64,000 bases of DNA from Gigantopelta aegis (taxonomy: Eukaryota > Mollusca > Gastropoda > Neomphalida > Peltospiridae), in NCBI RefSeq assembly GCF_016097555.1, contig NC_054708.1:20796983-20860982 (forward strand), in the 5' to 3' direction. The number at the start of each line of letters is the position of its first letter. Position 1 is the stretch's first letter. This document shows, piece after piece, positions 1-64,000 of this stretch. The position numbers and the translations under genes are program-made. Below the pieces are notes generated by a model. That model saw only the letters and a program-made list of their open reading frames with translations. It did no database searches and had not been told where the DNA came from.

Positions 1-1064
1 GTAAATAATAAAAAATATATATTTATAAAACTGCATAGGTGAAATCTTTTCTGATACAGGTTTTAAGGCAATTGATGGAACATCCAAGGTAATCTGAACG
101 ACAAAACCATAATATGAGATCTGCAAAATGCAGAGTCGAATGGGTATTTGGCAAAATAGTGGATGATTTCATCAATCTTTATCTAGTGCCTTGTCTATAG
201 GAGGAACGACAGCCACTCCCGAGGAAATCCTTTACTGGAGAGTTCATTCCTCTTGCATCGCCATGAAGAGGACTGCCACTCCCAGACTAATTTACTCAAA
301 CATGCGCAGTTCTACCTTTTAAGGCTTTAGTCTCTTTGTACTGCATTATCGATTACTTCAGAGACAATGCAAGTGAAGCTGCATAAATTGGCTGTTCTAG
401 CATTTTTCTTTACACCTGTATTAAAAATTATATTTAATCTGTATCATTTAATGGTAATTTATAAAGAAACATTTTTATTTATAATGGATTTCTTTGTTCA
501 AAAATGTTATTTGGGTTGGTATGGGTTTAAAACTTAATAATATGTTTTATAATATGAATTTTAACTTTATTCATTATGAAATTATGCCAATTCATTGGTT
601 TCCTTTTGACGCAAACGGACTATATATATGGTTATTATTATACATGGTTGTTATTCAACAAAGTAAATTCTAGTTTTTATTTTCACTGTGCAGTTATACT
701 GGAGGGCTAGATTTTTCTTCAACTGGTCCTGCTGGCGACAATGGTTTTCATGTTAATTTTCAACCCTGAAATTGTGACAATGACTGAAAAATTTCGGCAA
801 TATAGCTTTTATGTAAGGAGATATTTTGGGGGCAGACGAGGTGCTAATTTCCCCAATGTATCAGATATACATTATGTCAATTGGTGATTAGTTTGGTTTA
901 CATCAAAAAACATATTTTATTCTTAGAACTTACAGGAGCAGGAACATACGCATCAAGAGGCAGAAGTTTCATGATTCCTTTAAGTAATGTGGGAATGTCC
1001 AGTCCTGAAACACAAACAAAACATGTTGAAACAAAGCTTATTGCTTAATTGACAGATCTACAAG
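1..1064. other. No gene or repeat recognised
   Basis: AT-rich non-coding sequence with no long open frame or known element seen. Confidence 0.4.
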
Positions 1065-1318
1065 GTGTTGGCTTAATTAGCAGTTCTACAATATGTTGGC
1101 TTAATTAACAATTCTACAATATGTTGGCTTAATTAACAGTTCTACAATGTTGGCTTAATTGACAGTTCTGCAATATGTTGGTTTAATTAACAGTTCTACA
1201 ATATGTTGGCTTAATTAACAGTTATACAATATGTTGGCTTAAATAACAGTTCTACAATATGTCTGCTTAATTAACAGTTCTACAATATGTTGGCTTAATT
1301 AACAGTTTTACAAGTGAT
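1065..1318. repeat. 28-bp minisatellite, about 9 units
   Basis: Units are variants of TTGGCTTAATTAACAGTTCT followed by ACAATATG. Some units are shortened. Confidence 0.8.
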
Positions 1319-1629
1319 CACTTTGGCTTTCCTCAACACTCACCTGCTCACCTAGAACATTTTAGGAGAGTGGTAAATTGATCGCCTTGCAATGAAACTT
1401 TTAATCAATTGAAACTTCATGTGATTACTCGCGAAGCACCATTTCAGGAGAGTGGTCTACAGCTACCCTTTATTTGGTTCACGGTGACGACTAGCATGGA
1501 ACAATCCAGTATTTTGGATGCAGGTTCAGTATTTCCCATCACTAGAATAAAATGATGAAAAATTTGGTAAAATTATTTTCCAAATTTATGAGAAATATGT
1601 ACTTTTGTCTTTGCAAAGTGCAAAAGTAA

Positions 1630-1870
1630 CTAACACAGTGCACAGAGACCAGTGCCAAAAGCCTGTGGAAAGCACGTTGTTTGCGGCCTTGAAGTTGTGA
1701 ATACCAATCGCACACTAGTCCAGTAAATCTAAGCCAAAATTTAGGTGAACCTAGAACAAATTGCAACACAAGATTTTGTTTGTTTGTATTGTTAAGATGA
1801 CCCCGACAAAGGTGCTAATTAGCATAAATCCAATATGGCCGCAAAATATGAGAATATCCTTCCACAACGT
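1630..1870 (-). repeat. Dispersed repeat R1, minus copy
   Basis: It is the reverse complement of 3618-3960 without the GA tract, and is shared with 22245-22410. It includes CCTAAATTTTGGCTTAGATT and CAACCTCAAGGCCGCGAACA on its other strand. The family is unknown. Confidence 0.6.
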
Positions 1871-2084
1871 TGAAATACTTTGGAAGGTATTGTCGTTTTT
1901 AATCTCTGTATTGTCCGAACTAATCAACACATCGACTACGTGTCAAACAAAGGTTCATGTAGGTATATGAACAATGAAAATACCAATATAAAAATTCAGT
2001 AATTAAATTAAAACAAAGTAAGTAACCATGCACAAATATAAATATTACAGGTAAGAAAATAAGTATATTTGAATAAAATTCATT

Positions 2085-2215
2085 ATCTCTTTAGAATTTC
2101 AATTAAAGTTCAAGGTGAAATCGAAAACATTCCACCACATTTTTACCATCAAATGTATCTTTTTAGTTTCCTTCAGATGATGGCACTTCACCAAAATGTG
2201 GCACACCAAGGTTTT
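2085..2215 (-). mobile_element. LINE 3' end fragment
   Basis: It matches in part the 3' ends at 4440-4580 and 14620-14740 (the block around CATCTGAAGGAA and the following T-rich stretch). It is short and degenerate. Confidence 0.45.
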
Positions 2216-2796
2216 GGTAGATATAGAGGGCCAACAACTAAAGGTGCAATATACCACAGATGTTCAAAGGGGGATACCAGGTCAAAATCCCCCCTTAACT
2301 GCTGTACCAATTTGCAAAAAAAAAATATACAGGAAAAGGTGTAATTTGGACTAGGTCAAACATGATCTCTGTATGTTAATTAAATTTAACATTTAGGCAT
2401 CTTGTTTGGGTGAAAGGTATTTCTCATCATTTTATTGTTATACATTTGTGGTTGTGGTACCACCTCCAGATTATTTGTAATTGGGACGGGTGTGCCATTT
2501 AATGTTGATGGATACTTTGTGGAAGTAGAAACCTTCCCATAACGCTAGATGCAGTCAGGTATCACACGTATCATGTTTACAAGTATTATCAGGTTCACAT
2601 TTGGATGGGAAAGGAGGGTGACATGAAGCCAGAAATCTTGGCATGGCTGTTCAGGCGGGGACCATCTGAATCTAATCCAAATGATCTCCTCATCAGAGCC
2701 AATCTGAAGTTTATAAGGTGCCAATGCAAACCAAAAGGCAGATTGTGACTTTACACAATTCATCTCCAATGCATGTGGTGATTGCAACGACAAGTT

Positions 2797-3126
2797 AAAG
2801 AAAGAAAGAAATGTTTTATTTAACAACGCACTCAACACATTGCATTTACGGTTATATGGCGTCAGACATATGGTTACGGATCACACAGATATTGAGAGAG
2901 GAACCCGCTGTCGCCACTTCATGGGCTACTCTTTTCGATTAGCAGCAAGGGATCTTTTATATGCACCATCCCACAGACAGGGTAGTACATACCACAGTCT
3001 TTGATACACCAGTCGTGGTGCACTGGCTGGAACGAGAAATAGCCCAAAGGGCCCACCGACGGGGATCGATCAGAGACCGACCGCGCATCGAGCGAGCGCT
3101 TTACCACTGGGCTACGTCCCGCCCCC
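2797..3126 (-). mobile_element. tRNA-derived SINE, family I, near full length
   Basis: On the minus strand it begins with GGGCGGGACGTAGCCCAGTG, has A-box-like TAGCCCAGTGGTAAAGCG and B-box-like GGATCGATCCC, and ends TCGTTAAATAAAACATTTC plus TTTC repeats. Confidence 0.85.
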
Positions 3127-3129
3127 AGC

Positions 3130-3617
3130 AAAGACAAGTGTGTCAGTTGCCAAACTATGTTTGTAGATAGCACATAACAAGATGACATGCACCTAGCTAT
3201 AGTTTGATTAGCATTCCAATTGTTCTATTGAATAAATTTACCATAGATTATCTCATATTATACTGAATGTCACATTGGCATATTTAGAAAAATATAGTGG
3301 CATTATTTTAGATATTCGCTTTCCTCCGAGACAATAGGTCTGAACCTGACAATACATGTTATCATCCTGCCTATCATGTTGTGGTATTACATCATTAAGG
3401 ATTAAGAATGATTAGGACGTCAGTGGGTAAACTTATGAGTATAGTATCATGTCTTAAATATGAGCCATTATGAGTCTTGATGACGCACTATGATGCCATA
3501 TTTGTGTCATGACGTTATATATGCGTCACGCTATATTTTTAACAAGATATTCTGATTCTTTGAAATCATATTTCTATCTACTCATAATAGATTTAGAAGA
3601 TATAAAAACTCGAAGTT
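3130..3617. other. No gene recognised
   Basis: AT-rich spacer between a SINE and repeat R1. Several TGACG/CGTCA strings occur near 3478-3530, but no coding signal. Confidence 0.35.
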
Positions 3618-3960
<343 letters not shown>

Positions 3961-4044
3961 AAAATACACCGTTATCCATCCCCACACTATCTCTTCTTTG
4001 GCATTCTGTCCTAGGAGCCTATTTAACACCACTGTGGCTAAGAT

Positions 4045-4210
4045 TACACTTTCCGATTAGCACCAAGGGATCTTCATAGTACATACCACGACTCTTGTTA
4101 CACCAGTTATGAAGTGCACTAGCTGGAACGAGAAATAGCCCAAAGGACCCACCGACGTGGATCAATCTTAGACTGACCGTGCATCAAGCGAGAGCTTTAC
4201 GTCTCACCCC
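4045..4210 (-). mobile_element. SINE family I, truncated
   Basis: Only the head and centre are present on the minus strand, diverged from consensus. It ends next to a LINE 3' end. Confidence 0.65.
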
Positions 4211-5345
4211 ATGTACATGGACAGCAAGCTTGAACCTTAATTAGATATAAACTTCGAAAATAAATAAAAATGGAATGAATAAAGCCCAGCAAGACAAATA
4301 CATCGGCTATTAGAACAACGTCAGCATGACGATTCAAGAGGTAAATTAAAACAGTCTAAAAACAAAAAACTACGCAAAAAATACAAATATCACAGATACG
4401 TAAAATTAAAATTTATCATAAAATTCATTATCACGAAAACATTGCAACAAAAGTTCAGGATGGAATCTAAATGATTTCATCACATTTCTTCTACCAAATA
4501 TATCTTTTCTATATTCCTTCAGATGATTGTATTCCATCAGAATGTGACGTGCCGTCAGAGTACACTCACAGTGCTCACACTAAGGGTTCTTCAGAATAAA
4601 TGAATGTGTCATGCATGTATGACCGATGCGAACACGGCAGGAGAATATTTCATCCTTTCTGCATCGCCTATAGGTGGACTGTTACTCTCTCAGGATTGGC
4701 TTGGCAGAATGGAAATGTTTTATTTAACTACGCACTCAACACATTTTATTTACTGTTATATGGCGTCGGAAGCTAGGCAGAATGAAGCTTGTTCGTAACC
4801 GTTCCGTTCCAATTATCTTGCCAAGTCCAAAAGATAAATGGGTTAATACTATGTTTAAAACCAGTATAAGGCACACCAACCCCAGCATGCGGCAAATTGA
4901 AAGCAGACTTGTCGTCAAATCTGCCTTGTCATTACCCCTGATGCCAACATGGCTGGGCATCTCAAAAAATAAAATATGTCTTTATTGGCAATGGATAAAA
5001 AGACGCACTTTCGTATCACCATCCCAACTAAGGGATGTTATAGCTTCATATTCCGTAAAGCTTGGAGACACGGAAGTGAATCTGTGAAAATTATAAATCT
5101 GGATGCAATAGAATCCAAGGCTTTAAAGACTGCCCAAACATCGAAATAAAAATGGAAGAAACAAATTGACACCTCGATGTTATTATTGTCGTGATTAGTT
5201 TTACGTGCTCTGAATACTAAAGATTTGTACCCGTATCGGTGTTGTAATGTGTAATGGTTAAGCCATCGGACTTAAGGCTACTACGTATTGGGGTTTGCAT
5301 CACGGTACCTGCTCCCACTTAGAGATAGTTTTAATTGTTAAATAT
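4211..5345 (-). mobile_element. Non-LTR retrotransposon 3' fragment with RNase H domain remnant (LINE-1a)
   Basis: In antisense it encodes pieces like FCWVPSHVGIRGNDKAD, typical of a LINE RNase H domain, followed by a Cys-His-type tail (CEHCxCxLTxRHIL). Frames are broken. A SINE family I tail fragment (4709-4772) interrupts it. The same sequence recurs inverted at 13065-15005. Confidence 0.65.
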
Positions 5346-5442
5346 CCATTACTCCGACAGCAAAGTTCTATGTGGACATACAGCCCAGATAGCATCAATA
5401 GATATGAGCCTGGGATATCAAGCTTGAACCACAGTTGGGAGG

Positions 5443-5444
<2 letters not shown>

Positions 5445-5510
<66 letters not shown>

Positions 5511-5560
5511 AATGATAACAAGGTTTTAGGTTTTTGTAGATGCCCGTTGGACAGACACAC

Positions 5561-5621
<61 letters not shown>

Positions 5622-5628
5622 AGAGAGA

Positions 5629-5716
<88 letters not shown>

Positions 5717-5757
5717 AATGATAACAAGGTTTTAGGTTTTTGTAGATGCCCGTTGGT
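5445..5757. repeat. Two (GA)n tracts with 46-bp direct repeats
   Basis: GA tracts at 5445-5506 and 5563-5711 are each followed by the same 46-bp sequence (5507-5552 and 5712-5757, starting TTTGAATGATAACAAGG). This indicates a tandem duplication of tract plus flank. Confidence 0.8.
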
Positions 5758-5956
5758 CTAAATGAACAATAAAACAAAACAAATAGCATTCATATAAAAA
5801 TAATTTATTGTGTTAAAATATGTATCAAAAAGCCAACATAAAAAAAAAAAAAAAATAAGTTTTAAAATTGTATATAATACGTAAATGCACTGTCTGACAA
5901 CTGGCAAGTAATGTAGCATTTTGATATTTGATTGTTTAAAACAATAAATAAATACA

Positions 5957-5987
<31 letters not shown>

Positions 5988-7278
5988 ATATCATTTACAT
6001 CACTTTTAATTCTCAATTTGCTAATTATTTAGGGAAATTCCAGACAAATATTTAAAGGTAATACGCTATGGCAATTTAAGGAATATTTTAGGGCAATTTA
6101 TGGAAATTTGTTTCAGATGTAATCACACAGGGTGGATGGGTTCACTAATGTTTTTCGTTCGTTGGTAGTTTATTAACGCAAATATTAAAGCCAAGTTATT
6201 TTATTAAAACACTTTTGAATTATTTCTGGAATAGCCCTAATTAACATTTCTACCCAAGACAAATGTTCGCTAACGTAAAAATAACGTTTTAAACGTTATT
6301 GTACAGTCATCCAGCAATAAATAAACATACATACATGATTTCATGAATTGGCTATATACACGAGCATTTTTAAAAGCAATCATTAAGTAGTAACATAATA
6401 TGTCGTAATGATGTACATGTACAAGTGACAAACATTTAAAACTGAGACAATACACAAAATGTAAATTGTTGATAAAGTGCAATGATAAAATGCAATGATA
6501 TGTGAGATTCAGTAATGGAGTAAAAACAAAATATCATAAGTTAAGCATTGAAATATATACAAATGTTCATGTTTAATGACCTTGGGTCTTTCGAGAATAA
6601 ATAATTGATTATTTATAGTGATGTGTCGCATACATAAATATGATATTATGCAAATATAATACTGTACACAATAAAATATAAAAATAAAATACGTACTATA
6701 GAAAGTAATATACATTTTTCTATTTCTTTTTTTTTTCCTTATTTCTCTTTTCTTTTTCTTTTCTTTTTCTTTCATTTTTCTCTTCTTTTTTTCATTTCTT
6801 TTTTTAATAGTTTTGTCTGTTAAAACATGGAAAAACACACAGGGGCCTATTCCGTAATATTTCTGCATTAATGTAATGCTGAACTATTATGGAACATGGA
6901 CAGTAAAGACAGAATCAAATAATGTCCTCAACTGAAAAGTTTGAAGATAATAATTCCGACATTTAATAAACAAAATATTATATTATAACAGTATATACAC
7001 ATTAAATGGCGTAGCCATGTACATTATTTGGATTAACATAATCCAACAGAACCACTTGTGAAAAACAAATATAAACTTTAAGTCGTCCGCGTAACCACAA
7101 CCAGAGTTCTATTTTATAATGTCTGTAAATGTCAGGATGAAACAAAAAATCCATCCAGTAAAATTTGTCGCGCGTTCAGGAGGTCGAGTGCCCGAAAGAG
7201 CGTTCGATCCGATGAATACGCCGAAGCTGTGACTAGTCCACTGGCTTATTATGTGGTTACGCGGGGATTCTATGGGGT

Positions 7279-7284
7279 TTTATT
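7279..7284 (-). terminator. Poly(A) signal for gene A
   Basis: AATAAA occurs on the minus strand about 20 nt past the stop codon. The same hexamer is kept in the duplicate A'. The resulting 3' UTR would be very short, so a more distal site may also be used. Confidence 0.4.
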
Positions 7285-7304
7285 CGTTCTTATATTCATA
7301 AAGA

Positions 7305-7664
7305 CTACTGTAATGCTCTAGACATATATCGTGCCTCCATCGCTGAATATTGAATTTCTAGCGAGTCGACAAACTCCGAAGTGTCTTTGTTGATGATGTA
7401 ATCGCGCTGGTAGGTCTGAGCTATCGTCATTCTACGGAACTTGTCGGGCATAACCGAGCGTGTCACGTGAGCGTCAACGGTTGAGTTGAGATTGCGAAGG
7501 CAGACGTCGATTTTGCACAGCATGGAGTAGACGTTTTCCTCCACCCGACTGACTTCGTTGATGAACTGAGACTGGTGACGGGTCACTTCGTCTAGATGCA
7601 TCTGTTCGAGCCAAACGGCGAGTTTCGACAGAGTCGTGTAATCCTTTTTCAGTGCCGTGACCGT
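7305..7664 (-). CDS. Gene A coding exon 3 (helices B, C, D)
   Basis: This exon encodes 119 codons plus TAG, after acceptor TTGCAG (7670-7665). Motifs shared with gene B exon 4 are WLEQ/FLEQ in helix B, SMLC/SILC in helix C, HVTRxVM in the CD loop and RDYxxxKD in helix D. The first 50 residues align to B without gaps. Confidence 0.78.
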   Translation of the reverse strand, partial: TVTALKKDYTTLSKLAVWLEQMHLDEVTRHQSQFINEVSRVEENVYSMLCKIDVCLRNLNSTVDAHVTRSVMPDKFRRMTIAQTYQRDYIINKDTSEFVDSLEIQYSAMEARYMSRALQ

Positions 7665-8084
7665 CTGCAATGATATAAAATTACAAATGTAAGTCAATGC
7701 ACATTTTAAGTACACAAAAATTCTGGAATAAGTTAATTGTGGTCTTGGGGGGGAAGCAAACTGGCAACCGAAGATAAATGTTTAGCAGTGGCCAATATTA
7801 GAAAACAAAACCTGGCCATACCTTTTAAAAAAACAAACCCATCCCTGTTGGAGTTTGTTTTGGTTGGGGTTTTTTTTTTAGGTTTTTTAGGTTTGGTTTT
7901 GTTTGTCTTTTTTTTCAAATTAAAATCAAATTTTTAAGAGATCATTGACTCACTTGCCCACAATTCCAGAATTCCCACTGAATACATTTAACATAATTTA
8001 TCTGTCAGGAGCGTATTAGTCAATGCTCGAAAATCCATATAAAGGAAATATAATTTTAAATACCCAAAATATAGAAATAAACTG

Positions 8085-8126
<42 letters not shown>

Positions 8127-9547
8127 GGAAATATACACGAGGGAAGAAATATCGAAATATAAATACCAAAGTAGAAAGAATGGAATTACAGATTACTCCG
8201 AGTTCAAACAAAACAATGTCTGAAATTATTCCAGACAGACAGATAGGCAGACAGACGAACATATGGACGTACAAAGAAAAACAGACACATGGACGGAAGG
8301 TAAGACAGACGGACAGAAAGGCAAGCAGAAGATCAGACAGACTGATAGAAAGGTTTACAAATTGACATACTAAACAAAAAGGGACTGATAACGGACGGAT
8401 GGATGGACGGACGGACGGATGGATGTGTTGATAAAACAATACTAATATACATACATCAGAATCGGCGTCGTTGATTGCTTCATCGGATGATTTTTTCAGC
8501 GGGAAACCATCCAGGTGCACGTTGTCCAAGACAGATGCCATGTCATTGCTGAGAACTCGCTGTAATCGCTACAACAGAGAAATCAAAGAATGCTATTAAA
8601 GACACGTTACAGTATGGTTGTATATGAATAATAGTAATGGAATGAAGGAAATGTTTTATTTAACGAATTTTATTTACGGTTATATGGCATCGGTACTGGT
8701 ACATCAAAGGCCGTCGTGTGTGCTATCGTATCTATGGGATTGTGCATATACAAGACCCCTTGCTACTAATGGCAAAGTATAGCGGGTTTCATCTCTAAGA
8801 CTACAATATGTCAAAATTACCAAATGTTTGACATCCAATAGCCGATGATTAATAAATCAATGTGCTCTAGTGGTGTCGTTAAACAAAACAAATTGTCAGT
8901 TAATAAAAAAGGTCAAATGTTGCAGTTACGTCTATTTTGTAAATATGAATAAAAAACCGATAAAAAACGATTTATGGATCGTGTTGAATGGATCCACCGA
9001 GGTGGTTCGAACCTGCGACGCAAGGACCTCAGTCGAGAACTCAACCGACTGAGCTAAATGCGTGAATATAGTTCTAATCACCAAGCATTTTAATAACACA
9101 GTAATATGAGGTCTTCCCCGGTTAGACACTAACTGCTATTCTAAATGAAAGGACACGCTTTGGGGGGTGGGGGGGGGGGGGGGGTGGGGGGGGGATCGGT
9201 CCGTATAGATATCAGATATTTTGCTCCGATATCATGTATGCCGCGTTAATGCCGTGACAAATTACAAGCCGTACAAAGAAAGCGTCGCCACTGTTCGTAT
9301 AAAGTCAAACAAAGAATGCGTTGCCGGTGTTCGTGTTATTTTCCTGGTATGCTGGGATCGTAACACGGATCACATTCACATGATCGTTAGACCAGCCTCG
9401 AAAATAACGCATACATATACTTATGTCCAAAAGAAACTTTACAAAAAAAAAAGAAAGAAAAAATATTTAAATGGTGTTAAATGTTTCTGCTCTTAAGGAA
9501 TGACATTTTGTTCAAAACATGCCAAAACACCATTCTAATGAATATGA

Positions 9548-9602
<55 letters not shown>

Positions 9603-10865
9603 TGAGTAATGTAGCCCAGTGGTAAAGCGCTCGCCTGATGCGCAGTCGGTCTAGGATCGATCCCCGTAGGTGGAACATACTTCTTGTTCATGCCAGTGTC
9701 ACCACGACTGGTATATTAACGGCCGTGGTATGTGCTATCCTGTCTGTGGGATGGTGCATATAAAAGATACATTGCTACTAATGGAAACATGTAGCGGGTT
9801 TCCTCTTTAAGACTACATGTACACGTCAAAATGACCATATGTTTGACATCTAATAGCCGATGATTAATAAATTGATGTGATCTAGTGGTGTCGTTAAGCA
9901 AAACAAACTCACTATCAACTAACCGTAAGGGTCGTTTACCATGTGCGCGGTACGGGAGCTACGAGGGCGTTGTGCGGGTGCGAAACTTTCAAAAACGAAC
10001 TCGTTAAAAACAAATAAATTATCAACCAGTCCTCAACCCCATTCATTGACAGACATCCCAGATAACTGAGGTGTGCGCCTAGAACAGCATGTTTGAACCT
10101 TAGATGGATGTAAGGACGAAACCAAATGAACCCTAAAGTAAAAAATTAAAAAAAAAAGGTACAATTCAATCAACCGCGTGTCGCTAACGTTAAATTTACG
10201 TTAAAAGGTCCTGGGCCAACCGCTTGTCGCTAACGTCCCCTGGACTTGTTTATGCGCTTCACGTTAAACCAAATGGCCACGTCGGGAACCAATCAAATAG
10301 TACTCGAACGTTAGCAAAACGTTCGCTGGCTGAACTTAGGGCAGATACAAATATTTTAATCCCATCACCTTAAACCTTCACCGTGGTTTTCTCATAGATC
10401 ATCGGAAGTGTCCGTAAGAGTCACTACAACAAGGTACTTTGATTTTGAATTGTTTCATACCTAAGAAGGGAGATAATTTTTCTTTCTATTTAATCAGATA
10501 TTTTTCTCAGATAAAAATCTGAACATTTCTACATCGTACGCTACGAACACCATCCGATGGTTGCCGAAAAGAAAACCTTTACACCAACACCCCGTGCTTA
10601 GAAATGGTCGGATACTAACGTTAGAACTTACGTATTTCACCCGAAGTTGTCTGGAATAGTCCACTCCGCTTTGAGTGAGGGCCACTATTTCTCCCAGTGT
10701 CTCGTTGAGGGGAGGGAGTGGTAGAGGATTCGGCATCTGGATTTCAAAACTCCCGCATGGGCGAGTCCAACGTGGTGTGGAGCGTCTGATGAGCGGGGAG
10801 GAATATGCTAAACATATTACTGAAGCAAGAGTAACCAGCAAAAACATTAGTTTCGTTGTGGCCAT
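7305..10865 (-). CDS. Gene A: secreted four-helix cytokine-like protein (LIF/CNTF-like), 235 aa, 3 coding exons
   Basis: Coding exons are 10865-10632, 8568-8455 and 7664-7305, joined by phase-0 introns with GT/AG ends (donors GTAAGT and GTATGT). Residues 1-22 form a signal peptide with a long hydrophobic core. Arg-Arg at 27-28 may be a processing site. The motif Trp33-x-x-Pro-Cys37 follows, then a Pro-rich linker and an amphipathic helix A (about 52-95) that spans the first intron. The AB loop contains VHLDGFPL. Helix B is about 120-145, helix C about 152-175 with Cys166 and Cys171, and helix D about 195-230. Length, helix order, all phase-0 introns and the cysteine pair match vertebrate LIF/OSM/CNTF/CLCF1 cytokines, but no database search was possible. 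ATG 10865 is chosen because it starts the signal peptide; a splice acceptor 7 nt upstream suggests a non-coding leader exon. The likely role is a secreted ligand. A different secreted helical family remains possible. Confidence 0.72.
8089..8122. repeat. (TA)n microsatellite in gene A intron
   Basis: It is absent from the same place in the duplicate (near 17958), so it expanded in copy 1 only. Confidence 0.85.
8228..8425. repeat. GACA/GGAC-type simple repeat in gene A intron
   Basis: Degenerate CAGA, GACG and GATG units. It is kept in the duplicate at 18070-18270. Confidence 0.7.
8455..8568 (-). CDS. Gene A coding exon 2 (end of helix A, AB loop)
   Basis: This exon encodes 38 codons, bounded by acceptor TTGTAG (8574-8569) and donor GTATGT (8454-8449), phase 0 on both sides. 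It begins RLQRV and contains VHLDGFPL, which aligns without gaps to VHLNGQPL in gene B. Confidence 0.75.
8644..8892 (+). mobile_element. Chimeric SINE: inverted family I tail joined to family II 3' half
   Basis: 8644-8697 is a family I tail in antisense. 8698-8892 is a family II centre and tail in sense, ending TCGTTAAACAAAACAAA. It is duplicated at 18484-18735, so the chimera predates the duplication. Confidence 0.7.
8985..9060 (-). mobile_element. tRNA-like SINE head fragment
   Basis: On the minus strand it matches the head of the SINE at 62764 (GCTGAGTCGGTTGAGT and a GGTTCGAA-like B box). Confidence 0.5.
9161..9194. repeat. Poly(G) tract
   Basis: Long G run with two T interruptions, in the gene A intron. 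Confidence 0.9.
9550..9605. repeat. (TA)n(TG)n microsatellite
   Basis: About 20 bp of TA followed by about 35 bp of TG. The duplicate locus has a much longer TA tract (19420-19503). Confidence 0.9.
9606..9908 (+). mobile_element. SINE family II, near full length
   Basis: A-box TAGCCCAGTGGTAAAGCG and B-box GGATCGATCC are present. The tail is GTGTCGTTAAGCAAAACAAAC. Only its 3' part remains in copy 2 (19806-19918). Confidence 0.8.
10056..10130 (+). mobile_element. SINE family IV tail fragment
   Basis: The GAGGTGTGCGCCTAGAACAG to GGACGAAA block resembles the tails at 51430-51500. It is duplicated at 20060-20130. Confidence 0.5.
10632..10865 (-). CDS. Gene A coding exon 1 (signal peptide, WxxPC motif, start of helix A)
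   Basis: This exon encodes 78 codons, from ATG at 10865 to the codon TAC just before the donor GTAAGT (10631-10626). A T-rich acceptor ending in CAG lies at 10875-10873, so a 5' UTR exon probably lies further upstream (higher coordinates). No leader exon like those of B and C was found; it could fall in the assembly gap. A possible N-glycosylation site (NET) lies at residues 54-56. Confidence 0.75.
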
Positions 10866-10884
10866 TTTGGATCTGAAAAAAACA

Positions 10885-11086
10885 GGAGAATTTTTTTTAA
10901 ATGTTATTTTATGAAATTAATTAAATGGCATTTGTAGTGCAATTGTTATGAAGTTTAGATAAATATTTCGTTAAGTCTAACAATAAAATGTCAAGCAATT
11001 TCTACTCTTTATTTTTCATTTTAAAATTATCTTAATAACTAATTATTAATGTAGCGTGTATGTATGTACGTCCATACATATATATG

Positions 11087-11151
<65 letters not shown>

Positions 11152-12440
11152 GTTCTGTAGTTATATAATTTAAAATAAATGAAATTCTCATAATACATTT
11201 AATTTGTTCATATTTAATTTTTGGATATCATGTATAAAAGATTTCCAGGTAAAAGTATGCTTCAAAGTCAATCATAACGAAAGTATGTTATTCAATAACT
11301 AATTAATAATGTCTCTGTCTATATACATTAATATATTACTGTATAATAACGACATTAATATAATGCCGCGTTCTCAACTAATCAGTATTATCTTGATTTC
11401 TTTCGTTTTTTTACTTACTTACTTTTATAGTAATTGACGAGCCTATATCCAATTAGCGTTTCGTTTTCTTAAGACTAGTGCGATATTTGCTTGATCTGTT
11501 GAGATATTTAAAGAGATCTGTTTGATTTTGGGATTTTCTTTTCTTTTATATATTTCTGGGGGATTTCCAAATATAAATGGATTGCATGCATGAGCTAAAG
11601 AAACCCAAAAATATCCATCGGAAGGGGCTGCCCCCGCACTGATATTACTAACAACCAATTAAAAACATCACAACACGGACATAGATTCTTCTGCGGTCAG
11701 AAAATTATACAACGATTCGGGATTTCACCTCCTTGCGAGCTCGATTAAATATAGGTCACAGGTCGCATTTGTATGCGCATACACATTTCCGATTCGAGGT
11801 GTGACCTCTTATTTTGCCGACCATGACACATAGGTGTTTTACTTTTATCGTCGAGAATGTTTTCTCAAGGAATACCCTATGGTTATTTTGTGCTTATTTC
11901 GATCATATTACACGGATCACGTCTGTTGGATTATGGACAATTTTGTGACTCTAAACAGAAAAAGAAGTGTTTTGGAATTCTATCTGTGTGAAAATTAAAG
12001 TGGAAAATAAAAGTATTCGCGGCCATGTCGTAGTGAAGATAAGGAAGTGAATTCCGCTTGTGATAAAAGAGATAAATATACATTGTAGGTCATGCGGCCA
12101 GGTGTTTTGTTAAAGTCCAAACGTGCTACGGCGTATATATACAACGGTAAAGTTAGTGGTACGGTACTTTGAAAATAATGAAAATAAACATATAATCTTT
12201 CTTTTTTTTAGTTATTGCTGCTTTTTTTATTTTTAAGAATGTGTATAATATTATAAAATGGTCTCACTGTTGTACTTTATAACAAAAATAAATTCCAGCA
12301 GTTCACAGACATAAAATTACAGTACATTAAATCTCACTAAACGTAAGCTTCGTGAATCGTATCACAATGGTAAAGCAGTTCACCATAAAATTACAGTACA
12401 TTAAATCTCACTAAACGTAAGCTTCGTGAATCGTATTATT
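10885..12440. other. Upstream region of gene A; no gene recognised
   Basis: The sequence is AT-rich with a (TG)n tract at 11089-11147. It should hold the gene A leader exon and promoter on the minus strand. Short TATA-like strings occur (for example near 11422 and 12126), but none pairs convincingly with a donor. A direct repeat of about 60 bp lies at 12309-12370 and 12380-12437. Confidence 0.35.
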
Positions 12441-12447
12441 CTTTATT

Positions 12448-12513
12448 TCACATCCAATAGCCGATGATTAATAAATCAATTTGCTCTCGTGGTGTCGTTA
12501 AACAAAACAAACT
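12448..12513 (+). mobile_element. SINE family II tail fragment
   Basis: CATCCAATAGCCGATGATTA through GTTAAACAAAACAAAC, 3' end only. Confidence 0.65.
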
Positions 12514-12858
12514 TTTAATAAATATACGTTTGTATTACTTGTAATGTTATATGTTTAATTACTTTTACTTATTTTATTTTATTTCCATATTTCAGTTTAA
12601 TCCATTATTTAATAGTAATGTATATATTTATATTTATATATAAACACACACGCGCGCGCGCGCATTTTTAAAACTAAAACAACTTTTCATGCTTAAAATG
12701 CTAACTAAAATTTGCTGTGTCTAAGGCTAGACTACTGGAATTCATTACATACCTTGTAACTTTTCTTCGATTTATTCTGTTCTGTAGTGTCAGAGGTGAT
12801 ACTTTCTTTAATGTCAGGTATTGATTTTAAAGCTCCCATTTATATACTAACTAACACG

Positions 12859-13058
12859 NNNNNNNNNNNNNNNNNNNNNNNNNNNNNNNNNNNNNNNNNN
12901 NNNNNNNNNNNNNNNNNNNNNNNNNNNNNNNNNNNNNNNNNNNNNNNNNNNNNNNNNNNNNNNNNNNNNNNNNNNNNNNNNNNNNNNNNNNNNNNNNNNN
13001 NNNNNNNNNNNNNNNNNNNNNNNNNNNNNNNNNNNNNNNNNNNNNNNNNNNNNNNNNN
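12859..13058. other. Assembly gap (200 N)
   Basis: The run of exactly 200 N suggests a gap of unknown true length. It lies 2 kb upstream of gene A, next to LINE sequence. Confidence 0.99.
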
Positions 13059-13064
13059 TATTCA

Positions 13065-13699
13065 ACAATTAAAACTATCTCTAAGTGGGAGCAGGTGCCG
13101 GGGTGCGAATCCCAATACGTAGTAGCCCTAAGTCCGATGGCTTAACCATTACACATTACAACACCGATACGGATACAGATCTTTAGTATTCAGAGCACGT
13201 AAAACTAATCACGACAATAATAACATCGAGGTGTCAATTTGTTTCTTCTAGTTTTATTTTGAAGTTGGGCAGTCTTTAAAGCCTTGGAGGAAATAAAGGA
13301 TTCTACTGCATCCAGATTTATTATCTTCACAGAGTCACTTCCGTGTCTCCAAGCTTTACGGAATATGAAGCTAGAACATCCCTTAGTTGGGATGGTGATA
13401 CGAAAGTGCGTCTTTTTATCCATTGCCAATAAAGACATATTTTATTTTGTTGGGTGCCCAGCCATGTTGGCATCAGGGGTAATGACAAGGCAGATTCGGA
13501 CGACAAGTCTGCTTTCAATTTGCCTCATGCTGGGGTTGGTGTGCCTTATACTGGTTTTAAACATAGTATTAACCCATTTATCTGTTCAACTTGGCAAGAT
13601 GATAAGAACGGAACGGTTGCAAACAAGCTTCATTCTGCCAAGCCAGTCCTGGGAGAGTGGTAATCCATGTATAGGCGGTGCAGAAAGGATGAAATAGTC
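13065..13699 (+). mobile_element. LINE-1a fragment, RNase H domain remnant
   Basis: It encodes degenerate RNase H pieces in two frames: FIIFTESLPCLQALRN, then PSHVGIRGNDKAD. It is the inverted counterpart of 4600-5345 and is cut at about 13690 by another LINE. Confidence 0.65.
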
Positions 13700-14600
13700 T
13701 TGTGTCATGTGGACATAATAGAAAATATTCATATACATTTTCTTAGACGATTATTGCCGGTAAATAAGGGTACGTCTATGTTTATGTTATATGGGGAACT
13801 TGGTAGAACGCCACTAAAACTAGTAACGTATAGATCAAAGGATTATAGGATTCTGGGCACGTATAGTTAAAGATAAATCTACAAAAATATCTTTGTTTAG
13901 TTCTTAATTATATGACAGAAGCCTCTACTGCAAACGGGCACAGATATAACTGGCTAGAAAACTTAATACGTCTGTTAAACAACCTAGACATGCCAGATAT
14001 TTATATGTCGAAAAATGTCCCATCCATAAAAATACAAACCGAGCATGTTAAACGAAGGCAATTAGACCAGTACCTACAAACATGGCATAACAACATCGAG
14101 TCTACATTCAAAGGCAAAACATAATTTATTTTTAAACAAACTTTAAATTTGGAAAAAAAATACTTTATTACATTACCCGAAAAATTGTGGACCAACCTTC
14201 TGAATATCATTACTTATTTAAATGTAATTATTTTATGAATACACGCAAAAGTTTTATAAAGCCATATTATTATAAAACAAACCTAGCACACTTAAATTCA
14301 AAGAACTGTTTAACTGTAGTAGTATAAGCACCCTCCGTAAATTGTCAAAATTCATCTCTGAAATTACAAGTAAATTCAGTAAACCATAGATATCTTCATT
14401 ATCATTTGATACTTTTAAAAGCACCGACTTATAAAAATCTCTCTGCTTTATTTGAATGTCCTCTCACCATGTGTCTTCATTTTTCAAATGTGTATATAGC
14501 TATTTTGAATTATGTCTGTATATATTCTACGAAGAACTCCTGTTGTCATCTTGTCACTGTAAATAACTATTGTACAATAATTCCTCATATATACCCTAAG
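13700..14600 (+). mobile_element. Second LINE 3' fragment (LINE-1b), degenerate
   Basis: Broken frames read MLYGELGRTPL, then TLPEKLWTNLLNII, LFECPL and SISTLRKLSKFI. This series resembles the C-terminal region of an apurinic-endonuclease-type LINE polyprotein. It splits LINE-1a, whose 3' end resumes at about 14605. Confidence 0.5.
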
Positions 14601-15005
14601 TATGAGCACTGACAGCTCTGACGGCACGCCACATTTTGGTGGAGAACAATCATCTGAAGGAATCTAGAAAAATATATATTTGGTAGAAGAAATGTGATGA
14701 AATCATTTTGAATCCATCCTGTTGCAATGGTTTCGTGATAATGAATTTTATGATAAATTTTAGTTTTACCTATCTGTGATATTTGTATTTTTTGCATAGT
14801 TTTTTGTTTTTAGACTGTTTTAATTTTACCTATCTGTGATATTTGTATTTTTTGCGTAGTTTTTTGTTTTTAGACTGTGTTTTAATTTACCTCTTGAATC
14901 GTCATGCTGACGTTGTTCTAATAGCCGATGTATTTGTCTTGCTGGGCTTTATTCATTCCATTTTTATTTATTTTCTAAGCTTATATCTAATTAAGGTTCA
15001 AGCAT
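14601..15005 (+). mobile_element. LINE-1a 3' end
   Basis: It matches the reverse complement of 4230-4590 (CATCTGAAGGAAT, then the T-rich 3' region). It contains an internal ~65-bp direct repeat at 14763-14815 and 14824-14880. Confidence 0.6.
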
Positions 15006-15179
15006 GCAATTCCAGACAAATACTTAAAGGTAATACGCTATGGCAATTTAAGGAATATTTTAGGGCAATTTATGGAAATTTGTTTCAGATATAATCACAC
15101 AGGGTGGATGGGTTCACTAATGTTGTTCGTTCGTTGGTAGTTTATTAACGCAAATATCAAAGCCAAGTTATTTTATCAA

Positions 15180-15535
15180 AGGGACATTCCTGAGTTTGCT
15201 GCATTGTAAGATGTTTCCCACTAATAAATTACTTCTACGATTAAATTTACATATTAAATATATTTTCTTGTTTAGAATATTAGTGTCTGTTGTATATTCA
15301 ATGTGTTTCTGGTTATCTCAATATTTGTAAGAAGCCCAAACTTCGAAAATAATATTTTTAGGAAATAAAATGAAATTTAATTTAGTACAAATATTATAAC
15401 AATCAGAAACACTTTTAATATACAGCCACTAATATTTTATGCAGAAAAATATATTTGATATGTAATTACAATCGTTAAAAAGTCTATGTTAGTCGATAAC
15501 ATCTTTAAAATTACAGCAAACTCAGGAATGTCTCT
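15180..15535. mobile_element. MITE-1, TTAA-type non-autonomous DNA transposon
   Basis: It starts AGGGACATTCCTGAGTTTGC and ends with the inverse of this. It is flanked by TCAA (15176-15179) and TTAA (15536-15539). The undisturbed target with a single TTAA is visible in copy 1 near 6203. The TTAA duplication suggests a piggyBac-type transposase. Confidence 0.8.
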
Positions 15536-15972
15536 TTAAAACACTTTTGAATTATTTCTGGAATAGCCCTAATTAACATTTCCTACTCAAGACAAATGTT
15601 CGCAAATACTGCTAACCTAAAAATAACGTTTTAAACGTTATTGTACATTCATCCAGAAATAAACAAATATACATGCATACATGATTTCATGAATTGGCTA
15701 TATACACGGGCATTTTTAAAAGCAAACATTAAGTAGTAACATAACATGTCGTAATGATGTACATGTACAAGTGACAAACATTTAAAACAGACAATACACA
15801 AAATGTAAATTGTTCATAAAATGCAATGATATGTGAGATTCAGTAATGGAGTAAAATCAAAATATCATAAGTTAAGCATTGAAATATATACAAATGTTCA
15901 TGTTTAATGACCTTGGGTCTTTCGAGAATAAATAATTTGATTATTTATACTGATGTGTCGTATACATAAATA

Positions 15973-15976
<4 letters not shown>

Positions 15977-16041
<65 letters not shown>

Positions 16042-16180
16042 ACTAAACGAGCTTGCCTGTCATACCATTTTTATGAAATGAGTGAACAGTTTTGGTATCT
16101 GCGGAGCGAAAGCGAGTCAGATACCAACACTGTTCACGAGTTTCATAAAAATGGTATGACAGGCAAGTTATTTTAGTATT
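15977..16180. repeat. (TA)n tract joined to a long perfect hairpin
   Basis: The TA tract is 15977-16036. The hairpin is 16039-16180 with arms of about 60 bp (GCTTGCCTGTCATACCATTT and its complement) around a 16-nt loop. It is absent from the gene A copy. Confidence 0.8.
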
Positions 16181-16425
16181 TTATTTATTACAAACCAACT
16201 AGAAACAAACTGCAACGCAGAAGTAAGCAGATGTCGAGACCTACTACACGTTATTTGTCTACCAACTGGGTCAGCACGTGATCTACGTCACGCCGATATT
16301 ACACTAGTTAGATATTGATTGATTGTTATGACATGAGCAATATCTTACACTGGTGTGTAATAATATGCAAATACAATATTGTAAACAATAAAATATAAAA
16401 ATAAAATACGTACTATAGAAAGTAA

Positions 16426-16876
16426 TGGGTGTATACTACCAAATCAAATCCCATAGACGACAATAGTAACATATGTGGCTAAAACTCCTACCTGCAACGT
16501 ATCAACCGACATAAACGCCACGGATATAAATACTACCACCCCTCACACTTAAAGTGAATCAGAAAAAAATGGGGGTCAAGCTGCTCGTTTCTGAGATAAC
16601 GGGTAGCGTCTATGACTACCCTAGTTCCGCACAAAATTCGAGTACTTTTTTTTACAAGTACCCCATACATGTTTCAAGCACAAGGCTACTTGACACATTG
16701 GTACTAGATGAAATAAAATTGCATTTTTTTTTAACCCAGATAAAACTATTATTTTTTACAACCAACACACTCACATTTATAACCAATCACAGGACTTGTG
16801 GTGTTCACTTCTCTATCAAAAGTTCGGTGCACCTCCAACTTTGACCCAGCCGGAAGTTATTTGGTCTAGTACTACC
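16426..16876. mobile_element. MITE-3, TAA target duplication (PIF/Harbinger-like)
   Basis: This 451-bp insertion is flanked by TAA at 16423-16425 and 16877-16879. Termini are TGGGTGTATACTACCAAATC and the inverse of GGTAGTACTAGACCAAATAA. The empty site is in copy 1 near 6705. It has no convincing coding capacity. Confidence 0.7.
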
Positions 16877-17248
16877 TAATATACATTTTTCTATTTCTTT
16901 TTTTTTTCCTTATTTCTCTTTTCTTTTTTGTTTCTCTTTCATTATTCTCTTTTTTCATTTTGTGTATTAAAACATGGAAAAACACACAGGGGTCTATTCC
17001 GTAATATTTCTGCATTAATGTAATGCTGAACTATTATGGAACATGGACAGTAAAGACAGAATCAAGTAATGTCCTCAATTGAAAAGTCTGAAGATAATAA
17101 TTCCGACATTTAATAAACACAATATTATATTGTAACAGTGTATACACATTAAATGGCGTAGCCATGTACATTATTTCGATTAACATAACCCAACAGGTTA
17201 CGCGGGGATTCTGTGGGGTTTTATTTGTTCTTATATTCATAAAGACTA

Positions 17249-17605
17249 CTATAATGCCCTAGACATATATTGTGCCTCCATCGCTGAATATTGAATTTCT
17301 AGCGAGTCGACAAACTCCGAAGTGTCTTTGTTAATGATGTAATCGCGCCGGTAGGTCTGAGCTATCGTCATTCTACGGAACTTGTCGGGCATAACCGAGC
17401 GTGTCACGTGAGCGTCAACGGTTGAGTTGAGATTGCGAAGGCAGACGTCGATTTTGCACAGCATGGAGTAGACGTTTTCCTCCACCCGACTGACTTCGTC
17501 GATGAACTGAGACCGGTGACGGGTCACTTCGTCTAGATGCATCTGTTCGAGCCAAACGGCGAGTTTCGACAGAGTTGTGTACTCTTTTTTCAGTGCCGTA
17601 TCCGT
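17249..17605 (-). pseudogene. Gene A' exon 3 (open)
   Basis: This exon encodes 118 codons plus TAG, lacking the final Gln of gene A because CAG-TAG is replaced by an earlier TAG. The helix C SMLC, HVTRSVM and RDY motifs are all retained. Confidence 0.72.
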
Positions 17606-18298
17606 CTGCTATGATATAAAATTACAAATGTAAGTCGATGCACATTTTAAGTACAGAAAAATTCTGGAATAAGTTAATTGTGGTCTTGGGGCGAAAGCAA
17701 ACTGAAAACCGGAGTTAAATTGTTACGAGTCTCCAATATTAGAAAACAAAACCTGACGATACCTTTTTATTTTTAGGTTTTTTTAGTTTTAGTTGTTTTT
17801 TAAGAGATCATTGACTCACTTGCCCACATTTCCAAAATTCCCACTGAATACATTTAACATAATTTATCTGTCAGGAGCGTATTAGTCAATGCTCGAAAAT
17901 CCATATAAAGGAAATATAATTTTAAATACCCAAAATATAGAAATAAACTGATAGAAATATGTATACACGGAAATATACACGGCGGAAGAAATATCGAAAT
18001 ATAAATACCAAAGTAGAAAGAATGGAATTACAGATTACTCCGAGTTCAAACAAAACAATGTTTGAAATGATTCCAGACAGACAGACAGGCAGACAGACGA
18101 ACATATGGACGTACAAAGAAAAACAGACACATGGACGGAAGGTAAGACAGACGGACAGAAAGGCAAGCAGAAGATCAGACAGACTGATAGAAGGGTTTAC
18201 AAATTGACATATTAGACAAAAAGGGACTGATAACGGACGGATGGACGGACGGACGGACGGACGGATGGATGTGTTGATAAAACAATGCTAATACATAC

Positions 18299-18412
18299 AT
18301 CAGAATCGGCGTCGTTGATTGCTTCAACGGATGATTTTTTCAGCGGGAAACCATCCAGGTGCACGTTCTCCAAGACAGATACCACGTCATTGGTGAGAAC
18401 TCGCTGTAATCG
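18299..18412 (-). pseudogene. Gene A' exon 2 (open)
   Basis: This exon encodes 38 codons with acceptor and GTATGT donor as in gene A. It reads RLQRVLTNDVVSVLENVHLD and continues as in gene A with one D to V change. Confidence 0.72.
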
Positions 18413-18483
18413 CTACAACAGAGAAATCAAAGAATGCTATTAAAGACACGTTACAGTATGGTTGTATATGAATAATGGTAATG

Positions 18484-18735
18484 GAAGGAAGGAAATGGTT
18501 TATTTAACGAATTTTATTTACGGTTATATGGCATCGGTACTGGTACATCAAAGGCCGTCGTGTGTGCTATCGTATCTATGGGATTGTGCATATACAAGAC
18601 CCCTTGCTACTAATAGCAAAATGTAGCGGGTTTCCTTTTTAAGACTACAATATGTCAAAATTACCAAATGTTTGATATCCAATAGCCGATGACTAATAAT
18701 TCAATGTGCTCTAGTGGTTTCGTTAAACAAAAGAA
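18484..18735 (+). mobile_element. Chimeric SINE, duplicate of 8644-8892
   Basis: Same joint between an inverted family I tail and a family II 3' half as in copy 1. Confidence 0.7.
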
Positions 18736-18974
18736 ATTGTCTGTTAATAAAAAAGTCAGATGTTGCAGTTACGTCTATTTTGTAAATGTGGCTATCCTGC
18801 CCCCACCCCAACCCCCCAATGTTAGTGTTTGTAAGTTACTCTCGATTCACTAATGTCCAAACCTATATTAGCTCTACCATTTTCCTTTTGACCGACCGTT
18901 CAAAATTGCGCCCAAATTCATCAATCAAAATTACGCACCTTTTCTCTTTGGCATATTAACTGCTCCATTCAAAA

Positions 18975-19205
18975 TTGCATAGCACCCCCCCCCCCCCCCC
19001 AACACCCCGCCTGCTACCGACCTTGGTAGGACTGCTGGTGCTCCCTTGCACCTGCATGTGCAAGCGGGCATCCCCGCCCCCCCCCCCCATACCTTTCCTG
19101 TCATGGACGGAGCTGGCCGATGCCGGCTCTTGTGCCCATGACAGGCGTGCGCTACAACAGCTTGTTCTGAATGTGCACGTAAAATCCTATGACCTGACCT
19201 GACCT
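18975..19205. repeat. C-rich segment and dispersed repeat R2
   Basis: Two poly(C) runs are followed by a ~120-bp block (CCATGACAGGCGTG to ACCTGACCTGACCT) that recurs at 55333-55452. It replaces the corresponding part of copy 1. Confidence 0.55.
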
Positions 19206-19417
19206 GCGTCACCGGTGTTCGTGTTATTTTACTGGTATGCTGGGATCGTAATACGGATCACATTCACATGATCGTTAGACCAGCCTCGAAAAATAACGCA
19301 TACATATACTTATGTCCAGAAAAACTTTTTAAAAAAGAGAAGATTTAAATGGTGTTAAATGTTTCTGCTTTTTAAGGAATGACATTTTGTTTAAAACATG
19401 CCAAAACACCATTCTAA

Positions 19418-19419
<2 letters not shown>

Positions 19420-19503
<84 letters not shown>
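19420..19503. repeat. (TA)n microsatellite, about 84 bp
   Basis: Pure TA. It is followed by ~300 bp (19505-19805) with no counterpart in copy 1 and no recognised gene. Confidence 0.9.
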
Positions 19504-19509
<6 letters not shown>

Positions 19510-20839
19510 TTTTGATTGGTCCACAGGTGCTTACTTTTTTTCGTTCATATCTCGATGAACTGAATTTTTTTTACCAAATGACGTGATTCAAATAATAGTG
19601 AATGAACGTTCGCAATCTTACGCGACATAAGTATCAATGAAGTTTACACAAACAATACTGCAGGCATATTTAAAGCTAAACAAAATAAATTCAGTTTTAT
19701 ATTGTTAAAGTATGCATATAAATTTAATTATAAGATTTGATCGCAATTATTGTTAGGTTCATGCAAGTATGAACCAAAAAACGATGTGCACACTTTTGTA
19801 TGACCCGGTTTCCTCTTTAAGACTACATATACACGTCAAAATGACCATATGTTTGACATCTAATAACCGATGATTAATAAATCGATGTGCTCTAGTGGTG
19901 TCGTTAAACAAAACAAACTCACTATCAACTAACCGTAAGGGTCGTTTACCATGTGCACGGTATAGGAGTTACGAGGGCGTGGTGCGGGCGGGAAAGTTTC
20001 AAAAACGAACTCATTAAAAAACAAATTATCAAACAGTCTTCAACCTCATTCTTTGACAGACATCCCAGATAACTGAGGTGTGCGCCTAGGACAGCGTGTT
20101 TGAACCTTAAATGGATGTAAGGACGAAAAAAAATGAACCATAAAATTAAAAAATTAATTAATTAAATTTAAAAAGGTCCTGGGCCAACCGCTTGTCGCTA
20201 ACGTCCGCTTGACTTATTTATGCGCTTCACGTTAAACCAAAATGGCCACGTCGGGAACCAATCAAATAGTACTCAAACGTTAGCCAAAACGTTGGCTGGC
20301 TGAACTTAGGGCAGATACAAATATTTTAATCCCATCACCTTATACCTTCACCGTGGTTTTCTCATAGATCATCGGAAGTGTTCGTAAGAGTTACTACAAC
20401 AAGGCACTTTGATTTTGAATTGTTTCATACCTAAGAAGGGAGATACTTTTTCTTTCTATTTAATCAGATATTTTTCTCCGATAAAAATCTGAACATTTCT
20501 ACATCATACGCTTATACGTGCATATTTAATACATATTTGCTTTTTTTCTAATCGAGTATACTATACATGTACACTAAAGGATTTTTTTTTAATCGGTTGA
20601 AAATCGGTTTTCTTAAATCAGTTTGCTTCTAGAGATCGATCAACTGACGCCCTAAAACCGTCAACAAAATGTGTTGAGTGCATCGTTAAATATGACATTT
20701 ATTCCTTTTTTCCTAGAGATCGACGATCGATTAATAGTTCTGCTCCCTCATATCATACACACGTCAAGACGTAACAATAATGGTATCAATAATGGTGTTT
20801 CAAAATTAGTGTGCAGACAGTTTTAATAAGGCGGCATAG

Positions 20840-21722
20840 GACTGGAGTTGACTCGAGCTAAGTGCTCGCCTGAGGTGCTTTGGGTCAAAGGATTGAATCC
20901 CCTCAGCGGACCCAATCTTTGATTATTTTTTGTTTCTTCTATCCCAACCACTGGCCTTATCTGTGGGAAAATGCTTATAAAAGACCCCTTGCTGCTAATA
21001 AAAAAACAAATGTAGCGGGTTTCCTATGTTTTTCTTAAACGCAGGTGTTTAATATTGCAAATATATGTAGTTACACGCGTGTAAGACATAATCAGGTGTT
21101 TAATATTGCAAATATAGGTAGTTACACGCCTGTAAGACATAATCAGGTGTTTAATATTGCAAATATAGGTAGTTACACGCGTGTAAGACATAATCAGGTG
21201 TTTAATATTGCAAATATAGGTAGTTACACGCTTGTAAGATATAAACAGGTGTTTAATATTGCAAATATATGTAGTTACACGCGTGTAAGACATAATCAGG
21301 TGTTTAATATTGCAAATATATGTAGTTACACGCTTGTAAGATATAAACAGGTGTTTAATATTGCAAATATATGTAGTTACACGCGTGTAAGACATAAACA
21401 GGTGTTTAATATTGCCAATATCTGTAGTTACACGCGTGTAAGACATAAACAGGCTTTGTACATTCGGCCTTCTATGGTTCAGAATTACAGGGCCATACCC
21501 TCCGAGGGGCATGTGTGTGTGTGTGTGGGGGGGGGGGGGGGCAGCTGCAGAGCATACACATCTGAGGGTTTAATTTGTAGTGTTTCATTTGTTTTTAAAA
21601 AGTAGTGCCCCCTAGGATTTTGTTCAGAGTACGGCCCTGAATTACCAAATATTTGACATCCAATAGCCCATGATTAATTAATCAACGTGCTCTAGTGGTG
21701 TCGTTAAACAAAACACACTTTA
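20840..21722 (+). mobile_element. SINE family II split by a 51-bp minisatellite
   Basis: The head and centre are at 20840-21027 and the tail resumes at 21643-21722. The tandem array and ~190 bp of further sequence lie between. Confidence 0.6.
21042..21452. repeat. 51-bp minisatellite, 8 units, open on both strands
   Basis: Each unit holds CAGGTGTTTAATATTGC and a palindrome TTACACGCGTGTAA in its best form. The 51-bp period is 17 codons, which explains long frames on both strands. Nothing suggests these are translated. Confidence 0.9.
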
Positions 21723-21838
21723 CTTTACTTACTCTTCGGAGTTTTTTTATGTATCGAGACTGGAAATCCTACGAACATCATCCGCTTTGAGTGAGGGCCT
21801 TTATTTCTCCCAGTGTCTCGTTGAGAGTAGGGAGTCCT

Positions 21839-22155
21839 TAACCATATGTCTGACGCCATATAACCGTAAATAAAATGTGTTGAGTGCGAAGTTAAATAAA
21901 ACATTTCCTTCCTTCCTTCTTAACCATATGTCTGACGCCATATAACCGTAAATAAAATGTGTTGAGTGCGAAGTTAAATAAAACATTTCCTTCCTTCCTT
22001 CTTAACCATATGTCTGACGCCATATAACCGTAAATAAAATGTGTTGAGTGCGAAGTTAAATAAAACATTTCCTTCCTTCCTTCTTAACCATATGTCTGAC
22101 GCCATATAACCGTAAATAAAATGTGTTGAGTGCGTCGTTAAATAAAACATTTCTT
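21839..22155 (-). repeat. 82-bp tandem array of SINE tails, 4 units
   Basis: ACCATATGTCTGACGCCATA starts units at 21841, 21923, 22005 and 22087. Each unit is a family I SINE 3' end plus CTTCC repeats (plus-strand sense). It abuts the broken exon 1 of A'. Confidence 0.9.
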
Positions 22156-22244
22156 TTTTTAAAAGACTCATTGATGCTTACCAAACGTTTTATGATAGAC
22201 ATTCAGAGACTAATTCCAGATACGTCGCATCACTCCAAAATATT

Positions 22245-22590
<346 letters not shown>

Positions 22591-22619
22591 TGTGTGCGTG
22601 CGCGTATGTGTGCGTTAAA

Positions 22620-22715
22620 CGTCGCTCTGGGAGGGAGACGATACTGAAAGGCGAACCAGGAATCTTCCAGCCTTATGTCCGATGGCTTAACGTCTACACC
22701 ACCGAGGCAGGTTAG
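22620..22715 (-). mobile_element. SINE family IV head fragment
   Basis: On the minus strand it shows a CCTCGGTGGTGTAGACGTTA-type tRNA-like head. Confidence 0.5.
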
Positions 22716-23047
22716 ATTAAATGTGAGGTGCCACACCTTTTATTGGTGTACGGCCTGGGTGTGTTGACACGCTGCTTTATATCAGTTGTATTAGTAAACG
22801 TTAACATTATCTGAAATAGGAAGTAATTTGGTACATAGTTACCTGTAGTAGTTTTACCCCTTCTCATTGAGTCATTAAAAGTTTCTCTGAGGCAGGTCTG
22901 TCTATGAACGAGAACATTCGCCTCGGCGACTTTGGAGAGACAATACGTTAAAGGGAAATACCTGAATGTTTTGTTGAACGGTCACGCATTATTTAGGTAT
23001 TCCATATATAAAGTATGTGTGAAGCTATTTGCTGATGATGTTATTAA

Positions 23048-23755
23048 AGGGACAGACCCCAGTTTCAGCCCATGAAAATGGACACTAAGTTTAGTTAATC
23101 TACAAACCTGTAACACATTTGGATAAAGTTACAATTGAGTGAAACTTGAGTCTGTGACTTTGAAATGGTGAAATACCCTCTAAAAATAGACTAAAACTAG
23201 ACTCCATAACTGTTACTTCTCAAATGCACGCGTGTTTTAAAAAAAATATGAGAAATGCCTTTTGTGATGTTAAAATCACCAGAATTACCAAAAACATCCC
23301 GAATGTGCAGAAATCTAAACAATAAAATCTAAGTAAAGTATGATTTCAGTTATCAAAAACGGCTCTAACAGTCAAAACCATGCCTTAGTGTTTAAACACT
23401 AGGGTATATCCTTTTAAGAAACGGTTCTCAGCATTTAAAGGGATATACCCTAGTATTTAAACACTAACGCATATTTTTTACTATTATAACCGTTTTTGAT
23501 AACTTAAATGTTTTGGTCATTCTGGTGATTTTTAATATCACAAAATGCATTTCTCATATTTAAAAAAAAACGCACGTGCGTCTGAGAAGTAACAGTTATG
23601 GAGTCGAGTTTTAGTATTTGTAAAGGGTATTTCACCATTTCAAAGTCTCAGACTCATGTTTCACTCAATTATAACTTTATCCAAATGTGTTACAGGTCTG
23701 TAAATTAACTAAACGTAATGTTAATTTTCACGGGTTAAAACTAGGGTATGTCCCT
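23048..23755. mobile_element. MITE-2 foldback pair
   Basis: Two ~350-bp arms lie in inverted order. The outer ends are AGGGACAGACCCCAGTTT and its inverse form, after TTAA (23044-23047). The centre at about 23415-23435 contains two inner TTAA/TTTAAA ends, so this may be two inverted MITE-2 copies. It is related to 38053-38416 and 58831-59205. Confidence 0.75.
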
Positions 23756-23759
23756 TGAA

Positions 23760-24590
23760 TACTCTATCACACGTTATCGACCCCGCTTACATAAATATGT
23801 CACGTGTACTCACTGATATCAGAGTGTCACTTTAATTTGTTTTATGTCATTATGTTCATCGACTATAAATTACATCAGCACGACGAAGGGTATTGTTCCT
23901 GGATGTTTCAAATTGCTCTCTTCAGTTTAGACCGGTGTAAACAGAATGCAAGTCCGTAGGAACAGTTGTCTGCCCGGACTTAATCTCCTAGGAATGCAGG
24001 TCCTAGGCCTAATATAACTAGGAATGCAAGTCCTAGGATTTACGTTTCTTAGGAATATTGGTCTGACTTTCAGGATATCAAGTCCAGGCCGGACTTGCAT
24101 TCCTTGACAATGAAAATTTAAATCCGTTGGTACACATTAAAACTAAATTATAATGGAAACAAAACGAAAAGCAGTTTCCTTTCTGGTGTATTTAATTAAC
24201 TTAGGATACTAGCGCCTCTCTTTATTTAAATATTTTCTATTTATTCCAATGTTTTCCATTTATATTATTTTCAAGAGATGTACACATTTTGTTGATCGTA
24301 TTGCATGAGCAGACACCGTTCATTATAAAATGGTTGCAGGTTGATCTGGTTGTGATTTATATATATACGTATTCGTGTATTGAGGCATACCATTTAACCA
24401 TCTCGTGATGACAACCCAACAGCCTGTGTCTTTGATGCAGAAATCCATCTCATTGCCTGCCTTACTTCATGAGTATGAGGCATGATGAGCATGTCTGCTT
24501 CTTTGTGTGTACTGGCAGGTGTTGTAGGATGATATTTTGGTACATTTCAGAGAACATCTTTTATTGTGTCTGTATAACTCTATCTGCCAG
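23760..24590. other. No gene recognised; short repeats around 23940-24110
   Basis: Several copies of GGAATGCAAGTCCTAGG-like sequence occur in both orientations. The rest is AT-rich spacer. Confidence 0.35.
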
Positions 24591-24599
24591 ATGTATTAT

Positions 24600-25180
24600 C
24601 AACATGGATCAACATGGAACCAATTGATGATGAACTGGGTTCAGAAAGAACCTCAACATTAGAAGGCTTTTATGCAGTAACTGGATGTGACACAAAAAGA
24701 CAAATTTGTGGTATTGGCAAAAAATTGTATTGAAGTATTCGGGAAACATCCACCAGCTAAATCTAAAGCTCTTAGCCAGTTTGGAATTGGTGATGAACCG
24801 TGCAAAGAGATCAAATGAAAGGAATGGAGTTTTAAGAAGCCATCACCAAACCCAAACTGAGGAAACACTCCCACATATCTCTGAGATGTGAAAACAGCAT
24901 ACTCAAAGAGCATATCCCTAAGAAAATATCTGAGCTGAAGATTCCGCGTTACATCCAGAGATTCTAGACCGATGGTTGGGTCATGGATAATAACATATAT
25001 TGGATGTACAAGCTGCACCACAGGCTGTGATAGAATTGATCAGATGTAACTGTTGTGTCAGTAATTGTTCAGGTAGTTGAACCCCGAAGAAATACAACCT
25101 GCAATGTACAGAACTCTACAAGTGTGAAGCTGGTGCGGATTGCTGCAGTGTCATTAAAGACAAAGTAGATACCCAATCAG
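24600..25180 (+). pseudogene. Decayed transposon-associated gene (unnamed family)
   Basis: Broken frames on the plus strand read EGFYAVTGCDTKRQICGIGK, then WLGHG, then VIELIRCNC. The pattern (HALTGCDTT..GKGK, HGW, then a Cys-rich tail) is familiar from multi-copy uncharacterised proteins in fish and mollusc genomes. Many stops and shifts are present. The family name is not known to me. Confidence 0.4.
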
Positions 25181-25429
25181 GGGTCACATTGGACAGAAAT
25201 TAGTTTTAGCCAATTTTCAGATATTTAGAGCATTTGATATTATTAAAAAGTGGTTAATTTAAATAACATTTTATTAGACAGATACTAAATGTTGTAGCCA
25301 CTTTGTATACAAAAAATAGCAATTGACTAATTGTGAATTACAGTTTACAATTGGTATGTTCCTCTATTTCAGTAGTTTAAAATCTAAAACACTGAAGTCA
25401 TTACAAATGCAATATTTTAATTATTTGAT

Positions 25430-26175
25430 ATAAAATGTATGTGGACTAGGAGGAAAAGTATTTGCCAAATGATTAAATTGGTGGCCATTTTGAATTTGTA
25501 TATGGCTGCCATTTTTAATTTCAAGGTGGTTGCAATGAACGGAGGCTGGTTATAAAAATGCCTCCAATTAACTCATTGATCCTATAAATAAACATAGAGT
25601 AAAATAACTGTGCTTCTACGTAAACCGGGAGTTACGATATAAGAAAAGTACATTAAAATGGTGGCCATTTTGAATTTCAAGATGGTTGTCATGATTGGAT
25701 GGCTATAAAAATGTCACCAATGCATCCATGACTGGAGACATGTACAGAGACAAAACATATCGTGTTTCTCTGTTAACCAGGAGTTGAGATATATTGAAAA
25801 ATATATTAAAATGGTTGCCATTTTGAATTTCAATATGGCTGCCTAGGTCAGACAACAATTTTCTTTTTGTATGAATTCATTCACCGAGCTCATAGATGTA
25901 AAGAGATACCTAAATTGTTGTTGTGGGTCAACTGAGAGTAGAGAAATATATAAAGATATTTAAATGACGGCCATTTTGAATTTCAAGATGGCAGACATGT
26001 CCAAATGGCTTAACAAAATATTATTAGCGAGTTCATTCACCTTAAAAATGTAAATAGACACAAAAAGGAGTAAAGATATATGCAAAATACCCTAAAATTT
26101 CAAGATGGCTGCCATAATCAAATGACTGAAACAAAATGTTACCAATGGATTTCTAATTCTGGATGGCCTTACAAA
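25430..26175. repeat. Degenerate ~160-bp tandem repeat, about 5 units
   Basis: Units near 25475, 25655, 25810, 25965 and 26100 share ATGGTGGCCATTTTGAATTT and AAGATGGCTGCC. The spacer between them is less conserved. Confidence 0.65.
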
Positions 26176-26179
26176 TAAA

Positions 26180-26930
26180 TAGAAATACATTTTACTGACA
26201 TGAGCCAAAAAAAAACAAAAAAAACAAAAACATGCAAATTAACATAATTCTCTGGACTACAAGGTATTTATTCATTGCGTGTTGTTCCAGCTAATAAATG
26301 CTTAAACATTTAAAAATAATGCTTGGAAACTCGAAAACATTTTCCACAATTCGAAGCATGTTATATGTATTACAGTCCTGTTCAACTGTTTAGACCCTAA
26401 GTTATTTTTGCAAATGTTACGTTTAATTCCTATTCAATCCGTGTTTTCTTTACATTTGCATGAAAACAAACCAAAACCCAGACAGGTTTTACATGCAATT
26501 CATAATCATAAATGCACGAAGTTTCCATTTTACAAAAATCTATGTATGTTGTGAATGAAATTTCGTTCTCCCATAAATAGCTAAGGCTATTTGCATAACA
26601 AAAGCATCACTCTGTAGTGTGTTTCAAACTTATGTTCTTTTCCATATTCCTAGCGGAATATATTGTTGTATGACCTATACTTAAGGAACAATTTGGAAAC
26701 ATAAGTCAATAAACAATTCAGACGCGGATTCAGGTGGGGAGTCCAGGTGACACGCCCCCCTCTACTTTTGTCAAACAATTATAGAATACACAAAAAAAAA
26801 TATATCCCATGCACCTGTTCAAACGCAACAACGGATTTTGGGTCCCCGCTATTAAAAAACGCCTGCTCTGTCATTAATGTAATGTATTAATACAGCAATA
26901 TATAAGTTTGGGTGCAATTGGGGATAAAGT
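26180..26930. other. No gene or repeat recognised
   Basis: AT-rich spacer with no sustained open frame. Confidence 0.35.
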
Positions 26931-27321
26931 AAAGTTTGTTTTATTTAACGACGCCACTAGAGCACATTGATTTTTTTATCTTATCATCAGCTATTGGACG
27001 TCAAACATATGATGATTCTGACACCTTTTTAGAGGAAACCTGGTGTCGCCACATAGGCTACTCTTTTACGACAGGCAGCAAGGGATCCTTTATTTGCACT
27101 TCGCACAGGCAGGATAGCACAAACCATGGCCTTTGTTGAACCAGTTATGGATCACTGGTCGGTTCAAGTGGTTTACACCTACCCAATGAGCCTTACGGAG
27201 CACTCACTCAGGTTTTGGAGTCGTTATCTGGATTAAAAATCCCATGCCTCGACTGGGATCCGAACCCAGTACCTACCAGCATGTAGACCGATGGCCTAAC
27301 CACGACGCCACCGAAGCCGGT
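26930..27321 (-). mobile_element. SINE family III head with family II tail
   Basis: On the minus strand the head is CCGGCTTCGGTGGCGTCGTG, with GGGTTCGGATCCCAG as the B-box region. The 3' end is the family II type. Confidence 0.75.
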
Positions 27322-27719
27322 CAACTGGCGATAAAGCACTGTAAAGTAACTATAAGATAGGTTGATATATTATGACTGTCAGGTTGTATGTCCATAAATA
27401 ATATATAATATTTATTATTTATATAATTCACGGGCAAGTGTTCATCTGAAGGCCACGTTCCCTTTTAGTGAGAGGGGTTGGGGTGAGGTTTTAATCTCGT
27501 GATGTTCATTGTGACATATTGCACACACACGTGGCCATAATATTGTATACCCGCGATTGGTGGAGCCGTGGCCCTTTGCCCAACCCCACACCCTCCTCTG
27601 GCTTCGTATGTAGGTATATTTTATATGGTTTTATATTGATTGTCCGTGTTTTGTAATACACGTTTATATTTCTTCAATTGATAGGTTGTTTGATAGGGAC
27701 TGATAATGAATGTCATTGG

Positions 27720-27807
27720 AATAACACATTTTATTTACGGTTATATGGCGTCAATCATATGGTTAATGATCACACAGATATTGAGAGAGAAAACCCATTT
27801 TCACTCC
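27720..27807 (-). mobile_element. SINE family I, left part, interrupted by an LTR element
   Basis: The minus-strand tail region continues at 34779-34948 on the far side of the LTR retrotransposon. No clean target duplication is visible; about ten bases at the left junction are altered. Confidence 0.65.
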
Positions 27808-28920
27808 TGTCACGGGGATCCTACAATACCCGTAACTGAATGAAACACGATTATCCAAATATCTCTCCTATCTGTATATCTATTATATCTCTCTGTAACG
27901 GGCAGGTATACCCGCGTGGCTCGTCTAGGTATGATCAGAGATGCGATCTTATACAAAGTATATGTAATATAGCACATTTAGTTCACTAGAAAACACAACA
28001 AAAACACAATACACTTTGGAATCTGTATTAACCTACGCTGACAAATGTACTGCCGCAGTAGTTAATTAACAACAACAAATAATAACAACCCAGAACTGAT
28101 CACTTAATTAGTTAATATCTAGGTGTCTAGTTTACACAATATTCTAATCACTTCACCGTGACACAACACCCACACGTGTGATAATTGAGAAACGCTTCCA
28201 GGAGAACTTAAGTAATAAAGGAATTGCAACTCTATTCCTAACTGGTTAATGTTTAATTAACCAGTAACTACTCATTCAATAACCTTGTAATACAGAATTA
28301 ATACTGGTTCCTATCACAATAAAGACAATGACCTACAGTTTACCTAGGTCCTCTAGGATGACTGATTAAGCTTTATATATATTAGAACAGTGAGCCTACA
28401 GTTTACTGCGTCAGATGACCGGCAGCACCGTCTAAATAATATTTGTATAATACAGTATTAAAATATTTAAAGTCACATCAATCACATCAAGGTTATAGAA
28501 CAGAGCAGAAATAATATTTACCAAGTCCAAACGGACGCGTTCCCTGGAAGCCTTCCAATATGTTTCTCCCTGATATCTCTAAAACCCTAGCTATTTATCA
28601 TAAAAATACGAATATCGCCTGGGTATATTTCCACAGAGACCAAGACGGGAATTTTCCTTAGATGGCCAGACCTGCTGACGCCTAGTCGCCAAAAACACGG
28701 TCGTAAAAACCGCACTCGCGGAGGTATTACGTAACTACTGGCCACAAGGCCTCCGCACCTGGGATGTGTGTGTATTAGGCACAGCTCGACCACGGTCGCG
28801 CGGAGGTATTACGTAACAAAGTGCCCACCTGGGCTTAAGTGCATATTGAGACTGAACACGGCCCTCTAAAACAATTAATATCGCCACAGGCGAAAACAAA
28901 TAAGAGCATGTTCCGTCACA
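27808..28920 (-). repeat. 3' LTR
   Basis: It starts TGTGACGG and ends CCCCGTGACA on the minus strand, about 1.1 kb, matching the 5' LTR and three solo LTRs. Confidence 0.85.
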
Positions 28921-29136
28921 CACCCCCACCTCAAAAAGGATATTTCCTCTACTCTAGGAATAGGGAAATATACTACATGAAAACAAAAAGTGCGTTAACC
29001 GACGCATCCGGGCATTTATAATACATGTAATAAGGTCACTACCAGTAATCACCCTGAGTCTCTGAGTCCCTGGTATACAAATAAAATATATAAAAACAAA
29101 ACAGAAATCAAGAATGTCAACACATTATCATAACGT

Positions 29137-30714
29137 TCAACTTCGGGACAGGGCATCAGCGATTACATTGGATGTGCCCTTGATATGTTCAATGGTAATT
29201 GGGAATTCCTGCAGAAGAAGACTCCACCTCAAAACTCTCTGGTTGGTGGCTTTCATTCTGTGAATGAAAGTGAGCGGATTATGGTCCGTAAAGACAACCA
29301 CTTGATGCATTGCCGATTTCACGTAGATCTGAAAATGCTCCAGAGCTTGTACTATGGCCAAAGCTTCCTTCTCTATAGTGGAATAGTTCACCTGGTGTTT
29401 GTCAAACTTTTTGGAGAAGAAACTTACAGGATGGTCCAGTCCATTTTCGTCTTCTTGGAACAGCACAGCTCCAGCTCCCACGTCACTGGCATCCACAGCT
29501 AGCTTGAAAGGCATTCGGTAGTCTGGTGCTGCCATCACGGGAGACGAGGAGATCATCTGCTTGAGACGGTTGAATGACTTCTCGCATTCATCTGACCACT
29601 GGAACTTCGTTTCCTTCTTTAGCAGCGATGTGATGGGGGCAGCTACCGTCGCAAATTTAGCACAGAAACGACGATAATAACCGGCCATACCAAGGAACCG
29701 GCGAACTTCACTACGGTTGGTCGGTGCAGGATACTGGCTGATCCTTAGTGTCTTGGCCTGCAGAGGAGCGACGCAACCATGTCCGACAGTATGACCTAAG
29801 TAGGTCACTGAAGCTTTCACGAATTCACATTTGCCAGTCAAATTAGCTTTCTGTAGGCGACTGAATATTTGTTGTAACCCGGTTAAATGTTCATCCCAAG
29901 TGTCGGTGGCTAACACCACATCGTCCAGATACACACTGACGTTTTCTAGGTCTGATAACACCTGGTTCATCATCCTTTGAAAGGCAGCAGGGGCAATTTT
30001 CAAACCAAACGGCATCACTCGGAATTGGAAGAGGCCGTCAGGTGTGATGATCGCCAGAATGTCCTTAGCTTCCTCCGTTAACGGAATGGCATAAAAACCC
30101 TTCAGTAGGTCCAATTTGGTGATGTATTGCGCGTGTCCAACTCGGTCGATGCAATCGTCAAGGCGGGGTAGAGGGTAGGCATCTGCCTTGATGAGTTGAT
30201 TCACGCGACGTAGGTCAGCACACACCCGGAAACTGTTATCTACCTTTTGAATCAGAATAACAGGTGATGCCCACTGACTGTTTGATGGTTCCAGAATGTC
30301 GTGTTCCAACATGTAATCTATCTCCTTTTTCAGTGCCGCACGTTTTACCGGATTTATCCGATAGGCATGCTGTCGAATCGGTGTAGCGTTGGGTTCCAAG
30401 CGCACATCCTGGCTTAAGGTATTGGTAACCGTTGGAAGGTCCTGACAAATTGAAACATTGTCTTGTATCAGCGTATTCAACTTTTCTCGCTGGGGGTTCA
30501 AGTCTGCTAGAATCTGGCTGTTGGTTAATTTGATCTCTGCAGTCGTCACGTCATCACAGGAAATTGAGTGACTCTCAATTTGGACCGGTAACTCTGGAAC
30601 TATCGGCAGTCTGTCAAAATAACCTTTTAGCAAATTGATGTGACAATACCTACTTTTCCTAACCCTATCAGAAGTGTTTATCACATACCCTGTCTCATTA
30701 ACCTGTTTGTGCAC
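29137..30714 (-). CDS. Retrotransposon reverse transcriptase-RNase H frame
   Basis: The frame is open for 525 codons. The first ~35 residues (ending CHINLLKGYF) look like the end of an integrase. Reverse transcriptase follows at about 130-320, with FRVCADLRRVNQ, KLDLLKGF and the catalytic YLDD. RNase H at about 405-520 has DASDVGAGAVL and FTDHNPLTF. The frame ends ADALSRS-stop, typical of the end of this domain. One in-frame TAG (30736-30738) separates it from the upstream pol remnant. Activity is unlikely without integrase. Confidence 0.85.
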   Translation of the reverse strand: MHKQVNETGYVINTSDRVRKSRYCHINLLKGYFDRLPIVPELPVQIESHSISCDDVTTAEIKLTNSQILADLNPQREKLNTLIQDNVSICQDLPTVTNTLSQDVRLEPNATPIRQHAYRINPVKRAALKKEIDYMLEHDILEPSNSQWASPVILIQKVDNSFRVCADLRRVNQLIKADAYPLPRLDDCIDRVGHAQYITKLDLLKGFYAIPLTEEAKDILAIITPDGLFQFRVMPFGLKIAPAAFQRMMNQVLSDLENVSVYLDDVVLATDTWDEHLTGLQQIFSRLQKANLTGKCEFVKASVTYLGHTVGHGCVAPLQAKTLRISQYPAPTNRSEVRRFLGMAGYYRRFCAKFATVAAPITSLLKKETKFQWSDECEKSFNRLKQMISSSPVMAAPDYRMPFKLAVDASDVGAGAVLFQEDENGLDHPVSFFSKKFDKHQVNYSTIEKEALAIVQALEHFQIYVKSAMHQVVVFTDHNPLTFIHRMKATNQRVLRWSLLLQEFPITIEHIKGTSNVIADALSRS

Positions 30715-30738
30715 AACATAGGGCCCGAAATACCTGTT

Positions 30739-31500
30739 CTACAATGAACCCCGTTTAATGAGAAGGTACAGCAGCACTTTATCCCCTGGTTTAAATTCCC
30801 GACTCCTAGTCTTCCTATCAAACACTGATTTTATTTTGCTCTGAGCATGGCTCAGTTGCTTTCTAGCCTTCCTATCTCTAACTCTATTATTCATTAATAC
30901 TCCCTTGTCCATATCATAACCTGACCTCTGATCCTCCTTCTCACCCTCAGTTAACAATGTAGTGCGAGCTGCCAACAAATTTGGATCAGCCCCCTGCTCT
31001 AGGACTAACTCTTGTCTATTACAATGTAAGGCCCCTCTATCAAACACAACTGGTTCATTTACCCTCTGCGGAAGTTCAACAGGTTCCACCACATTTATAT
31101 CGTCAGTTGACTTATCTACCATTTTACTGATAACCTCATCCACTCCAATTTCATGGCTCAAACACGTATCAGACAAATCACAAATATCCTCTGGGTCTTG
31201 TGTTACCATTCTGGCCATAGCCCTAGTCTTTACACACGCAGGATATCTAATCTCATCAACCTCACTCTCTTCTATTGGTAAAAGGCTGTCTTTAATTAGC
31301 AATTGGTCACATTTCGGCTGACAACACTGACTAGTGAAATCATTACCCAACAAAACTCCTATGTTTTCAACTGGCAAGTCCTTTACAACACCCATAACGA
31401 CTGGTCCCGTCACAAACTTCGAACACAAGAAAACGTTATGTAACCGGACAACCGTATGTTCTCCAGTCACCAAGGTTAAAGCAAAACTACGTCCTGTATC
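30739..31500 (-). pseudogene. Pol remnant: protease C-terminus and integrase C-terminal piece
   Basis: It reads IGVLLGNDF (retropepsin end), PACVKTRAMAR linker, then DRKTRSREFKPGDKVLLY (integrase C-terminal type). The catalytic core expected between them is absent. It ends at a TAG codon before the reverse transcriptase frame. Confidence 0.65.
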
Positions 31501-31510
31501 TGAATTCTCA

Positions 31511-31898
31511 ACCGGCCTCAGTGGCGTCATGGCAGGCCATCGGTCTACAGGCTGGTAGGTACTGGGTTCGGATCCCAGTCGAAGCATGGGATGTTTAATC
31601 CAGATACCGACTCCAAACCCTGAGTGAGTGCTCCGCAAGGCTCAATGGGTAGGTGTAAACCACTTGCACCGACCAGTGATCCATAACTGGTTCAACAAAG
31701 GTCATGGTTTGTGCTATCCTGCCTGTGGGAAGCGCAAATAAAAGATCCCTTGCTGCTAATCGGAAGAGTAGCCCATGTAGTGGCGACAGCGGGTTTCCTC
31801 TAAAAATCTGTGTGGTCCTTAACCATATGTCTGACGCCATATAACCGTAAATAAAATGTGTTGAGTGCGTCGTTAAATAAAACATTTCTTTCTTTCTT
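31511..31898 (+). mobile_element. SINE family III inserted in the retrotransposon protease
   Basis: The head is CCGGCCTCAGTGGCGTCATG and the tail TCGTTAAATAAAACATTTC plus TTTC. It is flanked by the target duplication GAATTCTCA at 31501-31510 and about 31900-31909, so it landed after the LTR element. Confidence 0.85.
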
Positions 31899-31899
31899 C

Positions 31900-32977
31900 T
31901 GAATTCTCAATACCAGCTAAACACTCTGACGTTATCAGCGACTGACTACACCCGGTATCTCGATAGATTGATATTGCCTTACAACTCAATTCTTGTTTCA
32001 CATCACAAACCATACCATTGGACACATACGGGTTTACTTTCTCTGCCATGGGACTGACCATTAACTCTCTCGCTAACGGAGCCGACCTCACTAAATCGAC
32101 CACTTGTGCATTATCGCGTTTCCTTTTAAAACAGTCCCCGACAAGATGGTTATCCTTTTTTACAGTAACTGCAATGTGGACGAAAAGTTCGTGCATTGGC
32201 TGATAATGCAGGCTTATCCTTACTTTGCACACCAGGTGCATTCCTTGCCTGACTAGCTGACCAACTAGATGACTCTCCCCGATAGTTACTTTCCCGGGAA
32301 AAACCTGGCTGAAATTTCTTCTTATCACCCTGTTGTAAAGAGCTACCCTGTACTGCCTGAGCTTTGTGTATTAACACGTAGTCATCTGCCACTATGCCTG
32401 CCTCCTCTGTCTTTTTGACATCAAGATCCTCTAAATTAATACGTAAGCTAACTGGTAATCCATTTTTAATGTCCTGTAAGATCAACAACTCCTGTAACTC
32501 GGTATATGACTCTACCTGATGAGAAATCACCCATTATCAAACATCTCTGCCTTCTTAGCCACAAACTCACTATAAGACTGACCCTGCGTTTTTCTCAACA
32601 CACTATACCGTAAACGATAATCCTCAGGTCGTAATTCATAAGCCCTCAACACTGCAGCCTTAACCTAGGTCGTACTGACTTGCTCGCTCATCACTCATTG
32701 AATTATAAGCTACACTAGCCTTCCCCTTAAACTTAGACACGGCTAACAATGTCCACTTAGACTGCGGCCAATTTAGCTGCTTAGCGGCCCGTTCAAAAAG
32801 TTGGAAGAACATAACTACCTCCTGGTCATCAAATACAGACACTGATATATAAGCCTCCGACATGTTAAACCCATTTCCTACTTCTCGTCTGACTTCTTCA
32901 GTATTCAACTTTAACTCATGTTCCACCTTTAATTTTGCTAACTGGAATTCTCTATCTCTATCTTCTCTATCCCTCTC

Positions 32978-33071
<94 letters not shown>

Positions 33072-33108
33072 ATCTTCTCTATCTCTATCTTCTTTCTCTC
33101 TCTCCCTC

Positions 33109-33205
<97 letters not shown>

Positions 33206-33492
33206 TCTCTATCTAATGCGCGTTCTTCTCTTTAGTACTCAAGCTTTTTAAAAGCTAACTGTTGTTCCATACTCTAGTCACTTATCTCTATATCTGGAAC
33301 AATCTCACTTTCTTCCATAACAGGCCTATCACCAAAACCTTCCTGGATAATAATTGTCTTTATATCACCTAAGGTTTTAGCTGATGTTAAATCAATTTCC
33401 CGCTCACTTGCGATTTCAACTAACTCGGCCTTATGTGCTCGCTTAATCTCCACTACACTGAGCGTAGGCCTATCCAGCAAATTCTTATCCAT
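31900..33492 (-). pseudogene. Retrotransposon gag-protease region, broken
   Basis: The N-terminal piece starts MDKNLLDRPTLSV (33492-33274) and stops before the GA tract. Gag pieces follow at 32926-32660 and 32530-32150, with a CCHC-type knuckle (CSYC..HLVGDC) split by a frameshift near 32160. The protease DTG motif follows (IYRDTGCSQSLI). Several frameshifts and stops are present. Confidence 0.7.
32980..33216. repeat. (TC)n tracts inside gag
   Basis: In the gag sense these read (GA)n, encoding Arg-Glu repeats, flanked by degenerate ER-rich coding sequence. Confidence 0.85.
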
Positions 33493-33646
33493 GTTTAGAT
33501 ATGACGCACTTATTATTAATTAATTTTCTAGTGAACAACGTTGCTACTTCTAGTAAATTTGTAAAAATAATTTATAAAGCCCCCATTTACAAACAATACT
33601 TTTTTAAATATGCATGTCCCGTTTCAGATCCGGGACGAGCGCCCCA

Positions 33647-34776
33647 ATCCTACAATACCCGTAACTGAATGAAACACGATTATCCAAATATCTCTCCTAA
33701 CTGTATATCTATTAGATCTCTCTGTAACGGGCAGTTATACCCGCGTGGCTCGTCTAGGTATGATCAGAGATGCGATCTTATACAAAGTATATGTAATATA
33801 GCACGTTTAGTTCACTAAAAAACACAACAAAACACAATACACTTTGGAATCTGTAATAACCTACGCTGACAAATGTACTGCCGCAGTAGTTAATTAATAA
33901 CAACAATAATACAACCCAGAACTGATCACTTAATTAGTTAATCTGTAGGTGTCTAGTTTACACAATATGCTAATCACTTCACCGTGACACAACACCCACA
34001 CGTGTGATAATTGAGAAACGCTTCCAGGAGAACTTAATTAATAAAGGAATTACAACACTATTCCTAACTGGTTAATTTTTAATTAACCCTAACTACTCAT
34101 TCAATAACCTTGTCATACAGAATTAATACTGGTACCTATCACAATAAAGACAATAACCTACAGTTTACCTAGGTCCTCTAGGGTGATTGGTTAAGCTTTA
34201 TATATATTAGAACAGTGAGCCTACAGTTTACTGCGTCAGATTACCGGCAGCACCGTCTAAATAATATTGGTATAATACAGTATTAAAATATTTAAAGTCA
34301 CATCAATCACATCAAGGTTATACAACAGAGCAGAAATAACATTTACCAAGTCCAAACTGACGCGTTCCCTGGAAGCTTTCCAATATGTTTCTCCCTGATA
34401 TCTCTAAAACCCTAGCTATTTATCATAAAAATCCGAATATCGCCTGGGGGTACATCGCGGCACCGAATACCTACAAGTGATATTTCCACAGCGACCAAGA
34501 CGGGAATTTTCCTTAGATGGCCAGACTTGCTGACGCCTAGTCGCCAAAAACACGGTCGTAAAACCCGCACTCGCGGAGGTATTACGTAACTACTGGCCAC
34601 ATGGCCTCCGCAACTGGGCTGGGTGTGTTTATAGGCACAGCTCGACCACGGTCGCGCGGAGATATTACGTAACAAAGTGCCCACCTGGGCTTAAGTGCAT
34701 ATTGAGACTGCACACGGCTCTCTAAAACAATTAATATCGCCACAGGCGAAAACAAATAAGAGCATGTCCCGTCACA
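33647..34776 (-). repeat. 5' LTR
   Basis: Nearly the same as the 3' LTR over its length, with small indels. Its last ~10 bases next to the internal region are missing. Confidence 0.82.
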
Positions 34777-34778
34777 TC

Positions 34779-34948
34779 AGCTGTCGTCACTTCATGGGCT
34801 ACTCTTTTTCGATTAACAGCAAGGTTTCTTTTATATGCACCATCCCACAGACAGGATAGTACATACCACGGTCTTTGTTATACCAGTTGTTGAGCACTGG
34901 CTGGAACGAGAAATAGCCCAATGGGGCCACTGGGTTACGTCCCGCCCC
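34779..34948 (-). mobile_element. SINE family I, right part (continues 27720-27807)
   Basis: Centre and head on the minus strand, from GCTGTCG to GGGCGGGACGTAACCCAGTG. Confidence 0.7.
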
Positions 34949-34949
34949 T

Positions 34950-35377
34950 CGATGTTAAACAGTTAATAAATGCATTGGATGTTATATGCTTGATGGGTTG
35001 AGAGAAGCAATTTTTAATTTACCTATATTTTACTCAAATAACAATAATGTGTGGAATGTCCAGTAATAAATTTTCTGAGAACTTATATACCATCCTATAC
35101 TTGTATTTCATATGGTTTACAAAATACTACAACAGCACGTGCAATCATTTTTTATACTTCGAAAATAATATGTTATTGACCATCGACTTGATTTGTATAA
35201 GCAATGTTATCGTATTTTGGACATTCAGTGCCGTGTTTAATGAAATACGCTATAATGGCCTTCACGTAGCCTTATATCCTAATCTTTTGTCATGCAAATA
35301 GCCTTAGTTAATTACAGGAGAACGAAATTGCATTCACAACATACATATATTTTTGTAAGGCATCTTGTAAGGCAAGG
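34950..35377. other. No gene recognised
   Basis: AT-rich spacer; the open frame near 35047 has no recognisable feature. Confidence 0.35.
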
Positions 35378-35555
35378 CATCTTTTATATGCACCATCCCA
35401 CAGACAGGGTAGTACATACCACGGCCTTTTATATACCAGTCGTGGTGCACTGGCTGGAACGAGAAATAGCCCAATGGGCCCACCGATGGGGATCGATCCG
35501 AGATCGACCGCACAGCGAGCGAGTGCTGTACCATTGGGCTACGCACCGCCCCTCT
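35378..35555 (-). mobile_element. SINE family I, 5' half
   Basis: Head and centre on the minus strand with A- and B-box-like motifs; the tail is missing. Confidence 0.75.
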
Positions 35556-35595
35556 AGCGGCTTTAAAGTGACAAACGCTAATTTTAAAAGTTAAA

Positions 35596-35880
35596 ACTTT
35601 GTTTTTGTTTAACGACACCACTAGAGCAAATTGATTTAATAATAATCGGCTATTTGATGTCATTCTGACATGCAGTCTTAGAGAGGAAACCCGCTAAATT
35701 GTTCCATTAGTAGCAACAGATATTTGACAAAAATCGTCACACAGACTGGATAGCACATGCCACAGTGTTTGATACACCAGTCGTGGTGCATTGGCTAGAA
35801 CGAGAAATAACCAAATGGGCCCACCGACGAGGATCGATCCCAGACAGAATACGCACCAGGCGAGCGTATGTCCGGCCCAC
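35596..35880 (-). mobile_element. SINE family II, near full length
   Basis: The minus-strand tail is GTGTCGTTAAACAAAAACAAA and the head is a diverged GGGCCGGACATACGC. Confidence 0.7.
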
Positions 35881-36288
35881 TACCTAGTTAATAAACATAT
35901 CTATTCCACGATATCAACCCCGCTTACAAAATCAATTTGTCAAGAGTTCACACTCACGACTTAATAATACCAGTCAGCAAAATAAAACAAATAAAATAAA
36001 ATTGTTACTGTTATTGTCATAGATAGCCCAAGTGGCTGACGGCAACATGTTTGAACAGTCATTGCAAATAAGTTACATAAGCACGTACGCCTACGAGACA
36101 TGGGGGCGGGGAGGGGCAACTTCCCCCTCCTCTTAGTGTTGGAGCAAATCCTTATATTCAAGCAAAAAGATAGAACTATTTGGGGAAAATAAGCTGGCCT
36201 GAAACCGTTTGACCCTGTTTTTCCATCATTTTACCCATAATATTAGTTGTAGTCCATTTAAAAATTTAGCAGTGATTCGTTTGCATCC

Positions 36289-36602
36289 GGGGCGGGACGT
36301 AGCCCAGTGGTAAAGCGCTCGCTCGATGCGTGATCGGTCTGGGATCGATCCCCGTCTGTGGCCCATTGGGCTATTTCTCGTTCCAACCAGTGCACCACGA
36401 CTAGTATATCAAAGGCCGTGGTATGTCTGTAGGATGGTGCATATAAAAGATTCCTTGCTGCTAATCGAAAAGAGTAGCCCATGAAGTGGTGACAGCGGGT
36501 TTCCTCCCTCAATATGTGCGTGGTCCTTAACCATATGCCTGACGCCATATAACCGTAAATACAATGTGTTGAGTGCGTCGTTAAATAAAACATTTCTTTC
36601 TT
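36289..36602 (+). mobile_element. SINE family I, full length
   Basis: GGGGCGGGACGTAGCCCAGT to AAATAAAACATTTC plus TTTC. Confidence 0.85.
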
Positions 36603-36816
36603 TCGTTTGAATCCTTATATAGTTGTTTGGCAGTAACGCTAATATGAATAAATGTTGTTATCCAGATTCGGACATTTTCGAAGAAATTGGGTAAAAAAAA
36701 TCGGCCTGCCAATGTATCAAAGGGAACATATGCATTTCCAACTGATTTATTGTTAAGACTGAATAAATGTAGGGTCTTGTACAACGATATGATTTTAAAC
36801 AATACTATTTATTATC

Positions 36817-37937
36817 ACCTGTAGCAGGGCACAATATTTTACGCGAACTGCCTTTCTGTTCGCGTGTCGGTTACGCAAAATTTAATTTACGCGAACCGCA
36901 AACTGGTTACGTCATGACCTGTAAACGTTCAGAAATTGAAACTTGCAAACTTCACGATTACAGTAAGTTTATTCACGCAGACATTCCGACAAATGTTTTA
37001 GGCTGAATTTTAGATACTTGATGCGCAGCAAACCAGTAAACAACGTTATATTGCAACAGTTGTAACTTGCTACCAGTCTAAACTAAATGTTCAGTATAGA
37101 GTCGAGCCAAAAGTTTTAAAGAAATGTGCACGGACCGCTGGGGACGGCTAAAGTATCTGCTGCTATTTTATCTCTAAAGGAATATTATTATGTAGACATA
37201 ATATTGGATTGGCTATAATTTTACATATGTTGAAAACAGTTTTAACGTAAAGAAGGAATCCAAAAGTGTCACAAAAATTGAAAAATACTAACATCGCATA
37301 ATGAGCTTAAAAAAACTAATATTTAGAACGTCACTGTAGTATAGAAGTACCATCGATAAAGTGAAAGTAGCATAGCCACCGCAAAAATGAAAAAAGAAAT
37401 CCCTCCAAATGATTATTGTATCTATTTCAAAGGCGTAGCACAGTACGCATGTTCGTAATGCTAAAACAAAATCCTGGAATAGGTCGAGGCTGTCTGTAAT
37501 TATTCTATAACATATCCTCTTAAAATTGAATCGAAAAAATTGATAGGAAAAAATGCCCCCGAAAAGACTCAGAATGCATTTACAGGCGTCCTGAGTTTCA
37601 AAATCTTAACAGGAGGAGGCCCTGCTAAAAATAATTCTGGCTATTTTGTTTCAGTACTGGGGCTGATATTCAGTTTTTTTATAATTCACTTTAGCAAGCA
37701 TTAAAGAAATTTTTTGGGGTAAAATGTTTTCTTTTGTATTTGTTTTAACTTTATGTTTGAGCTAAAAACTATGTATTAAAAATGTAATTTCAAAATAATT
37801 TTGAGGTATCTGATCAGGTAACCCACAGGTTACGCAAATATAATTCACGTAACCAAACAATTGGTTACCTAGGTAAAAAGCATGTGAACCGACTTCCGGT
37901 TCCCTCAGATTTCGAAATATTGTCCCCTGCTGTAGGT
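36817..37937. mobile_element. DNA transposon-like element with terminal inverted repeats
   Basis: The left end is ACCTGTAGCAGGGCACAATA and the inverted right end is ACCTACAGCAGGGGACAATA. Sub-terminal copies of GGTTACGC/GGTTACGT are at both ends. At about 1.1 kb with no transposase frame, it is probably non-autonomous. The target duplication is unclear. Confidence 0.6.
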
Positions 37938-38052
37938 AACAATAATCATGTGACCAACGTACATTTAAAGTTGATAGAGTTTATATTACTAGAAAATAAT
38001 ATATTTGTATCAAAATATTGTTTTGAAAATTCCCTATGAATGCTCATGTTAA

Positions 38053-38416
38053 AGGGGCATACCCTATTTTGTAAAACCTTAGGTATAGTTTTGACTATTA
38101 GAGCCGAATTTTGATAACTGAAATCATACTTTACTCAGATTTTATTGTCTAGATTATCCATTTCCATACATTCGGAGCGTTTTTTGTCATCCTGGTGATT
38201 TTAATATCACAAAAGGCATTAATCATATTTTTAAAACCGCACGTGCGTCTGAGAGGTAACAGTTATGGAGTTGAGTTTTAGTCTATTTTTGGAGGGTATT
38301 TCAAAGTCACAGACTCATGTTTCACTCAGTTGTAACTTTATCCAAATGTATTACAGGTTTGTAGATGAACTAAACTTAGTGTGCGTTTTTATGGGCTGAA
38401 ACTAGGGTCTGTCCCT
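38053..38416. mobile_element. MITE-2, single copy
   Basis: TTAA on both sides (38049-38052 and 38417-38420). The ends are AGGGGCATACCC and GGGTCTGTCCCT. The next ~90 bp (38421-38510) are the inverse of 22955-23043, beside the other MITE-2, so both copies sit in a larger shared repeat. Confidence 0.78.
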
Positions 38417-38510
38417 TTAATAACTTCATCAGCAAATAGCTTCACACATACTTTATATATGGAATACATAAGTAATGCGTGACCGTTCAACAAAACATTC
38501 AGGTATAATG

Positions 38511-39133
38511 AAGCCCCGAAAAAGGTGTAAATCTAAACTTCGACTGGAATTACTATTGTTAAATGGCGACAATTGCTTTACTTAACGTCAAAAACGTGTT
38601 TATATCCCACCAACTTCATCTACCCTTAGTTTTGCCATGTCCATCATAATAAATATTTTATAATGTTTTTTTATTTAGTTATCCTGTTAACAATTCCTAT
38701 GAAATATTGCTTTGGAGGAAAGGGGGTAGGATTATCAAAAGCGTCGTTACACAGAAACACTTCCAAGAAAACTTTATATATAGGATTTAAATATTAACTG
38801 GATGTCAAAATAATCTTCCGCTGCAATACGAACCTTTCAAAAGTATATTTGTTGTTGTGAACCTAACTTTAATGTGAAATGTGTGTACAATTGTGCGAAT
38901 TGTGTTTTGTAACGTTACCGAAAAAGTGTTATGTGAGACCATAACTTTAAAAAAAATTCAATATTGTTAACATATATGAATGGTCAAATCTGTTAACTCC
39001 CTATCTACCAAGTGTTATCACCCTAATTGTTTTTATAATTATGTAACAATGTCATTTGCATGGTGGCCCCTTAAGCAACTTGATAGAACTAAAGTTGCCG
39101 TGAAAATGGAGATAGAGTAACAAAACTAGTAGT
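38511..39133. other. No gene recognised
   Basis: AT-rich spacer between MITE-2 and a solo LTR. Confidence 0.35.
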
Positions 39134-39138
39134 TACAC

Positions 39139-39704
39139 TGTGACGGTACATGCTCTTAATTTTGTTTTCGCCTGTGGCGATATTAATTGTTTTAGAGGGC
39201 CGTGTGCAGTTCCAAATTGCACTTAAGCCCAGATGGGCAACTTGTTACGTGATACCTTTGCGCGACGGTCATCGAGCTTTTCCAATACACACCCAGCCAG
39301 GTGCGGAGACCATGTGGCCAGTAGTTACGTAATACCTCCGCGAGTGCGGTTTTTACAACCGTGATTTTGGGGACTAGACGTCATTGAGTCTGACCATCTG
39401 AGAAAAATATGCCGGCGTGGGCGTGGTCGAAACTAACATGGTAAGATTCGGTGCCGCGATGTACCCCCAGGCGATATTCGATTTTATAATAAATAGCTAG
39501 AGTTTTAGAAATATCGGAGAGAACCAAAAAGGAAGGCTTCCCGGGAACGTTAGTCCGTTTGGACTTTGGTAAATATATTATTTCTGCTCTGTTGTATAAC
39601 CTTTATGTGATTGATGTGACTTTAAATATTTAATACTGTATTATACCAATATTATTTAGACGGTGCTGCCGGTCATCTGACGCAGTATTCTGTAGGCTCA
39701 CCGT

Positions 39705-39779
<75 letters not shown>

Positions 39780-40339
39780 TTAGCCAGTCATCCTAGAGGA
39801 CCTAGGTAAACTGTAGGTTATTGTCTTTATTGTGATAGGTACCAGTATTAATTCTGTATTACAAGGTTATTGAATGAGTAGTTAGGGTTAATTAAAAATT
39901 AACCAGTTAGGAATAGTGTTGTAATTCCTTTATTAATTAAGTTCTCCTGGAAGCGTTTCTCAATTATCACACGTGTGGGTGTTGTGTCACGGTGAAGTGA
40001 TTAGCATATTGTGTAAACTAGACACCTAGAGATTAACTAATTAAGTGATCAGTTCTGGGTTGTATTATTGTTGTTATTAATTAACTACTGCGGCAGTACA
40101 TTTGTCAGCGTAGGTTAATACAGATTCCAAAGTGTATTGTGTTTTGTTGTGTTTTCTAGTGAACTAAACGTGCTATAATAATATATACTTTATATAAGAT
40201 CGTATCTCTGATCATACCTAGACGAGCCACAGCGGGTATAACTGCCTGTTACAGAGATATCTAATAGATATACAGTTAGGAGAGATATTTGGACAATCGT
40301 GTTTCATTCAGTTACGGGTATTATAGAATCCCCGTGACA
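39139..40339 (+). mobile_element. Solo LTR 1
   Basis: TGTGACGG to CCCCGTGACA, flanked by TACAC at 39134-39138 and 40340-40344. It contains a (TA)n tract at 39709-39775. Confidence 0.88.
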
Positions 40340-40586
40340 TACACACAGAAAGCTGTAAGTTTTGCAATGTTATCATACTTTGTTCATCTACAGGGAATTA
40401 GGCCTTGACAAAAATCACTCTACGCATTCGTGCCCCCCCCCCCCCCCTCCCCCTCACCGATGGTACTAATTGGCAAACTTGTGGGTCCTGGCTCATGGAC
40501 TAACATACGTATGTGCCGTCTGAAAGCCATACTATTATTTCAGGCACAGTAGTATTAAGATCGATAGTCAGAAATATATGCCAAGT

Positions 40587-40800
40587 AAGGAAGGAAATGT
40601 TTTATCTAACGATGCACTCAACACATTTTATTTACGGTTATATGGTGTGAGACATATGGTTAAGGACCATACATATATTAATAGAGGAAACCCGCTGTCG
40701 CCACTTCATGGGCTCTTTTATATGCACCATCCCACAGACAGGGTAGTACATACCACAGCCTTTGTTACACCAGTTGTGGATCGACACGCATCAGGCGATC
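40587..40800 (-). mobile_element. SINE family I, partial with internal deletion
   Basis: Tail and centre on the minus strand; the head is mostly lost. Confidence 0.7.
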
Positions 40801-40875
40801 GTTATATGTATTGATAACGACATCTTGTACATGCAGATAGAAGGTAGAAGGGAACAATTAAATTTGACAGAAAAG

Positions 40876-41141
40876 TTAAAGTTTGTTTTGTTTAACGACA
40901 CCACTAGAACACATTGATTATTTAATCATCGGCTACTGGATGTCAAACATTTTTAAATTCTGACACTTAGTCAGAAACCCGCTACATTTTTCCATTAGCA
41001 GCAAGTCATCTGTCTGTGGAAAACTACATACCACGGCATTTCACCAGTTGTGGTGCACTGGTTGGAACGAGAAAACCCCCAGTCAGTTGAATGGATCAGC
41101 TCAGGCTAGCACTCAACATAACTGAGAAAACTCCCGCCCCT
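40876..41141 (-). mobile_element. SINE family II, diverged
   Basis: Tail GTGTCGTTAAACAAAACAAAC on the minus strand; the head is degenerate. Confidence 0.65.
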
Positions 41142-41149
41142 ATATGCCA

Positions 41150-41867
41150 AGGAAGAACATAAACAGTTCCATAAGAGTGTTTAGTTTTATTGGTATTGAT
41201 AAATACATGTGGTACTTGAATGTAGAACACGGGTAGAACAACTGCATGCGACAGAAAGATGGATCTCTGTCTAGTGTAGGATATGTGTTAAAAAAAAATA
41301 TAATAAAAATAAAAAATAAAAAAGAGAGAGAGAGAGAGAGAGAGAGAAAAAGAACAAGAACGCCAAGACTTTGTATTCAATGACGTACATAAGCGGAAAT
41401 TGGCGAGTAGATGTGCGAGATATATTCCAGTTTTGTGTGCGCAGGTTGTTGAAAAGTAATTTTAGAAGAACCAACAGCAACAGAGCATGTAGCGATATTA
41501 CTTCCCTCTATGACCTTTATCTTAAAGAGCATTCCTAGCAGCGGGGTCGGGGATGGGGTTGGTGGTGGTGAAGGGGTGGTGAAGTCTGTGGTAGAGCGCT
41601 CAACTATGGTGCGATGGATCGCAGAATAGCTCGCGTTGTGTGGACGTGTTGTTCTGTTGTTGTTGTTGTTGTTGTTGTTTTTTGTTAGGCTCAACGACCC
41701 ACGACAGGCAGATCGAAAGTCGTAGTATCTCTTGTTTTATCAGTTCATATAAAACATAGCTACCTTCTTCATCGGTAGAAGAAGCCTTTGTCCTGGCAGC
41801 GGATTTTCACTATCTCTTTCTTTTTCTAGACCAAATGTCGACATAACCGTTTGTTATCATCATCATC
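41150..41867. other. No gene recognised; short GA and GTT repeats
   Basis: (GA)n near 41323-41347 and (GTT)n near 41655-41680. A ~105-codon frame on the minus strand is low-complexity. Confidence 0.35.
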
Positions 41868-41872
41868 ATCAT

Positions 41873-43126
41873 TGTGACGGCACATGCGCTTAAATTTGTT
41901 TCGCCTGTGGCGATTTTAATTGTGTTAGAGGGCCGTGTGCAGTTCCAAATGCACTTAGCTAGCTGGGCAACTTGTTACGTAATACTTCGCGCGATCGGAC
42001 ATTCCAATATGCACTTAGTCCAGCTGTGGAGGCCATGTGGCGAGTAGTTACGTAATACCTCTGCGAGTGCGGTTTCGACGACCGTGATTTGGCGACGATG
42101 GCGTCAGTAAGTCTGACGATCAGAGAGAAATAATACCGCTTGGTCGCGGTGGAAATATCAGATGATAGGGGGAGGTACCGCCTTGTACCCCCAGGCAATA
42201 TTCTGATTTATAATAAATAGCTAGGATTTAGAGATATCTAGCAGAACGAAAAGGAAGCTTCCCGGGAACGTTAGTCCGTTTGGACTTTGGTAAATATCAT
42301 TTCTGCTCTGTGTATAACCTTGATGTGATTGATGTGACTTTAAAAATGTTAATACTGTATTATACCAATATTCTTTAGACAGTGTCTTCGGTCATCTGAC
42401 GAAGGAAATCGTAGACTTTTTGTTCTAACATTATATGAGTATTTGGTAATATAAAGCTTAGCCAGTCATCCTAGAGGACCTAGGTAAACTGTAGGTTATT
42501 GTCTTTATTGTGATAGGTACCAGTATTAATTCTGTGTTACAAGATTACTGAAAGAGTAGTTAAGGGTTAATTAAAAATTAACCCGTTAGGAATAGAGCTG
42601 TAATTCCTTTATTAATTAAGTTCCCCAAGAAGCGTTTCTCAATTATCACACGTTACTGAACGAGTAGTAAGGGTTAATTAAAAATTAACCAGTTAGGAAT
42701 GGTGTTGTAATTCCTTTATTAATTAACTTCTCCTGGAAGCGTTTCTCAATTATCACACGTGTGGGTGTGGTGTAACGATGAAGTGATTAGAATATTGTGT
42801 AAACTAGACACCTAGAGATTAACTAATTAAGTGATCAGTTCTGGGTTGTTATTATTGCTGTTATTAATTAACTACTATGGCTGTACATTTGTCAGCGTAG
42901 ATTAATACAGATTCCAAAGTGTATTGTGTTTTTGTTGTGTTTCTAGAGAACTAACGTGCTATAATAATATATACTTTATATAAGATCGTATCTCTGATCA
43001 TACCTAGACGAGCCATACTAGGGTTTAACCGCCTGTTACAGAGAGATCTAATAGATATACAGTTAGGAGAGATATTTTGATAATCGTGTTTTATTCAGTT
43101 ACGGGAATTATAGAATCCCCGTGACA
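41873..43126 (+). mobile_element. Solo LTR 2 with internal duplication
   Basis: TGTGACGG to CCCCGTGACA, flanked by ATCAT at 41868-41872 and 43127-43131. About 110 bp (42545-42655) are repeated at 42656-42765. Confidence 0.88.
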
Positions 43127-43303
43127 ATCATCAACATCATAACAAATTTCATCATTATCACCACCACCACCATCATCATCATCGTCATCACCACCACCAC
43201 CACCATCAGCATCATCACCACCACCACCATCAGCATCATCATTATCATGATCATCACCATCATCTTCATCATTATCACCATCATCACCATCATCTCCACC
43301 ATC
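43127..43303. repeat. (ATC/CAC)n microsatellite
   Basis: Trinucleotide tract that was the insertion target of solo LTR 2; the other part lies at 41860-41872. Confidence 0.85.
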
Positions 43304-43379
43304 ATAAGAAGGTGTTAATGTCTGTTACCCTCCCCCCAACCCACCCACCTCCATGAAGACTCTGGAGATGAAGCGTGTA

Positions 43380-43515
43380 AACGATCCCTTGCTACTAATG
43401 GAAGACATTGTGCGGTTTCCTCTCTAAGACAATATACAAATTACCAATTCTGACATCCCATAGCCGATGATTAATAAGCAAATGTGCTCCAGCGGTGTCG
43501 TTAAACAAAACAAAC
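43380..43515 (+). mobile_element. SINE family II, 3' half
   Basis: GATCCCTTGCTACTAATGG to GTTAAACAAAACAAAC. Confidence 0.65.
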
Positions 43516-44013
43516 CCGAAGTATTAGGTTGGGCAGCTGGTTCACGCTTTCCACAATTCCTGAAGAAAGTATGAAAGGATCAGGACACTGATTCCCTCAC
43601 CGGGACATGTGCGTCATACTGTTATACGTGGATTCCTTCCCAATACAACAAGCAGCCGACGCTGATGATATCCCCCCCCCCCCCCCCACACCCACACCCA
43701 CCCATGCGAAAATCTAAGTTACCGTCCCTTCGCTACAGCTGCTAGAAATAGGCCTATGTCATGGAGTAACGCAGTATCAGTTTGCAGATCTTTATTGAGC
43801 TGAACCGACCGCCTCATATCTCGTTGTATAAATACTCCAATAGGACTCTTGCCGTTCTCTCTCCCTCTCTCTACATTTGTGATTCCCACAACTATTTCAA
43901 TCGGATATTGATTTTTACGACAGACACTCATCGCTTCTCAAAATGAATACGAAACGTTTTATTTTATCTCTTTAAACGCAATATTAGTAATTTGTCTAAT
44001 AATGGATTCTGTA

Positions 44014-44309
44014 TTTTCTAATGAATCATGTGATTGGTCGAAACCCGCGGTGGAAACTCCCGGTTCTCGGATATGTGGATAACTTTACGTTGTACGAAGT
44101 CGGTCGTTTCCGACAGCAGGTGTGGCATAAGGTGGTGTATCACTGAAACTATGCGAACGGGAATTTTCGAATCCCTTTTTTCAGTTCCGTATTCGAAGTT
44201 TTCGACAGAAGAGTATAAAATGGTAAGTCTTGGTGATTATTGTGTATTTTGTGCCATATTTACAAACATAATATACAAAGAGAAAATACAGCTGCGCTCA
44301 AACACATAG
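44014..44309 (+). promoter_or_regulatory. Gene B promoter and short 5' UTR
   Basis: TATAAAA lies at 44214-44220, about 95 nt before the proposed start codon. GGAAACTCCC (44052-44061) reads GGGAGTTTCC on the other strand, a full match to the NF-kappaB/Rel pattern GGGRNTTYCC. GGGAATTTTC (44159-44168) is a second, near match. ATTGG, an inverted CCAAT box, lies near 44035. CACTGAAACT (44141-44150) resembles half of an IRF/ISRE site. These are string matches to known motifs, not shown to be active. Confidence 0.5.
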
Positions 44310-44322
44310 ATGGATATGCTAG
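44310..44322 (+). CDS. Gene B coding exon 1 (13-nt coding leader)
   Basis: ATG GAT ATG CTA G precedes donor GTAAGA. It lies 96 nt after a TATA box. The only reason to join it to 49585 is that it supplies the start codon and correct phase for the signal peptide, and gene C has an equivalent 13-nt exon (61067-61079). Confidence 0.65.
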
Positions 44323-46083
44323 GTAAGATGAATTTCTATTTGTTTTAAAATGTTGATGATAGCTAACAAATTGCAATATTAATAGTCATTACCATTGACA
44401 TGCAAATATTGGTTGAGAATATTTTTACTCCTTTTTTTTTCATAAGTTTGAAATTTGACTTTTATGTTTAATTAAATACATTTTAAAATTTTAAATATCT
44501 CTTCTTAAAACTTAAAATGGAAGATCTAAATGTCATCTGCATTCAAACATCAGGACAAATATATTTCTGTGAGAAAATATTATATTTCGTATTTCTTGTT
44601 CAGAATCAGTATAGTGAAGGAAAATATTATATTTCGTATTTCTTGTTCAGAATCAGCATAGTGAAGGAAATGTTTTATTTAACGACACACTCAACACATT
44701 TTATTTACGGTTATATGGTATCGGACATATTGTTAAGGACCACAAAGATATTGAGAGAGGAAACCCGCTGTCGCCACATCATGGGCTACTCTTTTCGATT
44801 AGCAGCAAGGGATCTTTTATATGCACCATCCCATAGACAGGATGACACATACCACGGCCTTTGATGTACCAGTCGTGGTATACTGGCTGGGGCGAGAAAT
44901 AGCCCAATGCGCCCACTGACGGGGATCGATCCTCAAACCGACTGCGCATGAAGCGAGCGCTTTACCACTGGGCTACGTCTCGCCCCCAGTGTAGTGATGG
45001 CCGGAAACAATCTTTCAGAAGTTTAGATCTTTCCGTCTCTCTATTTTATTTAAATAAAATAAACTAGTCGAAGTTATAAATGTGAAATAAACTAGTTGAA
45101 ATTATATTTGATAAAACCCACATATTGAATGGTAATGTATTTAGTTATTTTATTACAGATACCTTGAAACCTAGTGAGTGAACTATAGGTATTTTTTCAT
45201 TCGAAATGAACTTGACCAGACGTTAACATTATTGTGTTACGTTTATTAGGTGCATGAAATATTATCATAACCGATGAAAAGTGACGGAACAATTACGTCG
45301 TACAAAAATAAAATAAAATAATGATTAAACAACGCATTCCTAGAAAAATATATTTAACGATCACTCCAAGCGTATAGTTGACGTACTGTTTTGTATCCTA
45401 ATACACTGTGCGAATTTCCCAACCGACATTACATTTGACAGTTTATGTCATTGCCGATGGCATTTTTATATGATTATGGCAAGTCCCTGCTATAGTCTCA
45501 TACAGTTAACGTTTTAACTCGAGTTTTTGTTTGTACCCTACCGAGTCAATGGGAATAAGATTTGAGAGTTTGATGTTTCCGACTAACAAAGCCTTTTGGC
45601 GACTAAAATTATAGATTAAATATATTTTCTTGTTTAGAGTACCGGTCTATTTATATCCAATGTGTATGCCGTCGTATGATAACGTTTGTAGCAAAAATTA
45701 TAGGAAGGTAAAATCCGGTTTAAGTTACTACACACATTAGGATGACGATAAACTCCGTGTGTATATAAATTCTGATATTCTAAATGAATAAATAAATACA
45801 TTAATACGCAGTTTTAGTCATCAAAATGGCTGTGTTAGTAGAGAACAATGGCAGGGAATTCAGGACTGTCTCTTTTACTGTGTCATTATAACATTATTTA
45901 ATAGTTGACTGATATATTTATATGGTAATTGCAAGACGTTTATGACTATATAGTCAGATGTAGTTCAAAAGAAAGGCATTTGGAATTAAAACAAAATTTT
46001 GCCAACATATTTCTGTTACATAACCTATATGAAAAAGATTTTTTATTTGGTCATCTACTTTTTAAAATTGCTAACAAAATTGG

Positions 46084-46165
<82 letters not shown>

Positions 46166-47461
46166 GAATCCTTCATATGTGTCCATGTGGGATAGGGCTA
46201 TTCCACCCGAGGGTACCTAATTTGTTGTCAGGAACGAGGCTTGCCGAGTCCCTGACATCATATTATGGACCCGATTATATATATATGTTGTTACCGGCCT
46301 CGGTGGCGTCGTGGTTAGCCCATCGGTCAACAGGCTGGTAGGTACTGGTTTCGGATCCCAGTCGAGGCATGGGATTTTTAATCCAAATACCGACTCAAAA
46401 CACTGAGTGAGTGTTCCGCAAGGCTCAATGGGTAGGTGTAAACCACTTGCACCGACCAGTGATCCATAACTGGCCATGGTTTGTGCTATCCTGCCTGCGG
46501 GAAGCGCAAATAAAAGATCCCTTGCTGCTAATCGGAAAGAGTAGCCCATGAAGTGGCGAAAGCGGGTTTTCCTCTCAAAATCTGTGTGGTCCTTAACCAT
46601 ATGTCTGACGCCATATAACCGTAAATAAAATGTGTTGAGTGCGTCGTTAAATAAAACATTTCTTTCTTATATATATATATATATATATATATGTTATTTT
46701 GAAATCAATATAAAAGGTCAATCATTTCAAGGAATAAACTTCATTTATTGTTTCTGACAAAAGATTGCCAAAAAAGAAGGAAATCTTGACTTCCGGTAAC
46801 TGTAAATCAATATGTGAGTAATTCTGGAGGAAAAAAAAAATCCCTTTTATTGAAACACTGATTTTATCACGTCGGAATGGAATTTGTGTAACGCGAGAAA
46901 CCCGTAACTTCTAGTGACCTCTAAACAAATATTTACCTTAGACGCGGACAAAGAAACTGTTCGCCAAAACATTAAGATAAAGGGTACTAATGTGTGTTTT
47001 CCGCAGACGATTATGAGTATGCGTCAACATGACATTCATAAATCTAATGATCTCTCGACAGGCACTTTACTCGGCCTCTGTATACAAGACTCAATGTTTA
47101 TACAATGATCACTTTTGTTAACTGACGAAATCGAAATAATATCAAGGTTTCGGTTCCGCTTTTGAAATACATGTATTTGGCAAGGTACCGGTATTTGTTT
47201 TTATGACAAAGCAGGTACACGAGGTCATAGGATCGAGTCCGCTCGGGGGGGGGGGGGGGGGGGGGGGGGTGTGATGCTTCTGAAGGGACTCCGTGTTGCT
47301 AATCGAAATGTCCGCATGGTCGCTATAGTTATCTCAGATGCGGCTAAAAGCTGGAGTAAGTACACCGCTAGGCCGTCATCATCATTCCACTTGTCAAACT
47401 ACCACCTCCATCACTACTACTATTACTACTACTACTGCTTCTACTGTAACTACTACTACTG

Positions 47462-47502
<41 letters not shown>

Positions 47503-47527
47503 GCTGCTGCTGCTACTACTACTACTG

Positions 47528-47567
<40 letters not shown>

Positions 47568-47583
47568 TTACTACTACTACTAT

Positions 47584-47633
<50 letters not shown>

Positions 47634-48004
47634 TTACTACTATTGATGATGTTGCTATACTGCTTCAGCTGCAGCTGTTAACGCCAGTTCTGTACAGTGT
47701 ATGTAGTTCGTTGTTACGAATGGCTCCATTATTGTGCTGTTAATCATCACGACCGTTAGCATTACGTTACGCAGCAGTTCGCAGTATGGTGTTCGCGTAT
47801 TGATCGGGTTTTTCTTCTCGTAGTCTTCATAACTGTGGATGCCGACATCGAGCACAGATGTTACATGCCTTATCTCGCGCATGACAAATATTTAAAAAAA
47901 TGTACAATTAGGGCTGTTCCATCGTATTACAGGGGAGTACGGTAAGGGTGGGTGTGATTCTGAAAAGAGGTTAAAAGGTTGGGGGGTTTTTTTGTTGTTG
48001 TTGG

Positions 48005-48036
<32 letters not shown>

Positions 48037-51000
48037 TACCATTAAAGCACATTGATTTGTTAATCATCAGCTATTGAATGTCTAACATTTGGTAATTCTG
48101 ACATAGTCTTAAAGAGGAATCCCGCTACAGTTTTCTATTATTAGCACTATCCCACAGACAGGATAGCACATACCACGGCATTTGATATTCCAGTAGTGGT
48201 GTACTGTCTGGAACGAAAAATAGCCCAATGGGCCCACCGACGGTTATCGATCCAACACCGACCGCACTTTATCACTGGGCTACGTTCCGCCCCTTAGATG
48301 AGCGCAAAAAAAATCAAAATCAAAAAAAAATCCAAAAAAAATCAATCATTTGTTTAAAGCTCAAAATGCATTTTTAAGTTAAAAAAAACAAAACACAAAA
48401 AAAAAAAATAATAATAAAATAAATAAATAAAATGTTATTGTAAGGTAAAATCCAGTTTAATTACTACAAAATTAAGACGATCATAATAAAATTAATTGGA
48501 TACTCAGATATTGATGTTACTGTTATAAGCAAAACATATATAACCAATATATAATTTTAATAGTAAAAAAACAGGTCTTCTGTAACGGTAATCAGATAAC
48601 ATGTTACAATGGCTGCACAATAATGGACATCTCTTTTTGATTTAACAATGTCCCATTACGCGGGGCAAATCACTGTGCATTAAATATGTGGAGCACATTA
48701 CCGACATTGAGCAATTTAAAGTGACCTAGCACAGGAAACAATATTACAAAGCCCACTTCAATGCATTATTTGACTCAACGACAAAGCGATATACGTCAAA
48801 GTAAACTTCATGTTATACACTGTTGGCTGAATTCCCAGGGAATGCTAGACATGTAATACGATTCGCTGAACATGATATATCGCTTCTTTCTAATTTAATA
48901 TGCAAATCTTCATTTCCAACAGTGAAAATTGATCAATATAGACACAGGCGCGTGTGCAGGGTTTTTTTTTCAGTGTATTTTTCTGGGAAACATGACTCGA
49001 TCCATCCCCCACCCCCCACCCCCCAAACACTTCGCTCGTCGCAGTCTATAACTCCTGGCCCCCATGCGCAATTTACTTCAAAGGCGCCTGAGAGCGAGAC
49101 GTAGCCCAGTGGTAAAGCGCCCGCTCGATGCGCGGTCGGTCTGGGATCGATCCCCGTCGGTGGGCCCATTTGGCTATTTCTCGTTCCAGCCAGTCCACCA
49201 CGACTGGTATATCAAAGGCCGTGGTATGTACTACCCTGTCTGTGGGATGGTGCGTATAAAAGATCCCTTGCTGCTAGTCGAAACGAGTAGCCCATGAATT
49301 GGCGACAGCGGGTTTCCTCTCTCAATATCTGTGTGGTCCTTAACCACATGTCTGACGCCATATAACCGTAAATAAAATGTGTTGAGTACGTCGTTAAATA
49401 AAATATAACCTTCCTTCAAAGGCGCCTGCAGACATGGACACATGCAGAGAAGCATTCATTTCACAAACTAAAATCTCCAAACAAAACACCGAACATATTT
49501 CTTCTTTAATTCTTGTTTATACCAATCATTGCAGTTTTGTTTTGTTTTTAAATATATATATATATTTATATTTGAAAATTTCAGGACGATTACTGTTAGT
49601 TTTTCTTGCTGGCTCCGTTCTTCCGGTTTCACATCATTTCCCACTACTGGACCGGAAACGACGAAGTGCCCCGGATTTACCATGGGCAACACCATGCGCA
49701 CCTGCAGGGTCCTCCGGTCAAGCCCCAGGAGCCATCGTTTTCCCATTCCAACCTCCCATGAGTGATCTAGTCAACGAACTTTACATCAGATCCCAAGAGG
49801 GTCACATCTTGTCGGGAAATCTCAAGAACCATTTTGTAAGTGAGCAATAAAAGAAATATTGCATTATTTTACTGTTGTATGATAGCTAAACATTTGGTAA
49901 TTTTGACATATAGTCTCAGAGAGAAAACATACTATGATTAGTAGCAACATTTATGTTGCACACCAAAACAGCTGTAATTTGAAATGAGCGTGATGTGTTA
50001 TTAAATATTACTTTCTTGTTCTCTTCATGACTCAAACCCCCGTCCCACACATTTTGTTCGTCACAGTCTAGACCCCCCCCCCCCCCCCCCCCCCCCCCCC
50101 CGACCCCCACCCGCATAATTTCCTGCACATCCACTCGCTCTTCTCTCCTCTGGGGCCTAATTCACTAAACTCTCGTAACTTTACGATGTCGCAGTGCAAT
50201 GCAAAAATACTTGCAAAGAGGATACTTTGTTGTCTAGCAGAGCCTAAGTGACCTTTGTGAATAAAGCCCCAGGTCTCCTCTCCTTTCTTTTCTTCTCCTC
50301 GCCTTTCCTTTCCTTTCAATATACTGGTATTTGTTTTATACTGTCAATGTTCCAATATTAGAGAAGTCTTACTGTTTTGTTTTTCAGTTTGTACACAGAA
50401 TAGACTCAAGTCTGGACATTGCACAGTACCTGGAAAAAGTTCACCTCAACGGACAGCCGCTTCCTGGTCACGTGATGGACTGGAACAATAAAAACGAGGT
50501 GAGGACATTAATGGTGACCGGTCTCGGTGGTGTCGTGGTTAGGCCATCGGACAAAAGGCTGGTAGGTACTGGGTTCGCAGCCCGGCTTCCACCCAGAGCG
50601 ATTTTTAACGACGCAATGAGTAGGTGTAAGACCAATACACACACACTCTCTCTCTCTCTGCCAATAGCTGAGGTGTGGGCCCAGGACAACGTGATTGAAC
50701 CGTAATTGGATATAAGCACGAAAATAGCTTGAAATAAAATGGAAAAATAAAATGAAATAAATTGTGATACTATTTTATCAATGTCCGCGCCGTACACTAC
50801 GCAGCATTTGTTACCGCGCGGAAAAACCCCATCCCAAAATGAATAAAAGTTATACCTACTATTTGAGGCGGGCTGACGGCAATAGGTCATTTACATAAAG
50901 TGGTAATATCGCCGTTCAGTTATAACTATCCAAGTGTCCTTCTAGATCTCGAACGGCGGAATGTCAATATCTACCTGTTTGTTTGCCTCTCTATATGTGT

Positions 51001-51116
51001 TTGTCTATGTTGCTGTATCGCTTTCTTGTTCTGTGTCAATCCCTATCTCTCTCCTTTTTTCCGTTTTTATTATCTATATTTGTTCATATATATCAGTATC
51101 TCTCTGTCGATTGATT

Positions 51117-51210
<94 letters not shown>

Positions 51211-51998
51211 GAACCAATCGTGTACACTCTCACAACCGGCTGGGTGGTGTCGTGGTTACGTCAAAGGACATAAGGCTGGTAGGTACAGGGTTCGCAGCCC
51301 GGTACCCGCTCCCACCCAGAGCGAGTTTTAACGACTCGGTGGATAGGTGTAAGACCACTACAGCCTCTTCTTTCTCACTAACCACTAACCACTAACTACT
51401 AAACCACTGTCCTGGACAGACAGCACAGACAAATGAGGTGTTCTCCAAGGACAGCGTGCTTGAAGCTTAATTGGATATAAGCACGAAAATAAGTTGAAAT
51501 GAAATATGAATGAATACACTCTCACATTATCTCTATCCCTCGATTTCTCTTTCTCCACCTCCACCAAATGTCAAACTGACCGCACGAAATCAGTCATTTA
51601 AAATGTGCATTTATTTTTTATTTTTTTATATTCCTTTCGTTTCTTTTCAGACGGGTGATGTTCTAATAACAGACTTCATCAATCTATCCACTGTACTGGT
51701 CTTTCTGGAACAGATTCTGGTCGATGACCTTGAACACGAGAACAGCTCCTCGCAGACCGAGATGAAGACTCTGGAGAACAAACTGTTCAGCATCCTGTGT
51801 CAGACGGAAACCATACTGCAGACTCTCGGACTAAAGGTGCCGAGTCACGTGACCAGAGACGTCATGGACAATGCTTTGCGTGACGTCAAGAACACCGCGG
51901 ATCGTCGTAAACGAGACTACACCATGGCGAAAGACGCTGTCCATCTCATGAAGGCCAACGAAGACAACCATATAAAGATGAAAGCTGCGTACAACTGA
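44310..51998 (+). CDS. Gene B: secreted four-helix cytokine-like protein (LIF/CNTF-like), 240 aa, 4 coding exons
   Basis: Coding exons are 44310-44322, 49585-49835, 50388-50498 and 51651-51998. The first intron is phase 1 and the other two are phase 0; donors are GTAAGA, GTAAGT and GTGAGG. The joined product starts MDMLGRLLLVFLAGSV, a clear signal peptide. A furin-type RKRR site (28-31) is followed by Trp38-x-x-Pro-Cys42, then helix A (about 60-110), an AB loop with VHLNGQPLPG, helix B with FLEQ, helix C with Cys175 (SILC), and helix D after HVTRDVM. After the signal peptide there are only two cysteines, 42 and 175, placed to link the N-terminal segment to helix C as in LIF and OSM. Vertebrate LIF, CT-1 and CLCF1 have a comparable Gly-x-Pro-Phe AB-loop motif. 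The function as a secreted cytokine is inferred. Confidence 0.72.
44664..44989 (-). mobile_element. SINE family I in gene B intron 1
   Basis: Full length on the minus strand. A 45-bp direct repeat (AAAATATTATATTTCGTATT) lies beside it at 44573-44663. Confidence 0.8.
44990..46085. other. Gene B intron 1, no exon recognised; degenerate MITE-1 relative
   Basis: About 45590-45880 shows MITE-1-like pieces (TTAAATATATTTTCTTGTTT, then AGGACTGTCTCTTT). The rest is AT-rich. Confidence 0.4.
46087..46160. repeat. (TA)n microsatellite
   Basis: About 74 bp of pure TA. Confidence 0.9.
46294..46668 (+). mobile_element. SINE family III, full length
   Basis: CCGGCCTCGGTGGCGTCGTG to AAATAAAACATTTC plus TTTC. 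Confidence 0.85.
46692..47240. other. No gene recognised
   Basis: Part of gene B intron 1; one short open frame (46914-47108) has no recognisable feature. Confidence 0.35.
47247..47645. repeat. Poly(G) and (ACT)n microsatellite
   Basis: A G run at 47247-47269, then ~240 bp of ACT units (47404-47645). Confidence 0.85.
47655..47882 (-). other. Unrecognised 75-codon open frame
   Basis: Base composition is more even than in the surroundings. The product has HVTSVLDVG and a hydrophobic LRNVMLTVVMINSTIM stretch. It lies antisense in gene B intron 1. No splice partners or family were recognised, and it may be chance. Confidence 0.15.
48030..48294 (-). mobile_element. SINE family II
   Basis: Tail at a poly(T) run (48008-48030), head near 48290, diverged. 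Confidence 0.65.
48300..49090. other. No gene recognised; A-rich and AT-rich spacer
   Basis: Part of gene B intron 1. 48420-48640 shares short blocks with the degenerate MITE-like region near 45720. Confidence 0.35.
49096..49415 (+). mobile_element. SINE family I in gene B intron 1
   Basis: GACGTAGCCCAGTGGTAAAG to GTTAAATAAAATATAACC. It ends about 170 bp before coding exon 2. Confidence 0.82.
49585..49835 (+). CDS. Gene B coding exon 2 (signal peptide core, WxxPC, helix A start)
   Basis: The acceptor TTTCAG ends at 49584 and the donor GTAAGT starts at 49836. The exon begins in phase 1 (two bases complete a codon) and then runs 83 codons. It contains RLLLVFLAG, RKRRS, PWATPC and the start of helix A ending NLKNHF. 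Confidence 0.75.
50071..50101. repeat. Poly(C) tract
   Basis: About 30 C in gene B intron 2. Confidence 0.9.
50388..50498 (+). CDS. Gene B coding exon 3 (helix A end, AB loop)
   Basis: The exon encodes 37 codons between acceptor TTTTTCAG and donor GTGAGG, phase 0 at both ends. It reads FVHRIDSSLDIAQYLEKVHL, then NGQPLPG. Confidence 0.76.
50516..50745 (+). mobile_element. SINE family IV in gene B intron 3
   Basis: Head GGTCTCGGTGGTGTCGTGGT, GGGTTCGCAGCCCGG B-box region, tail GGATATAAGCACGAAAATA. Confidence 0.7.
51118..51207. repeat. (TC)n microsatellite
   Basis: About 90 bp of TC in gene B intron 3. Confidence 0.9.
51235..51510 (+). mobile_element. SINE family IV, second copy in gene B intron 3
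   Basis: Head CTGGGTGGTGTCGTGGTTAC, tail TTAATTGGATATAAGCACG. Confidence 0.7.
51651..51998 (+). CDS. Gene B coding exon 4 (helices B, C, D)
   Basis: The exon encodes 115 codons plus TGA after acceptor TTCTTTTCAG. It has TGDVLITDF, FLEQ, SILC, HVTRDVM and KRDYTMAKDA. NLS and NSS are possible N-glycosylation sites. GC content is higher than the surroundings, as expected for a real exon. Confidence 0.78.
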   Translation, partial: TGDVLITDFINLSTVLVFLEQILVDDLEHENSSSQTEMKTLENKLFSILCQTETILQTLGLKVPSHVTRDVMDNALRDVKNTADRRKRDYTMAKDAVHLMKANEDNHIKMKAAYN

Positions 51999-52948
51999 GT
52001 TGTATTGATATTTAGCAGCTTGAACGAAAACCTCCCTGTGTTCGTATGACGCAATGTTTATTACATAACAAAACATAACAAAACTAATACAGTAATAGTT
52101 AATACTGGAACATTTCGTAAAACGATCGAAAGCAACGAGAAAACATAAAATGACAACAAAAAACAAAACAAAAAACAAAACAAAAGATATACAAACCTGA
52201 CAGATTGACAGACAGCAGACATACATACTAAGCTATCTCCAAAGACGCACCCCCAATCCCCGCCCCCCCCCCAACCCCCCAAAAAAAAACAACAACAAAA
52301 AAAACAAAAACAAAAACAAAAAAAAAACAAACAACAACAAAAACAAACACCAAGTTAAAAAGTATATGATATTATCGAAGTTTATAAAGCGAGAAAATTA
52401 TGAAACCAGGAATTAAATACATTTGCGGTGGGATTGGACATCAAACAACCATTTTTAACAACGTGTGTTGTTGGTTTTGTTATGGAACAAATATTGTGTT
52501 AATGAAAGGGCTGATGTATTACTCCTATAGTGATGTGAATGGGCATTCTGATAAAATACTTTTGTAACCATTTTATAATTTACTGGGTTTAACGGTTGTA
52601 AATATATTTTAGTATTTATGATCATCATTATAATTATTATAATTATAATATCAAAGTGCCCAAAAGTATTTCCGTTGAAGGAAAATTTAACATAACGCAT
52701 GCTCAGTTATCATATTAAATGTTATTGGTGTTTTGTAAAACAGACTTTTTATGGCATTGGTTTGTAGCATTTATATTTATATATTATTTATTAACATATT
52801 TTTTGTTACGACATATATAATAGGTTGTGTTTATGTGTGTATTACGTCTATTGTAATGTGCATGGGCATTTTGATAAAATACCTTTATAATTCTTCCATT
52901 TTTGCTGGGCTAATGGTTGTAAATATATTTATTATATTAATTTTACAT

Positions 52949-53022
52949 CATCATCATCACCATCATCACAATCATCATCATCACAGTCATCATCATCGCC
53001 ATCATCATCACCACCATCATCG
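52949..53022. repeat. (ATC)n microsatellite in the gene B 3' UTR
   Basis: CATCAT and CACCAT units, inserted in the second copy of the UTR duplication. Confidence 0.85.
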
Positions 53023-53211
53023 TATCAAAATGCCAAAAAGTATTTCCGTTATTACATTAAAAGTGTCTGGTGCTTTGTGAAACTCATTTTATGGTAATGG
53101 TTTTTAGCATTTATATGTATGTACTGAATGTGTTCCTACGGTCCTATGTTTGTCTTCCAACAAGCATACTATTATTATACAATACTCAATATTTGCATTG
53201 TTTCTAAGACA

Positions 53212-53217
53212 AATAAA
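53212..53217 (+). terminator. Poly(A) signal for gene B
   Basis: AATAAA, the first canonical hexamer after the gene B stop, is followed within 30 nt by a TTGTTTTGTCTTT-type downstream element. Confidence 0.45.
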
Positions 53218-53367
53218 TATTGAAAAAATCAAAACAAATTGTTTTGTCTTTAATGGTCGCTAAAAGCTAGACAATAAAAAGAGAAAAAGAAAAATACTCC
53301 TCTGTGAAGCACAATACCAAATAACATCCGGCCAGGTCAAAGTTCGAGATGCAACTGGAGCAATTAA

Positions 53368-53745
53368 AGGGACATTCCTGAGTTTGCTGCATTGTAAGAT
53401 GTTTCCGACTAATAAAATATTTCTACAATTAAACTTACATGTTAAATATATTTTCTTGTTTAGAATATCAGTGTCTGTATATTCAATGTGTTTCTGGTCG
53501 TCTTAATAGTTGTAAGAAGCCAAAACTTAATTTTGTCTTCAAATAATTTCGTACGTACGAAAAGAACCCATTGTAGGAAATAAAATTAAATTTAACCTAG
53601 TACAAATATTAGAACGATCAGAAACACGTTTAATATACAGCCACTAATATTTTATGCAGAAAAATATATTTGATATGTCATTACAATCGTTAAAAAGTCT
53701 CCGTTAGTCGATAACATCTTAAAAATTGCAGAAAACGCAGGAATG
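53368..53745. mobile_element. MITE-1, second copy
   Basis: TTAA (53364-53367) precedes AGGGACATTCCTGAGTTTGC. The right end is decayed (GCAGGAATG) without a TTAA. Confidence 0.72.
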
Positions 53746-53749
53746 CTGC

Positions 53750-54600
53750 AAGTCTGGTTATTGTTAGTATTAGTAACATATGTGACGGTGTGTATTGAAA
53801 AACGTTTTTATCTGGGCAATAAATGTATGACATTTTATTTTATCCAATACCACGGTGTCAGGTAGCGTTGTTCTTGAAACAAGTATGGAGCACCTGTGAA
53901 ACTATAACAGTTTTGTGAGAACCTGGAGGAGTTGTTCTTCAGTTAATACTTTTGGGGAGGGTTGTAGTATTCATATTTATGGGTGATAGTTTGATTGCAA
54001 GTTGCATGATATATACCTTAACATTATCGGCTATGGAATTATATTGAGTATAGTCCAACCTCTAAAATTACCATAGTCTATAATAATTGACAAAATATTT
54101 TTCCAGAAAATATATGCTAGATTAGGGACATATAATACTGAATGCAAAAAACTAAAAACAAAACCAAACAAAAACAACAACAAAACTCGCACAAAAACAA
54201 AAACAAAAACAAAACAACGGTACATTTTGGAACAACGCATATGTGACTTGTTTGGTAAGCACCTTACGGTTAATCGCAAGGATTGTTATGATAGCTTATA
54301 ACGTACTATTAAAGTCGTTACGAGATGGCCATTTTCAAAATACAGCGTGCTTATTTACTCAAATCTTTATTATTTTCTTTTCCATGAACACAAGCACAAC
54401 AGACTTCGTATTTGTGCAAACTGTCCTTACTTAAACAATTTTTAAATAATTCTCTTTTATTTTAAAATGAGAAATACACATACCGGTACTTTTATTATGC
54501 AGTTACTTGCAATGTGTTAAATAAATCGTCAGACGTACAACATAGTAGATACGTGTAATTCATTTCCGTACCTAGCCTACACAAATTAGCAACAATATAA
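53750..54600. other. No gene recognised
   Basis: AT-rich spacer with an A/CAAAA-rich stretch near 54150-54215. Confidence 0.35.
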
Positions 54601-54608
54601 AAACAAAC

Positions 54609-55120
<512 letters not shown>

Positions 55121-55332
55121 ATCAGCCGAAATAAATCGGTTTGTGAAATTAGAATCCAATTCTAGTTGAGTTGTGTTACGTATTAAGTGTTCCTTGGACG
55201 CGCTAATTAAATTTATGGTGAGGATATTGAAAGAAGACTTTCCAAATAATAGACATAAAAATAATAATAATAATAACAAACATGTGTCGACTTTCACTGC
55301 CTCCTTCGTGCACCAACAACCCCACCCCCAAA

Positions 55333-55452
55333 ACTTTTCCTGTCCTAGACGGAAGAGCCGGTGAAAATCGACACCTGCGCCCATGACAGGCGTGTGCTAC
55401 AACAGCTTGTTCTGAATGTTCACGTTAAAACCTATGACCTGACCTGACCTTC
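55333..55452. repeat. Dispersed repeat R2, second copy
   Basis: Shares CCATGACAGGCGTG to ACCTGACCTGACCT with 19085-19205. Confidence 0.55.
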
Positions 55453-55549
55453 CAAGTGCTTCACAGCTACAAAATCAAAAACTACGGTTTCATAATCCCG
55501 AATTATTTTCCACAGCCGACTTACTGTTTGTATTTAGTGACTGGTTTGT

Positions 55550-55695
55550 CTTGTAAAGCGCTCGCTCAAAGCGCGGTCGATCCGGGATCGATCTCTGTCG
55601 GTGGGCCCGTTGGGCTATATCTCGCTCCAGCCAGTGCACCACGACTGGTATATCAAAGGCCGTGGTATGTACTACCCTGTCTGTTGGATGGTGCA
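55550..55695 (+). mobile_element. SINE family I, left part, split by solo LTR 3
   Basis: It ends at GTGCA (55691-55695), the target duplication, and resumes at 56845. Confidence 0.82.
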
Positions 55696-56844
55696 TGTGA
55701 CGGAACATTCTCTTTTTTTTTTTTCGCCTGTGGCGATGTTTAATTGTTTTAGAGGGCCGTGTGCAGTCCCAGTATGCACTTAGACTAGGTGGGCACTTTG
55801 TTACGTAATACCTCCGCGCGACGGTGGTTGAGCTGTTCCTAATACACACCCAGACCAGGTGCGGAGGCCATGTGACCAGTAGTTACGTAATACCTCCGCG
55901 AGTTCTGTTTTACGACCTGGGAATTTTAGCGATTGGCGACAGCTAGTCTGACCATCTAAGAAAAATATGCTGTCTTGGTCTCTGTGGATATATCACTTGT
56001 AGGTATTCGGTACCGCCTTGTACCCCCAGGCGATATTCGGGTTTTGTAATAAATAGATAGGATTTAGAGGTATCGGGGAGAAAGAAAAGGAAGGCCACAG
56101 GGAACGTTAGTCCGACTGGACTTGGTAAATATACTTTTCTGCTCTGTTGTATAACCTTGATGTGATTGATGTGACTTTAAATATTTTAATACTGTATTAT
56201 ACCAATATTATTTAGACAGTGTTTCCGGTAACTGACGAAGTAAATTGTAGGCTTCACTGTCTAAAATTATTAAAGCTTAACCAGTCATCCTAGAGGACCT
56301 AGGTAAACTGTAGGTTATTGTCTTTATGGTGATATGTACCAGTATTGATTCTGTATTACAAGGTTACTGAATGAATAGTTCAGGGTTAATTAAAAATTAA
56401 CCAAGTAGGAATAGAGTTGTAATTCCTTTATTAATTAAGTTCCCCTGGAAGCGTTTCTCAATTATCACACGTGTGTGTGTTGTATCACGGTGAAGTGATT
56501 AGAATATTGTGTAAACTAGACACCTAGTGATTAACTAATTAAGTGATTAGTTCTGGGTTGTTATTATTATTGTTGTTGTTAATTAATTAACTGCGGCAAA
56601 TATATTTGTCAGCTTAAGGTTAATACAGATTCCAAAGCGTATTGTGTTTTGTTGTGTTTTCTAGTGAACTAAACGTGCTATAATACATATACTTTATATA
56701 TGATCGTATCTCTGATATACCTAGAACCGAGCCACTCGGGTATACACTGCCCGATACAGAGAGATCTAATAGATATACAGTTAGGAGAGATATTTTTATA
56801 ATCGTGTTTTATTCCGTTACGGGTATTACAGGATCCCCGTGACA
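55696..56844 (+). mobile_element. Solo LTR 3, inserted in a SINE
   Basis: TGTGACGG to CCCCGTGACA, flanked by GTGCA at 55691-55695 and 56845-56849. Confidence 0.9.
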
Positions 56845-57003
56845 GTGCATATAAAAGATCCCTTGCTGCTAATCGAAAAAAGTAGCCCATGAAGTGGCGA
56901 CAGCGGGTTTCCTCTCTCATTATCTGTGTGATCCGTAACCATATGATTGACGCCATATAACCGTAAATAAAATGTGTTGAGTGCGTCGTTAAATAAAACA
57001 TTT
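56845..57003 (+). mobile_element. SINE family I, right part
   Basis: GTGCATATAAAAGATCCCTT to AAATAAAACATTTC. Confidence 0.82.
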
Positions 57004-57082
57004 CTGCTGTCAGGAATGCTCGATATTACCGATACACCGATAATCATACTATGATACAGAAAGTAAACAATTCATATTGAGA

Positions 57083-57396
57083 TACACGTAGCCCAGTGGT
57101 AAGGCGTTCGCTCAATGCGCGGTCCGTGTCCGATCCCCGTGGGTGGGCCCATTGGATTATTTCTCGTTCCAGCCAGTGCACCACGACTGGTATATCAGAG
57201 GCCGTGGTATGTACTACCCTGTCTGTGGGATGATGCATATAAAAGATCCCTTAAGCTTGCTGTTAATCGAAAAGAGTAGCCCATGAAGTGGCGACAGCGG
57301 GTTTCCTCTCTCAATATCTGTGTGGTCCTTAATCACATGTCTGACGCCATATAACCGTAAATAAAATGTGCTGAGAGTCGTTAAATAAAACATTTC
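57083..57396 (+). mobile_element. SINE family I, full length
   Basis: ACGTAGCCCAGTGGTAAGGC to AAATAAAACATTTC. Confidence 0.82.
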
Positions 57397-57399
57397 TTC

Positions 57400-58100
57400 A
57401 TTTCTTTATTGAGATACACTCTACATGTAGCAATAGAGTTGGCAATTTCCGCAAAACGATGTTTGTTTTCTTGTCTTCAATTGCTTCTATGAACTGCTAT
57501 GTTCAACAGTTAAAAGCTAGGTTCATACTTCTCTGCCGACACTGGTCGGCGGGTACTCGGCACACTCCGTCGTGATTGTGTTCATACTCAGTCCGCTTTC
57601 CTCAAGCTCGACGTTCAACAGACGAGTGCATTTCGGAATTTACACGTGCGTTTTTTTACGGCTGACAATTCAGACATGGGATATATATACACACATACAC
57701 AATGTATATTTGCACGGGTTCTATTTTTGTCATATGACAACAGATCATGTATATAACAACATGGTACTGATAGTGGGCTACCAAATTTCTATGGATATGT
57801 GAAAAACATATTATCCATAGTGTTTAATTGACTTTTGTTTTTTTAACCTACATGTAATATTTGTAAGACATGTGAATGCTTACCGACATTTTAATATACG
57901 TTTACATACCTAAATAACTTAACATGTATGCTTAATGACATAGATGTGCAAAGTTTATCATTTTAAAGGGTTTTAGGTAAGCAGTATTACATAATATTAT
58001 ACAAAAACAATTATTTATGCAGGAAAATAAGTTGTGATTGGGGTGTCAACAGTAGATTTGTCACTAACTACAATGTAGTTTCATACGAAAGGGGCTAAGA
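57400..58100. other. No gene recognised
   Basis: Spacer with a short open frame (57572-57802) lacking features. Confidence 0.35.
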
Positions 58101-58109
58101 CTGTGTGTA

Positions 58110-58195
58110 AAAATTACCAAATGTTTAACATCCAGTAGCCGATGATTAATAAATCAACGTGCTCTAATGGTGTCGTTAAACAAAACAAACTTTAG
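58110..58195 (+). mobile_element. SINE family II tail fragment
   Basis: AACATCCAGTAGCCGATGAT to GTTAAACAAAACAAAC. Confidence 0.6.
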
Positions 58196-58397
58196 CTTTA
58201 ACTTTTCGTCAAAATACCAGAACAGAACAGAACTTTATTACCCTCAGGCCGTTCCACAACGGCGTTAGAGGAACATACATAATAAATAGTATAAATGTGA
58301 AAATGGTTTACTTGGGGGATGAAATAATAACATATGATAATACATAATACATGTATTTACTTGTATATGATATTAATTGATAATAACTATAACAGTA

Positions 58398-58400
58398 GTA

Positions 58401-58437
<37 letters not shown>

Positions 58438-58501
58438 ATAATTATTAATAATAATAATAATGGTGGTAGCAGTAATGGTAGTCGTAGTAGTATAATAATA
58501 A

Positions 58502-58585
<84 letters not shown>

Positions 58586-58599
58586 CAGTATATGGTACA

Positions 58600-58636
<37 letters not shown>
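58398..58636. repeat. (TAA)n and (TAG)n microsatellite
   Basis: TAA blocks flank about 80 bp of pure TAG. Confidence 0.88.
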
Positions 58637-58639
<3 letters not shown>

Positions 58640-58830
58640 TAATAATTGTTATATAGCTAGGAAACCGTTTTGATTGTGACACCATAGCAAGATATCTCAT
58701 AATACCCACCACTACATACTACTACTCTCAGTGGTTATCTTAAAGACAGAACAACACATGCCATATTCTTTAAAATGCCAGTCGCTGAGCACTGTTTGGA
58801 ACTGGGAAGAATTCAAATGGTTTAAATTAT

Positions 58831-59205
58831 AGGCGCATACCCTAGTTTCAACCACAGAAAATGGATACTAAACTTGGTTGATCTACAAACCTGTAACACA
58901 TTTGGATATGAAGTTAAAACACAGTGAAACAAAAGTTGAAACAGAAGTTGAAACAGGGAAATACCGTTAAAAACTAAATTAGAGATTGTATCCATAGCCG
59001 TGACTTCTCAAAGGTGCGTCCGGTTTTAGCAATATGACAAATTTATTTTGAGACATTAGCAACAACTGGATGACCAGAAACATTTCGAATGTACGGACAT
59101 TACTAATTTCAACAATAAAATATAAGAAATGTCTGATTTCAATCATCAGAAATGGTTATAATAGTGAAAACTACGCCGTAGTGTTTAAAAACTAGGGTAT
59201 ATGTA
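58831..59205. mobile_element. MITE-2, degenerate third copy
   Basis: GCATACCCTAGTTTCA at the left and AAACTAGGGTATATGT at the right, with conserved CCTGTAACACATTTGG inside. Confidence 0.6.
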
Positions 59206-59592
59206 TATATGCATGTTAACCTTACCTCACATCAAATCTAGTGTTTGCTGGTAATAATTAGGGGATACAGCGTCAACATTTTAAGGAAGAAAACAAATTA
59301 TCATCCATTAAAGGCTTTTGTAGGAGATATCGCTGGCACTATAATTTGCGATATATCCTGCGATATCTCCGCAGGAGATATCGCTTCTTATAATCTTGAC
59401 TGGTCAAATTTTAATTACAAGACAATATTTTTGTTACGCCACTGTGTTTGTTTCAGCGCTAAGCCTACCATTAGTGACGTCACGCCACTGCCGTTCTGCT
59501 AGTTAACGAGTCTACCATTGACATTCAACCCACATTACTGACATTGTTTACAACTGTCGCAAATGAAAAAAATGATAATGGATGATAAAAAT

Positions 59593-59737
59593 AATACCCC
59601 CCTCGTGTCTTGTAATATCATAATTTATCAGCACTCGTTGATAAAAGTATAAAATCCTCGACAAGCCTCGGATTTCATACATTTATCAACTCGTGCTGAT
59701 AAATTGTGATATGACAAAACACTCTGGGAGTATCCTC
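59593..59737. repeat. Long imperfect hairpin
   Basis: Arms of about 60 bp, with ATCATAATTTATCAGCACTC opposite its complement, around a short loop near 59657-59668. Confidence 0.7.
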
Positions 59738-59776
59738 CATTTCAGCTTTGACGATCAATACTACATGTATGTAAGC

Positions 59777-60270
59777 GGCGGGACGTAGCCCAGTGCTAAA
59801 GCGCTCGCTTGGTGAGCGGTTGGTTTGGGGTCGATCCCCGTCACTGGGCCCATTGGGATATTATTCGTTCTAGCCAGTGCACTATGACTGGTATATCAAA
59901 GGCCATGGTATGTACTATCCTGTCCAGTGGCTTATCTACTGAAAATAGTGCCTATGGCACGCACTGAAATTGCGCCCATGACTAAATATCTGACACCCAT
60001 CTTTTAGATAACGTCTGACTTTAATAGAAACTGTTCAGTGGCGCCCCCTTTCAAGTGGCGCCCAGGGCACGCGCAATACCTGCCACACCCTAGATACGCC
60101 ACTGATTCTGTCTGTGGGATGGTGTATATAATATAAAAGATCCCTTGCTAATAATGGACAAAAAGTAGCGGTAAGGCTATATGTCAAAATTACCAAATGT
60201 TTGACATCCAGTAGCAGATGATTAATAAATTAATATGCTCTAGTAGTATCGTTAAACAAAACAAACTAAC
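59777..60270 (+). mobile_element. SINE family II with a 170-bp internal insertion
   Basis: The head is GCGGGACGTAGCCCAGTG. The centre is interrupted at about 59936-60108 (CAGTGGCTTATCTACT to GATACGCCACTGA, ends that are inverse of each other). The tail is GTATCGTTAAACAAAACAA. Confidence 0.7.
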
Positions 60271-60599
60271 TTTATCATGTATGTATTATGTCGGGGTTTT
60301 TTATACTATTTTTTAACATTTGTTGCGCAGCGTCCAATATAAGGAATATAAAGAAATTATTCTGCAATTATTTTAAATGTCACCTGACATTTTTTTTGTT
60401 AAATGCAATATGAAGTGCATGACACTGGTGGCCTGATTACATGTTTTGTCAGAAAATGTTAACAATGTCACTGATGGAAAATGATTTTGGTACGAGGCAA
60501 CCTTGAGTGCCGGTGTACCGAACAACAATTACACATGACCTACACAATTTACCTTTCGCATAACTTTAGTCACGCATTCATTCACAGTATGAACTGAAC

Positions 60600-61066
60600 T
60601 GTCAGCAGCGAAAGTGCGCAGTCGTTGATTAAAATCTTTTCTCTAGTTAAAATATTTCAACAGAAAGTGAAACAAACATTGCATTGCTATGACACATTGC
60701 TAAACAATGCTAATGACACTTTAAAAGTATAGTTTAGTAGTCTCAATTTCTCTTTAAGCGTGACACATACGTATATACGATTGAAAATCGATTTTAATTA
60801 AGCGTTACAAACTGAAACTGGCGGGAAAGTGTGTTCTATATATAACATTGGGATGTTAAACTAACAGAAACTGCTAAACAATAACGTAAAAAACAACAAC
60901 AAAGAAAAACCCTACTAGCTCATTCAAAATATATTTTTTGTTTCAGTCACTGTTTAAAAATTAAAAAAAAAAATCTATATAAAACAAATTGCGACCAAGG
61001 GTTAATCAACAACTCTTAAAACTAAACTGTCGAATATAATTCTAAATAACTACAGTCACTGCCGAA
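60600..61066 (+). promoter_or_regulatory. Gene C promoter and 5' UTR
   Basis: A TATA box, TATATAAAA, is at 60976-60984. GAAAGTGAAAC (60663-60673) fits the IRF element GAAANNGAAA. CAAACTGAAACT (60808-60819) is one base from the ISRE core AGTTTCNNTTTC on the opposite strand. ACTGAAACT also occurs upstream of the gene B TATA box. No kappaB match was seen here. Confidence 0.42.
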
Positions 61067-61079
61067 ATGGATACTATTT
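61067..61079 (+). CDS. Gene C coding exon 1 (13-nt coding leader)
   Basis: ATG GAT ACT ATT T precedes donor GTAAGT. It has the same length, phase and Met-Asp start as gene B exon 1. TATATAAAA lies about 90 nt upstream. Confidence 0.62.
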
Positions 61080-63784
61080 GTAAGTACTAATTAATTACAT
61101 AAAATACTGGCTGCTGTCTTTAGTAGTTAAAAACATCTTAATTATAAATACATTTGTTATTAAAAATCAATAAAAATTAGTGCTGAATTGTAATTACAAC
61201 AAATAATAATAATAATAAATTCGTTAATCTTTTACTGCTGTTAATATTTTGCAAACGATATATTGCCACGATCTTACAAAAATGCTCATATCAACATAGT
61301 AATCATTTACATATGGGCGAGACGTATCCTAATGGTAAAGCGTTCGCTTGATGCGCAGTCTGTATCGAATCAATCCCCGTCAGTGGACCCACTGCGCTAT
61401 TTCTCTCTCATCAAAGGATGTGGTATGTGCTATCCTGTCTATGGGATGGTGCATAAAAAAGACCCCTTTCTGCTAATCAAGAAGAGTAGCCCATGAAGTG
61501 GCGACAGCGGATTTCCTGTCTCAATATCTGTGTTGTTCTTAACCATATGTCCGACGCCATATAACCGTAAATAAAATGTGTTGAGTGCATCGTTAAATAA
61601 AACATTGCCTTCCTTCCTTTCCTTCATTTACATGTAGTTCACTTTTAGATAGTACTTCACAGAATTATGAGTTTTTAAATATAAATATATTGCATTTCCT
61701 TTGTTATTCAAATATATATAAAACCTAGAAAATACACATCATTTATAACTTTTATTATACATGTATGCATGCAATTAAGACTTATGCTAGGATCAGACTC
61801 TCAACTGCCAGGAAAAGGTTGGCCAACTTTCTGCTCTCACGACTTCTACGACTGTCCAGTTGTAAGTCTGAGCCTTCTTACAACGCGATTCTCGTCGTAT
61901 AACTCATTAATCGTTAATCTGAGCGCACCCGTCTAAGTCGAGATTTGGGGACATTACAACGCAATCGTCGTGACAGTTGACAGTCTAACCCTAGCATAAA
62001 ACCTAGCATTACGAATTCGGGATATCACAGTGGCACGGTAAAGAGAAACATAAAAAATAAGCAGACAGACAGACAGAAAGACAGACAAACCCCACACTAT
62101 TTAATATACTTACAGCATACAAAATAACCATAGTTATTACAATAAAAATGTATTAATAATTTAGAAAAGTACAGAAGCTGCCTCAAATAAGACAGTTTAT
62201 ATGTAAAATAATTTTTTGTATGAAAACAATCTAACAAATGTGAGAAATATACGCATTAAATATATTTTCAGTTTATGAAAGAACCATGTGTAGTTATGTT
62301 TATAAAATGAATACTGTACGTGTATATGTTTTATTCACATACACATGTATATAGTCTTTGACGAAATAGATAATAACTGGTTTCCGTCTTATATGCGCTA
62401 ATCTGGAAGTAAAATTTGTATTAGTGTTGTAAAATAAATATACACTTATGGTACATACGATGTATATTGCCACAAAGAACAATTGAGAATAATTAAGCTT
62501 GATCAGTTCTACAGAATTTGTCATTCGCTTTATTTGTTGGACACTTAAATATTAGGTTAAACTTTATTTGTTTTGGCTTAAAGGAATATCCCAACAAGAA
62601 ACAAATACAAATACAAACACATGCACAAAAATAACACCAAGCAATCAACTATTGTGGCCTGTAATTGTGTATTTATTACATTCTAATACCTACCCAAAAC
62701 TAGATAAGAGGATAAATGCAATATGCTATTTTAGTCACAAAAAACCCCCCCAAAAACTGTTAGTCGGGGGCGGTATTTAGCTGAGTCGGTTGAGTGCGCG
62801 CTTGAGGTGCTTGCGTCGCAGGATCGAAACACGTCGGTGGATCCATTCAACTGATTGGGTTTTTCCCGTTCCAACCAGTGCACCACAACTGGTCAAAGAC
62901 CGTGGCATGTGCTTTCCTGTCTGTAGGAAAGTGCATATAAAAGATAGACAGACAGACAGATAGTTTATATAAACCTTGCTGTATTAGGAAAAATGTAGCA
63001 GGTTTCCTTTGATGACTACGTGTCAGAATTACCACATATTTGACATCCAATAACCGATGATTATTTAATCAATGTGCTCTAGTGGTGTCGTTAAACAAAA
63101 CAAACTTTTAACTGTTAGTCGGAAACATGACTTACAATGGCTGCGAACTCAGGGCTATCCCATTTGGCGACCAATTAAAACCATCTCTCTGCTTGTGTAT
63201 TTTTCTTACTGTCTCCCTGCCCGTCTATCCGTCTGCCTGCTAGACGGACTGTTTGTCGGTCTGTCGGTCTTACGGTCTTCGCATTTGGAAGCCCATTTGT
63301 CTGCTTGTCTCTCTGTCTGAGTGTCTCTCTATACATTATTTAGAAGAGCACTTATATAAGCTCTGCCTACTGTGTAATCCTTTTAACTTTTTTTTTTTAT
63401 CAATAAAATATCTCAAAACAAACAATATTTAGGCTACTCTCTTCACATTTTGGAGTTTTCCGTTACGTCATCGGTTTAAGATCTTCAAATCCAATAAATA
63501 ATTTCTACTTTCATTGCATTATTATATTATATTATACAGTATTGTTTGAGCTAGCCATTGCGCTGATTCACATCACCAGCGAATCTCACTCTCTCCCCGT
63601 CGTGGGTGCGGATCGGCCCTGGTCTCACCCATGCCTTGCTAGAAATAATCCAGTGACGTCATGGACAGGCCCTTCTAGTATCGCCAGTGGATTACCGGAG
63701 CCAACTTTAAAGGAACTTGTCACGGAACTCCGTGCCCGATCCAGAGAAGTGCACGCCCTTGCCAAGAAACTGAAGCAGAAAATC
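61067..63784 (+). CDS. Gene C: third cytokine-like paralogue, first two coding exons (partial)
   Basis: Visible coding exons are 61067-61079 and 63540-63784; later exons lie beyond the window. The first intron is phase 1 (donor GTAAGT) and the second is phase 0 (donor GTGAGT), as in gene B. The product starts MDTILLFELAIALIHITS, a plausible signal peptide. Trp32-x-x-Pro-Cys36 and an amphipathic helix A segment (KELVTELRARSREVHALAKK) follow, with the exon ending at the same helix position as in A and B. There is no Arg-Arg processing site before the WxxPC motif, unlike A and B. The family assignment depends on the motif, phase and length match, since helices B-D are not seen. Confidence 0.65.
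61315..61618 (+). mobile_element. SINE family I in gene C intron 1
   Basis: GGGCGAGACGTATCCTAATG to AAATAAAACATTGCC plus TTCC repeats. Confidence 0.8.
61620..62760. other. Gene C intron 1, no exon recognised
   Basis: AT-rich; short GACA repeat near 62060-62085. Confidence 0.4.
62764..63112 (+). mobile_element. SINE family II with a variant head, in gene C intron 1
   Basis: Head TTAGCTGAGTCGGTTGAGTG and GCAGGATCGAAAC, tail GTGTCGTTAAACAAAACAAA. Confidence 0.75.
63540..63784 (+). CDS. Gene C coding exon 2
   Basis: The acceptor TTATACAG ends at 63539 and the donor GTGAGT starts at 63785. Two bases complete the split codon, then 81 codons follow with RPWSHPC and helix A ending KLKQKI. Confidence 0.68.
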
Positions 63785-63877
63785 GTGAGTTCATGCGTCA
63801 AATAACTTATGTTGGGCATGCATCAGGGTCACCTCGGGGTGTGGCCAATTTAGTGTGATGTAGAAATCGCACAATAG

Positions 63878-63882
<5 letters not shown>

Positions 63883-63927
<45 letters not shown>
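63883..63927. repeat. (TA)n microsatellite in gene C intron 2
   Basis: Pure TA beyond coding exon 2. Confidence 0.88.
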
Positions 63928-63928
<1 letters not shown>

Positions 63929-64000
63929 GTATATATATTTGGGTTTTGTTTACACATAACGAGTTGACATAAAACTCGTATTAGAAAAAACACCATAAAA

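Follow-up and report, generated by a model that had tools for sequence, protein, structure and literature searches.

A clustered family of apparently secreted, cytokine-like proteins with a predicted four-helix fold in the gastropod Gigantopelta aegis

Introduction

The question raised by this locus is whether a gastropod encodes long-chain helical cytokines comparable to those of the vertebrate IL-6/LIF/CNTF group. To our knowledge, LIF/IL-6-like cytokines have been reported in hardly any invertebrates so far. In its available text, a 2026 survey that covered 18 phyla or subphyla reports IL-6 family cytokines from vertebrates alone (PMC13203501). The same text traces IL6R to Mollusca and describes the co-existence of an IL6R-like receptor, JAK, and STAT in molluscs, which leaves the molluscan receptors without a known ligand (PMC13203501). 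A molluscan LIF/IL-6-type ligand is not named in the titles and abstract starts of the open-licence papers listed in literature searches. The accessible portion of PMC7895826 does not contain the words "cytokine", "interleukin", or "JAK".

The window, that is, the whole stretch of DNA analysed here, comprises 64,000 nt of the 1.15-Gb genome of Gigantopelta aegis, a peltospirid gastropod and deep-sea vent snail (NC_054708.1, 20,796,983-20,860,982; here C10:20796983-20860982). A first-pass annotation of this window proposed a linked family of LIF/CNTF-like cytokines. The extent of that family, its predicted fold, and the explanations that compete for it are described in the following sections.

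Extent and architecture of the cluster

The family of helical, apparently secreted proteins proves to be real and larger than first reported; its genes are clustered, and most of them are unannotated. The first-pass annotation counted three spliced loci and one broken duplicate. These are present (A, B, the leader exon of C, and the duplicate A'), but the count was incomplete: six related loci, five apparently intact and one broken, occupy ~110 kb of one contig (C10:20774380-20884548; Table 1). The extra loci were traced in twelve 10-kb flanking pieces around the window. A complete copy, termed A'', lies upstream on the minus strand, and D and the rest of C lie downstream on the plus strand. 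A genome search with the last exon of B gave 6 matches, all within the cluster; with the last exon of D, 7 matches were obtained, of which 1 was noise (E 3.65) and the rest again fell within the cluster. With these two queries, for which only the best candidates were scored, further loci outside C10:20774380-20884548 were not detected genome-wide.

Exon 3 of A and exon 3 of B are 32% identical and find each other at ~1e-13 (tblastn E, window plus flanks); thus, the family is not due to chance. B, C, and D are each only 25-31% identical to A, and all five intact loci nevertheless keep their frame and splice sites. When the protein database was searched with the family alignment, the sole match was one sequence, P0001 (uncharacterized LOC121384604), which is identical to protein A (235 aa) from A residue 7 to the end. 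Therefore, the search identified none of A'', B, C, and D as a database protein. LOC121384604 is not mentioned in the open-licence literature searched.

Table 1. Positions of family members and other features, in window coordinates unless otherwise labelled
Feature	Position	Strand	Content
Locus A, exon 1	10632-10865	minus	ATG, hydrophobic leader, WTRPC, first part of predicted helix A; 78 aa
Locus A, exon 2	8455-8568	minus	114 nt, 38 aa; rest of predicted helix A, HLDGFPL, AB loop; phase 0 both sides
Locus A, exon 3 and stop	7305-7664	minus	119 aa; predicted helices B, C, D; WLEQ, SMLC, HVTRSVM
A', exon 1 remnant	21781-21834	minus	18 residues, stops on both sides
A', exon 2	18299-18412	minus	retained
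A', exon 3 and stop	17249-17605	minus	frame intact, 95% identical to A
Locus B, candidate first coding exon	44310-44322	plus	13 nt, MDML + 1 nt, ATGGATATGCTAG, then GTAAG donor
Locus B, leader exon	49585-49835	plus	leader core, RKRR, WATPC, first part of predicted helix A; entered in phase 1
Locus B, RKRR	49653-49664	plus	between leader and WATPC; possible furin site
Locus B, middle exon	50388-50498	plus	37 aa; rest of predicted helix A, HLNGQPL, AB loop
Locus B, last exon and stop	51651-51998	plus	115 aa; predicted helices B, C, D; FLEQ, SILC, HVTRDVM
Locus C, candidate first coding exon	61067-61079	plus	13 nt, MDTI + 1 nt, ATGGATACTATTT, then GTAAG donor
Locus C, leader exon	63540-63784	plus	leader core, WSHPC, first part of predicted helix A
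Locus C, later exons	window-equivalent 66501-66611 and 67770-68105 (L009 3484-3594, 4753-5088)	plus	outside window
Member D	L010 9775-end and L011 2081-4552	plus	outside window, downstream
Frame of 533 aa	29137-30738	minus	by eye, like reverse transcriptase/RNase H of Gypsy-type retroelement
Frame of 300 aa	30739-31641	minus	by eye, like preceding part of a Gypsy-type retroelement
Frame of 144 aa	13263-13697	plus	by eye, like RNase H domain of LINE-type element
SINE-like units	e.g., 58096-58191, 49094-49166		highly repeated
Tandem array	20940-21551		51-base period, open in one frame per strand
Run of N	12859-13058		exactly 200 N, assembly gap or masked stretch

Shared motifs and exon pattern

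The five full-length members (A, A'', B, C, and D) share 23 invariant alignment columns, including WxxPC, LxGxP, S...V..EQ, LC, and R..M....R. In the translated exons of A and B, the motifs WxxPC, GxPL, [WF]LEQ, S[MI]LC, and HVTRxVM all read as the first-pass annotation gave them. A, A', A'', and B carry HVTRxVM unchanged, and its counterparts are QVSRCVM in C and SASREAM in D. A, B, and the leader exon of C show AG/GT exon ends, an unbroken frame, and phase-0 introns between exons, in keeping with the proposed phase-0 intron within predicted helix A. AG/GT borders and phase-0 introns were likewise seen for A', and the full-length members have a common order of exons separated by phase-0 introns. 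In B, C, and D, a phase-1 intron lies in the leader and phase 0 is used afterwards.

The N-termini of A, A'', B, C, and D appear hydrophobic when read by eye, and for B, C, and D the first exon is a candidate. The broken duplicate had been said to share the signal peptide and WxxPC. Its exons 2 and 3 are kept, but its exon 1 was recovered only as a remnant between stops, so that A' is without either feature. In B and C, a phase-1 intron precedes the leader exon, and each gene therefore needs an additional first exon. With the candidate 13-nt exons, B would encode 240 aa and C 234 aa. In protein A, RR stands ahead of WTRPC. D is the most divergent member; the part of it that was read contains six cysteines, five residues are missing in its BC turn, and it has several candidate first exons, one of which is MFTLKK at L010 8629.

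Cysteine pair and helix topology

Two cysteines are invariant in 5/5 full-length members. One belongs to WxxPC, before predicted helix A; the other, that of LC, falls in the latter half of predicted helix C. No further cysteines occur in the part of B that was read. OSM has a disulfide bridge comparable to Cys18-Cys131 of LIF. In the available text on human LIF, a peptide mass fits this Cys18-Cys131 bridge (PMC3865251). Among LIF sequences, strict LC[RH]LC occurs in just 11/18 and [HY]PC in 17/18; thus, the LIF side of the comparison rests on OSM and on the human LIF bridge. Judged by position, the invariant snail cysteines resemble the LIF pair, and a putative bridge can be drawn between them. 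Because the start of helix A and the later half of helix C adjoin in an up-up-down-down bundle and lie apart in an up-down-up-down bundle, such a bridge would favour the former. This argument is independent of the packing in the predicted models and dependent on their helix borders.

Predicted structures

Two AlphaFold models were obtained, both of low confidence (pLDDT 48.0 and 42.6). Both have four long helices; the turn between B and C is very short, whereas the AB and CD connections are longer. The helix order and loop lengths of both models fit the up-up-down-down bundle foreseen by the first-pass annotation, at the low pLDDT values given. For model 2, 44/50 of the matches listed by VIA are long-chain class I cytokines, and rows 1-4 among the matches listed are CNTF, CNTF, LIF, and OSM. 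VIA rows within 1 Z count as tied, so that LIF, OSM, prolactin, and others nearby are not separated. For model 1, VIA places hairpins and coiled coils first, with cytokines making up 1/50 of the matches listed, and the best Foldseek match is IL-6, with an E that does not reach 0.001. No Foldseek match of either model reaches that value. Long-chain cytokines, the expected top hits, therefore lead by ranking (model 2 in VIA, model 1 in Foldseek) but without a significant score. Ferritins, Dps, and other bundles are likewise among the matches of the models, and a BFVD search returned nothing significant (best row phage Dps, E 0.053). Overall, the data support a four-helix, apparently secreted family with predicted cytokine-like spacing.

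Sequence and profile searches

A Pfam scan of A, the leader exon of C, B, and exon 3 of A' gave no match. When the five full-length members were scanned at E up to 10, nothing rose above the cut-off and only scattered weak hits were returned, with PF01291, PF01110, and PF06875 not among them. A CYP38_PsbQ-like hit (2/5 members, best E 0.0075; P0001 12.8 bits versus a cut-off of 27) was taken as generic helix similarity. A search of PDB sequences with A found no match. The family profile gave 3 weak rows against PDB sequences, which were taken as chance; two were bL28m (best E 0.016) and the third was a designed helical protein. As a control, human CNTF was run by phmmer against the PDB and found neither LIF nor OSM; thus, silent sequence searches are weak evidence.

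No profile match to LIF, CNTF, or CLCF1 was obtained. Profile-profile comparison of the snail family gave nothing significant (P 0.17 in one comparison), and hhalign placed the family near reversed decoys (P 0.66/0.55/0.24 against LIF/CNTF/CLCF1; decoys 0.39/0.57/0.048). Among the vertebrate controls, CNTF-CLCF1 gave 1e-4, LIF-CNTF 0.023, and LIF-CLCF1 0.43 (decoy 0.12). The method is likewise silent for LIF versus CLCF1, and the snail profile result therefore decides nothing.

Candidate explanations

The favoured reading, with a probability of about 0.58, is that the cluster encodes a molluscan long-chain helical cytokine family. It would be a lineage-expanded tandem cluster of secreted, class I-type four-helix ligands in a gastropod. 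The mature protein may fold up-up-down-down, with its two cysteines joined in one LIF-like bridge that links the N-terminal segment and helix C. Once secreted, and in B perhaps trimmed at RKRR, the ligand would crosslink two gp130/Domeless-type receptor chains through its helix A/C face and its AB-loop/helix-D end, which would activate JAK and STAT. Local duplication and rapid divergence may tune different copies, with immune or symbiosis control as a possible role. A STAT_bind profile search of the genome gave two matches over the cut-off, together on C1. The IL6Ra-bind profile found no match in the genome, and its control was also silent. Under the cytokine reading, the family provides named candidate genes for the ligand of molluscan IL6R-like receptors and, if confirmed, would mean that long-chain helical cytokines have an origin reaching further than insects and vertebrates.

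A smaller but appreciable share of the probability goes to secreted helical proteins with a different function, such as a fast-evolving, lysin-like reproductive protein of gastropods or a symbiosis/defence effector, whose fold is only cytokine-like. Over 235 codons, A and A'' show 13 non-synonymous differences and 4 synonymous ones (dN/dS about 1), as such a protein might, and the matches of the low-confidence models to ferritins, Dps, and other bundles, together with the finding of one copy alone as an annotated protein, are consistent with it. However, dN/dS is lower elsewhere, at 0.63 (A versus A'), 0.52 (A'' versus A'), and 0.37 (A versus B, exon 3, where dS of 2.1 is near saturation). These values fit fast divergence after duplication, and alone they do not distinguish a cytokine from secreted proteins of other kinds that evolve fast. 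With the Pfam E limit set to 10, no family of this kind was matched, the gastropod sperm protein egg lysin (PF01303) included; HMMER drops most weak matches in such a scan. Lysin is also absent among the matches listed by Foldseek and VIA for both models. This reading would leave both the paired cysteines and the pattern of loops unexplained.

The favoured cytokine reading has two narrower forms. The first, somewhat unlikely when taken by itself, makes the genes lophotrochozoan Upd counterparts, or an independent long-chain line with a Domeless-type receptor and no special kinship to LIF. Insect Unpaired (Upd1-3) combines an invertebrate host, clustered genes, and a helical ligand of a gp130-like receptor, a combination that the snail genes may share. 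The extreme sequence divergence and the tandem arrangement of the snail genes would suit this form. So would the grouping of Domeless with early-diverging IL6Rs and the tracing of IL6Rs to Mollusca, as discussed in the available text of PMC13203501, which also names Upd1/2/3 as the ligands identified in insects.

The second narrower form, which is counted within the probability of the cytokine reading and which we consider doubtful, assigns the genes to the true LIF/CNTF/OSM branch, kept in the snail. It would follow that the gp130-cytokine branch is older than the protostome-deuterostome split and that its ligand set was expanded in a snail hosting two symbionts. The accompanying proposal is equally doubtful: molluscs would hold bona fide LIF/OSM-type cytokines with an N-terminal-to-helix-C disulfide, and the cluster would supply the missing ligands of molluscan IL6R/Domeless-like receptors. 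The leading VIA rows of model 2 point this way, as do the LIF-like placement of the cysteines, the GxP at the end of predicted helix A (compare GEPF in LIF), and the leader phase-1 intron followed by phase 0 in B, C, and D. However, the tied VIA rows do not separate LIF and OSM from prolactin, and the hhalign scores, which fail for LIF versus CLCF1 too, are not clearly above reversed decoys.

One further comparison speaks against this assignment, and the gene structure may do so as well. FxxK at the start of helix D is a mark of the LIF/CNTF/OSM/CT-1/CLCF1 branch and forms LIFR site III. When the final 40% of each protein was searched for F..K, the motif was present in 120/120 vertebrate LIF/CNTF/CLCF1-type proteins (best 120 of 281; 18 LIF, 40 CNTF, and 32 CLCF1 by motif, 30 unsorted) but in 0/5 full-length snail proteins. 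Shuffled snail tails contain F..K in 8-16%, so that its absence is the chance expectation and counts against membership only because 0/120 of the vertebrate proteins (best 120 of 281) lack it. The gene structure also appears to differ. In LIF and CNTF, a phase-0 intron lies ~4 residues before the GxPF motif, and no intron separates the AB loop from helix B. The snail helix-A intron lies 20-21 residues ahead of the G of GxP in 5/5 full-length members, and an extra intron is present in the AB loop. The intron phases fit the vertebrate IL-6/LIF/CNTF group, as claimed, whereas the intron positions appear to depart from those of LIF and CNTF.

The exon pattern is nearer to IL6, in which leader, helix A, a short AB-loop exon, and helix B follow one another in phases 1,0,0 and the AB-loop exon is 114 nt. 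The IL-6 gene, however, contains one more intron, ahead of helix D, and the disulfides of the protein are different. IL-6, of the IL-6/IL-11/G-CSF group, is the best Foldseek match of model 1, and no sequence match to the snail family was found. LIF/OSM proteins (PF01291), of which LIF has the GxP-like GEPF, differ in having F..K near the C-terminus, a shorter WxxPC-GxP stretch, and, in LIF, six cysteines in three bridges rather than two invariant cysteines; a sequence-level match is likewise missing. CNTF, CLCF1, and cardiotrophin-1 (PF01110, PF06875) have the F..K that the snail proteins lack, and CNTF is leaderless, without a cysteine pair like that of WxxPC and LC. The original claim of LIF/CNTF branch membership is favoured by the VIA ranking of one model, and set against it are the low pLDDT of both models, the single cytokine row of the other model, the lack of F..K, the missing profile match, and Foldseek E values >0.001. 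The LIF/IL-6 resemblance is suggestive rather than proven.

Chance open frames or decayed repeats without protein function are very improbable, since, despite the repeat-rich region and the absence of B, C, D, and A'' from the protein database, five loci keep frame and splice sites at low identity, A is a database protein, and this conservation already contradicts such an origin.

Other features of the window

In addition to the family, the window contains frames that resemble parts of retroelements by eye, SINE-like units, a tandem array, and a run of N (Table 1). The backwards reading of the SINE-like tail TGGTGTCGTTAAACAAAACAAACT has 0 occurrences in the genome, and the tail itself has exactly 7418 + 7425.
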